Source of the DNA: Saururus chinensis
Lineage: Eukaryota; Streptophyta; Magnoliopsida; Piperales; Saururaceae
Assembly: GCA_035235625.1 (NCBI GenBank)
Contig: CP141148.1
Coordinates: 35,899,057 to 35,963,056 of the forward strand
Direction: 5' to 3'
DNA: 64,000 nucleotides
In this document: positions 1 through 64,000 of the stretch, piece after piece
Position numbering within the stretch: the first letter of the stretch is position 1
Layout of the letters: every line of letters begins with the position of its first letter
Position numbers and translations under genes: made by a program
The notes under the pieces: generated by a model
What the model was told of the DNA's origin: nothing
Database searches by the model: none
What the model saw: the letters and a program-made list of their open reading frames with translations, nothing else

Positions 1-835
1 AAATAGAGGTTAAAAATACCTTATGTGTAGATCCCTCTTCACCTTGCTTGGATGAAGGAAAAAACACAACAAGATGACCCCTTTGAACAAGCCACCACGT
101 CCCACACTTAGAGAGGATAAATCTCCCTTGAACAGCCCACCAAACACACCTTGGAGGATGGAGACGGAGGGCGGCCAGCAGCTTCTCTCAAAGGAGGAGC
201 AGGCCGCACCAATGGAAGATGAAGGGAGAGAAAGAGAGGGGGCGTCCCAATTGGGAAAAGGATGATCAAACACCAAGATCCAAAATCCAAATTAGAGAGG
301 TGGGACGGCCCTCACATATATGGTATTGAAATCAAATCCACTTACTTCTCTTTTAATTTTCTCCCTTAATTACCCCCTTTCTTCCTTATTTAGGCGGTTC
401 TTGAATTGGCTATCTCTTATTGGGCTTTTGAGTGGGCTGAATCTAATGGGCCAACCTACTTCAATTCCTTCTAGTTTTCCTAGAGGGTATAACACAACGG
501 GTGCGGGCTCCGTTCCTATAGAGCCCGCGGAGGCCTAAACCCCTTGCATACGGCCAAGCCCATGACAGGGTCGACCCCTTGCTAATCATGCGGGTCACAC
601 CTTCAACACCTAATTCGTGTGTCTGGGCTCCACAATGTGTAAATGCACACCTAGATATATGTCTAGTGTACATGTGTGACATATGTGGGTCCCACTCGAA
701 TTATATGTAATTAAGGCACATGTGGAGTCGGTGCAACCGCCCTCACCACCCTTGGACCTCGTGGTCCGTACCGGCTCACCCGGACCACGACACCGTTGGA
801 CCAAACCGGGCCCAATCCCATACCATGGTGCAACA
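1..835 (+). mobile_element. Solo LTR, ~1-kb family (copy 1, left end outside window)
   Basis: This stretch aligns with two other copies in the window (1474-2455 and 53960-54987). It ends in the same CCATGG-TGCAACA-type terminus, with the CA dinucleotide usual for LTR ends. The left end lies before base 1, so its target-site duplication cannot be tested. Beyond 835 the sequence returns to the block that precedes SWEET copy B at 58.2 kb, so the insertion lies in the upstream region of SWEET copy A. No internal retrotransposon coding is seen, so it is read as a solo LTR fossil. Confidence 0.75.
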
Positions 836-1473
836 CCCTCTACCATGGCCCTCCCTACCCACACTCCCTTCCATGTGGCATCAACGGCCAGCCGGTAGAC
901 CCTCATTGTGTGCACGATCATGTCCGCACGAGAGCAGGCTGAGTGGCTGCAGCACATTGGGCAGGGGCAGCCACAGTTAGGCAGGGACGCCTCGCCGAGG
1001 CTGCAGGAATAAACCTATGTACAGCCATGAGGTAGAGCTGTTTCACGGGACAAGTTTTTGCCTTTTTCAGCATTCGCCCGAACCCTTGGCTCTTCACCTT
1101 GTAGACCCCCAGGGACTGCAACAACGTGGTGGTTGAATCTGCAAACTCCATGGCTCTCCTTTTCTCAACCAAAATATGGTAGCATGAAGTAGTAAATAGC
1201 TGCTAGCAGATTCGCGCTTCTAAGAGATTCCGTCTCAGCACCTGCCCACGTCAAATTCTCTGTAAAGATAGGACAAAGTATATTCCTGCAGTCCGATTCA
1301 TTCTCAAAGTCCCTTCAAAACAAGTATCGTCCTTCAGTCCAACTCTTTCTAAAAATCCTTTCTGGGTTTGTTTAAGTACTTCAGAACCCACAACCCAAAC
1401 ACATAAAATTACCTACTCTCTCGCTCACTGGTGTAACTTCGTGTCTCTCCCTCTGTCGATCCCCCTTTCCAAA
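836..1473 (-). pseudogene. Copy A of duplicated SWEET-upstream block with exon-like gene fragment
   Basis: The block is nearly colinear with 58236-58860. On the minus strand it contains an exon-like stretch bounded by an acceptor (TTTACAG) near 1263 and a possible donor (AAG/GTGAAG) near 1100. Its product resembles the copy at 58505-58663, which reads LTWAGAETDSLEARICW and FADSTTTLLPSLG. Here an extra A in the ACGGAATCTCTTAGAAG stretch shifts the frame relative to copy B. I do not recognise the family. The plus-strand part from about 1360 to 1473 (TTTAAG, then CT-rich leader) corresponds to the promoter and leader of SWEET copy B. Confidence 0.5.
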
Positions 1474-2455
1474 TGAAGAGTGGCTGGACCAGCGGAAGCG
1501 TAGTGGGATGGGGGTGGCGCATGCCGCACACCAATTAAAAATTAGCCTTTATGATTAAACTACTACAATCATGCATAAAACTTAAATCAATGAGCAATAA
1601 ACATATCCAATCAAATAGATCATGCAATTAAGAATACAAATCGGATCAAAAGCATTTTGGCCTGGGCTGTCCAGCCCTTGCACGCCCTCCAAAAGATCAG
1701 CCCGCACACACCAATTTCAAGAACAACAAGCAATGGAAAGGAGATTACTTCTATGTGCTGATCCCTCTCAAACCGAAGCACTTGGATTGAAGAAATCTTA
1801 GCAAGATGCAGCCCAATCAATCTCCAACTCGACCCAGCAATGGAGGAGAGTCATCTCCTTCTTTCAGCCCGCCTAAGAGGTCTTGGAGAGGGGCGGCTAG
1901 CAGCTTTTCCCAAAGCTTGTGCAGGCCGCACCAAAGAGAAGGAGGTGGGCGGCACAACTGGTAGAGAGGAGACAAGAGGGGGGCGAGCCGCACATTAGGG
2001 CTGTCTCCTCTCTTTCTCTCCTTTAAATACCCTCTCACTTTCCTATCTTAAGCGGGCCTTTAAGTGGCCTAATCTTGTTGGGCTTTTTTGCTATATTTCT
2101 TTTGATTTCTCTTGAGGTTCAAACATAATGGGAGAGGGCTCTGTCTCTTAGAACCCACGGAGGCCTAGACCCCCTGTGCACAGTCAAGCCCACTACAGGG
2201 TCAACCCCTCGCTAATCACAGGTCCTACCCTTGACACATAATTCACGTGTTTGGGCCCCACAATGTGTTAATACACAACCTAGTTGAATGCCTAGTATAC
2301 ATATGTAACGTAGGCACGTCTCAATCAAATTAGTGTAACGAAAGCATATGTGGGGTCAGCGCAACCACCCCCACCACCCTTGGACCTATTCGGGTTTACC
2401 TGAATTGCAACAATCTTAGACCAAACTGGGCCCAAGTCCATACCATGGTCCAACA
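1474..2455 (+). mobile_element. Solo LTR, ~1-kb family (copy 2)
   Basis: It begins TGAAGAGTGG and ends TGGTCCAACA, with TG...CA termini. It is flanked by CCAAA on the left and CTAAA on the right, a 5-bp target-site duplication with one difference. SWEET copy B at about 58850 shows the uninterrupted site. It is 982 bp and aligns with 53960-54987. It sits in the leader of SWEET copy A, immediately before exon 1. No internal region is present. The one mismatch in the target duplication suggests it is not very recent. Confidence 0.85.
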
Positions 2456-2484
2456 CTAAAGAAAGTCCTTTTACTCATTCCGCC

Positions 2485-2724
2485 ATGTTTTCTTCTACTT
2501 TTTCCGTCATGCTTTCTAGATAACTCGGTTTCATCGGTACTGATCTTTTTCATTGCAAGTTAGCTTTTTCATTACTTTTTTCAACAGCAGTCTGGTGGCG
2601 TTGTGAGGAGCGGTCTGCCATCAAACGCTGTCTAGGTGCAATTGTTATTTTTTAAGAGACTATCTAATATCTACTTATTTAATGCAGAAGCCTTTTTCTC
2701 AGTATTGCAATTTTTATCTTCTCT
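2485..2724 (+). pseudogene. SWEET copy A, exons 1 and 2 (broken)
   Basis: Exon 1 (2485-2536) and exon 2 (2688-2724, 37 bp) match SWEET copy B at 58880-58931 and 59088-59124. Exon 1 reads MFSSTFSVMLSR, then a TAA where copy B has CAA (Gln), then LGFIG. Exon 2 reads AFFSVLQFLSS, which aligns with the first membrane helix of SWEETs (G-x-x-x-S-x-x-x-F-L-S-P). The splice sites (G/GTACTG, TGCAG, CT/GTAAGG) are kept. About 30-60 bases after exon 2 the colinearity with copy B stops and minus-strand SWEET sequence begins. These exons are therefore cut off from exons 3-6 by an inversion. The stop and the orientation break make this a pseudogene. Confidence 0.85.
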
Positions 2725-2800
2725 GTAAGGCACCATTTAAATTTAGTTTTATTACCATGTTAATGTTGGTTAAAGAGTGCTAGCAGGCGCAGCTCTCCAC
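2725..2800. other. Inversion junction inside SWEET copy A
   Basis: Up to about 2750 the sequence follows intron 2 of SWEET copy B (CACCATTTAAA shared with 59130s). By about 2800 it reads as the minus-strand end of SWEET exon 6. The switch from plus to minus orientation lies in this short interval. It contains no obvious transposon end. Confidence 0.7.
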
Positions 2801-3483
2801 CCCCACACTCTGCCGCCCCCAATCCTCAGCATCACCCTCGCCTCTTGACCTTGGCAAGGAATCATCTTCGTCTCCTTGCTCCGCTCCGGCCTCTTGCTCT
2901 GCCTCATCCTGCTCCTCTACTGCCTCCTCAGGGACCTCAAGGATAGTCTCTACCTCCTCATCCTACACAATGACCTCCTGCTGAATGATCTCCTTCCCCT
3001 GGGGAATAGGGACCCCATTTGTATGCTTCCAAATATAAAGCCCAAGATATTTGTTATCTATAAAAAAAATTAAATAAATAAAATTAAAATTTTGTAATTG
3101 TAAAATTTATTATGTATATAAAAACATTTTACCATGAAGTTTGAGTCATAAATCAACATCCATATATCAACCAGACCACGCCACTAACTAAATGGAATAA
3201 TGCTGGCAGTAGTGGCATGAACTTCACATTCTTCGTGCATACAACCTCTGGCTGCATTAAAAAAATAAAAAAAAATTATTTATAAAAATAAAGAAAATAA
3301 AAAATTTTATATCTAACTTTATATTATTACCAAGATAGTCGGAGATATGTTCATTATGCACCCATACACGGTGCATAATGTGCCAATGAAAGTGCGAAGA
3401 TGAGCATGCTCCACGGTAAAAGTCAAAGTTATCATCATTCCGACAAGTATGACCAAAATACCCATGCTTGCCGATATATATAG
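2800..3483 (-). pseudogene. SWEET copy A, exons 6, 5 and 4 (broken)
   Basis: Read on the minus strand this is the 3' half of a SWEET transporter, homologous to copy B. Exon 4 is 3331-3483 (153 bp; 156 in copy B), ending in TISPTIL-like sequence before a GTAATA donor. Exon 5 is 3133-3251 (119 bp; 121 in copy B), starting PEVVCTKNVKFMPLL after a TGCAG acceptor. Exon 6 starts at 3057 with ITNILGFIFGSIQ and then runs into a Glu-rich tail (ILEVPEEAVEEQDEAEQEAG). Relative to copy B, exon 6 has lost about 90 bp between the last membrane helix and the tail, and an in-frame TAG lies in the tail. Exon 5 carries a TGA. Two membrane helices are damaged, so no working transporter can come from this copy. 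Confidence 0.85.
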
Positions 3484-3776
3484 CTGTAAAAAGTTTTAAA
3501 AAAAGTTGTTAATATTTATATAAAAAAATTATTCATATAATAATTAAAATCACTTAATTTTCTTAAAAATTATTTCATTCATTGGAAAAATGAAATTAGT
3601 TAAAATTTTTTTTACAAAAAAGCAACGTAAGCGGGCGCCTGCGTGGCAAAAACCAACACCACTTTAAGAAATATTTCCCAAAGCGGGTTAGTTTGATAAT
3701 TATTTTTTTAATTATTATTTAAATAATTTTCCATATTTATATCAAAAAAATTAATTATATAAAAAACTATATTTAC

Positions 3777-3990
3777 CCATCTAAAATCGGTGGTGTAGAA
3801 ACTAAAATTTTCTACAAAGAGAACCTTAATAAATACTCTGATTAAGTTTGTAACCACAAATACTATGTTCAACTTCACTAATGGGGATCTATATACGATC
3901 CACATTATACAGTTAAAGATAGTTACCATGTATGTCTTAGCTTTAAATTTTTCAGTTCACCTTCTCTTCCATTTATACCATAAAGTTGGT
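3777..3990 (-). pseudogene. SWEET exon-3 copy nearest exon 4
   Basis: It is exactly 214 bp, with acceptor (GATAG) and donor (GTAAAT) both present. This is the array unit that directly precedes exon 4 of SWEET copy A, so it is the one a transcript would most simply join. It reads PTLWYKWKRR, then one TGA codon, then TEKFKAKTYMVTIF and FNCIMWIVYRSPLVKL, and stays open to the donor. The single stop makes it non-functional as it stands. Confidence 0.75.
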
Positions 3991-6183
3991 CTATCAATAA
4001 CAAAAAAAATTTGTGAGTAAGAAATTATTTCAAATTATTTGAATAATTAATAATAAAATGTAGTTATTTACACCCTAATAAACTCCATTGTCTTAAGGAC
4101 GAAATCACTTAATTTTCTTTAAAACAATTTCGTCTTTTTGATTGATGAAATTAACTTAAACTTAATTTCATTGTTCTAAAAAACGAAATAAGTTAATTTT
4201 TTTTTAAAAAAAAAAGCCACGTAGGCGCTAGCGCTTGAGTGGCTCCTCCATGGTAAAAACCAACACTATAGTAAAAAATATTTCCTAAAGCGGGTTAGTT
4301 CAGTAATTATTTTTTTAATTATTATTTAAATAATTTTTTCTATTTATATCAAAGTAATTAATTATATAAAAAGTAATATAAAAAATTATATTTACCCCGT
4401 CCATAATCAGTGGAGTAAAAATAAAATATTCCTACAAAGAGAACCTCAATAAATACTCCGATTGAGTTTGTAACCACAAATATTGTGTTCAACTTCACTA
4501 AAGGGGATCAAGATAGGATACACATTATATAGTGTAAGAGAGTCGCCATGTACGTCTCAGTTCTAAATTTTATATTTTACCTTATATTCCATATGTACCA
4601 GAAAGTTGGACTAACAATAACAAAAAAAATTTGTAAGTAAGAAATTATTTTAAATTTTTTGAACAATTAATAATAAAATATATTTATTTACACGTGAATA
4701 AACTCTATTATCTAAAGGACGAAATCACTTAATTTTCTTTAAAAAGATTTCATCCTTTGGAAGGAAAGTTGATTTTGTCGTTCCAAAGGACGGAATTAGT
4801 TAAAATTTTTATAAAAAAAACCACACAAGCGTCAGTGCTTGGCTGGTGCCTACGTGGAAAAACCCAACACCACTTTCAGAAATATTTCCCAATGCGGTTT
4901 AGTTTGGTAATTATTATTTTTTAATTTTTTTTAAAATTATTTTCCCTATATATAAATAATTAATTATATAAAAAGTAATATAAAAAACTATATTTACCAG
5001 TTAAGAATCGGTGGTGTAGAAATTAAAAATCCATACAAAGAGAACCTAAATAAATACTTCCATTAAGTTTGTAACCACAAATATTGTGTACAACTTCATA
5101 ATGGGGATCCAATTAGGATCTACATTTTATAATTTAAGAGTCGCCATGTACGTCTCAGCTCTAAATTTTTCAGTTTGCCTTTTCTTCCATAGGTAACAGA
5201 AAGGTTGTCCACCAATAACAAAAAAAATTCTAATTAAGAAATTATTTTAAATTTTATGAAAAATTAAAAATAAAATGTATTTATTTGCACCACTCCATTG
5301 TATAAAGGACGAAATCACTTAATTTTCTTTAAAACGATTTTGTCATTCAGAAGGATGAAATCAACTTAAACTTGATTTCGTCGTTCCAAAGGACAAAATC
5401 AATTAAATTTTTTAAAAAAAAGCCACGCAAGCGCCAGCGCTTAGCTCACACCGACGTAGCAAAAATCAATACTACTTTGAAAAATATTTCCCAAAGCGGG
5501 TAAGTTTGGTAATTATTATCTTTAATTATTAATTAAATAATTTTCCTTATTTAAATCAAATCAATTAATTATATAAAAAACTATATTTACACATCCAGAA
5601 TTGGTGGTGTAGAAACTAAAAATTCCTACAAAGAAAACCTTAATAAATATTTCAATTATTGTAACTGCAAATATTATGTTCAACTTTACTGATGGAAATC
5701 CATATAGGATCCACATTATACAGTTGAAGAGAGTCATCATGTACGTCTTAGCTTTAAATTTTTCAATTTGCCTTCTCTTCTATATGTACCAGAAAGTTGG
5801 TCTATCAATAATAATAAAAAATTGTAAGTAAGAAATTATTTTAAATTATTTGAACAGTTATTAATAAAATGTAGTTAAATACACCCTAATAAACTCCATT
5901 ATCTAAAGGACGAAATCGCTTAATTTTCTTCAAAACGATTTTTTGCTTTTGAAGAACGAAATCAACTTCAACTTTATATCGTCGTTTCAAAAGACGAAAT
6001 CAATAATTTTTTTATAAAAAATCCATGTAGGTGCCTGCGTGGAAAAAACCAACACCACTTTAGGAAATATTTCCCTAAGCGGGTTAGTTCTAATTATTAT
6101 TTTTAATTATTATTTAAATAACTTTCCTTATTTATATCAAAGTAATTAAATATATAAAAAGTAATATAAAAAACTATATTTAC

Positions 6184-6397
6184 CCATCCAGAAATGGTGG
6201 TGTAGAAACTAAAAATTCTTTCAAAGAGAACCTCAATAAATACTCCGATTAAATTTGTAATCGAAAATACTATGTTTAACTTTAATAATGGGGATCCATA
6301 TAAGATCAACATTATATAGTTGAAGAGAGTCACAATGTACATCTCAGCTCTTAATTTTTCAGTTTGCCTTCTCTTCCATATATACCAGAAAGTTGGT
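6184..6397 (-). pseudogene. Open SWEET exon-3 copy in array
   Basis: This 214-bp copy has an unbroken frame through the whole exon: PTFWYIWKRRQTEKL, then LFNYIMLILYGSPLL, then TNLIGVFIEVLF. The donor GTAAAT is intact. The acceptor dinucleotide reads AT (CTAT/ACC) instead of AG, so it would probably be skipped by the spliceosome. Similar GGTATA acceptor losses occur in the units ending near 9019, 11161 and 16147, which suggests these units descend from one another. Confidence 0.7.
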
Positions 6398-9300
6398 ATA
6401 GCAATAACAAAAAAAATTTGCGAGTCAGAAATTATTTTAATTTTTTTAAAAAAAATTAAGAATAAAATGTAGTTCATTACACCCTAATAAACTCCAATGT
6501 ATAAAGGATGAAATCACTTAATTTTTGTTAAAATGATTCATTTTTTGGAAGGACGAAATCAACTTAGACTTAATTTCATCCTTCCATATGATGAAATTGG
6601 TTAAAACTTAAAAAAAATAGCATGCACCAGGTCTTGGCTCGTGCCTAAGTGCCTCCCGCCTAAGTGCCAAAAACCAACATCACTATGGAAAATATTTCCC
6701 AAAGCGGGTTAGTTTGGTAATTATTATTTTTAATTATTATTTAAATATTTTTCCCTATTTATATCAAATCAATTAATTATATAAAAATTAATATAAAAAA
6801 TAATATTTACCTGTCCCTAATTGGAGGTGTAAAAACTAAAAATTCCTACAAAGAGAACTTTAATAAATACTCCGATTAAGTTTGTAAGCACAAATACTAT
6901 GTTCAACTTCACTAATGAGGATGTACATTATACAATTAAAGAGAGTCGCCACGTGCATCTCAGTTCTAAAATTTTCAGTTTGCCTTCACTTTCATATGTA
7001 CTATAAAGTTGGTCTAATAATGACAAAAAAAATTGTAACTAAGAAATTATTTTACATTTTTTGAACAATTAATAATAAAATGTAGTTGTTTACACCAGAA
7101 TAAACTCCATTGTCTAAAGGACGAAATAACTTAATTTTCTTTAAAACGATTTCGTCCTTTAGAAAGACGAAATCAACTTAAACTTGATTTTGTCGTTCCA
7201 AAGGACGAAATAAATTAAAATTTTAAAAATAAAAAGCCACGCAAGTGCCTACATGGAAAAAATAACACCAATTTGAGAAATATTTCCTAAAATGGGTTAG
7301 TTTAGAAATTATTATTTAAATAATTTTTAATATTTACATCAAAGTAATTAATTATATAAAAGTAATATAAAAAACTATACTTACACGTCCATAATCGGTG
7401 GTGTAGAAATTAAAAATATCCTAAAAGAGAACCTTAATAAATAATCCGATTAAGTTTGTAACTACAAATATTGTGTTCAACTTCACTAATAGGGATCTGT
7501 ATAGGATCTCCATTATACAAGTTAAGAGAGTCGTCATGTACGTCTTAGCTCTAAATTTTTCAATTTGCCTTCTCTTCTATATGTACGAGAAACTAAGTAT
7601 AGCAATAACAAAAAAAAATTAGGTAAGAAATTATTTTAAAATTTATGAACAATTAATAATAAAATGTAATTATTTACACCCAAATAAACTCCATTGTTTA
7701 AATGACGAAATAACTTAATTTTCTTTAAAAACGATTTCGTCTTTTAGAAAGACAAAATCAACTTAAACTTGATTTCGTATTTCCAAAACACAAAATCAGT
7801 TAAAATTTGAAAAAAATAGCCACACAGGCACCAGCGCCTGGCTGGCGCCTCCGTGGCAAAAACTAACACCGCTTTGGGAAATCTTTCCCAAAGCAGTTAG
7901 TTTGGTAGTCATTTTTTAAATTATTATTTAAGTAATTTTCCTCATTTATATTAAATTAATTAATAATATAAAGGGTAATATAATAAACTATATTTCCTTG
8001 TTAAGAATCGGTGGTGTAGAAACTAAAAATTCATACAAAGTGAACCTTACTAAATACTCCGATTAAGTTTGTAGCCACAAATACTCTGTTCAACTTTTCT
8101 AATAGGGATCAATATATGATCACATTATACAGTTAAAGAGAGTTGCCATGTTGTCTCAACTCTAAATATTTTAGTTTACCTTCTCTTTCATATGTACTAG
8201 AAAGTTGGCCTAACAATAACAAAAAAATTATAATTAAGAAATTTTAAAAAAAATTATAATAAAATGTATTTATTTACAACCTAAATAACTCCAATGTATA
8301 AAGGACGAAATCGCTTAATTTTCTTCAAAATAATTTCATCATTTGGAAAGACGAAATCAACTTAAATTTGATTTCATTGTCCCAAATAACATAATCAGTT
8401 AATTTTTTTTTTAAAAAGCCACGCAGGTGCAGCGCTTAGCTTGCGTTGACGTGAAAAAAACCAACACTACTTTGGAAAATATTTTACAAAGCGGGTAAGT
8501 TTGATAATTATTTTTCAATTATTATTTAAATAATTTTCCTTATTCAAATCAAAATAATTAATTATATAAAAAGTAATATAAAAAATATATTTACCCGTTT
8601 AGAATCGGTGGTGTAGAAACTAAAACTTCCTACAAAGAAAAACTTAATAAATACTCCGATCAAGTTTGTAACCACAAATATTGTGGTCAACTTTACTAAT
8701 TGGGATCTATATACGATCCACATTATACAGTTGAAGAGAGTCGCCATGTATTTCTTAGCTTTAAACTTTCCAATTTGCCTTATCTTCTATATGTACCAGA
8801 AAGTTGGTCTAACAATAACAAAAAAATTTGTAAGTAAGAAATTATTTTAATTTTTTTGAACAATTATTAAAAAATGTAGTTATTTACAACCTAATAAACT
8901 CCATTATCTTAAAGAAGAAATCACTTAATTTTTAATCGTCCTTTGTTAAAAATTTTAGTCGTCATGTACGTCTTAGCTCTAAAATTTTCAGTTTGCCTTC
9001 TTTTCTATATATACCAGAAAGTTGGTATAACATTAACAAAAAAAATTGTAAGTCAGAAATTATATTAAAGTTTTTGAACAATTAAGAATAAAATGTAATT
9101 ATTTACACCCTAATAAACTCCATTGTATAAAGGACAAAATCACTTAATTTTTGTTAAAAAAATTTGATCCTTTGTAAGGACAAAATCAACTTACACTTAA
9201 TTTCGTTGTTCTAAATGACGAAATTAGTTAAAACTTAAAGAAAAAAACATGCGCTAAGGCTTAGCTTTCACCTATGTGACAAAAACTAACATCACTTTGG

Positions 9301-10267
9301 AAAATATTTCCCAAAGCGGGTTAGTTTGGTAATTATTAATTTAAATTATTATTTACATAATTTTCCCTATTTATATAAAATTAATTAATTATATAAAAAG
9401 TAATATAAAAACTATATTTTCCCGTCCATAATTAGTGGTGTAAAAACTAAAAATTCTTTCAAAGAGAACTTTAATAAATACTCCGATTTAGTTTGTAAGC
9501 ACAAATACTATGTTCAACTTCACTAATGAAGATCAATATTATATAGTTGAAGAGAGTTGCCATGTATGTCTTAGCTTTAAATTTTTTAATCTGCCTTCTC
9601 TTTAATAAGTACTAGAAAGTTAGTCTAGTAATAAGAAAAAAAATTGTAAGTAAGAAATTATTTTAATTTTTTTTTAAATTTATTAATAAAACATAGTTAT
9701 TTACACCCTAATAAACTCCATTATCTAAATGACGAAATCACTTAATTTTCTTTAAGATGACTTCGCCATGTAGAAGGATGAAATCAACTTAAACTTGATT
9801 TTGTCGTTCCAAAGGACGAAATCAATTAAAATTTTATAAAAAAGCTACGTTGCACCTACGTGGAAAAAACTAACACTAATTTAGGAAATATTTCCTAAAA
9901 TAGGTTAATATAGTAATTACTCTTTAAATTACTATTTAAATAATTTTTCTTATTTATATCTAAGTAATTAATTATATAAAAAATTATATAAAAAGCTATA
10001 AATACCGGTCCATAATTGGTGGTGTCGAAACTAAACATTCTCACAAAGAGAACCTAAATAAATACTCCGATTAAGTTTGTAACTACAAATACTAAGTACA
10101 ACGTCACTTATGGTTTCACATTATAAAGTTAAAGAGAGTCTCAATGTACATCTCAGCTCTAAATTTGTAAATAAGAAATAATTTTAAAATTTTGTTAACA
10201 ATTAATAATAAGATGTATTTATTTACACCCTATTAAACTCTATTTATTAAAGGACGAAATCGCTTAA

Positions 10268-10543
10268 GTTTTTTAATATACATAATAATAAATTTTACAA
10301 TTACAAAATTTTAATTTTATTTATTTAATTTTTTTACATATTAAAAATATATTTAGCTTTATATGCGGAAGTATAAAAATAAGTTTTTATTTTATTTAAG
10401 TGTGTCGGGCATGTCGAGGAGGGTGCTACTAGTCACACCTATTGGTGGAGGACACTCATAAGGTCATTATTTCCTAAGAGGAGGAGGTCATTCATCAAGC
10501 AAGAGGTCATTTTGCATGATGAGGAGGTGGAGACTATCCTTTA
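10268..10543 (+). pseudogene. SWEET intron 5/exon 6 relic in opposite orientation
   Basis: From about 10270 the plus strand matches intron 5 of SWEET copy B (ATACATAATAATAAA and following AT-rich DNA at 59880). It then matches degraded exon 6: TTTAGCTTTATATGCGGAAG, then GGCATGTCGAGGAGGGTGCT, then a GAGGAGGAGGTCATTCATCA tail. It lies inside the minus-strand exon-3 array but points the other way. Stops and small gaps abound. It shows that the array has been reshuffled together with other SWEET parts. Confidence 0.65.
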
Positions 10544-10870
10544 GGCCCCCTTTTTACTCTTTACTTAAAGGGATAAATATGTGGTGGAGTAGGAAAAAAT
10601 CCGTATCCTACTCACCCCCTTACTGGATTTCATATTTAGATAAGATTAACTAAGTCTTATCTATTCCAACTTAGCAAATGGGGCCTACACATAACCACTC
10701 TCTCTCATGTCTCTCGTCCTTTTCCATTAAATAAAGTTGGTACAAACCCACTGACCTAACAAAAAGTTCTATTATACTCTTTTTTATTTTTAATATAATA
10801 TAATAAATTAGTGAGACAGCCTGAAAGCCTAACTAAGGGGAATTAGGGATTGTACTGGGCGTGTCCCTCT
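10544..10870. mobile_element. Short MITE-like insertion(s)
   Basis: The segment 10544-10689 is bounded by AGGCCCC and GGGGCCT, a short terminal inverted repeat with TTA to the left, as in PIF/Harbinger (Tourist-like) MITEs. The right flank is TAC, so the target duplication is imperfect. The rest to 10870 is non-coding and differs from array units, although array sequence resumes near 10870. Family assignment is tentative. Confidence 0.35.
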
Positions 10871-13800
10871 TGCTATTAAAAACATGGTCTAGCAATAAAA
10901 AAAAATGTTAGTAAGAAATTATTTTAAACTTTTTGAACAATTATTAATAAAATGTAGTTATTTACACCGTAATAAACTCCATTATTTAAAGGACAAAATT
11001 AACATAAACTTAATTTTGTCGTTCTAAAGGACGAAATCAATTAAATTTTTTTTCAAAAAAGCCACACAAATTTTTAGTTATCCTTTGTTAAAAAATTTAG
11101 TCATCATGTACGTCACAGCTCAAAATTTTTCAGTTTACCTTCTTTTCCATATATACCAGAAAGTTGGTATAACACTAACACAAAAATTTGTAAGTCAGAA
11201 ATTATTTTAATTTTTTTGAAATTAAGAATAAAATGTAATTATTTACACCCTAATAAACTCCATTGTATAAAGGACAAAATCACTTAATTTTAGTTAAAAT
11301 GATTTTGTCCTTTGTAATGACGAAATCAACTTACATTTAATTTCGTTGTTCTAAATGATGAAATTATTTAAAACTTAAGAAAAAAGCATGCGCTAGGGCT
11401 TGGCTTGCGCCTAAGTGACAAAAACAATCATCACTTTGGAAAATATTTCCCAAAGCGGGTTAATTTGGTAATTATTAATTTTAATTATTATTTATATAAT
11501 TTTCCCTATTTATATCAAATTAATTAATTATATAAAAAGTAATATAAATACTATATTTTCCCGTCCATAATTAGTGGTGTAAAAACTAAAAAATCTTACA
11601 AAGAAAACTTTAATAAATACTCCGATTTAGTTTGTAAGAACAAATACTATGTTCAACTTAACTAAAGGGGATCCACATTATAGAGTTGAAGACAGTCGCC
11701 CTGTACGTCTTAGCTTTTTTTTATTATTATTATGTACCAAAAAGTTGGTCTAGTAATAAGAAAAAAATTGTAAGTAAGAAATTATTTTAATTTTTTTGAA
11801 CAATTATTAATAAAATATAGTTATTTACACCCTAATAAACTTAATTATCTAACGGATGAAATCACTTAATTTTCTTTAAAATGACTTTGTCTTTTGGACG
11901 GATGAAATCAACTTAAACTTGATTTTGTCGTTCCAAATGATAAAATCAATTAAAATTTTTTAAAAATAGCCACGCATGCGCCTACGTGGAAAAAATGAAC
12001 ACAAATTTAAGAATATTTCCTAAAGCGGGTTAGTTTGATAATTATTATTTAAAATTTTTTTATTATTTATATCAAAGTAATTAATTATATAAAAAGTTAT
12101 ATAAAAAAACTATATTTACCCGTCCAAAATCAATGGTGTAGAAATTAAAAATTCTTACAAAGAGAACCTAAGTAAATACTCCGATTAAGTTTGTAACCAC
12201 AAATACTAAGTACAATGTCACTTATGAGGATCTATATAGGTTCCACATTATAAAGTTAAAGAGAGTCTCAATGTACATCTCAGCTCTAAATTTGTAAGTA
12301 AAAAATAATTTTAAAAATTTTAAATAATTAATAAAAATATATTTATTTACACCTTAATAAACTCCATTATCTAAAGGACGAAATCACTTTATTTTCTTTA
12401 AAATGATTTCGTTCTTTGGACAAACGAAATCAACTTAAACTTAATTTTGCCAATCCAAATGACAAAATCAGTTAAAATTTTAAAAAGAAAAAGCCACGCA
12501 GGTGCGTACTTGGAACAAACCAACACCAATTTTGGAAATATTTCCCAAAGCGGGCTAGTTTAGTAATTAATTTTTTAATAAATTATTTAAATTAATTTTC
12601 CTATTTATATCAAAGTAATTAATTATATAAAAAATAATATAAAAAACTATATTTACCTAGCCAGAATCGGTGGTGTAAAACTAAAAATTATTACAAATAG
12701 AACCTAAATAAATACTCTAATTAAGTTTGTAACATGAAATATTGTGTTCAACGTCACTAATGGGCATCGATTTAGGTTCCACATTATACAGTTGAAAAGA
12801 GTCGTTAAGTACATTTGAGCTCTAAATTTTTAAGTAAGAAATTATTTTAATTTTTTTAAATAATTAATAATAAAATATAGATATTTACACCATAATAAGC
12901 ACCTTTGTCTAAAGGACGAAATCACTTCATTTTCATTAAAATGATTTCATCCATTAGAATTACCAAATCAACTTAAACTTGATTTCGTAGTTCCAAAAGA
13001 CGAAATCAGATAAATTTTTTTAAAGCAAAAGCCAAGTAGTCGCAAGTGCTTAGCTAGCGCCGACGTGGCAAAAACCAACACCACTTTGGAAAATATTTCC
13101 TAAAGTAGGTTAATTTGGTAATTATTATTTTTAATTATTTTTAAATAATTTTTTCTATTTAAACCAAAGTAATTAATTATACAAAAAATAATATAAAAAA
13201 CTATATTTACACGTCTAAAATTGGTGGTGTTGAAACTAAAAATTCTTACAAAGAGAACCTTAATAAATACTCAGATTAAGTTTATAACTACAAATGCAGT
13301 GTTCAACTTAACCAATGGGGATCCATATTGGATCCACATTATACAGGATAAGAGAGTCGCCATGTACATCTCAGTTCTAAATTTTTCAGTTTGCCTTTTC
13401 TTCCTTATGTAGTAAAAAGTTAGTCTAGCAATAAAAAAAAATTATAAGTAAGAAATTATTTTAAATTTTTTAAAAAATTAATAATAAAATATACTTATTT
13501 ACATCACAATAAACTCCATTGTCTAAAGGATGAAATTAATTAAGTATCTTTTAAACGATTTCGTACTTTGGAAAGATGAAATCAACTTAAATTTGATTTC
13601 ATTGTTCCAAAGGACGAAATCAGTTACATTTTTTATAAAAAGAATGTCATGTTGGTGCCTACGTGGAAGAAACCAACACCACTTTGGGAAATATTTCCCA
13701 AAGCGGGTTAGTTTGGTAATTATTTTTATAATTATAATTTAAATAATTTTCTTTATTTATATATATATATATAATTAATTATATAACAAGTAATATAAAA

Positions 13801-14410
13801 AACTATATTTCCTCGTCCAGAATGAGTAGGGTAGAAACTAAAAATTCGTACAAGGTGAACCTTAATAAATACTTAGATTAAGTTTGTAACAACAAATATT
13901 TTGTTCAACTTCACTAATGGGGATCCATATATGATCCACATTATATAGTTGAAGAGAGTCACCATGTACGTCTCAGCTATAAATTTTTCTGTTTGCCTTC
14001 TCTTCAATATGTACTATAAAGTTTGTCTAGCAATAACAAAAAAAATTATAAGTAAGAAATTATTTTATATTTTTTGAACAATCATTAATAAATTGTAGTT
14101 ATTTACACCATAATAAACTCCATTATCTAAAGGATGAAATTACTTATTTTTCTTTAAAACAATTTCGTCATTTGGAAGGACGGAATCAACTTAAACTTAA
14201 TTTCGTTCTTTCAAAGGACGAAATTAGTTAAAATTTTTAAAACATAAGTCGCGCAAGCGCCTGCGTGGCAAAATCCCACACTACTTTAGGAAATATTTCC
14301 CAAAGCAGGTTAGTTTGGTAAATAATTTTTTTAATTATTATTTAAATATTTTTCCTATTTATATCAAAGAAATTAATTATATTAAAAATAATATAAAAAA
14401 CTATATTTAC

Positions 14411-14944
14411 CTGTCCAGAATCGGTGGTGTAGAAACTAAAAATTCGTATAAAGAGAACCTCAATAAATACTCTGATTAAGTTTGTAACCACAAATATTGT
14501 GTTTAACTTCACTGACGGGGATGCATGTAGGATCCACATGGCACACTTAAATAGAGTCGCCATGTACGTTTTAGCTATAAATTTCTTAGTTTGCCTTCTC
14601 TTCAATATGTACAAGAACCTAAATAAATACTCTAATTAAGTTTGTAACTACAAATATTGTGTTTAACTTCACTGATGGGGATGTATGTAGGATCCACATA
14701 GTACAGTTGAATAGAGTCGTCATGTACGTCTTAGCTATAAATTTCTTAGTTTGCCTTCTCTTCAATATGTACGAGAACCTCAATAAATACTCCGATTAAG
14801 TTTGTAACCACAAATATTGTGTTTAACTTCACTCATGGGGATGTATGTAGGATCCACATGGTACAGTTAAATTGAGTCGCCATGTACGTCTTAGCTATAA
14901 ATTTCTTAGTTTGCCTTCTCTTCAATATGTACTAGAAAGTTAGT
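14411..14944 (-). repeat. 160-bp internal triplication within one SWEET exon-3 copy
   Basis: In this unit the central and 3' part of the exon (from GAGAACCT to TTCAATATGTAC on the plus strand) is present three times, with a period of 160 bp (starts near 14453, 14613 and 14773). The three copies are very similar, so the step is more recent than the spread of whole 600-bp units. The period is not a multiple of three. The first-transcribed copy contains stops. Confidence 0.75.
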
Positions 14945-15343
14945 CTATCAATAAAAAAATTTGAAGTAAAAAATTATTTAATTTTTTAAAAAAATTAACA
15001 ATAAAATGTAGTTATTTACACCCTAGTAAACTCCATTGTTTAAAGGACGAAATCACTTAAGTTTCTTTAAACTGATTTCGTCTTTTGGAAGGACAAAATC
15101 AACTTAAACTTGATTTTGTCATTCCAAATAATGAAATCAGTTAAATATTTTTAAAAAACAAAGCCACGCCGGCGCCAGCCAAGAGTTGGCGCCTACGTGG
15201 CAAAAACCAACACTACTTTAGAAAATATTTCCTAAAGATGGTTAGTTTGGTAGTTATTTTTTAAAATTATTATTTAAATAATTTTCCCTATTTATATCAA
15301 ATTCATTAATTATATAAAAAGTAATATAAAAAAGTATATTTAC

Positions 15344-15557
15344 CTGTCCAAAAATGGTGGTGTGAAAACTAAAAATTCCTATAAATAGAACCTTAATAAA
15401 TACTCCGATTTAGCTTTTAACCACAAATATTGTGTTCATCTTCACTAATGGGGATCCATATAGGATCCACATTATACAGTTAAAGAGAGCCGTCATGTAT
15501 GTCTCAGCTCTAAATTTTTTAGTTTGCCTTCTCTTCAATATGTATTAGAAAGTTGGT
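15344..15557 (-). pseudogene. SWEET exon-3 copy with both splice signals
   Basis: A 214-bp copy with a GCTAG acceptor and GTAAAT donor. The tryptophan of the PTFW motif is replaced by a TAA stop, so it is not translatable in full. It illustrates that exon length and splice signals are often kept where the frame is not. Confidence 0.65.
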
Positions 15558-16205
15558 CTAGCAATAACAAAAAAACAAATTTGTTTGTAAGAAATTATTT
15601 GAAAATTTTTGAATAATTAATAATAAAATGTAGTTATTTACAACTTGATAAGCTTCATTGTCTAAAAGGACGAAATTACTTAATTTTCTTTAAAAGAATT
15701 TCGTCCTTTGGTAGGACAAAATTAACTTAAACTTGATTTTGTCGTTCCAAAGGACGAAATTAGTTAAATATTTTTTAAAAAAACCACATAAGCGCCAGCG
15801 AAGCCAACACCACTTTGGGAAATATTTCCCAAAGCGGGTTAGTTTGTTGATTATTTTATTAATTATTATTTAAATAATTTTCCCTATTTATACCAAAGCA
15901 ATTAATTATATAAAAATAATATAAAAAACTATATTAACCTGTCCAAAATCGATGGTATAGAAACTAAAAATTCCTACAAATAGAACCTAAATAAATATTC
16001 CGATTTAGTTTGTAACTACAAATACTATGTTGAACTTCACTAATGGGGATCCATATTGGATCCACATTATAGAGTTGAAGAGAGTCACAATGTACATCTC
16101 AGCACTTAATTTTTCAGTTTGCCTTCTCTTCCATATGTACCAAAAGTTGGTATAGCAATAACAAAAAAAAATTGTAAGAAATTATTTTAAATTTTTTTAA
16201 AAATT

Positions 16206-18060
16206 AATTTTTTAAAATTAATAGGGTGACTTGGAGGAGGGGGTGAGGCAGGGCGGCGACGGAAACCGGGGCAATAGGCAGCAAGTGGTCGGCAGCTGGA
16301 GGGCAATGGAAGGAGGAGGGGAGAGGGCAATTTCACCTGCACAACTCAAATAATCCATCCAGGAACGAAATTTCTCACGCGTGCAGATTTTTTTAGCAAT
16401 GCTTCAACAGGCGCATTGCAAATAGGTTTCTATTTTCAACGCTTCTGACTAAGCGTCACTAACATATGCCCTTTTGGGTTGCTTATAAGGAAGCATCACA
16501 AATGGTAATATATTTGTGAAGCTTCTTCTTAAGCATCGCAAATAAGCATACATTTGTGACGCTTATAGTTCAGCCTCACAAATAAGGCCAATATTTGCGA
16601 TGCTTATCCATATACGTCGCAAATATTATTATTTTTAAATAATCCTGTCTCTCTACCCACTTTCTCTCTTCTGTCATCTCTCTCTCTCTTTATTCTCTCA
16701 TCTCTCTCTGTCTCTCTCTCCCTCCCTCTCTTCTCTTTCTCCTCTCACTCTATTCGCTTTCTCCTCTCACTCTCTGCCCTCTCCCTTCTATTTCACCTCT
16801 CTCTCCTCTCTCCCTCTTCTCTCTCACACATGCTTCATCGCGAGCCCCAGCTCTCTGGAGAGAAGTGAGAGAGTATGAGAATTTAATTTTAATTTTTTAG
16901 ATTATTTTATTATATACTATATTTTAAAAATAATAAAAAAAAATAACCTTAAAGGTATTAGCGACATATAATAATAAGATTCTCTAATACTCTAGATATT
17001 TGCAACGCGTAGTCATATGCGTTACTAATAACTACCATATTAGCAACACATTTTTATCTGCCACTTATACCTTTTACTTTATTTCTTTTTTTATTATTTT
17101 AAACTATATTATATAATAAAATAATCCAAAAAAATAAAATAAAATTCCACTACTCTCTCACCTCTCATTCTCATAGTTGGGGCTCACACTGATGTGCATG
17201 ACAGAGAGAAGAGAGGGGAGAGTGAGAGTGAGTGAGTGAGAGAGAGTGGAGAGAGAAAGAGAATAGAGAGGAGGGAGAGAGGCCAGAGAAAGATAAGAGA
17301 GAGAGAGGAGAATGGAGAGAGAGAAGAGAGGTGAGAGAGAGTCTGTGTGATGTGTGAGAGAGAAAGAGAGGAGAGAGAGAGAGATGACTAAAACAAAAAA
17401 GGGTATAAAAAAATTAATTTTTAACAATTGGCAACACTCTTAGGAAGCATCACTAATAGTCCAAATACTTGCAACACACGAAGAGATGTGTCACAAGTAT
17501 TAGACTATTAGCAACACTTTTGATGAGAGTCTCTAATAGTTAGTGATATTAAATAAAAATTTAGACTATTAGAGATGTTTCTGTGTAAAATTTGCAATTG
17601 TTACAATTATTTATAGCCCTTCCTCGTAGCATTGCAAATAGTCTAAAAATGTATTTTTTACTTATTCCTTACTATTGGTGACACTCATAAGAAGTGTCGC
17701 TAATAGTTTTCATACTTACGATACATCAAGTATGCGTCGCAATTGTTTGGACTATTAGCGACGCTTCTATTTTTTAAACACCTTTTTGTCTTAATTTTTC
17801 TCTATCTCTTCTCTCTACTCTCTCTCTCCACTCTCTCCTCGCCCTCTATCTCTCCTTTCTCTTTCTTCTATCTCTTTTTACTCTCTTTTCTCTCTCTCCT
17901 CTTTCTCCTCTATCCCTCATCTCTCTCTCCCCTTTCTCTATCTCTCTCCCTCTTCTCTCTCTTTCCACTCTCTCTATCTCTCTCCTCGCTCTCTCTCTTC
18001 TCACTTCCCTTCTCTCTCTCTCTGTCTCTCTCCCACCCTTCTCTCTCCCACTCTTTATAG
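16206..18060. mobile_element. Foldback-type DNA transposon with subterminal repeats and CT/GA tracts
   Basis: A G-rich stretch (16206-16370) is followed by many short motifs of the type GCATCGCAAATA, TTAGCGACGC and GCGTCGCAA (16370-16625 and 17410-17770). Such subterminal repeats are typical of non-autonomous plant DNA elements. Between them a (CT)n tract (16640-16860) and a (GA)n tract (17180-17390), each with matching AT-rich sequence next to it, form inverted arms of about 350 bp around a centre near 17010. A further (CT)n tract covers 17800-18060. No transposase is present, and I found no clean terminal repeats or target duplication. Superfamily is undecided (CACTA-like is one option). 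Confidence 0.6.
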
Positions 18061-18089
18061 CGCCTCGACTTTTTACATTACTTTAAAGG

Positions 18090-18700
18090 TCAGAGTGCCA
18101 CCCATTCGTCATGATAAAATATAGGCCAACTGTGTATAGAAGAGTAACTATTAAATAATTTACGTAATTACAAAAAAACTTTACAAAAAAGGCATATCAT
18201 GCTTTAGAAAATCAAAGCCACATGATGTACATAATTAGTGTGTAACAAAAGGACGACAAAATAAATCCAAGCGTAGATCTTTCAAAGTTTTATAGGCAAT
18301 CGTCATTAACATCAACTTCTTCATTCGGACCTGTAGCATCTAAGGGTGGGTGAGTATAATTATACTCGGTAGATAAAGTTAAATTCTTTTAGCATGCTAA
18401 AACATAAAACATAAAATAAATATGCATAAAATATTTTTCTAAAAATTCATATCCAAAAGTTGACTCAAAATAATATTATTGACTAATAGAATCAAACACA
18501 TTTCTCATTCAAAATATAAAATAGTTCTTCACAGGTAGGAGTTGGGACCTACATGAGACCGTATACATGGAGGAAAACCCTGTCCTTTTTATGTTTCATG
18601 TTGTTTCATGCCATATTTCACGTAATTTGAGTCACAAAACGTATCTAATAAATATTTGCAATTGAAGCAAATATCCCGAGTCCCGTTACTATGAGAGTGC
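18090..18700 (-). mobile_element. Probable diverged LTR remnant
   Basis: Read on the minus strand, 18340-18375 (GAGTATAATTATACTCACCC) resembles GAGTATTTTAAAATACTCAC at 52235-52255 inside the 1.75-kb nested LTR. The surrounding AT-rich, non-coding sequence has the same general order. Termini and target duplication were not found, so limits are approximate. It is described only as a fossil. Confidence 0.35.
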
Positions 18701-19080
18701 ATTCACGCACATCAGTGAGCCTGGGCACATGAATGACGCATCATTGATTTAGTTGCACTTGCTTTCTTCACTTTATTAATGAAACATTTGCTTACAGAGT
18801 CAAACAGGGACGCCTCATTTTTGGGACTAATAACTAATCAAAGGTGGCAGTTGAGATGTTATTTTTTGGACTAAACAAAATTCGCATAACATTATAGAAA
18901 GATTCAAGGCGTAACCATTAACACAGATGAGAGAGTCAATTAGCAAAAGATTATGGGGGGGAAAAGCATGCATGGACTGCGTCCATTCTTTGCTAGCAGA
19001 CTATAACATAATAAGAATAATAAAAAATCCATTCCCATACGAAGTTCGAAGTCAGTAAACTAATATATGCAGTACTGATT

Positions 19081-19147
19081 CAGTAAAACGACCGTTTCAA
19101 TTGATTTGGAGGCAGTGACTCGGTAAAACGACCGTTTCAATTGGTTC
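19081..19147 (+). promoter_or_regulatory. Direct repeat in germin-like gene promoter
   Basis: The motif GTAAAACGACCGTTTCAATT occurs twice, about 40 bp apart (near 19083 and 19123), around 140-200 bp before the ATG of the germin-like gene. CCGTT is a possible MYB-type core, which is an inference from motif shape only. The spacing and near identity suggest a duplicated cis element. Confidence 0.45.
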
Positions 19148-19281
19148 ATATAATTTGTTTTTGTATTAGGAGGTAGCGACCGCCTCTATCCAACTATGAA
19201 TAGCTCCTCATCCCAAATTTCTTCTTCAACCAGAGCATGCTTATCAACTTTCTTCTGATTACAGTGATAAGAAAAACGAAG

Positions 19282-20043
19282 ATGGCCTGTTCCTCTCCTG
19301 CTTTTCTTTTGCTCGCGCTTCTCTCCGTGGCCACTTCACTTGTCTTTGCATCTGATCCAAGTCCGCTTCAGGACTTCTGTGTTGTTGACCGCAACTCCCC
19401 TGGTAAGACATTAACCCCACATCAACTCCACCTGGTAAGTCCTCATGTTTGTGCTTATAGCTAAAACAACTCTGTCTGTTGTTCTTCTCCAGTGCGCGTA
19501 AATGGCTTTGTCTGCAAGGACCCAAAGATGGCTGCACCAGAGGACTTTTTCTTATCGGGGCTTAACGTACCTGGCAACACTGACAACGCAGTTGGATCAA
19601 ATGTGACGATGGCGACTGTGAACCAGATAGCAGGCCTCAACACTCTGGGTATCTCCATGGTTAGGATTGACTATGCCCCATATGGTCAGAACCCTCCCCA
19701 CACACACCCAAGGGCCACTGAGATTCTAACTGTGCTAGAAGGAACACTCTACGTTGGCTTTGTGACATCTAACCCTGATAATCGCCTCATAAGCAAGGTC
19801 CTGAACAAAGGAGATGTGTTTGTCTTCCCAAAGGGACTCATCCATTTCCAATTTAATCCGGGCCACACCAATGCAGTTGCCATAGCTGGTCTAAGCAGCC
19901 AGAACCCTGGTGTGATCACCATTGCTAATGCTGTCTTCGGGTCGAAGCCACCAATCTCAGATGACATATTGGCCAAGGCTTTCCAAGTGGACAAGAAAGT
20001 GGTGGACTACCTACAATCTCGATTCTGGACGGACAACAACTAG
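19282..20043 (+). CDS. Germin-like protein (secreted cupin), two exons
   Basis: Exon 1 is 19282-19402 and exon 2 is 19493-20043, with a 90-bp intron that has GTAAGA and TTCTCCAG ends. The product is 223 residues, the normal germin-like size. Residues 1-23 form a signal peptide ([16 protein letters not shown]). The paired cysteines are C33 and C48. The cupin box 1 [13 protein letters not shown] supplies H110, H112 and E117, and box 2 [16 protein letters not shown] supplies H158, so all four Mn ligands are present. N77-V-T is a likely glycosylation site. Germin-like proteins are apoplastic hexamers, some with superoxide dismutase or oxalate oxidase activity; which applies here cannot be told from sequence. 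An in-frame ATG lies 45 bp upstream (19237), but 19282 gives a clean signal peptide. An AATAAG polyadenylation-like signal follows near 20077. No defect is seen. Confidence 0.95.
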
Positions 20044-21143
20044 ATAGTCCATGCTTGTTAGTCTATCCTAGTTTCAATAAGAAGATTATGTATTGATACA
20101 ATGTGGGACATTCATTAATATTTTCAATATTTACATTGCATTTGTATGGGGATTTCATTCTAGTAATAAGAATTTCGATAAATAATGAAATATAGCTTTC
20201 TGAGCATTGATCAAAACATAGTCCCGCTTTTAGGTTTTTTCACCAAATGTGTCTCTTTTGAATGTAAAGATGGAGTACTATGCATGGATATTTTGATACT
20301 TGGGGTAGCCCCAAGAGAGATCATGTATGTGAGAGACATGCCCACAGATAAGTTAACACGTTTTAAAACTACTGTTCCATGGAAAAGTTTATGCTATGAG
20401 CTCTGTAGTATTAGACCATCAGCAAGATGTAATATTTGATTCATTATTTATGATGTAACTTAGTAGTTAGGAGACCAAACTGTTTGCCTATTTTGGCTAT
20501 AACATATGTTAAGTATCCAAGTGACGTTGATGATTTTATAGGAGATTAAGCAGCACCTTTTAGGATTAATCAGCACTTAAGTGAAAGTATCAAATAAACA
20601 AACCATGTGTATGATGTGCTGATCAGACCAAGATGAATAGATGCTGGTTAAGACCAAAGTCATAGGATCACGGTTTATTGTACCGCAGAGTCTAATACAA
20701 TTAGAAAAAGTGCTAAAAGATTAAAAGCGATATCCATCACAAACTAACTTGGTAATATGACCATTTCAATAAACTGTCCCAAGTCTATCTAACAAGGGCA
20801 CTGCCTCCGTAGGCTCACCTTCTTTTCCTCACACGTAAAAATACTTAACCAAATCTTGGTCCCATTTAATTATACGTTGAAAGAACACGATGGCAGTTTT
20901 CACCATTTAAACTTGCACAATCAAATATTAAAAATTTTAATGTTAGTCTGAATTTTGTGTGTTTAATCTGAATTAAAATTTTAATTGGTAATTTTTGCAT
21001 TTTTCTGCTTATTACTGTACGTCTACACTGCAGAAAGACTGGTCACAAAATTAAGTCCATTTATAATCTGAGTTCTCATCTTACTCAGTAAGAAAGGCAA
21101 ATACTAGATTATTTTGAAGCATTCATTCTACATCATAGCTCCT
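20044..21143. other. Intergenic, no feature recognised
   Basis: This is the 3' flank of the germin-like gene followed by AT-rich single-copy-looking DNA. Open frames here are short and have no recognisable domain. No terminal repeats or tRNA-like structures were seen. Confidence 0.5.
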
Positions 21144-22522
21144 TCAGTAGACTATGGCAGCCCTAGCGGTGGGGTGATAAGCATAAGCAACAGCGCAGCT
21201 TGCTGTTGGGGATAGCAGGTAATTGGCCTGCAGCAGGTTCATCAGCTGGTTGGCCGGCACTGCGTTCAACAATTGGTTGGCCTGCTGCTGGTTAAAGAGC
21301 TGGTTGGCCTCCAGCTGGTTGAAGAATTGGTTTGCCTGCTGCTTGTTGAAGAGCTAATGGGCCTGTTGTTGGTTGAATGCCTGGCTAGCCTGCAGCTGGT
21401 TGAAGAGCTGGCTGGCCTGCAATTGGTTAAAAAGCTGAGCACCCACAGCAGGACTAGCGATGGCGGGAACGTTGTATGCACCAAATGGGGAGATAGTTGC
21501 AACGTTGGAAAAGATATTAGGAGAGGAGGGGAGGACCAGCCTCTGTAGTATGAGCATGGAAGGCTGTATCGATATGTATAAGAATATCGATGAATATAAA
21601 TATGGGTACGTGTCAATGATACGCTTAGTACGTGCCGAAACAGGCATAAACCCTTTTATAAACATAAAAAATATTATAATTAATAATATATTATTATAAT
21701 ACTTTTTTTAGAGCATAATAAGACCATATAATGCAGTATTAACCGATACGGGTATTCTAAAATTAATTCATTCAAAACCATATACTATTATGCTTTCCGT
21801 CCCATATAAATTATTGGTCATTCTTTCCCATATTAAGTGCTTTAAAATTAATTTATTTTAAAAATAAATAATATGCTGAAGATGAGTCTAAGTTATATAT
21901 TTAAATAAATATATATTTGTAGAGCACTATAAGTAAAAAAAATAATTATGTAATTTGTATGGACCTACCCGTATTGATCTCATATTGCTTTAAAAATATT
22001 ATTTTTAATATAACTAAAACTTAAAATTTCAAATAAGTTGGGTTTGAATTGTGTTTTTATTTTTAAGAAAAAAAATTCAAAAAAATTTAAATTTTTTAAT
22101 TTAAAAATAAATTTTTAAATAAAAAAATTATTTTTTAAATATACTATCAATACGTATAGGCTGTATCGATATAGTATAGCCGATACAACCGGTACATATC
22201 ACAAAATTGTGTAGGGGTGTATTGCCCGCCGTACCGTATCTGTATCGACCAATACAAGTAGGTATCGACCGATATAGACCCGCATCAATACGGCCTTCCA
22301 TGACTATGAGCTGATAGCATAGTAAGGGCTCCCAATGGGCACCCCTGCAGCCAAGCTGGGTAGGACATTCAGATTGCTACAGGCTGCTGAGGGGACAATG
22401 GAATAATGGGGGCCGAAGTGTCCACGTACGTGGGTTGCATGGATGGTGGTGAAGCAGAGGAGGAGAGAAAAGAGAATTGAGAGGAGGGAGAGGCTTTTGG
22501 ACAGGGTGAAGGAGATGGCCAT
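21144..22522 (-). pseudogene. Secreted Gln/Asn-rich 9-residue-repeat protein, prolamin-like layout (interrupted)
   Basis: Read on the minus strand from ATG at 22522, residues 1-29 are a signal peptide (LSILFSLLLCFTTIHA). A short domain follows with one cysteine (SIVPSAACSNLNVLP) and GVPIGSPYYAISS. After the inserted element at 21555-22302 the gene continues with FSNVATISPFGAYNVPAIAS, then eight repeats of 9 residues (consensus QLFNQQQAN), then a tail ending ARAAIVY and TGA at 21144. Repeat four starts with TAG in place of CAG. The frame of the repeats is offset from that of the N-terminus even with the insertion removed. A TATA box lies upstream. The layout recalls seed prolamins such as alpha-zeins, but I see no decisive sequence match and the family is unrecognised. 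A paralogue lies at 56745-57053. Confidence 0.65.
21555..22302. mobile_element. hAT-like MITE inserted in repeat-protein gene
   Basis: The ends are CATGGAAGGCTGTATCGAT and its near-complement ATCAATACGGCCTTCCATG, a 19-bp terminal inverted repeat with two differences. The flanks are AGTATGAG and ACTATGAG, an 8-bp target duplication with one difference, as expected for hAT elements. It is 748 bp, AT-rich and has no coding potential. It splits the minus-strand gene 21144-22522 and creates the TAG that ends its N-terminal frame. Confidence 0.8.
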
Positions 22523-22598
22523 GTTGGGAGATCAGGATCAGGATGTCAGAGACTTGTGCTTGTTTCGGCTTTGGTGTGGGGGAGCGTTGAGAAAAAGG

Positions 22599-22610
22599 CA
22601 TTTATAGAGG
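22599..22610 (-). promoter_or_regulatory. TATA box of the repeat-protein gene
   Basis: CCTCTATAAATG on the minus strand lies about 80 bp before the ATG at 22522. The paralogue at 57 kb has CCCTATAAATAC in the equivalent place, and the leaders after both boxes are similar (CACCAAA, ACAAGC). Confidence 0.6.
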
Positions 22611-22869
22611 AGAGGATGGATTGGAGCTGACTTGATTTCCACTTGGTAATGGGATGTGGATCAGATTTGAAGGAGTTTGCGTAATTAGATGCTTCCTTTC
22701 AGTTGGTGAGTTGCTTTACGCTTCCACTATCGTCAATGAGTTATAAAAGCACAATTATATGCCTAACCACGTAAATAAGTTCATAACGTTTGCATAGGAA
22801 AGCATCTATCAAATATAAAAAATAGTCAAGATGTGTAGCAGAATGGAAATTTCACAATGGTCCTGGGAA

Positions 22870-23071
22870 TACTCGCTGCATCCCACATTAATAACTCTAG
22901 TTAGCAAAAATATTTATTTTATATTAATAGCTTTATTTTATTTAATTTAAGTGATTGAGTACTAAAAATATATTATAAGGTTATTTTCTCTTCTTTTAAA
23001 TATAAATTTCACTATTAAATAAATAATATTATTATTTTTAAATATAGCTATTCATGTAGAATGAGGGAGTA
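22870..23071. mobile_element. Stowaway-like MITE (about 200 bp)
   Basis: The ends are ACTCGCTGCATCCCACATTA and the complement of ATTCATGTAGAATGAGGGAG, with TA on both sides. This fits the CTCCCTCCGTCCCATA-type terminal repeat of Tc1/mariner Stowaway elements. The interior is AT-rich and non-coding. Confidence 0.65.
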
Positions 23072-23507
23072 TGCTGCAATGAATTGAGTAAGCGACCATA
23101 ACAATTTAACTTATTCATTCTGTCACGTGTCACAATCATCATTACAAATGGCTTTTCTTTCAGAAATTTTAAAATTCAAGGTTTTGTATTTTAGTTTACT
23201 CAACAGCAGAAAGATGACGGTGTCACTTAATGGAAGAGGTTTTGCTATTAAATAAAATGGTTTTTCTTTTAATGGAAGAGGGTATTTGAATCATGGACTC
23301 CCGTTTTTGTCTCAAAAAGGGAATTGCATAAAGTTAAAGGAAATAAATTTTGATTGAAATAGGTGAAGAGATGGAAATGCTACCCATATATAGCAGAAGG
23401 TGTGCTTTAAACTTTAATTGTCTTTTTCCAAATAAATAAAAGGACAAAGTATTTTGTAGTCTTAGAGCACTCATGATGCGTAGAACTATATGTTAAAGTA
23501 TTTTATA

Positions 23508-23713
23508 CTTTTTTTGTCCAATATTAATAGCTATATTTGTAAAAATAATAATTTTTAATATATAGTAAAACCTACATCTAAGAGAAAGGAAAATTAGTTT
23601 ATGATACTAATTTTTAAATACCCAATAGTTTAAATTGATTAAAATAGAGATATTAATACGGAACAAACCTTTTTTTTTAAAAATAAAGCTATTAATATAA
23701 GACAAAGGGAATA
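23508..23713. mobile_element. Second Stowaway-like MITE (diverged)
   Basis: TTGTCCAATATTAATAGCTA near 23516 is inverted near 23685-23710 (AAGCTATTAATATAAGACAA). The size and internal AT content match the element at 22870-23071. The termini are more diverged, so limits are approximate. Confidence 0.5.
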
Positions 23714-24099
23714 TTTTGTAAATTATGAGTGCGAGCAGCACCCTATGTATTTGTTTAAAACCCTCCTCGATCGGTAGCAAGATGCATTTGATTAAATTCA
23801 TTATTTAATTTGAGTTGTTATTCCTATTTGTTTGTATGATTAAATTTGATCTTATTATATAAAAGCCCTGTTTATATGTGCCTGGGTGCATGCCCATAAT
23901 CTAATTGTGTATGCCTTACACCTAATAGCAATTGCGTGACACTCATAATAGAGGGTGATGGGTTTTATATAACCTGCCAACTCCTTTTTCTACATGAGCC
24001 GCACTGCAGCCCACTTTTAAAATATGACATCAGCTCATATCAACAATTTCCATTCATACACATCTAATATGACTAGGCTCCATGACCAATGCCCTTCAC

Positions 24100-25656
<1,557 letters not shown>

Positions 25657-26521
25657 CCCTTTACCATACTAATAGGGCTCCTAAAATAATACATAAATAT
25701 TGTATTTGGCTCTATTTACTATGTCTTGATCCTCATGTAGCATGTTAGGGGAGCTAGTCATGGAGCCAGTCAAAAAATATTCATTTGGACATATCTAGCC
25801 TGACCAGGGCCAAGTGACTAGCCCACATAGGGCTTTGAATGTGGTACATAGAGGGAACTCACATTTATGTGTAGCTGCCCTCTTATGTACTATGTTCAAA
25901 ACCCTATGTAAGTTGGTCACAGATCAGGAGAACATTTTTGTTTTTGTTATGGTTAGATGAGCTATGTTTTTGTTGAAAGCATGCACATGCAATTTATTAG
26001 TGTTTATGGTTTCATCTTAATTATGTATATCGGGATATGATTCCTCCGATTTCAATTCCTAACCTCCTATTTTGGAATTTTTGATTATGTCTTTTTAGTT
26101 ATGACCTTTTATATTATTTTGAGCCTCAAGAAAATGTATTCTATATATTAGTCCCATTTAAAAAATTCAAGATAGCATACCCATATAGGGTCTGATTTGA
26201 TAGAGCTTATTAATACGAATGCAACATAACCAAAAATATACATATTCCAGTTTGCGAGAGAGGGATTTATGTTACTTTAAAGTTTTAAAAAAATAGTTTA
26301 AAGTCTCATCCAAATTCATTCTTAAAAATTTCATTACCAACCTTAGTTTTGATTCTATGTTGAATTGATTAAATTAAAATTTTAAAAAAGTATTACTTCC
26401 ATTTCAAAAAAATTCCCCCAAACAGCAGGTTAGTTTGGTGATGTTTTTTTAAGGAAAATTTATTTAAATGATATTAACAAAAATTACCGATTTGGATCAC
26501 TTTGGGAAATATTTCCCAAAG

Positions 26522-26830
26522 TAGTGTTCCTTTTTGCCACGCAGGCGCCAGCTAAGCAGTTGGCGCATGCGTGACTTTTTTTTAGTTGATTTCATCCTTT
26601 AGAAGGATGAAATCAGCTTTAAGTTGATTTCGTCCTTCTAAAGGACAAAACTGGTTCAAGTTAAATACACTTGAACCAATTTCGTCCTTTAGAAGGACGA
26701 AATAAACTTAAGACGAAATCACAACACTTAGCCACTTTCGCCCGTCTGCCAAGCTGATTTCGTCCGTTTGAAGGACGAAATTACATAACACTGATTTCGT
26801 CCTTCTAATGGACGAAATCAAGTTATTTTT
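26522..26830. repeat. MULE left terminal inverted repeat
   Basis: It contains several inverted pairs of GATTTCGTCC and GGACGAAATC, each able to fold into a short hairpin. Just outside (26500-26521) is a perfect copy of the 22-bp palindrome that also occurs in SWEET array units. Near 26428-26450 a second fragment of array flank lies in the opposite orientation. Confidence 0.8.
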
Positions 26831-27011
26831 TTTTAAAGATCTGTTTTACACTAAATTTAACATTTGTCCCTATTCATACATTCCACACATTCCATTTCAT
26901 TCCACTCATTTCATGCATATCAAAGATAACATTAAAGTTATTGACATCATTGAATAAAAACAAACATTGTCTATAAATGTTTATCAAATATATTACACAC
27001 AAGGGGAGAAA

Positions 27012-29345
27012 ATATTTAGTTTAAAATAAACATAAAACAACGCAAATGTCGCAATGTCCTACATCCTCGACCTGGACCTCGACGGTGTTGTACAATCTCC
27101 TTCTCATGATCTGCCTGTTCCGGCTCTGGCTCTGGCTGTGGCTCCAGCTCGGGATGTGGCTCTAGCTCTAGCTCTGGCTTAGGATGTGGCTCTAGCCTTG
27201 GCTTTGGCTCCGGCTTAGGAGCTGACTGATGTCATCTATAATATAAAATCGGCTCTGTCTGAGCTACATGTGCAGTGACTCCAAATGATGAACATGGAGG
27301 AGAGCTATGCGCTGCTGATGACGATGGAATATCATGGAATGAAGAGTGCATCAGCTGTGTCTGACGGCCTCGTGGATAAGATAATCTCTAGGGACATCCG
27401 TAATCACCGACTAAAGCAGTGGCAAGCTATTAATGACATCATCATGCTCCCTAATCACCGACTAACATGCTGCTAATAAGTCCTCGCTCGAAGTGTAGGT
27501 GTTAATTGTGTCAATCAAATGTGTATGCGTACGTCGAGCTAGACGAAGCTATTAAAAAATAAATTAAAAATTAGATAAATAATTAATAAGAAATAAGAAA
27601 ATAATATGTGCCTTAATTAACAAAGTTATACTCACCAAAGCTGCCTTGAAGGCTCCTTTAGGCTGATATGTCATCTCCTCTATATCATCGCGGGGCAAAA
27701 TATATCGTCGTGTAATCGGTAAATATCACTGTATATATGCGCTATGCACATCTCACAATGTCGTAGCCATCTCCCCTCCGATAATAGTGGCTCTCCTATC
27801 CTTCCATCAAGCAATATATGATGCATGATGTAATGCCCAGTTGGTAATATGGCGGCCCTGTCGAGTGATGCGATGGATATACGAAACGGGAGACGGTGGG
27901 ACCCCTTGCTCCAGGTTAAACTGGAGCATTACCCGATCCAGCACATACATCTCTACTATCTTGTAACATATTAATGGAATACAAGATAGCCACACGTCTC
28001 GACCATTAGTACATAGAGGAGGTAAGGCAGCCAATACTTCCAGTGAGTACGGCTGCCAAATAACCTATACAATATATAAAGATAATTTAACTTAAAAAAT
28101 GACAATATTTTTTATAATCACTACAAAAAAAGTTTAACACATCAATAAAATTACCTAATATGGCCACTGGTGGTCTAACTCCCCTCTGTACAATCGGAGG
28201 ACTCCTTGTGGATTTTTCGTTTTTAGTTCTCTTTCTCCGAACATTCCACCTTAAGGAGTTAAATTTTAAAAAATGAGTTAAGCAAATGTATATAAAACAA
28301 TGCTAAAATAATTAAGTGTTAAACAAAAATAAAGCCTACCTCACTCCTAATGGAGCACCCTTTGCTAAGCGACTCATCTCAGCACTTGGTTGTCCGACGT
28401 GTAAATGCTCCCACAACCATAGTTATGTCAGAAAATATGAACATATTAAATAAAATTAAAGAATTATACGTGAGAAAAACTATTTAAAGTTATAAATCTA
28501 TTTACCTGAAGAAGGGTCAGGCAGCCTGCAATCCCCGAGGTCATTGCCTGACATGCTTTCCCTAACTCTCGGTATAAAAATGTAAGAGTAGCACTGCCCC
28601 ATGAATATGCACCTACCGTGTCAAAATCCTCAAGGAGGGAGAGATAGGCCACATGTACATGGCTACTCGTGGTATCTACAAACATCGTCGCTCCAAGTAG
28701 ATGTAAAAGATAGGCTCGTGCATGCTGCTCGATAACTACCTCTGTAGCATCGGCTGGGAGCTCTCGAAACTCCTGTAAGAGCCATCAAAGGCTCACTCGG
28801 CTACCATGCATGAATGTAGCAGGAGGAGCTCTACCAAGGAGTCTAACTAATATATCACTATGAGCTCCTCCTGTTGTGCCTGTCACCGCATGGCCATTGA
28901 TGCGAAGTCCTAATAGAACTACCACATCCATGAGAGTGATGGACATCTCTCCATAGGGCAAATGGAACGTCTGCGTCTCCCTCCTCCATCTCTCAACAAG
29001 AGCTGTCAATAGAGGCCAATCGAGATAGACGTACCTAAGATGAATGAAATGCCTAAATCCCGCTCGCTCAATATAGGGCAGCATACAATCATGCACTGGC
29101 CAATGACGGAGATACGTAAAGTGATCGGTGCACTCAAGGCACCCAGGATCCTATAATAAATTTAAAAATTATAACCCATCATACTATATAGTCAAAAAAA
29201 TGAAATAAGTTTTAAAAAGAGTTATCATACCTCTCCTCTCCAAATAGCTGTCGACCTATGTGTCTCCTCCTGTGAAAGTACAAAATCATCAATCGGGCCT
29301 AGCCCGTAAGATGGATCTGCATGATCCATATGATATGCGGATGGA
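27012..29345 (-). pseudogene. Plant mobile domain (PMD) gene carried by the MULE
   Basis: Minus-strand segments spell the aminotransferase-like plant mobile domain (MAIN/MAIL type): LPYIERAGFRHFIHL, WPLLTALVERWRRETQTFHL, GEMSITLMDVVVLLGLRING, SWGSATLTFLYRELG and WQPYSLEVLAAL, in order across 29096-27900. Introns appear to separate them, as AT-rich gaps with plausible splice ends lie near 29160, 28460, 28330 and 28140. A C-terminal tail of Glu-Pro repeats (EPKPRLEPHPKPELELEP) ends in RRGPGRG near 27070. PMD proteins are known both as host silencing factors and as passengers of MULEs. Stops at the ends of several segments (HHASYIA-stop, GSRVSL-stop) suggest decay, though some may be intron boundaries. 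Confidence 0.75.
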
Positions 29346-29585
29346 GAATTAAGATCACATCATTATTCGTCAGGAACATTTTTATCATACCTAAAATAGA
29401 GAATAAATAAATAGATTGATTATATGTTTACCAATCAACAAGAGGATTTCTACATGCTCTACTATTGTGCCCACTTTGTTTACACCTCCCGTATTTATAT
29501 CCTCCTCTACCATCTCTTTCCATCATTCCATGGTCCATTGTATTCCTAATACGAACAGACCGTGGGTGACCAGGTTGCCTTGTTA

Positions 29586-32287
29586 CTATTGGAGGGTACA
29601 ACACAAAAGGTATATCCCTCTCCTAATACTCCCGAACACGAGGAGAATTAAATTCTGCGGAGTAAACATTTTTATAAGTGGACGATGTGTAAAACAATGA
29701 TGCCTATATCGGCTCCGCCGCTTTGCCCACACGGCGATAATGTGAGTGCAAGGATAACCATAAACCTGATGGATGTTGCATGTACAAGTATGCATTCTAG
29801 CATTTACCATAACCTTCCGGCCACGAATAGACGTCACTTCGTATTGATTGCTATTGATCCTATTAACTATATACTCCCCAATTTTTCTTATTTGTTCTCT
29901 CATTATTGCTTCCACTTTGGGAGTATACGGGGTGGCCATGGCAAATGCTGAAGACGATCGTTTAACGAAGAATTTTATGACCCGATAAAAAATAGCTGAC
30001 ACTAAAGCCTGCATGGGTAATCCTCGTACCCCCTTCAATACACTATTTAAACTTTCGGCCATATTTATAGTCGTCATGCCAAATGTCCTACAACCACCAT
30101 TGGCAAGGGACCACTGTGCATGCAGGATGCAATTCTCCCCCTAAGAGGAGATGTTTTGCCCTAGGACTCTCCTGACCAATCAAGTCCATTTTAGCAACAA
30201 ACTTTTCTACTGTAAGTGCACAAGCTGCTGCCCCAATCAAGTCCGTCAGTGTATCATTTTTTAACTCCTTAAAATTTTCTTTTATGTGACAGATGCAATA
30301 ACGATGGTGGTACAGAGGCTCGGGAAGAACCTCAGGCACTGCCTTTTGAAGACCCTTATGCCGACCTAAAATAATGACGATGTTCGTCATGCCCATCAGT
30401 ACATGATCCCTCAGTTCCATTAAGACCCATTTCCAATTGTCTCCATGTTCCTTCCCGACAAGCCCGAATGCTAGAGGAAATAATCCATTGTTTCCATCTG
30501 TAGCCGTTGCAGCCATAAGAGCTCCAGGATATCCGTCATACAAGTGAGTGGCATCAATACCAATCATAGGGATGCAATGTCAAAACCCAGCTATAGACGG
30601 CCCAAATGCCCAAAACAACCATGTAAATCTCCTACAAGTGCCACCATCTGCACGAGGTACTACATCATCCTCTAAGCGGTAGTAGGTGTCAGGATTCGCT
30701 TCTTTCACCGCCCTTAAGTACATTGGCAACAATTTATATGATTCCACCCAATCCCCATAAATAGCCTTAATCACCATATTCCTTCCTGCCCATGCTTTCT
30801 TATAGGATATGTCAACATGATACTTCTTCATTCTTTGAATAATATCCCCCGGTGTGAGAGTTAATTCGGCTTGGATAGCGGGCATTATGACATTCGAAAT
30901 AAAGGAGGCACTGCACTGCCTATGATCTGTGCTAAGCTGGGCATTCCGACATGTGTGGTCACCTTTGTACGTCTTCAATTTCAAGAACCCTCCACCCCTT
31001 TTTAATGAGCCACGAACTCTCCAAGGGCAAGTACTATCAATGCACTTCACTAGGTACTCTGAAAAATTTGTTCGTACAACCTTCTATTCGACATGATTTT
31101 GAATGGAATACTTCTGCAAGGCTATAACGAACACTTCTTTATTCTCAAAGATGCGGTTAACATATAACTCATCTTCATTTTGTTGGTCCATATCCATGGC
31201 AGAATTAACTGCCACATCTACCTCCTCATTTGTGATATGTGCATAGAGTGGCTCCACTTCATAGTATAGCGGCTCTTCATCATCCACATTCATATCATTT
31301 ACGACAATAGCATTGTCTACTGCATCATCCCCCTCGCTGTCAACCATCTGTTGAGCGCTTTCTTAACCTCTAACCTCTTCTTCGTTCAAATTTGAATCTT
31401 CTCCACTTACTTCACCAATATTATCTTCACCTTCATTAGCCTCATTTTCATCAATATCTTCATCGTAGACATATGCCCCCCTACATAAGAACATCGCATA
31501 TGTATTAAATTACATATGCCTAAAAATGTTATATTCATCTATGAATATAAATTTCACCTTTGATTAGATGGTCCAGCATCGGTATGACTAACATACGTGT
31601 AAGGGTAATGAATACACATCGAACTTTGAGTTCCATACCATGCACTGCCTTGGGACATTTGAAAGCTAAATGGCTCATGTGCATGTGTTGTGGACCTTCC
31701 ATATTACACATAAATAAAATTCAAAATTTAGCATCCTATATTTAACTAATAATTATAAGATTCAAAAAGGATTTACAACTTAATAAACCTTACCTCCAAT
31801 TCGGTCCACTTCCAAGGTAAATAGGGGCAGATGACATATGATGTTCATTTGAAGCTACTGTTATAGATAAATTCTCTTCTTCTTCGTCATCCACCGGCAT
31901 TTGCATATGCATTTCATTGTTCACATTTCTATCTGAGCTCCTGTGTGAACTCCTATGAGAGCTTCTGTGAGAGCTCCTATGTAAACTACTTCGCCTTTCA
32001 CTAGTCACTCAGGCCTCTTTTTTGAAAAATAACTCGAAAGAAATTTTGTGACATGAGTGGTGAAACATAAAACCCATTGATGTATCATCATTTATGCACA
32101 TTAGTATCATTCTCGATCCATATGACGGAATATTACATTTTATAGTAATTTTCCATATACTTCGATCCAACCCAACCTTGCTTGCTACGTGCATCTCAAA
32201 TATATCAAATGTATATGGTTTCTTAATTAATAATCCTTCTATGCGTCCATCGTAGTTAATTAAAAAACTAATCATTTCTTCTGCCAT
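29586..32287 (-). pseudogene. MULE transposase (MuDR family), decayed
   Basis: On the minus strand: an N-terminal PB1-like region from ATG at 32287 (MAEEMISFLINYDGRIEGLL), a Ser-His-Arg repeat near 31950, an acidic linker at about 31100-31480, a MuDR zinc-binding region (KCIDSTCPWRVRGS) near 31030, and the DDE core starting IGIDATHLYDGYPGALMAA at about 30560. It ends with a SWIM zinc finger (CTCNIHQVYGYPCTH) near 29740. Breaks include a TGA near 32008, a TAG near 31084, a TGA near 30580 and a frameshift near 30080. The second catalytic Asp of the usual SDRHKG motif reads LGRHKG, so the active site is also lost. An intron is likely near 31700-31790 (GAG/GTAAGG donor). The element cannot make its own transposase. 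Confidence 0.85.
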
Positions 32288-33237
32288 CTCTATTCACTTA
32301 ATTCATAAACAATAAATTAAAATAATATTAGATCAAGCAATCTCTTTATACCTATTTATAAAAATATTAAACTAAAGACTAATCAGTCCCTAAAGACTTT
32401 AGAAAAGAGGAGCAAATTCCAAGTTCATTAGACTATAATGAGTAGCAAACACGCCACAATAATATAGACTTCTTAGCTTTGAATAAGAGATGAATAAATT
32501 ATGCAATCTAGGCCTTGGTCCCTTTTTCTTTGACAATATAACAAATCTTATTTATTTATTCGGTCTAGTTCATCTTAGGACTTGGTAAAATATTTCTATG
32601 TTAATTTAATGAATCTAATTAGTACAAGTCCGGGCACACACAGTCAAGGCCCTAACAATTGAATATTTAATCACACAAAATTTCTAAGATGAACTAACAA
32701 AATTCGCTAACAATTTCATCATTTTTTAAGACTAATATTACACAAGAAGATTATTAAAATCTAACAATTGAATCTTTAAGGCATACATTACGGAAAATTA
32801 CAAAATTCACAGTCAATGCCATAACAATTGAATCTTTAAACACACAAAATTCCTAAGATGAACTAACAAACTTCCCTAACAATTGAAACTTTAAGCACAC
32901 AAAATCGCTTTTAAGGACTAACATAATACAAGAAGATCACTAAAATCTAACAATTAAATCATTAAGGCATACATTACAGAAAATTACAAAATTATCTAAC
33001 TAGATTAAACGTATCAAATTCCTAAATTAAAATAGGGCAAAAAAATACCTAAATCATCTTGGCAACAGGGCGGCGGTCAAAACAGAGCTCAATCAAGGCT
33101 GAGTGGACGAAATCAAGGCTGGGGCAGACTCAATCAAGGCTGGGGCGGACTCAATCAAGGCAAGGCTGACGAGATCGCAGCGGAGCGAAAAGTCGGGACG
33201 AAGAAAACCGCAGAACAGACGGGAGGCGGAGGTTCTA

Positions 33238-33494
33238 TAAAAAGACGACAATTTTGTCCGTTAAAAGGACGAAATCGTTTTCTGCCCAGTCGCGGTTTTG
33301 TCCTTAAGAAGGACGAAATCAGCTTAAGTTGGTTTCGTCCTTCTAAAGGACGAAATCGGTTCCACTGTATTAAAACGTGAACCAGTTTCGTCTTTTAGAA
33401 GGACTAAATCCACTTAAAGCTGATTTCGTCCTTCTAAAGGATGAAATCAACTAAAAAAAAGCCATGCAGGCGTCTATGTGGCAAAAAGGAACAC
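33238..33494. repeat. MULE right terminal inverted repeat
   Basis: This is the inverted match of 26522-26830, with four or more GATTTCGTCC / GGACGAAATC hairpin modules, ending GGCAAAAAGGAACACC. The following sequence (ATTATTTAAATAACTTTCC) is array flank that lacks the 22-bp palindrome normally found before it. Confidence 0.8.
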
Positions 33495-36203
33495 CAATTA
33501 TTTAAATAACTTTCCTTATTTATATCAAAGAAAATAATTATATAAAAAGTAATATAAAAAACTATATTTTCCCATCCATAATAAGTGGTGTAGAAAGTAA
33601 AAATTCCTAATAAGAGAACCTTAATAAATACTCCGATTAAATTTCTAACCACAAATACTATGTTCAACTTCACTAATGGGGATCCATATAAGATCCATAT
33701 TATGTAGTTCGAGAGTCGCCATGTATGTCTTAGCTCTAAATTTTTAGTTTACCTTATCTCTAATATGTACCAGAAAGTTAGTCTAGTAATAACAACAAAA
33801 AATTGTAAGTAAGAAACTATTTTAAATTTTTTGAACAATTAATCATAAAATGTAGTTATTTACACCTTAATAAACTTCATTGTCTAAAGGATGAAAACAT
33901 TTAATTTTTTTAAAAAAACTTAGCCTTTAGAATGACGAAATTAACTTAAACTTGATTAGTTAATTTTTTTTTTAAAAAAACCATGCAGGAGAGCTAGCGC
34001 CTATATGGCAAAAACCAACACTACTTTGGAAAATATTTTTAAAAACAGTTTGGTATTTTTTTAATTATTATTAAATATTTTTTCCTATTTATATTAAAGA
34101 AATTAATTATATAAAAAGTAATATAAAAATCTATATTTACCCCTCCAGAATCGGCGGTGTATAAACTAACAATTCCTACAAAAAGAACCTTAATAAATAC
34201 TCCAATTAAGTTTGTAACCACAAATACGGTGTTCAACTTCACTAAAGGGGATCCATATAGGATCCACATTATAGAGTTAAAGAAAGTCGCCATGTACGTC
34301 TTAGCTATGAATTTTTTAGTTTGCCTTTCTTCCATATGTACCAAAAAGTTGGTCTTGTAATAACAAAAAAACATGGAAGTAAGAAATTATTTTAATTTTT
34401 TTCAACAATTAATAATAAAATGTAGTTATTTACACCCTTATATCCATTGTCTAAAAAATGAAATTACTTAATTTTTTTAAAACGACGAAATCAACTTAAA
34501 CTTGATTTCGTCTTTCAAAAAGATGAAATCAATTAAATTTTTTTAAAAAAACCCACAAAAACCAACACCACTTTAGAAAATATTTCCCTAAGAAAGTTAG
34601 TTTGGTAATTATTATTTTTCATTATTATTTAAATAATTTTCTTATTTATATCAAAGCAATTAATTATATAAAAAGTAATATAAAAAGCTATATTTACCTC
34701 TCAATGATCGGTGGTGTATAAACTAAAAATTCATATAAAGAGAACTTAAATAAATATTCACATTAAGTTTGTAACCACAAATATTGTGTTCAACTTCACT
34801 AATGCAGATTTATATATGATCTAAATTATACCGTTAAAGAGAGTCGCCATGTACGTCTTAAGTCTAAATTTTTCAATTTACCTTCTCTTTTATATGTACT
34901 AGAAAGTTAGTCTAAAAAAAAATTGTTAGTAAGAAATTATTTTAAATTTTTTGAACAATTAATAATAAAATATTGTTATTTACACCCTAATAAACTACAT
35001 TGTCTAAAGGACGAAATCACTTAATTTTCTTTAAAATGATTTCATTCTTTGGAAAGACAAAATCAACTTAGTTAAATTTTTATTAAAAAAACAGCTACAC
35101 AGGCATCAATGCTTGGCTCGTGCCTACAGGTCAAAAACCAACACTACTTTGAGAAATATTTCCCAAAGCGGGATAGTTTGGTATTATTTTTTAATTATTA
35201 TTTAAATAGCTTTCCTATAGGATCCCCATTATATAGTTGAAGAGAGTCGCCATCTACGTCTTTGCTCTAAATTTTTTAATTTGCCTTTTTCTATATTTAA
35301 AATAATGTTATTATAACAATAACAAAAAAAATTTCTAAGTAAGAAATTATTTGAACTTTTTTGCACAATTAATAATATAATGTAGTTATTTACACCCTAG
35401 TAAACTCCATTGTTCGAAAGACGAAATCTACTTCCATATTTAAGTTGATTTCGTCGTTCCAAAGGATGAAATTAGTTAAAAAAAATTTTAAACAAAAGCC
35501 TTGGAGGTGCCAACACTCTGTGTCAAAAACCAACACCACTTTGGAAAATTAGTTTGGTGATTATTTTTTAATTATTATTTAAATAACTTTCCCTATTTAT
35601 ATAGAATCAAATAATTATATAAAAAGTAATATAAAAAACTATATTTACCCCTCCAGAATCGGTGGTGTAGAAACTAAAAATTCTTACAAAGAGAACCTAA
35701 ATAAATACTCCGATTTAGTTTATAACCACAAATACTGTGTTCAACTTCACTAATGGGGATCTATATAGGATCCACATTATATAGTTGAAGAGAGTCACCA
35801 TCTACATCTCAGCTCTAAATTTTTTAGTTTGCTTTCTCTTCCATATGTACAAGAAAGTTCGTTTAACAATAACAAAAAAAATATGTAAGCAAGAAATTAT
35901 TTTAAATTTTTTGAATAATTAATAATAAAATGTAGTTATTTACACCCTGATAAACTCCATTGTCTGAAAGATGGAATCACTTAATTTTCTTTAAAACGAT
36001 TCCATCATTCGGAAGGACGAAATCAACTTAAGCTTGAGTTCATCATTCCAAAGGATGAAATCAGTTAATTTTTTTTAAAATAAGAGCCACAAAAACCAAT
36101 ACAACTTTGGAAAATATTTCCCAAAGAAAGTTAATTTGGTAATTATTATTTTAATTATTATTTAAATAATTTTTTTATTTATATTATAGCAATTAATTAT
36201 ATA
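33495..36203 (-). repeat. SWEET exon-3 tandem array, block 2 (about 5 units)
   Basis: Same unit as block 1 and same orientation. Exon 5' ends fall near 33783, 34354, 34910, 35300 and 35860. The copy ending near 34354 has a one-base loss in KRRQ (GGAAGAAAGGC) but is otherwise close to open: KTYMATFFNSIMWILYGSPL. The unit ending near 35300 lacks most of the exon. The block stops at a TA dinucleotide where the element 36204-37306 is inserted, and resumes exactly after it. Confidence 0.9.
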
Positions 36204-37306
36204 CTCCCTCTGCCCTATATTAATAGCTCCAATTAGAAAAAAAAATGTTATATAATAATTGCTCCATTTCACTTGATTTAAGCCTAAATTAATCTATTAT
36301 GATTCTCATAGCTTTCACGCTTCCACTTTTTGACCGAGATATCTAATCTGTATTTTTTTCCATTCCTCCTCTAGCCTCTTAAATTTTTCTCCGTAATCTG
36401 CCAGCTCCAGTTCTCATGGCCTCCACTCCTTCCCATCGACTCATCCTCTAGAACAACAAGGGAAATTAGGAAGTGAATAGGACCTTGGAGTCCACCTGCG
36501 AGCTCAGACTAAAAAATGTGGTGAGCTTCTCTGTCGAGCTCGGAACATCCTCCCCGAGGTGCAAAACCTCCTCCTTGATCCTCTTCACCTAGTTGTGCAC
36601 GGCTCTGCACCTCCCATCCCTGTTGACTACTACACCGCTCGTGGTCCCCAGAAAGCCCCATAGAAGGGGAACCGGAGCCAACTAGGCCGTTGTTGCGGTT
36701 TTGTTTCACCTCCGCCGGGCCTTAGTTAGTGGCCTCTATGCACGGGTCATATTTTTTTGCAGCGTGCAGTGCCTCAATGGGGCACCTTCTGCCACATAAG
36801 TAGGTAGAGGAAGTGGTCGACCTTGGAGTCAAAGAACGGGAGGTGATGGTGGGGCCTGGGAGAGCAGTGATCGGAGTTGGAGTTGATGCTGAGAGGAATG
36901 AGCACTAAAGAGGCATGGGAGGGTAGAGATGCTGGGGAGGGGGAACATGTGGACGACGTAAAGGGCGGTGCTGGAGGGCGGTGCAAAGGTGGTGGTGGTG
37001 AAGTGGGTGAGGGAGAAGCGGAGCTACAAGGAAGTTCGTCAAATACTCAAGAAACATCGGTCTGGTGAGGCACTAGAATATGGTGGCGCTTCCCACTTAC
37101 TACTACTCCAGAGACGAGCTCCTTGTCGCTTTTGATATCTTCTCCAAAAATCAATGTTCTTTTCAAATAACAAAAAAAATTAGATGTGACTCAGGACTCC
37201 TCAAGCATAATATCCATTTTTATTATGCTGATATTTAGGTGAGCTCATGATAAGATAAAAATTACCAAAAAAAAGAAATGGAGCTATTAATATAGGATGG
37301 AAGGAG
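36204..37306. mobile_element. Large Stowaway-like element (1.1 kb) with GC-rich cargo
   Basis: The ends are CTCCCTCTGCCCTATATTAA and the complement of TTAATATAGGATGGAAGGAG, extending to AGCTCCA on both sides, with a TA target duplication. Removing it restores the array unit (ATTATATA/AAAAGTAATATA). Stowaway MITEs are normally 100-400 bp. Here 36360-37140 is GC-rich and gene-like, with frames such as VVVVKWVREKRSYKEVRQIL on the plus strand, but I recognise no family. It may be captured host DNA. Confidence 0.7.
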
Positions 37307-38607
37307 TAAAAAGTAATATAAAAAACTATATTTACCTGTCAAGGATTGGTGGTGTATAAACTAAAAATTCCTACAAAGAGAACATAAATAAATACTCCGA
37401 TTAAATTTATAACCACAAATACTATGTTCAACTTCACTAATGTGCATCCATATATGATCCAAATTATACCATTAAAGAGAGTCGCAATGTACGTCTTAGC
37501 TCTAAATTTTTTAGTTTACCTTCTCTTCCATATGTACTAGAAAGTTGGTCTAAAAATAACAAAAAAAATTGTAAGTAAGAAATTATTTTAAATTTTTTGA
37601 ACAATTAATAATAAAATATTGTTATTTACACCCTAGTAAATTTTATTGTCTAAAAGATGAACTCACTTAATTTTCTTTGAAATGATTTTGTCCTTCGAAA
37701 AGACGAAATCAACTTTGTTAAATTGTTTTTTAAAAAAGAAGTCACGCAGGCGTCATCGCTTAGCTCGCGCCTACGGGTCAAAAACGAACACCACTTTGGG
37801 AAATATTTCTCAAAGCGGGATAGTTTGGTAATTATTTTTTTAACTATTATTTAAATAACTTTCCCTATTTATATCAAAACAAATAATTATATAAAATGTA
37901 TTATAAAAAACTATATTTTCCAGTCTAGAATCGGTAGTGTAGAAACTAAAAATTCTTACAAAGAGAACCTTAATAAATACTCCGATTAAATTTATAACCA
38001 CAAATACTGTGTTCCACTTTACTAATGGGGATCTATATAAGATCCACATTGTACAGTTGAAGAGATTCGTCATGTACGTCTTAGCTCTAAATTTTTTAGT
38101 TTGCCTTATCTCCAATATGTACCAGAAAGTTGGTCTAGTACTAACAAAAAGAGTCCCGTTTATATGAGCCCGGGTACATGCCGGCGCGCATGAGCCCGGG
38201 CTCATATTAATTTTTTCAACAATTAATAATAAAATGTAGTTATTTACACCTTAATAAACTCCATTTTATGTAGGACAAAATTATTTAATTTTCTTTTAAA
38301 AAATTTGGCATTTGGAAGGCCGAAATCAACTTAAACTGAATTAGTTATTTTTTAAAAAAAAACCACACAAGTGCCAATGCTGAATAGGTGCCTACGTGGC
38401 AAAAACCAACACTACTTTGGTTTATATAATAAGTAATATAAAAATCTATAGTCACCCATCTAGAATCTATGGTGTAGAAATTAAAAATTGCTACAGATAG
38501 AACCTTAATAAATACTCCAATAGAGTTTGTAACCACTAATATTGTGTTCAACTTCACTAATGGGGATCCATATATGATCCACATTATATAGTTGAAGAGA
38601 GTCGCCA
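37307..38607 (-). repeat. SWEET exon-3 tandem array, block 3 (about 2.5 units)
   Basis: Exon 5' ends lie near 37554 and 38134. A third exon is cut at 38607 by the LTR insertion and continues at 45957. A 55-bp GC-rich scrap with GAGCCCGGG twice (38152-38206) has replaced intron 2 sequence behind the second unit. Confidence 0.85.
37921..38134 (-). pseudogene. Open SWEET exon-3 copy
   Basis: A 214-bp copy with a full open frame: PTFWYILEIRQTKKF, then LFNCTMWILYRSPLV, then INLIGVFIKVLF. The acceptor reads ACTAG, but the donor reads GAAAAT in place of GTAAAT, so splicing out of it should fail. Confidence 0.7.
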
Positions 38608-41192
38608 TGTAAGATCTCTAATCTTAAACCGGTTTTCATTCACTTTAATTATCGGTTATCGTGAGCTTAACACGTTTTAGAATTTATTCGGTGGTTTTCA
38701 AGATAGATGGTGTTTCTCATTGTTTTAATCAAAATCAACTTTTTAATTAGTGGTTTTAAGTGATGTTGAATCAAATGTGAATTTTTGGGATTTTTCTGAA
38801 TTTTTATTATTTTTTCAAAAATTAGGGTTTGGCGGGACCCTGTGGGCCCCACCGTCAAAATTTGGGTTTTTGGACCAAATGAACCCAGACATCAACACAA
38901 GACTTTACAAAAATTTTCATAATTTTTCCAGGTTTTATTAGTGCTCAAATAACTAAATTACCCATTTTTAGCCTATTTTTCTATTAATACTCTACAATTT
39001 ACCCATACACACCCCAAGAGTTTACTATAAAAGGCCAAACCTGAGCCATTCCTATTTTGGGAATAGGCTGAGAAGGAGAGGTTAGTCCTAATCCCCAATT
39101 AGGCTCGAATTAGAAGGTGTTTAAGGTAAGTTAATTCTAATTAAGCACCAAATCCTAGCTTTTCTCTCAATCTCTTCTAGATCTACCATTTCCCCTTTGT
39201 TTTGATTCATTTTTTTTTAAACATCAAAACTACTGATTTGCATCTTTACTTCAAACCCTAGCTCTAAAAATCCGATTTTTATGTTCAACAAGCCCTAGAT
39301 CTAAGTTTTTAATTAGGGTTTTTTATGTTAAATAGGTTTTAATGGAGTTTAATTCAAACTCTATGTCTTTGTAAGGTTTTCATGAAGGGTGACCATCAAA
39401 TTGAAGCCTAATTAAGGGATAAGGTAATGGACTTTCGAAATTTCAGTCTTCCTATAGTAAAACTCTTGATTTTGTGGTTTGTTTTGAATGGATTTACTTG
39501 ATTTAGTGCTTTAATGGCATGATTAGTAAATGGTAATCTTTTATCCCGATTTCTTAGGGCTTTCTTTTAGAATGGTATAGATTAGTGTTATGGAAGGTTT
39601 CATGAGTTTTTGATAATGTTTGGTACCATGGATGAAGATTTGAAGGTGTTTTCATGGTGTTTCCGTTTTGAAATTCGAAATGAAGAAGATGACCAAAATT
39701 GATTTGTTGGCGTTAGAACGGCCCTGCAGGGCGTTCGAACGACAACACTACAGCTTTGGCATCTTTCCTGTTTAGCCAATCGAATGGCCCTATAGGGCGT
39801 TCGAACGGCTACACTGCAGGATTTGACCATTTTATGTATGTTGCTTATTTTGACATATCTACTCCAAAATATTATTTTTATGTTTTTGTGGTGTGTTTTG
39901 AGCTATAGTAAGCTACTAAGATGGTATACCATTGATGTCTTGAAGTTGTGGTATATATATTTAAAGTTATGTGGAATGGCTTGTGGTTGGATGTATGATG
40001 TCGGAATTGTCATCTTGAAGTTATGAATGGTTGATTCTCTATAGTTAAGTATATTTTTAGTAGAACTACAACATACTAACAGACTGATATATTACGATAT
40101 GATGTGGTTAATTGATGTGTGAATGTTAGTGAACTTCATAGCTTAAGGATGAAGTGAATGATCTTATATGTGTTTAGTTTGTGGTTGAGCTTAGATTTGA
40201 GTTATGATTTCAATGATTCTTCTCCTATGATTTTCGCTGGAATTCATGATTAGATGTTAACTCACATGTGTAGTGTGATAGTGAGTTAATTTCAAGCATG
40301 TTGATATGCATTTAGTGAAGTGTTTCTACTAGGTACACACACATGTGGGGTTTAATGATGATGTTGAAGTTTGATATTATAATTATGAATGATGCACTAG
40401 GGTTTGATGAGAGCACTTATCATGAATTAAGATTCATGTATGCCTTACCCACGTATGTACCATGTTGCATGCATCATAAAAATGAATTTCCAATTGAGGC
40501 TTTATTGATGTTTAATCGGAGTTAATCAATTGGATGTAATGGTTGAGATTGCATGCCGGATTAATCGCTCATTGAATTAATCGAAACTTGGTCGGTCCGA
40601 AAGGACATGTTTTCGATTTAAGTCTTGTGTAGAACAGCCGAGGAGAAACCATTAGACACTTGCGGTATGGGACGCATTATGTCAATGGATAGCTCTAAGG
40701 TTTGTTGCGTTAGTGCTTAGTTAAATTTGCTTCTATGGCGTCACGAATACTCATGGTATGGGACATGAGGACTAGAGTCGACATAGAGGTATTTTTACGT
40801 GCACACTCCGAGTCGGGTTGACTCTAGTTAAAAGGAATTTATGGTTTATGTTTGGTTTAAGATCATGACATCATGCATCATGGATTGGACTTCATGAACG
40901 AGGTTTTACCGTTGGTTAATCGGAATTGATCGGTTGTATGCAATGGTTGAGATTGCTTGCCGAATTAATTGCTCAGTGAATTAATCGAAACTTGGTTGGT
41001 CCGAAAGGACATGTTTTTGATTTGAGTTCCTGTGTGGAACATGTGCACTCCCTGGGTTGAGTCTAGTTAAATGGAGTTATGTAGGGATGAGTTGCGTACT
41101 TGTCTTGCGGATTGAGATTATTATGATTATTTGGACCCTGAGAATCCAGTTGGTTTGTCCAAGTACACCAGCTTACCAGGTATTGTTGCTTG

Positions 41193-41490
41193 GGACTTCG
41201 GTCTTGACAAGCAGGAGTTGCTTGAAGGCTTTGGCCTTGAAGAGCAGGAGTTGCTTGAGACTTCGGTCTTGATAAGCAGGAGTTGCTCGAAGGCTTGGCC
41301 TTGAGGAGCAGGAGTTGCTTGAGACTTTGGACTTGATAAGCAGGAGTTCCTCGAAGGCTTTGGCCTTGAGGAGCAGGAGTTGCTTAAGACTTCGGCCTTG
41401 ATAAGTAGTTGTTGCTCAAAGGCTTTGGCCTTGAGGAGCAGGAGTTGCTTGAGACTTCGGTCTTGATAAGAAGGAGTTGCTCGAAGGCTT
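41193..41490 (+). repeat. ~65-bp minisatellite inside the LTR
   Basis: Units of 64-66 bp built from GGCCTTGAGGAGCAGGAGTT and CTTGATAAGCAGGAGTT motifs repeat about 4.5 times. They are interrupted by the nested LTR and resume at 44977-45060. A shorter version occurs in the related LTR at 50470-50660. The antisense open frames are by-products of the repeat. Confidence 0.85.
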
Positions 41491-41491
41491 T

Positions 41492-44400
41492 TGTCACACC
41501 CCGGCGATGCCCGACCCGAGCCGAACCTAGTCCAAGGGCCGGTCAAGCGCACGGGGGCGACGAAGGGAAATTGAGAAACGATTTAGCGGAAGACTTAACC
41601 CTAACCACGGGCGATTTAACAGAATTACGGAGTATGCACATTCCACTTTGAGCAAGATTAAATAAGAAGGAAAGAAAGAGAGTTGCTTATCACAAAGTAA
41701 ACAACTAATCTCAAACCCACATACTTAGTCAAATATAGCCCACACTGGCTCAAAATAAGTCTTAAGCAAACATAACTGTAAAATGTGACATAAATCCAAA
41801 ACAAAGAACCCTACACAAAGGTTCTAAACATAAAGCATAAAACCAAAGGAAAATAAGTCACACAACGATCTCCACGATCACATCCAAGTCATCTTTGACC
41901 TTTCCTCAAAGAGGAGAACCTATCTGTCTACGTGTCGCACCACACAACCCCAAAACAAGACACAAGAAAGAGGGGTGAGTTTAACAAACTCAACAGTGGT
42001 TTTTAATATCACTATCAATATCGAAAATACGACAGTATAGCATTATAATCATTCATGTCAAAGATTGGCAAGGTGCATCATTTTCTGATCACACATACAG
42101 ATCACCTAAAACTGCATCATAGTGCATAATCCACATAATGCCATTCTCATCATAACACCCTGCATGAAATGTATCTCTAACATACATATTCCATCATGCA
42201 TCATATTAAAATCAACTTGCATGAATGTATCTCTAACATACATATTCCATCATGCATCATATCAAAATCAACCTGCATGAATGTATCTCTAACATACATA
42301 TTCCATCATGCATCATATCATAATCAACTTACATGGATGTATCTCTAATATACATATTCCCTCATGCATTACATCATAACCGCCTGCATGAATGTATCTC
42401 TAACATACATATTCCATCATGCATCATATCATAGCAACCTGCATGAATTTATCTCTAACATACATATTCCATCATGCATCATATCATAATCAACCTGCAT
42501 GAATGTATCTCTAACATACATGTTCCATCATGTATCATATCATAACATCCTCCATCAAGGAATAATCTCAATTTGGTGTCACACAGACGGAACATAGATA
42601 AGGCCACAAAAGCGTGTCATGGTCCAAATTCTACACAAGAATTAAAGAAAGATCGGGGTTGTCAATCCCTAAAAACTTCTCGCCTGGACGATCCTGGCCA
42701 GGGATGTCTCATTCTCACACAGAGAATCTAGAGCAAGGGTGTTCACCCAGGGACATCTCCTGCGGAGGGGAGAGCCCGAATTCCTACACAGGGAACCCAA
42801 GAACACGTGGTAGCGGGTACACACGGCATACCACACTGGATTCTCAGGGTCCAGATGACACTCATAATAACATTCTCACAATTCGCAAGACAAGTACACA
42901 ACTTGTTTCCACATAATTCCATTCAACTAGACTCAACCTGGGGAGTGCACTCGTTCCACATAGGAACTCAAATCAAAACATGTCATTTCAGACCAATCAA
43001 CTTACGATTAATCCACGACCGATCAATCCGGCACACAACTTCACCACATTGCATCCAATTGGTCAAATTCGATTCACCTCGATGAAGCCTCAATTGGAAA
43101 TCTATTTTCATGATGCATGCAGCATAGTACATACGTAGCAAGGCATACATGAATCCTAATCCATGATAAGTCATCAGCCCCTAATGCATCATTTATAATC
43201 ACAATATTAAGCTTCAAACATCATCATTTAACCCCCCACATGTGTGTGTACCTAGTAGAAGTACTTCACTCAATGCATTTCAACATACTTGAAATTAAAC
43301 TCACTACCACACTACACATGTGAATTTCCATCTAAGCATGAATTCCAGCGGAAATAATAGGAGAAGAATCATTGAAATCATAACTCAAATCAAAACTCAA
43401 CCACAAAGGCTAAACATATATAAGATCATTCATTTCATCCTTGAATCATGGCATTCACCAACATCCACACATCAACTAACCACATTCTATCATGACCAAT
43501 CAGTCCATTAATAGGTTATAGTCCTACTAAAAATATGCTTAACCATAGGGGATCAACCATTTACAATTTCAAGATGACAATTTCAACATCATGCCACAAA
43601 ACATAAGTCATTCCACAAATCTCTAACCATATATTTTAACTTTATAACCTCAATAGCATGCCTTTCCAGTAGCATAATATAGCTCAAAACACTCCACATT
43701 CATATAAAATTGGCAAGTTAAAGTGAAACCATCGAAATAAACATCATGTGATCAACATAAAATTTTTGCTGTGTAGCCGTTCGAACGCCCAGCAGGCCGT
43801 TTGATCGGCTGAACTAGAAATCTGTTGATCCGACAGTGTTGCCATTCGAACGCCCAAAAGGGTCATTCGAACGCCAACAAGGCAGAACTGGCCATCTTCT
43901 TCCTTTTGCAATTTCAAACCGAAATTCCATTGATAACACTTCAAATCAACATCTAACAACCTAAACACCATCAAAAGTCCTCCATGACTTCCAGAATGCT
44001 AAACCATATCATAACAAGATAAAACCCTATGAAATCGGGATTAAAGATTACCATTTTCTAATCATGCCATTAGCACACTAAAACAAGTAACTCCATTCAA
44101 AATAAGCCACAAAATCAAGAGTTTTACCATTGATAAACTGAATTTTCGAAAGTCCATTATCTTATCCTTTGATTAAGCTTGGATTTGATGGTCACCCTTC
44201 TTGAAAACCTTACAAGGACATAGAGTTTGGATTAAACTCCATTAAAATCGATTTACCAAAGAAAATCCTAATTATAAACTTAGATCTAAGGCTTGTTGAA
44301 CATAAAAATTGAATTTTGAGAGCTAGGGTTTGTAGTAAAGATGCAAATCAGTAGTTTTGGTATCCAAAAATAAATTGAAACAAAGGGGAAATGGTAGGTT

Positions 44401-44976
44401 TAGAAAGGATTAAGAAGAAAGCTAGGGTTTAGTGCTTAATTAGAATATGCTTACCTTAAACACCTTCTAATCCGGGCCTAATTAGAGATTAGGCCTAACC
44501 TCTCCTCCTCAGCCTATTCCCAAAATGGGAATGGCTCAGGTTTGGCATTTTATAGTAAGGGTTGGGGTGTGTATAGGTAAGTTATGGGGTGTAAATAGAA
44601 AAAGTAGGCTAAAAATGGGTATTTTACAAATTTGAGTACTAATTAAGTCTAAGAAAATTCTGAAATTTTTTATATGACCTTAAGTAGATATCTGGGTTCA
44701 TTTGACATAAAACAAAAATTTCGATGGTGGGGTCCACAGGGGTCCCGCCAAAACCCTAATTCTCGAAAAAATAGTGAAAATTCAAAAAAATCCCAAAAAT
44801 TCATATTTGATTCAAAATCACTTAAAACCACTAATCTTAAAGTTGATTTTGGTTAAAACCATCATAAACACTATTTATTTACGAAACCACCGAATAAAAT
44901 CAGAAAACACGTTAACCTCACGATAACCGATAATTAAAGAAAACCAAAAACCGGTTTAGAGATGAGGGTCCTTACA
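41492..44976 (-). mobile_element. Nested solo LTR, same family, opposite orientation
   Basis: It starts TGTCACACCCCGGCG and ends GAGGGTCCTTACA, and is flanked by GCTTT on both sides (perfect 5-bp target duplication). It is 3485 bp. It aligns in reverse with 48225-53541 and with the element it interrupts. The promoter-like TATA motif appears in reverse near 44550. It carries the ~58-bp repeat (see 42150-42545) as the others do. Confidence 0.85.
42150..42545 (-). repeat. ~58-bp minisatellite inside the nested LTR
   Basis: About seven units containing CATGAATGTATCTCTAACAT and ATTCCATCATGCATCATATC repeat in tandem. The same repeat, in the other direction, occurs in the sister LTRs at 45130-45310, 50740-50900 and 52661-52880. 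Confidence 0.85.
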
Positions 44977-45956
44977 GCTTTGGCCTTGAGGAGCAGGAGT
45001 TGCTTGAGTCTTCAGTCTTGACAAGCAGGAGTTGCTCGAAGGCATTGGCCTTGAGGAGCAATTTTATTCTCTATGTGTATGGACTTGCATGTTGGACTAG
45101 TGTGTGTGCGACACTTATATATGCATGATGAATAAGAATGATGTGATGCATGATTGGATATGTATGTTAGAGATACATTTCATGCAGGTTGATATGATGT
45201 GATGCATGGTTGGATATGTATGTTAGAGATACACTTCACGCGGGTTGATATGATGTTGAGGCATAATTTGATATGTATATTAGAGATACATTTCATGCAG
45301 GTTGATATGATGTGAATGGCACTATGTGGATTATACACTATGATACAGGTTTAGGTGATGTGTCTGTGTGATCAGAAAATGATACATCTTGTTAATCTTT
45401 GATCTGAATGATTTTATTGATATGCTATCGTATTTCCGATGATGATAGTTATATTAAAAACCATTGCTGAGGTTTGTTAAACTCACCCCTCTTTATTGTG
45501 TTTTGATTTGGGGCTGCGTGGCGCGACACGTAGATGAACAGGATCTCTTCTTTGAGGAAAGATCAGAGACGACTTGGATGTGATTGTGGAGATTCTTATG
45601 TGACTTATTTTCCTCAGTTTATGTTTAGAACCTTTGTATATGATTCTCTGTTGGATTTATGTTACTTTATACAGTTGTGTTGTTTAAGACCTATTTTAGA
45701 GCCAGTGTGGGCTATGGTTGACTAAGCATGTGGGTTTGAGACCAGTTGTTTATTTTAAGTTAAGCGACTCTCTTTCTTTTATACTTATTTACTCTTACTC
45801 AAAGTGGTGTGCGTACTTCGTAATTCTGTTAAGTCACCCGTGGTTAGGGTTAAGTCTTCCGCTAAACTGTTTCTCATTTTTTCCTCGTCGCCCCTGCGGG
45901 CTTGACCGGCCCCTGGACCGGGTTCGACTCGGGTCGGGTAGCACCTGGGCATGGCA

Positions 45957-47215
45957 CGCCATCTACGTCTCAGCTCTAAATTTTTCAGTTTGCCTTCTCT
46001 TCCATATATAAAATAAAGTTAGTATAACAATTACAAAAAAAATTTGTAAGTAAGAAATTATTTTAACTTTTTTGAATAATTAATAATATAATGTAGTTAT
46101 TTACACCCTTGTAAACTCCATTGTCTAAAAATTACTTAATTTTTTTAATATGATTTCATCCTTCGGAAAGACGTAATAAACTTTAAGTTTATTGACAAAA
46201 TTAGTTAAAAAGAGTTTTAAATAAAAGCTTTGGAGACGCCAACACTCCGTGTTAAAAACAAACACCACTTTGGGAAATATTTCCCAAAGCGGGTTAGTTT
46301 GGTGATTATTTTTTAATTATTATTTAAATAACTTTCCGTATTTATATACAATCAAATAATTATATCAAAAGTAATATAAAAAACCATATTTACCCCTCCA
46401 GAATTGGATGTGTAGAAACAAAAAATTCCTACAAAGAGAACCTTAATAAATACTCCGATTTAGTTTGTAACCATAAATACTGTGTTCAATTTCACTAATT
46501 TGGATCCATATATGGTCCACATTATATAGTTAAAGAGAGTCACCATGTACATCTCAACTCTAAATTTTTCAGTTTACCTTCTCTTCCATATGTTCTAGAA
46601 AGTTGGTCTAGAAATAGCAAAAAAAATTTGTAAGAAATTATTTTAATTTTTTTGAATAATTAATAATAAAATATTGTTATTTACACCCTAATAAACTCCA
46701 TTGTCTAAATGACAAAATCACTTAATTTTCTTTAAAATGATTTCGTCATTCGAAAAGACAAACATTCCAAAGGACAAAATTAGTTATTTTTTTTAAAAAA
46801 AAAACCACGTAGGAGCCAGCGCAGGTCAAAAACCAACACCACTTTGGGAAATATTTCCCAAAGCGGGTTAGTTTGGTTATCATTTTTTCAATTATTATTC
46901 AAACAACTTTCCATATTTATATCAAAGCAAATAGTTATATAAAAAGTAATATAAAAAACCATATTTTCCCATCTAGAATCGGTGATGTAGAAACTAAAAA
47001 TTCCTACAAAGAGAACCTCAATAAATACTCCAATTGAATTTATAATCACAAATACTGTGTTCAACTTCACTAATGGGGATCCATATAAGGTCCACATTAT
47101 AGAGTTGAAGAGAGTCGCCATGTACATCTTAGCTCTAAATTTTTAAGTTTGCCTTGTCTCCCATATGTACCAGAAAGTTGGTCTAGTAATAACAAAAAGA
47201 AATTGTAAGTAAGAG
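45957..47215 (-). repeat. SWEET exon-3 tandem array, block 4 (about 2.5 units)
   Basis: It resumes the exon cut at 38607. Further exon 5' ends lie near 46605 and 47182. Two exact copies of the 22-bp palindrome are here (46268-46289 and 46842-46863). The block ends where a scrap of the 3.5-kb LTR begins (47220). Confidence 0.9.
46969..47182 (-). pseudogene. SWEET exon-3 copy, last of the array
   Basis: A 214-bp copy with an ACTAG acceptor and a GAAAAT donor in place of GTAAAT. The 3' two thirds read openly: MYMATLFNSIMWTLYGSPLV, then INSIGVFIEVLFVGIFSFY. It is the furthest array copy from exons 4-6. Confidence 0.6.
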
Positions 47216-47219
47216 AATC

Positions 47220-47338
47220 GCCTGTTTTAGGGGCTAAGTCTTCCGCAATACGCTCATCCATTAATTTATGTTGCCCCCAAGTGTTGTCCAGCCCTTGGAC
47301 CGGGTTTGGCTCGGGTCGGGTGGTGTCGGGGTGTGACA
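47220..47338 (+). mobile_element. 3'-end scrap of the 3.5-kb LTR family at a rearrangement junction
   Basis: It ends GGTGTCGGGGTGTGACA and aligns with the last ~120 bp of the LTRs ending at 45956 and 53541. To the left is array DNA, and to the right is segmental duplication copy B. It has no left terminus and no target duplication. Confidence 0.7.
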
Positions 47339-48224
47339 GTATTTTTGTACATGCTAAATCAATAATGAAAATTTGAGATTATATATACCAGAGAGTTGAG
47401 AACAATTAAGGATCAAGTATTACCTAATTTAAAGCTTTGAGCAAGTTTGCTCTGAACACATATTAAATTTTATTTTCAACTTTTCACATAATTTTAAATG
47501 GTCAACTCATTTTATGTGATTGATTTGTTTATTAAATGTTGGTATGAAATTTTGAATTCAAAGTTAGGTTTATTTTTATATATAAATTGAGCTTAATTCG
47601 AGTTGGGTTTGGCTTGTAATAGAATAAGTTTGGGTTCATGTTATTAGTTCGAGTTGATTCGAGCTAGAAAGCTTGAACTCGTTCAAGCCTCAAGTCGAGT
47701 TTAAACCAAGTATTTCGACTTCGAGTTCGAGCTACATGAAGCAAAAACCCAATTCGACTCGTCTCATTAGCACCCCTACCCTTTATCATACTAATAGGGC
47801 TCCTAAAAAAGTACATAGATATTGTATTTGACTCTATTTACTATGTTTTAATCCTCATGTAGCATGTTAAGGGAGCTGGTCATGGAGCTAGTCAAAAAAA
47901 GTTCATTTGGACATATCTAGCCTGACCAAGGCCAAGTGACCAGCCCACATAGGGCTTTGAACGTGGTAAATAGAGGGAATTCACATTTGAGTGTAGCCGT
48001 CCCTTAATGTACTATGTTCAAAACCCTATGTAAGTTGGTCACAGGTCAGGAGAATTTTTTTGTTTTTGTTATGGTTAGATGAGCTATGTTTTTGTTGAAA
48101 GCATGCACATGCAATTTATTAGTGTGTATGGTTTCATCTTAATTATGTATATCAAGTTACTTTGTTAAATATTTATTCTTTATTTCTTGCATGTTACTAG
48201 AAAGGTAAATCCATGGTGTAAAAG

Positions 48225-51200
48225 TGTAAGATCCCTGATCCTAAACCGGTTTTTAGTTTTCTTTAATCATCGGTTATCGTGAAGTTAACGTATTTTCTGA
48301 TTTATTCGGTGGTTTTGTGAATAAATAGTGTTTATGATGGTTTTAATCAAAATCAACTTTAAGATTGGTGGTTTTAAGTGATTTTGAATCAAATGTGAAT
48401 TTTTGAGATTTTTTAGAATTTTCACTATTTTTCCAGAAATTAGGGTTTTGGCGGGACCCCTGTGGGCCCCACCGTTGAAATTTTGGTTTTTGCGCCAAAT
48501 GGACCCAAACATCAACCTAAGGTTATACAAAAATTTTCAAAATTTCCTTAAAGTTAATTAGTGCTTAAATTTGTAAAATACCCATTTTTAGCCTACTTTT
48601 CCTATTTACACCTCATAACTTACCTATACACACCCCAACCCTTACTATAAAAGGCCAAACCTGAGCCATTTCTATTTTGGGAATAGGCTGAGGAGGAGAG
48701 GTCAGGCTTAATCCCCAATTAGGCCCGGATTAGAAGGTGTTTAAGGTAAGTATACTCTAATTAAGCACTAAACCCTAGCTTTCTTCTTAATCTCTCCTAA
48801 ATCTACCATTTCCCATTTGTTTCAATATATTTTTAGACATCAAAAACTACTGATTTGTATTTTACTACAAACCCTAGCTTCAAAATTCGATTTTTATATT
48901 TAACAAGCCCTAGATCTAAGTTTTATTTAGGGATTTCTTTGGTAAATCAATTTTTAATGGAGTTTAATTCAAACTCAATGTGTTTGTAAGTTTTCAAGAA
49001 GGGTGACCCTCAAATCCAAGCTTAATCAAGTGCTAAAGTAATAAACTTTCGAAATTTCAGTTTATCCATGGTAAAACTCTTGATTTTTGGCTTATTTTGA
49101 ATGGAGTTACTTGATTTAGTCTGTTAATGGCATGATTAGAAAATGGTAATCTTTAATCCTAATTTCTTAAGGTTTTGCCTTATTATGATATGGTTTAACA
49201 TTCTGGAAGTCATGAAGGACTTTTGATGATAATTAGGGTGTTAGATGATGATTTGAAGTGTTATCAATGGTGTTTCGGTTTGAAATTGCGAAAGAAAGAA
49301 GATGGTCAGTTCTGCCTTGTTGGCGTTCGAATGGCCCTTCTGGGCGTTCAAATGGCAACACTATCGAAATGACAATTTTCCAGTTCAGCCGATCGAACGG
49401 CCTGCTGGGCATTCAAACGGCCAAACTGTGAATTTCAAATTTTCCTGTTTAGCCGATCGAACGGCCTGAAGGGCATTCGAACGGCTATACAGCAGAATTG
49501 TGTTCTAATGCATGATGTTTATTCGATGATTCCACTTTAGCTTGCCAATTTTATATGAATGTAGAGTGTTTTGAGCTATATTATGCTACTGGAAAGACAT
49601 ACTATTGAGGTTATAAAGTTAGGACATATGATTAGAGATTTGTGGAATGACTTATGGTTTGTGGCATGATGTTGGAATTGTCATCTTGAAATTGTGAATG
49701 GTTGATCCCCTCTGGTTAAACATATTTTCAGTAGGACTACAACCTATTATTGGACTGATTTGTCATGATAGAATGTGGTTAGTTGATGTGTGGTTGTGGT
49801 GAATGCCATAACTCAAGGATGAAATAAATGATCTTATATGTGTTTAGCCTTTGTGGTTGAGTTTTGATTTGAGTTATGATTTCAATGATTCTTCTCCTAT
49901 GATTTCCGCTGGAATTCATGTTTAGATGGGAATTCACATGTGTAGTGTGGTAGTGAGTTTAATATCAAGCATGTTGACATGCATTGTGTGAAATGCTTCT
50001 ACTAAGTACACACACATATGGGGTTTAATGATGATGTTGAAGCTTGATATTATGATTATGAATGATGCATTAGGGGCTGATGAGAGTACTTATCATGGTT
50101 TAGGATTCATGTATGCCTTGCCCACATATGTATCATGCTGCATGCATCATAAAAATGGATTTCTAATTGAGGCTTCATCGAGGTTAATCGAACTTGACCG
50201 ATTGGATGCAATGTGGTGAAATTGTGCCGGATTGATCGGTCGTAGATTAATCGTAAGTTGATTGGTCCGAAAGGACATGTTTTGATTTGTGTTCCTGTGT
50301 GGAACGAGTGCACTCCCCGGGTTGAGTCTAGTTAAATGAAGTTAAGTAGAGATGAGTTGTGTACTTGTCTTGCGGATTGAGATTATTTATGATTCGCTGG
50401 ACCCTGAGAATCCAGCTGGTTTGTCCGAGTGCACCGGCTTGCTAGGTGTTGTTGCTTGGGAATTTAATCTTGACAAGCAGGGTTGCCCAGGAGTTTAGAC
50501 TTGATGGGCAGGCGTTGCTCGAAGGCGTTGGCCTTGAGGAGCAGGAGTTGCTCAAAGGCGTTGGCCTTGAGGAGCAGGAGTTGCTCGAAGGCATTGGCCT
50601 TAAGGAGTATGTCTATTTGATAAGTGTTTGCTCGAGGGCTCCGGCCTTGAAGAGCAAGTTTATTCTCTATGTGTATGGACTTGCATGATGGGCTAGTGTG
50701 GGTATGTGACACTTATACATGCATGGTGAATGAGAATGATATGATGCATGACAGAATATGTATGTTAGAGATACATTCATGCAGGTTGATTATGATGTGA
50801 TGCATGATGGAATATGTATGTTACAAATACATCCATGCAAGTTGATTATGATGTGATGCATGATGGAATATGTATGTTAGAGATACATTTATGCAGGTTG
50901 TTATTGTAATGATCCTGAATTTCTAGTACGTTTTCTAATACGTTAATTTTGGAGTTGGTAGCATTATTTTAATTAGTTATAGTTGTTACATGTTTAATCT
51001 TATTAGAGTATGGTAGAGTGCGGAAAAGTGAGTGTAACGGCGTGGGAAGCGCTTGCTTCAAACATTGGGGCCGAAAGTTATGGCCTCGAGAAATGTGTCA
51101 TATGGGCTGGACCCACATTGAAGTGCGGGATAACCTACCCATGTGGAGTCTAGTTTTATAGGGCTCGTCGATACGAGCCCAACGGTATAAAGAACGTGTG

Positions 51201-53541
51201 AATCAGCGTCCGGGTGACAAAGACACGCGCGTTTAAAGTTTATGTGTTTAAAAAAATATATATATTATAAAAATGTTGGCTCACTCAAGCTGACGCACGC
51301 GGCCGGCGTCAGCCAGCGCCGCGGTGACGGCGCCGCGTGGACCCGGGCCCGCGGTACCGCGGGTCGGGCGCACGACGAGCCGCGGGCCCGCATGGCGGGT
51401 CTGCGTCACATAGGGCCGGGCCCGTGATGACACGCGTCGCGACCGTGACGCGCATCGCATCACGTCGTCGCGCCGAACGGCGCGATGGGGCCCAGGTGTT
51501 ACGCATGATGCGCGCATGTCGCGACTGCAGGGAGCGCATGCGACGTGGCAGCGCGGGCCCCACAATCGCGCGCCTTTAAATAGTGCGCCCGGCCATTCTT
51601 TTTTTCGGATTTCCTGTTTTCCACTTCTAAACCTGTTTTCCCTCCGTTCTTAACCATTTTAAGTCCGAATCAAGTGATTGAAAAGGCGTTTCCTACTGAA
51701 TTCGACGTTCTGGACGCTGTGATGGGGTCGGTTTCTTTATTCGGGGCTTCTACGGTTACGAAATTGTAACCAAGGGTTAAGGTACAGGACTTTAAACTCT
51801 AAGCGTGTGCTTAGTATAACTTCTTTACACATGATTTAACATGATTAAGCGTATGTGATTGATTTATGTGAGACATGTTATGTGATGAATTGTTTTAGCA
51901 TGAATATTGCTATATTTTGAACGATGTGATGATTATTTCCTGGGCTTAAGAACCTGGAATAATCATAGAGTGATGATGCCCGCCGAGAAAAATAATCGGC
52001 AAGTGGCGCGCACAGGGTAGGGCATCGTGGGAAAGCCCTGTCCCTAAGTGGCCCTCGTTTGCCCCACGAGCACCGAGGGTAGGCCGTAGGGTGCGCGGCT
52101 TGTGGTTTTGTGTTGATTTGGAACCGGTTGTTTTATGCATAAGTTATCGTGGTAGAGGTTTTTAAAGAAAATGCATAGGGTTTTCAAAGAGATTTCTGCT
52201 TAGCACCTCTATTAGATTTTAAATTAACCTGCTGAGTATTTTAAAATACTCACCCACCCCCAGATTCTGCAGGCAATGCAGCGAGGGCGAATGTGAAGGA
52301 AGAGTAGCGTTCCAAATATTTTATCTGCTCGCTGATTTTGAAAAATATGTAATATCTATATGACTGCAGACTTAGGGCACAATATGCCCAAAGACTTGTA
52401 AGGCTTGTAAAACTTTAACTCCACGAATCTAAGTCCATGGTTGTGTGAAATATGTTTTTAAGCACATGTATATTATTTTTGCTATGCCATGACTCCGTGA
52501 TATGCTCATTTTTAATATAAAGCATATCTGACTGTGATCTGCATTGACGGTTGTCGTGTTCGGACGCACGAGTGTTGGCAGAGCGTGTCGAACATAGTGA
52601 TGATATATTAATAATAATAATTATATATATATATATATATAAAATGGTCGTCACAGTTATGATGTGATGCATGATGGAATATGTATGTTAGAGATACATT
52701 CATACAGGTTGTTATGATGTGATGCATGATGGAATATGTATGTTAGAGATACATTAATGTAGGTTGATTATGATATGATGCATGATGGAATGTGTATGTT
52801 AGAGATACATTCATGCAAGTTGATTATGGTATAATACATGATGGAATATGTATGTTAGAGATACATTTCATGCAGGGTGTTATGATGAGAATGAAATTAT
52901 GTGGATTATGCACTATGATGCAGTTTTAGGTGATGTGTATACATGATCAGAAAATGATGCACCATGTAAATCTTTGATCTGAATGATTATATTGCTATGC
53001 TATCGTATTTTCGATGTTGATAGTGATATTAAAAACCATTGCTGAGTTTGTTAAACTCACCCCTCTTTCTTGTGTTTTGTTTTGGGGCTGCGTGGTGCGA
53101 CACACAGACGAACAGGATCCCCTCTTTGAGGAAAGGTCGGAGATGACTTGGATGTGATCGTGGAGATCGTTGTGTGACTCATTTTCCTTTGGTTTTATGG
53201 TTTATGTTTAGAACCTTTGTGTAGGGTTCTTTGTTTTGGATTTATGTCACATTTTACAGTTGTGTTTGCTTAAGACTTATTTTGAGCCAGTGTGGGCTAT
53301 AGTTAACTAAGCATGTGAGTTTGAGATTTGTTGTTTACTTTGTGATAAGCAACACTCTTTTTTTCCTTCTTATTTACTCTTGCTCAAAGGATTATGTGTA
53401 CTCCGTAATTCTGTTAAATTGCCTGTGGTTAGGGTTAAGTCTTCCGCTAAATCATTTCTCAATTTTCCTTTGTCGCCCCCGCAAGCTTGACCAGCCCTTG
53501 GACCGGGTTCAGCTCGGGTCGGGCATCGCCGGGGCGTTACA
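48225..53541 (+). mobile_element. Solo LTR of ~3.5-kb family, with nested LTR of another family
   Basis: It starts TGTAAGATCCC and ends GGGGCGTTACA, and is flanked by AAAAG on both sides (perfect 5-bp target duplication). Without the nested element its length is about 3.56 kb. A CTATAAAAGG promoter-like box lies near 48645. It is colinear with 38608-45956. No internal coding region is present; it is described as a fossil. Confidence 0.85.
50905..52655 (+). mobile_element. Nested solo LTR, 1.75-kb family with GC-rich 5' part
   Basis: It starts TGTAATGATCC and ends GGTCGTCACA, and is flanked by GTTAT on both sides (perfect 5-bp target duplication). The part 51280-51580 is strongly GC- and CpG-rich, unlike everything else in the window. 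It is followed by CCTTTAAATAGTGCG, a promoter-like box. Long open frames in the GC-rich part have no recognisable product. It is the youngest layer of this nest. Confidence 0.85.
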
Positions 53542-53959
53542 AAAAGAGCGATGCTGGTACTTGTTTTCCAACAAGTAATTAAGTGATCATATGTCAGGCA
53601 TTGTTGTTTGTTCTCTCATATTTCAAATATTCTACCCCAATTTTGTCCTGGATAAATAGAATTGTGGTAAGATACAAAAGTAGTACCGAATTTAAAATTT
53701 TGTTGGAAAGTAGACTTGGACTCAATTTTGATAGAATTACCGAATTACCTCGCGAAGTGATTCCTCCTATTTCAACTCCTAACCTCCTATTTCGGAATTT
53801 TTGATTATGTCATTTTTAGTTATAACCTTTAATATTATTTTGAGCCTCAGGAAAACATATTATATATGTTAGCCCCATTTAAAAAATTCAAGATAGCATA
53901 CCTATATAGGGTCTTATTTGATAGAGCTTATTAATGCGAATGCAACATAACCAAAAATA

Positions 53960-54987
53960 TGTAGAGTGGTCGGCGCAACAGAAGCTTGGTGGGAGGGGGT
54001 TGGCAAACAGATTAAAATTTTAATCTTTAACTTGATCTACACAAAACATGCATCAATCTAATAACAATTAGCAAGATAAACATGCATCCATTCAAATCAG
54101 CCAAAGGACAATTGAATAATGTAAAAAAGACGGACTGACCTGGGCTTTTTCAGCCCTAGCACGCCCTCTTATAGATCTGACATGCCAAACAAGAGATCTA
54201 ATCAAATAGAGGATAGTAAAGTACCTTATGTGTAGATCCCTCACAACCTTGCTTGGATGAAGGAAATTCACAACATGTTCACCCCCTTGAACCAGCCACC
54301 ACATCCCAATCTTAGAGAGGATGAATCTCCCTTGATCAGACCGCCAAAGTCACCTTGGAGAGGGAAGAAGGAGGGCGGCCAGAAGCTTCTCCCAATAGAG
54401 GAGCAGGCCACACCAAGGGAAGAACGAGAGAGAGAGAGAGGGGCGTCCCAATTGGGAAGTGAGAATCCCAAGAAGGGTGGGGCAGCCCTTCCTTATATGA
54501 TTGAAATAAATCCTCACTTATTCTCTTTTATTCTCTCCTTTAATTACTCCCCTACATTCCATATTTAGGCGGGTCTTGAATTGGCTATTCTTTAATGGGC
54601 TTTTATGTGGGCTGATTAATTCCTTCCGATTTCACTAGAGGGTCTAACACAACGGGAGCAGGCTCTGTTCCCACAGAGCCCGCGGAGGCCTGGACCCCCT
54701 GCACACGGTCAAGCCCGCTACAGGGTCGACCCCTCGCTTATCACGGGTCCCACCTTCGATACCTAATTCTCATGTCTAGGCCCCACAATGTGTAAATGCA
54801 CACCTAGATGTATGTCTAATGTACATATGTGACATATGTGGGTCCTACTCGAATTATGTGTAACGAATGCACATATGGGGTCGGCCGACTGCCCCCACCA
54901 CCCTTGGATCCCGTGGCCCATATCGGTTCACCCGGACCGCGATATCGTTGGACCAAACAGGGCCTGAGGCCATACCATGGTCCAACA
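53960..54987 (+). mobile_element. Solo LTR, ~1-kb family (copy 3, best preserved)
   Basis: It starts TGTAGAGTGG and ends TGGTCCAACA, with AAATA on both sides (perfect 5-bp target duplication). The empty site is visible in copy A near 26230. It is 1028 bp. No internal region is present. Confidence 0.9.
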
Positions 54988-55489
54988 AAATATACATATT
55001 CCAGTTTGGGAGAGAGGGATTTATGTTACTTTAAAGTTTTCAAAAAATAGTTTAAAGTTTCATCTAAATTCATTCTTAAAAATTTCATTACCAAGCTTAA
55101 TTTTGATTCTATGTTGAATTGATTGAATTAAAATTAAAAAAATGTTTTACTTCCATTTCTAAAAAATTTTACCCCCAAACTGCCATCTTGCTTAACATTT
55201 TTTAAAATAATGAGTGCATGCATAGTTATATAATATTACCCAAATTTGTTAGCTCGTACTAATAATATATACATATATAGGACGATATATGCTAATTTTT
55301 TTATGAGGCCAAACGATAACAGAATGAGTTAATGATGAAGCCTGTCACAAGAATGTGTTGCCATCACATTCAAGCGATATCCTCTGCCCAGTTTTTTAAA
55401 GAATCCAACACAACAACATGCCGAGTCATGAGGTGGAAAAAATACTGGATACTATGGGAGTACTAAGTGAGATTTACTCTCACCTTACA

Positions 55490-55867
55490 CAGGCCGTTGA
55501 TTCTCAAGATCACTCCTACTTGCACTAACTTGCGTGAACATGTGCGCCGTCAATCCTGCTCAATTTCTCCAAGAGGTGGCCCACCCAGTCCCCGAAATTG
55601 AAGCGGTGAAAGGAGCTGAGCAGGATTTTTGCTTCATCAACAATGTCCCCAAGTAGAGCCTATAGCTTCTTGATCCTGGAAGGCCTTAATTATGGTCAAT
55701 GAATCTCCTTCAAGGATAGGCCAAAAATCTGCCATTCTCTTCATTATAATGCTATAGAAATGAAAGACCATGCCTAGATTTTTGAGCTCTATAAAGTTTC
55801 TTCCTTTCAAGTTATAGCTTGCTCTTGTATGATCAAATGAATATACGATCATTTGAGACATCGACAT
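55490..55867 (-). pseudogene. RNase H-like fragment (plant LINE or RVT_3-type)
   Basis: The minus strand reads ILEGDSLTIIKAFQDQ, which matches the (V/I)EGDSLxVIKAL signature of plant RNase H domains found at the end of LINE polyproteins and in related host genes. After a frame change it reads DIVDEAKILLSSFHRFNF, the following helix, and HLLEKLS. The His-Asp end of the domain is not seen. No LINE reverse transcriptase or poly(A) tail was found nearby, so it is a short relic. Confidence 0.55.
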
Positions 55868-56744
55868 TGTGTCTGTATACGAATCAACCTGCCATATATA
55901 TACCTAGGAAAAGGACATTTTTGCTAAAAAAATATGTAGCCCACATTTCCTTTAAAAATCTAAATACAAATTTCTTTATAATATGCGATTTTAGACAATT
56001 CATTTTAATTCTACAATATCTGTTTAGCTAATTAAAGCCTACCTAATAATTGGCCAAACATTGAAATGGTAAATAAATGTGCATATAAGCAGGCTGGCCA
56101 CCATTATTTTTTAATATAAAAAGGAAACAAATTATATGGTCTGGACATCATGAGCCATTAGAATGAGACTCGATAGCACAAGTGGGATGAAGAAGGAGAC
56201 GAAGGTTGGTGGAGTATGGGCTGAGAGAGGGAGTGGGATGAAGATGGTGATGACATTCTATACTAGCTAGGACATGCAATAAACAAATTTGGAAGAAGTT
56301 GTTATTTCTCCCCATCCCTGTCACCTCCATTGGCGGTTGCCGCCAGATTTGGAAAAGGAGGCTGGGCATATTATGGGTGGTAACTAACTAATATTTACTT
56401 AAAACTATTGATGGGGTGGAGATAGGTATGTAGGAGAAATATTTTAAAATTTATTGAAGTGCACCAATAGTGGTTGGCCCTGAGCAAATATGGGAAGTAT
56501 TTTTAATGCTTCACTTTTATAATGAGCTGAGCCCAACATAAAAAAATGCATGAGAATACTTGATATTTGAGATTAACAACATACATACTAGTACACGTTA
56601 GTGCCAGTATTACTGACGCTAAGGTGCACTAGTGTGTACGCTATTGATCTCATAGATCAAGGGCTCTCATGCATTCCTTACACTGAGTTCATTGTCAGAG
56701 TGGAACATGAAAAATTCTTCTTACCATATATATGTTGGAGAGAA
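55868..56744. other. Intergenic, no feature recognised
   Basis: AT-rich flank with purine-rich stretches near 56190-56250. No domain, terminal repeat or RNA gene was recognised. Confidence 0.45.
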
Positions 56745-57053
56745 ATAGCAGCATTCATAGACTAGTGAAGGTGGGAACATTGTATACGACATATAGAGAG
56801 ATGGCTGCGACATTGGCAAGAACCATTTGGCTGCGTAGTATATATCAGGTGTTGATGCCATAGCAGGGGTTGCGGATGGGCACCCCTACAACTAAGCTTT
56901 GTATGATGTAGAGATTCCTACAAGTTGATGTGGGGGACAAAGGTGACTTGAAGGTAGCTGCTAGGTGGAATATGTGGAGACAAAGCAAAGGAGAAGAGGG
57001 ACCAAAATGGAGAAGAGAAAGAGGATCGTGTGCATGGTGAAGGAGATGGCCAT
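56745..57053 (-). pseudogene. Paralogue of the 9-residue-repeat secreted protein, without repeats
   Basis: From ATG at 57053 (minus) it reads MAISFTMHTILFLFSILVPL and LLCFVSTYST, matching the signal peptide at 22522, then a TAG. Further frames continue the match: SLVVGVPIRNPCYGIN corresponds to SLAAGVPIGSPYYAIS, and LANVAAISLYVVYNVPTFTS to FSNVATISPFGAYNVPAIAS. The Gln/Asn repeat block is missing. A TATA box (CCCTATAAATAC, about 57133-57144) and a similar leader remain. The copy is broken by a stop and frameshifts. Confidence 0.7.
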
Positions 57054-57519
57054 GTTGACAGAGTTTGAGGAGTTCAGAAAGTGTTCTTGCAGCTTGTATT
57101 GGTTTTGGTGTGAAGAGTTGCGCAGAGGAGGCATGTATTTATAGGGAAGGGATAGGTTGAAGCTGAGTAAAAGTTTACTTAAGGAAAAGGGAAATGAAGA
57201 TTCGAGCGAGTCTGCGTGTCTAGAAGCTCTCAATTGGGGTGTGGTTGAGTTGTGTTAATTATGAAAACTAGTGTTTTGTAATTTATTGTCTACTCTTTGT
57301 TATTTTTCTACAAAATTTCCTTTTTATACTTCCTTATTTAAATTTAATGCATATAAAACACAAATAGATAGTTACAAATTCTATACTTGAAAAAACATAA
57401 TCGTATAAAGAATCTAAAAAGTTCAAAGAAATCATGGCAGTGTACATAATAAAAACATTTTGCATTTATACGATTTTAGGATACTTATAATATATATAAA
57501 GAGATAAATAGATAGATAG

Positions 57520-58100
57520 ATATGTTGCGAATTATACACCTGCTAGAGTCGATCTTGCCTATAATATAAGCAGCGGTTAGATCCTTGTAAATAATAAAAT
57601 TGAGCAAGAGAGACAATCAAGAGAGTGAGAGTGCACTAAGGTTTACGTGATTTAGCAATGATGCCTACATCCATAGGATTACACAGTTTTTACTATTCAA
57701 CAAGGAGAACAGTACATGATGATTATAAGATTCTTTAGCTTCCTCAATAGCCAACCACCTAGCCCAAAGGAAGAAGAAAAGTCTTTTATACCCCATAGGG
57801 ACGTACAAATTTATTTTAATCTATTTAGGTAATAAAATATTTAACTAGTCAATCATGAAGAACCCAAAATGGGGCATTCCAAAATCTACCATGTGAACCA
57901 ATCAATTGCATTGGACGTTGATCAATTGTCGAAGTCTCGGCTTTGTTTTCAACGTGAGCATTTGGGTGTTGATCGATTAACCAGGCATTGATCGATTGCC
58001 CTATCTAATTTTGTCTTTCGTAGCTCACAATCTCCTACATTGAAGACTTATCGGACTTCACCTTCCTCCAAATAACAGTTTATTAAAAGATAACAGTTTA
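57520..58100. mobile_element. Possible retroelement remnant
   Basis: The stretch contains CACTAAGGTTTACGTGATTT and ATGCCTACATCC, wording common in plant LTR sequences, plus repeated TTGATCGATT motifs near 57905-57995. No matching termini or target duplication were found, and it has no second copy in the window. Low confidence. Confidence 0.3.
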
Positions 58101-58235
58101 TTTCCTGTAAAATAATGTAATTATGTGATGATTGGAGTTTGTATGGCAGTAGTTTGGGGGGTGGTAACTATCTATAAGGTTTGACATGCTTTCCATCTGC
58201 AGTTTGAGTTTTGCACTAGACAATAATGGCTTCCT

Positions 58236-58663
58236 ACACTCCCTTCCGTGTGGCATCAACGGCCAGCCGGTAGACCCTCATTGTGTGCACGATCGTGTCC
58301 GTGAGAGAGCAGGCTGAGCGGCTGCAGCAAATTGGGCAGGGGCAGCCACAGTTAGGCAGGGACGCCTCGCCAAGGCTGCAGGAAGCGGACTCGACCTTAG
58401 CTGAGCATTTCTACGTGTATGAATAAACGTAGCCATGTGGTAGAGCGGTTTCACGCGATAATTTTTCACCTTTTTCAGCGTTCGCCCAAACCCTAGCTCA
58501 TCACCTTGTAGACCCAGGGACGGCAACAGCGTGGTGGTTGAATCTGCAAACTCCATGGCTCTCCTATTCTCAACCAAAATATGGTAGCATGAAGTAGTAA
58601 ATAACTGCCAGCAGATTCGCGCTTCAAGAGAGTCCGTCTCAGCACCTGCCCACGTCAAATTCT
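58236..58663 (-). pseudogene. Exon-like fragment of an unrecognised gene upstream of SWEET copy B
   Basis: On the minus strand 58663-58505 is a 159-bp open stretch with acceptor (TTTACAG) and donor (AAG/GTGATG) ends. It codes for about 53 residues: NLTWAGAETDSLEARICWQL, then CYHILVENRRAMEFADSTT, then LLPSLGLQ. The copy at about 1 kb differs by a frameshift. The protein looks globular and real, but I do not recognise it. The part 58236-58500 is also duplicated at 870-1090. It may be a captured or truncated gene that travelled with SWEET. Confidence 0.5.
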
Positions 58664-58743
58664 CTGTAAAGATAGGACAAAGTATCTTCCCTCAGTCCGA
58701 CTCATTCTCAGAGTCCCAGTCCAACTCTTTCTAAAAATCCTTT

Positions 58744-58760
58744 CTGGGGTTTATTTAAGT
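58744..58760 (+). promoter_or_regulatory. Possible TATA region of SWEET copy B
   Basis: GGGTTTATTTAAGTAC lies about 125 bp before the ATG at 58880 and is followed by a CT-rich leader. Copy A has TTTGTTTAAG in the same place. Confidence 0.4.
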
Positions 58761-58879
58761 ACATCAGAACCCACAACCCAAACACATAAAATTACCTACT
58801 CTCTCGCTGTCTGGTGTAACTTCGCGTCTCTCCCTCCGTCGATCCGCCTTTCTAAAGAAATCCTTTTACTCATTCCGCC

Positions 58880-60229
58880 ATGTTTTCTTCTACTTTTTCC
58901 CTCATGCTTTCTAGACAACTCGGTTTCATCGGTACTGATTTTTTTCATTGCAAGTTAGCTTTTTCATTACTTTTTTCAACAAAAGTCTGGTGTCGTTGTG
59001 AGGAACGGCAGCGCCTCCGCCATACACTGTCCAGGTGCAATTGTTTTTTTTTATAAAGATTATCTAATATCTACTTATTTAATGCAGGAGCCTTTTTCTC
59101 GGTATTGCAATTTTTATCTTCACTGTAAGTCACCATTTAAACTTTTATTAATTGTTAAAAAAGTTAAAATATTTTTTAACTTACCAATTGTTTTTATTAT
59201 TTTCAGACCCACATTCTGGCACATATGGAAAATAAAGGAAACTGAAAAATACAGAGCTGAAACTTACGTTGCTACATTCTTAAATTGTATAATGTGGATC
59301 CTTTATGCATCCCCAGCAGTGAATTTAAACATTGTACTTATGGTTACAAACTCAATTGGAGTACTTATTGAGATTCTTTTTATAGGAATTTTTATTTTCT
59401 ACACCACTAGTTGTGGAAGGGTAAATATAATTATTTTATATTATTTTTTAAATAATTAATATCTTTGATATAAATATATAAATAACTTTTGTTATTAATT
59501 TTTTGCAGAAATATGTATCGATCATCATGATTATGTGGGCCGGAGTTGCCGTGGACATACTTCTTTGGATTTTTCATTTGGCGCATTCTCGTCATCGGAT
59601 TTTTTTTGGCTCATTATGCATTGTGTCTGGGTTCATAATGAACATAGCTCCTATGACTATCTTGGTAATAATATAAAACTAGATAATAAATTTTATTTTT
59701 TTGTTTGTTCTTATAAATAATTTTTCTTTACCTTTTTCATGCAGCCTGAGGTTGTGCGCACGAAGAATGTGAAGTATATGCCACTGTTGCCATCATTATT
59801 TCATTTAGTCAGTGGCGTGATCTGGTTTATATATGGGGCCTTGAAAATACGACCTGTACATCATGGTAAAAAAACTTACATATACATAATAATAAACTTT
59901 ATGATTACAAAATTCTAATTTTATTTATTTAATTTTTTTGACAGATAACAAATTTCTTTAGCTTTATGTTCGGAATCATACAAGTAATCTTGTATGTGAG
60001 ATATTACACTCCGGGCACTGAGCATGTCAAGAAGGTAGCTGCTAGGCTCACCCAGCTAGTGGAGGGCCTTCCTGAGGTCCACATTGAGGATGAAAAGGAG
60101 GTCATCGTCGATATCCCCGAGGAGGAGGAGGAGAGCATTGCTGAGGTCCCCCAGGAGGCGGAGGAGGAGCAGGAGGTCTCCAGGGAGGAGCAAGCAGCGG
60201 CCATTATTGAGGAGGAGGATTATATATGA
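58880..60229 (+). CDS. SWEET sugar transporter, six exons (copy B)
   Basis: Exons: 58880-58931, 59088-59124 (37 bp, the usual SWEET exon 2), 59207-59420 (214 bp), 59509-59664, 59745-59865 and 59945-60229. The product would be about 287 residues with seven helices in two three-helix MtN3 repeats: GAFFSVLQFLSSLPTFWHIW, then NCIMWILYASPAVNLN, TNSIGVLIEILF, SLCIVSGFIMNIAPMTIL, RTKNVKYMPLLPSLFHL and ITNFFSFMFGIIQVILYVRY. The pocket Asn of each repeat is present (TNSIG, TNFFS). The cytosolic tail is very Glu-rich (IPEEEEESIAEVPQ). Exon 5 is one base longer than the family norm (121, not 120). With the only GT donor seen, exon 6 would start out of frame and stop after DNKFL. Either a non-GT donor is used or the gene has a recent frameshift. 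SWEETs move sugars across plasma or vacuolar membranes down the gradient. The ATG at 58880 is preferred; one at 58904 is in frame. Confidence 0.8.
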
Positions 60230-60689
60230 GCATGGGTGGCTCAATGTACACTTATAGTCTGATCGGCAAGTCATATATCTCTATTCAACTTGGTCTGATC
60301 GGCAAAAAGAAGTGAATAGAAGCTATGTATTAACAGCTAATCATTAGACATATCTTACTTTATCACCTCTATGAATTACAAGCCTTATGTTCAAGCTAAT
60401 CTAAATAGCAAAAAGAAATGAAAAAAAGTGGTGTATTGGAGGGTACAAGATTGCAAATAAAAAGAAAAAAAGCAATGATGGATTACAGAGCATCAATATA
60501 AGTCTATTAGTCACACCCACATAGAAATCATCTTACTGAACAGAGAGGAAACCATTTAATAACCTTGAGTAAACTATATTAGTTTGATGTGGAGATTGTT
60601 TGAGACAGACTTACATACAACAAGCGTGCAGTGTAACTATTACATATCAAAAGACATGACATGGGAATGAGGTAACAATCACCCACATA

Positions 60690-61180
60690 TACGAAACTTA
60701 TATAGATTCGTATAATGATCCACCATTGTATCGTAATAAACACACAACGATGAACCTTGGAAGCTTTGTACACTATGAGGTAAGCCCATATTTTATTGTA
60801 TTGCTTCATTTCATTTAATGTATTTATTCTTGGGTATAGATATTGTGGACCCAAACTTTTTTTAGATGGCACATACCTAAATGGGAAGGCAAAAGGAACT
60901 TGCTTAGTAGTAAGTGTAGTTGATGGTGGAGATCATTTCTTTCTAGTGGCTTATAATGTTGTAGACAATGAGAATGAAGATAATTGAATATGATTCATTT
61001 ATTCATTAAGTTGTTGTGGGTCATGAGATGCAGATTATATGTGTTTGATAGGGAGAAGAGATTGATTAGTAGTATCATATCAATATTCTCTAATAGATTT
61101 CATGGGTACTGTGTATGCCACTAAGAGTATAACTTAAAGGATAGGGGATTGAAAAAGAGACGGTGGTGGGGAGTAAAGTG
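60690..61180 (+). pseudogene. MULE transposase relic downstream of SWEET copy B
   Basis: Plus-strand pieces match MuDR transposases in order: TTMNLGSFVHYE (about 60745-60777), YCFISFNVFILGYRYCG, then LFLDGTYLNGKAKGT with the first catalytic Asp, VVDGGDHFFLVAYNVVDNEN, and after a stop and gap VFDREKRLISSIISIFSNRF with the second Asp, then HGYCVCH. Frameshifts and stops interrupt it. It is a different lineage from the MULE at 26.5-33.5 kb (DGTYLNG versus DATHLYDG). No terminal repeats were found. Confidence 0.7.
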
Positions 61181-64000
61181 CAGTGGAAAAGATGATCCAC
61201 ACAGTTGCATATTGTAATGCCCTGGAATTTCAATGTTATAAAATTCGAAAGTTTGAACCCATAGCCCACCAATGAAAGCCTTGAAATAAACAAATCAATT
61301 GAACACACCAACACAAGCTACATTTATTACTAAAGAGAATATGGGTTTGCCACTATTTTGTTCCTTCTCCATAGCCCACCAATGAAAGCCTTGAAATAAC
61401 ATAATTGTCCGCTATAATGACACACAAATGAATCTTGCTAAGACTGTAATCTCCACAACAGACTTGATTCGCCACCTAATACAGATCCTATCGATAAACC
61501 AATATATTTATCATGCCTTGCCAAAGTAATACTGCCACAAACTGGATTGAGAACCTTTATGCATAACTAGACAATTAATTATAACAGTACATTGATAAAC
61601 ATAAGTTGACTGTCAAAAGAAGACCATTTTATTTCTGGTAAGCAGTCATCAAGCTGATTGCAGCCTCTATATACTTCACCTCTTGTATATACCACCTCAA
61701 TAAAATGGCCATACTATATAAATCAAAGAATGTAAAATCCAAGATATAATCATTGTTGTACAGCTAATTACAGTTGTTCAAATTCGCAGCAACAAGTGTT
61801 AAATATCACCCCAAAAAAATAAATGCCAATAGGAATTTTACAAATCAGAAAAATGAATGCAGAAGGAACTGATAAGGCAGACTGAAAACTGTGCATCCAA
61901 ATAAAAGACTACCTGAAACTAATTGAGGTGTGTTTACCCCATTTGATCCAAGAAATCTCACAACTATTGAAGTAGATTGAACAGAATATGGTAGCCAAAC
62001 CATGTCAGAAATCTGATTAGCCTCCAGCTTGTTACCTCACCCTAATCAGCCTTATGATGACTCCCTGTCATTTCAAGAAGAATTCCACTCTCATCAAGTT
62101 TTCTAATCCAAAATCCACAATACACCACTGCTATCAAGTTTTCTAATCCAACCACTTAATATGGGATGGCATATAGAGTAAGAGGCTTTTTTCATTTTCA
62201 CATATTGAAGAAGTCCTATTTTCACAAACTAGCTCAATTATATCAATAGTCAATAAAACTGCAACTAACTCATAGCAGTGGCTCGTTTAAAGCAAGACTA
62301 GTTTGACCAAGTGGATTTTTTATATAAAGTAAAGATAGAAAATAAAAGGAAAGTATAGCAGACTTCATACTTAATGCAGAAAACTGGGTTAGAAGCTAAG
62401 AAGCAAAGAGTAGCAGCCAGCAAAATCTGAAAAGAATACTGAATTTTAACAGAGTACATGGTTCTTTTTATTGATTTTAATAAATCTGAAAAGAATACCA
62501 AATTTTAACAGAGTACAAGGCTTTCTTTATGGTTCTTTTGATTGATTTTAATATATATGTGTTTTGTTCTATAGGGCTGGCACAGGTACATGAAAGTGCA
62601 AGTCTTGCAAACTTTGAGACTTCTGATTCTGAGCAGCTAGTGTGAGGAATGAGATAGAAATAGATAATTTATATATCTGGACCACAGTAAACAACCCAAT
62701 GCAAAAATCAGTGAAAGGGTCTACCAATGACTGAGGACTGAACCTATGCATTCTGAAGGCAGAGATCAATTTTGGAAATGACAATATCCATAACAAAAGA
62801 GCACATAAGGACATATATACCTTAAAATATGCTTGCTTGCAAGATTCTATGGGAAGAAATACCAGTAAACCGAAGAAGAAATGAGGGTTTGGCAAACAAA
62901 ACCTGGAAATCCTATTTCATCTTCTGTTGAAACATCCCATGCCATACTGGTACACCCGAATGAAAGTGTGACCAAGCTCACTCTGCAGCAGCTGAAATTG
63001 TGCGGCTCACAACTGAGACAAGAAATTCAGTTAGATCAAATGAAGAAGCTGCTGCCATCAAAATCCAGACATCTCTTATAAATTTAGGGGCATCATTAAA
63101 TCATAGGCAATTTTGCAGCATTTTTCCTCAAGGATGTTGCAACAATTTGTGCTCAAACCTGTTTCGTTTACAAATTTTAATAAACATCACGATCCTTCTG
63201 TTAGGGCAAAGAATAAAATTTTCATTTGTACGTTTTTCCATTCCAATGATTTGTTTGAGTCGATGGATTGACAAAAACATAAATGTGAACATTCCCATAG
63301 TTTCACATTCATTAAGAAATACAATTTCCATGTCTGCAGGATATCAGGTGCATGCAAACACCACAAATTCTAATCCATCACATAAACATTTTAACCACCC
63401 CATGTCTCATATGATAAAACTTCAAAGCTAATCTCAACACAAAATGAGAACATAAACATGATTGGCTCTGGCTGCACATCTTACCCTTGGGGAAGCTTTG
63501 AAGCACTACAAGAACATCGACTTAATGTTTGTTGCCTATCATATGCTCATGAGTGGTCTCATTCAGGAAGACCCACAATGGGAGAGCCCGTGTGACAAAA
63601 AATATAATAGTCAATATATACTAAATAGTCAAAATATAACTTGAATACCTCAGTTTAGATTGTTCTACTCCCTTGCTGAGGGCATGCGAGGGCATGCGTT
63701 TAAATAAGAATTGAACACCTTTCACACATCTTTCCCCTAGCAAAAGAAAAAGATGAGAAATATTTACAGGAAACATGCTCTAATAAGGCAAAAGAAATTT
63801 AATACCTCAGTTACATGTTATTATCTACACTTTTGAATTGATTGACAGATAAGTCCTAACTGGGAAGGTGAAACGTACTCTAATAAAATGCCTTATTGCA
63901 GAGGCACATTCCCAATAAAAATTAATAAGCAAAAAGAGATTTATTGCAAGTTAATATCAGCACTTTTAAATGGTAAAAATTTATCCTTTCTTTGAAAAGA
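61181..64000. other. No gene recognised; two small duplications
   Basis: The sequence has no domain I can name. A 30-bp direct repeat (CATAGCCCACCAATGAAAGC and following) occurs at 61260-61289 and 61370-61399. A tandem duplication of about 57 bp (AATCTGAAAAGAATAC and following) covers 62427-62553. Codon-like stretches near 62900-63070 and 63460-63560 are short and unsupported. The region could be intronic to a gene beyond the window. Confidence 0.4.

Follow-up and report, generated by a model that had tools for sequence, protein, structure and literature searches.

Results

The window, a stretch of 64,000 nucleotides of Saururus chinensis DNA (contig CP141148.1, positions 35,899,057 to 35,963,056), contains 34 pieces of exon 3 of a SWEET transporter gene, all on the minus strand between 3767 and 47192 and 23 of them full length (Table 1). 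They are arranged head-to-tail with a period of about 600 bp, on one strand per block and with some units truncated, as is typical of a tandem satellite. The sequence-only reading had described a minus-strand array of about 30 exon-3 copies in such units; its block coordinates are nearly identical to those obtained with the nhmmer unit model, and its copy number is fair because three of the 34 pieces (14401-14954) derive from a 160-bp triplication within a single exon. The blocks within the window are thereby confirmed, but the array also extends outside it, with two further blocks (9 and 13 pieces) at lower coordinates on C9 and one on C4. In total, 79 exon-3 pieces, 59 of them full copies, are distributed over four blocks on C9 and C4. 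At its 5' end the array breaks within intron 2 and abuts unrelated sequence, exon 2 not being adjacent; block B, at its own 5' end (-7430), adjoins sequence closely similar to that at the block C 5' end.

Table 1. Features of the exon-3 array and its surroundings (window coordinates unless C4 is named)
Feature	Position	Strand	Basis
Block A	C9, -112798..-106871		unit model (nhmmer)
Block B	C9, -15532..-7430		unit model (nhmmer)
C4 block, 23 exon-3 pieces	C4:39301172-39315838		exon-piece count
SWEET 5' flank and exons 1-2	855..2744	+	blastn with 88-kb gene
Exon 6, without about 95 bp that the C4 copy has	2780..3057	-	sequence reading, blastn
Exon 5, one base shorter than C4 copy (frameshift)	3133..3251	-	by eye
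Exon 4	3331..3483	-	sequence reading, start checked, blastn
Transposon-like insert, 213 bp, intron 3 of last unit	3521..3733	-	flanks are two ATATAAATA(T) copies
Block C part 1, 23 exon-3 pieces, ~600-bp units	3642..16208	-	nhmmer unit model and exon pieces
Inverted intron 5/exon 6 fragment within array	10265..10549 (about)	+	blastn
Mutator-like element inside array, 7 kb	26453..33515		inverted ends, domain matches
Block C part 2, 5 exon-3 pieces	33497..36203	-	nhmmer unit model and exon pieces
Insert, presumably Mariner/Stowaway-like, 1.1 kb, within one unit	36204..37306		CTCCCTC ends, TA on either side
Block C part 3, 3 exon-3 pieces	37307..38647	-	nhmmer unit model and exon pieces
Block C part 4, 3 exon-3 pieces, array 5' end	45957..47216	-	nhmmer unit model and exon pieces
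Unamplified SWEET paralogue, short introns 2 and 3, without insert	58878..60230	+	blastn/unit model; exon 1 assignment tentative

The amplified exon measures 214 nt, and its array consensus gives a stop-free translation and scores 45.4 bits against the Pfam profile MtN3_slv (PF03083, cut-off 23.7). In a six-frame translated scan of the genome (516 Mb, 11 contigs) 21 units exceeded this cut-off individually (11 in the window, 6 elsewhere on C9 and 4 on C4), and the SWEET assignment made from the letters alone thus withstood the profile search. The unit model likewise matches the SWEET genes at 59, 88 and 137 kb across exon 3 and the intron ends, and the borders and flanking introns of the array exon agree with those of the neighbouring SWEET genes. 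The initial description of the unit as exon 3 with pieces of introns 2 and 3 is correct for its SWEET part, but a typical unit is about 39% non-SWEET, this part being the end of a dispersed transposon-like repeat (about 235 bp).

This repeat part was found at at least 12 non-array sites on C1, C2, C3, C4, C7, C8, C9 and C11, among 40 scored of 3121 first-look candidates. It also forms the inverted ends (150 bp, 89% alike) of the 7-kb element inside the array, the frames of which match MULE transposase (PF10551, 61.9 bits, cut-off 27.6), SWIM and plant-mobile-domain profiles. Since the unit repeat equals the inverted ends of a transposase-coding element, a Mutator-like end in intron 3 appears to have become a component of the unit. 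The target duplication of Mutator-like elements is about 9 bp; none is readable by eye at the 7-kb element, the target of which itself contains the same repeat, and the homologous site in block B is without the element. Block B does have sequence homologous to the 1.1-kb insert. Judging from its MULE homology, the small insert in intron 3 of the last unit would likewise be Mutator-like, and its inverted ends are weak and suggestive only, their score in this AT-rich DNA being reached by 3 of 1000 shuffles for the block C copy and by 50 of 1000 for the C4 copy.

Pack-MULEs are known to capture exons, and the Mutator-like end in the unit would suit a capture and spread of exon 3 by such an element. 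We disfavour this explanation as very improbable: the ends flanking each exon are direct instead of inverted, the hits of an exon-core query were confined to the arrays on C9 and C4, with no dispersed copies among 40 scored of 81 candidates, and the last unit is continuous with native intron 3 and, beyond it, exons 4-6.

Exons 4-6 had first been reported as occurring once, which holds for the array orientation in the window (3483 down to about 2780) but overlooks the intron 5/exon 6 fragment on the opposite strand, which has two counterparts in C4 (about 39303.86-39304.15 and 39305.15-39305.44 kb). In both the window and C4, the array end carries a single damaged exon 4-6 set; further sets comprise one inverted in block A and one partial in C4, in addition to small inverted fragments. 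The exon 1-2 match at the low-coordinate end, in three pieces (855-1009, 1023-1477 and 2456-2744), is oriented opposite to the array and stops in intron 2 near exon 6. A second exon 1-2 fragment, decayed and in array orientation, is situated 31 kb upstream of the array (80.1-78.3 kb); the GT that should follow its exon 2 is gone. Exons 1-2 adjoining the 5' end of any array block were not found in the sequence examined, and with lesions in exons 3-6 the array does not form part of a functional six-exon SWEET gene with an open frame. Exons 4-6 and 1-2 are scarce compared to the 79 exon-3 pieces; amplification of the whole gene is therefore rejected, and the original proposal that an internal exon was amplified instead is supported.

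Among the unamplified paralogues, the 59-kb gene has an exon 5 one base longer than that of the gene at 88.4-89.7 kb, a twin with 96% identity, and the paralogue at 137.5 kb is insert-free with a single ATATAAATA(T) copy. In exon 3 the 137-kb gene differs from the 59-kb gene at 15, 9 and 24 of 71 sites at codon positions 1, 2 and 3, and from the 88-kb gene at 15, 11 and 23; between the 59- and 88-kb genes the corresponding counts are only 0, 2 and 1. At E 1e-3 the unit model had no match in eight further SWEET loci outside this region (L001-L008, each about 3.2 kb long), so that the insert is not seen there.

The array exons are heavily decayed. Stops or frameshifts are present in 54 of the 59 full copies and absent from five; AG is kept in 38 and GT in 45, and an open frame together with both splice sites remains in two, none of them among the 23 in the window. 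Divergence of the 79 pieces from their consensus amounts to 0.113, 0.114 and 0.094 at codon positions 1, 2 and 3, without any third-position excess, in contrast to the differences of the 137-kb gene given above, and in 36 C9 units it is 0.110 for the exon and 0.095 and 0.084 for the introns. C>T/G>A decay in 36 units is strongest in CG (0.235) and CHG (0.257) contexts, compared to 0.139 in CHH. From these patterns the copies look dead, i.e., pseudo-exons, and a coding role of the array is not likely.

Such a role would be expected if the copies were mutually exclusive alternative exons of the Dscam kind, swapping part of the first membrane domain of SWEET. The exon length could be reconciled with this, as 214 nt is not a multiple of three and tandem use of two array exons therefore shifts the frame, and so could the splice sites still kept and the exon 1-2 fragment in array orientation. 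Nevertheless, we reject this reading as having next to no probability in view of the lesions, the missing third-position excess, the lack of exons 1-2 at any block 5' end, the lost GT at 78.3 kb and the damage in exons 4-6. A regulatory role, with the array as a source of small RNAs that silence the intact SWEET paralogues, would agree with the methylation-type decay and with the reverse-strand matches of the unit model, which show that most units contain an inverted motif, but the units are far from the three paralogues (mean K80 0.249-0.312), and we consider it very unlikely.

The relationships between units provide insight into the history of the blocks. Reciprocal best pairs with block C were obtained for 11 of 16 units in C4 (rho -0.91) and 7 of 12 in block B (rho -1.0), negative values denoting the same order in the array sense under the numbering used. 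In block A only 5 of 8 units pair, and their order is non-significant (rho -0.4, p 0.50). Mean K80 of the pairs is 0.089 (C4), 0.093 (B) and 0.111 (A), compared to 0.194 within block C. Block labels change 32 times on the unit tree, near the shuffled mean of 33.0, which is expected from colinear copies and is not proof of them; 18 of 59 inner branches of this tree are unresolved and its bootstrap is unsettled. Unit pairing and unit order together indicate one amplification followed by duplication of array blocks, clear for B and C4 and partial for A.

Long repeats are prone to assembly error, and false expansion or uncollapsed haplotypes might mimic such a pattern. However, the 23 full window units differ pairwise by K80 of 0.106-0.294, which makes a collapse or assembly echo unlikely; these values and those between matched units are judged too high for haplotypes or read errors, and a transposon insert tells blocks B and C apart. 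An artefact is accordingly extremely improbable.

Divergence does not increase significantly with distance between units. In block C the rise is borderline (r 0.156, with 289 of 5000 permutations as high), and it is not significant in B (r 0.148, 839/5000), A (r -0.176, 3854/5000) and C4 (r -0.184, 4741/5000). Mean values in block C remain at 0.187-0.195 for lags 1-10, and in C4 lag 9 stands out with a mean K80 of 0.113 (7 pairs), reflecting a recent multi-unit duplication. The flat profile fits a burst but does not prove it. Slow, stepwise unequal crossing-over instead of a burst via a circular intermediate is a serious possibility, if somewhat short of probable: the transposon end provides about 235 bp of direct homology flanking each exon, and both the C4 duplication and the borderline trend in block C point that way. 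The absence of a significant distance effect speaks against it, although old multi-unit turnover could also have removed the signal.

Discussion

We interpret the locus as very probably a dead, satellite-like array built from one SWEET exon and the end of a Mutator-like transposon. A short Mutator-like derivative would first have entered intron 3 near the exon 4 splice site with a target duplication of about 9 bp, which is supported by the insert-free paralogue representing the empty site. The interior of the insert would then have been fused to the exon 2/intron 2 border, duplicating exon 3 head-to-tail. This junction is present and recurs in the unit model, which makes a single founding event likely. 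The unit may subsequently have multiplied to dozens, probably in a short burst, either by unequal exchange in the direct repeats or by way of a circular intermediate. Thereafter the copies drifted with no visible coding constraint and with the methylation-type C-to-T bias. Finally, array blocks were copied within C9 as well as between that contig and C4, as the colinear unit pairs of B and C4 show and block A indicates more weakly, and further transposons inserted into them. The more specific version, in which a circle of about 600 bp closed the transposon onto the exon 2/intron 2 border, turned the exon into a satellite in one burst and left blocks that reached a second chromosome, is tentative and rather unlikely.

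Several known systems resemble the array in part. Dscam-type mutually exclusive clusters hold dozens of copies of one exon per gene, whereas in the SWEET array hardly any copy is open and signs of selection are absent. Satellites derived from genes or transposons are likewise tandem, non-coding and subject to methylation-type decay, but here the origin is still legible, introns and exons 4-6 remain attached, and two genome regions are involved. In human LPA an exon-bearing internal segment (kringle IV type 2) is tandemly amplified within the gene in units of about 5550 bp, with up to 40 repeats and about 40 different alleles (PMC7613587); those repeats encode protein and their number varies, in contrast to a single 214-nt exon that is dead and diverged and has a transposon end in its unit. 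ExtraSWEET and superSWEET proteins, with 14-15 helices in grape and wild rice and 18-25 in oomycetes, are products of SWEET genes enlarged through internal duplication or fusion (PMC5742349); they repeat whole multi-helix protein domains and not a non-functional exon. A SWEET exon array was not found as a topic in the open-access literature searched (title and abstract start).

To our knowledge, it is seldom possible to read how satellite DNA arose. Here the founder exon, the junction and the transposon are still recognisable, as are the attached exons 4-6, the unamplified relatives and several duplicated blocks, and the order of events is consequently testable. The array also cautions that domain scans can overcount genes, as 21 of its units pass the SWEET cut-off despite the damage in most full copies. 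It illustrates that a coding exon can become satellite-like DNA and, if the single-burst circle is true, would be a case in which the emergence of a satellite from a protein-coding exon can still be read.

Identity and extent of the array

On sequence comparison, the exon amplified in Saururus chinensis is exon 3 of a SWEET gene. Its 214-nt array consensus is stop-free and matches the MtN3_slv profile above the cut-off. The neighbouring gene at 88.4-89.7 kb looks intact; taken as exons 2-6, it matches the same profile (95.5 bits) as well as two solved chains, 5xpd ("sugar transporter") and 5ctg (SWEET2b).

A unit model search found head-to-tail units of ~600 bp on the minus strand of C9, the contig of the window, and on the plus strand of a second contig, C4. 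Counted in C9:35779057-36043056 and C4:39300501-39317063, the four blocks together hold 79 exon-3 pieces, 59 of them full; three unamplified neighbouring SWEET genes are excluded from these counts (search total 82 hits). Genome-wide (516 Mb, 11 contigs; window C9:35899057-35963056), with 40 of 81 candidates scored, the exon core had no match outside the C9 and C4 array regions.

Features of the array and its surroundings (window coordinates)
Feature	Position	Strand	Remark
Block C	window	-	34 exon-3 pieces, 23 full
Block A	C9, below window	-	9 exon-3 pieces, 8 full
Block B	C9, below window	-	13 exon-3 pieces, 12 full
C4 array	C4	+	23 exon-3 pieces, 16 full
SWEET 5' flank, exons 1-2	855-2744	opposite to array	beside exon 6
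Decayed SWEET 5' flank, exons 1-2	80124-78317, outside window	- (array orientation)	
Cupin reading frame	19465-20043	+	between two array parts
56-bp minisatellite	42149-42555, 45138-45315, 50736-50904, 52656-52887		four places in window
32/65-bp minisatellite	41185-41491		accompanies 56-bp minisatellite
Similar 33-bp minisatellite	50500-50607		accompanies 56-bp minisatellite

A duplication of 5.9 kb (94.8%), which includes a SWEET gene, links 55234-61039 in the window with 84706-90552 outside it, exon 5 of the 59-kb copy being one base longer than in its twin. On another contig, two SWEET-domain matches lie on opposite strands 16 bp apart (C11:11964831-11964968, plus; 11964985-11965146, minus), perhaps an inverted exon duplication. 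The Cupin frame is one that we take to be germin-like; the region around it, 18.7-20.6 kb, recurs with 97% identity at -28.6 to -26.7 kb.

Transposon-like part of the unit

In the units, ~65 bp of intron 3 is followed by a repeat of ~235 bp, rich in inverted motifs, which joins the next unit at its exon 2/intron 2 border. Introns 2 and 3 of the neighbouring genes are short (~80-90 bp; the 5' border of intron 2 is uncertain in the 137-kb gene) and lack the insert. In the last unit the insert measures 213 bp in block C and 250 bp in C4 and lies between copies of ATATAAATA(T), and its empty site is seen in the 137.5-kb paralogue. The candidates scored place this repeat at 12 sites outside the arrays, spread over eight contigs; six dispersed copies gave 80-86% in alignment.

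Two inverted copies of the unit repeat also bound a 7.06-kb element at 26453-33515, whose reading frames match MULE transposase, SWIM and plant mobile domains; one of the four frames tested had no domain match. The homologous site in block B is without the element, so that this copy either inserted once B and C had already been duplicated or has disappeared from block B; the unit repeat, unlike this copy, is common to the blocks. A GATTTCGTCC-type inverted motif recurs several times in the Mutator-like ends of two loci, L053 and L050, and of window 26453-26900. A paper about anti-silencing in Arabidopsis (PMC5735166), in which both "Mutator-like element" and "tandem repeat" appear as terms, may be relevant here.

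Amplification and duplication of the blocks

In the unit tree, many of the units from C4 and from blocks A and B group with specific units of block C; 30 of 59 inner branches of this tree are well supported, the bootstrap not having settled. Units with a reciprocal best partner in block C number 11 of 16 for C4 and 7 of 12 for block B, both in the same order (rho -0.91 and -1.0; negative values denote the same order in the array sense), and pieces of window 18.7-48.2 kb are matched in order by block B and its flanks. Block A is probably also a copy, since it gives ~2-kb alignments with the window array (the best -112782 to -110809 against 5482-7457, 86.3%), although the case is weaker than for B and C4 (5 of 8 pairs; order not significant, rho -0.4). 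Mean pairwise divergence (K80) is 0.089-0.111 between matched units against 0.194 within block C, which indicates that amplification came first and duplication of blocks later. Similarity within the arrays is not significantly dependent on distance (block C is borderline), which favours, without proving, amplification by a burst; C4, with a recent multi-unit duplication, is an exception.

Blocks B and C break off in intron 2 at their 5' ends, and the junctions with foreign sequence there closely resemble each other; block A and C4 end in other sequence. No exons 1-2 adjoin the 5' end of any block in the C9 and C4 sequence scanned. The opposite-strand 5' flank and exons 1-2 at 855-2744, beside exon 6, suggest an inversion. 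The decayed fragment at 80.1-78.3 kb, in which the GT following exon 2 is gone, lies beyond the opposite-strand 59-kb gene, 31 kb upstream from where the array ends; it could be a fragment in its own right or the 5' half of the array gene, moved from its place.

Decay of the exon copies

The array exon copies look dead. Only 7 of the 59 full copies are stop-free and five have neither stop nor frameshift; AG is kept in 38 and GT in 45, and everything in two, one of them the last C4 unit, adjoining exon 4. In the window, 2 of 23 full copies are free of stops and frameshifts, none with both splice sites. Exons 4-6, read by eye, carry lesions in block C and C4. Divergence from the consensus at codon positions 1-3 is 0.113, 0.114 and 0.094 (all 79 pieces), and exon divergence (0.110) is not below that of the introns (0.095, 0.084; 36 C9 units). 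Differences between the consensus and the paralogues show a third-position excess (9, 7 and 16 at positions 1-3 against the 137-kb gene), and the founder exon was therefore probably under selection. At CG and CHG sites, C>T/G>A changes occur ~1.7-1.9 times as often as at CHH sites (36 units), an excess expected under DNA methylation.

Relation to known cases

Judged by title and the start of the abstract, none of the open-access papers among the matches listed is about a SWEET array built from one exon or about a satellite that combines an exon with a MULE. Enlarged SWEET proteins are already described (PMC5742349). LPA KIV-2 is a known example of internal gene segments amplified in tandem (PMC7613587).
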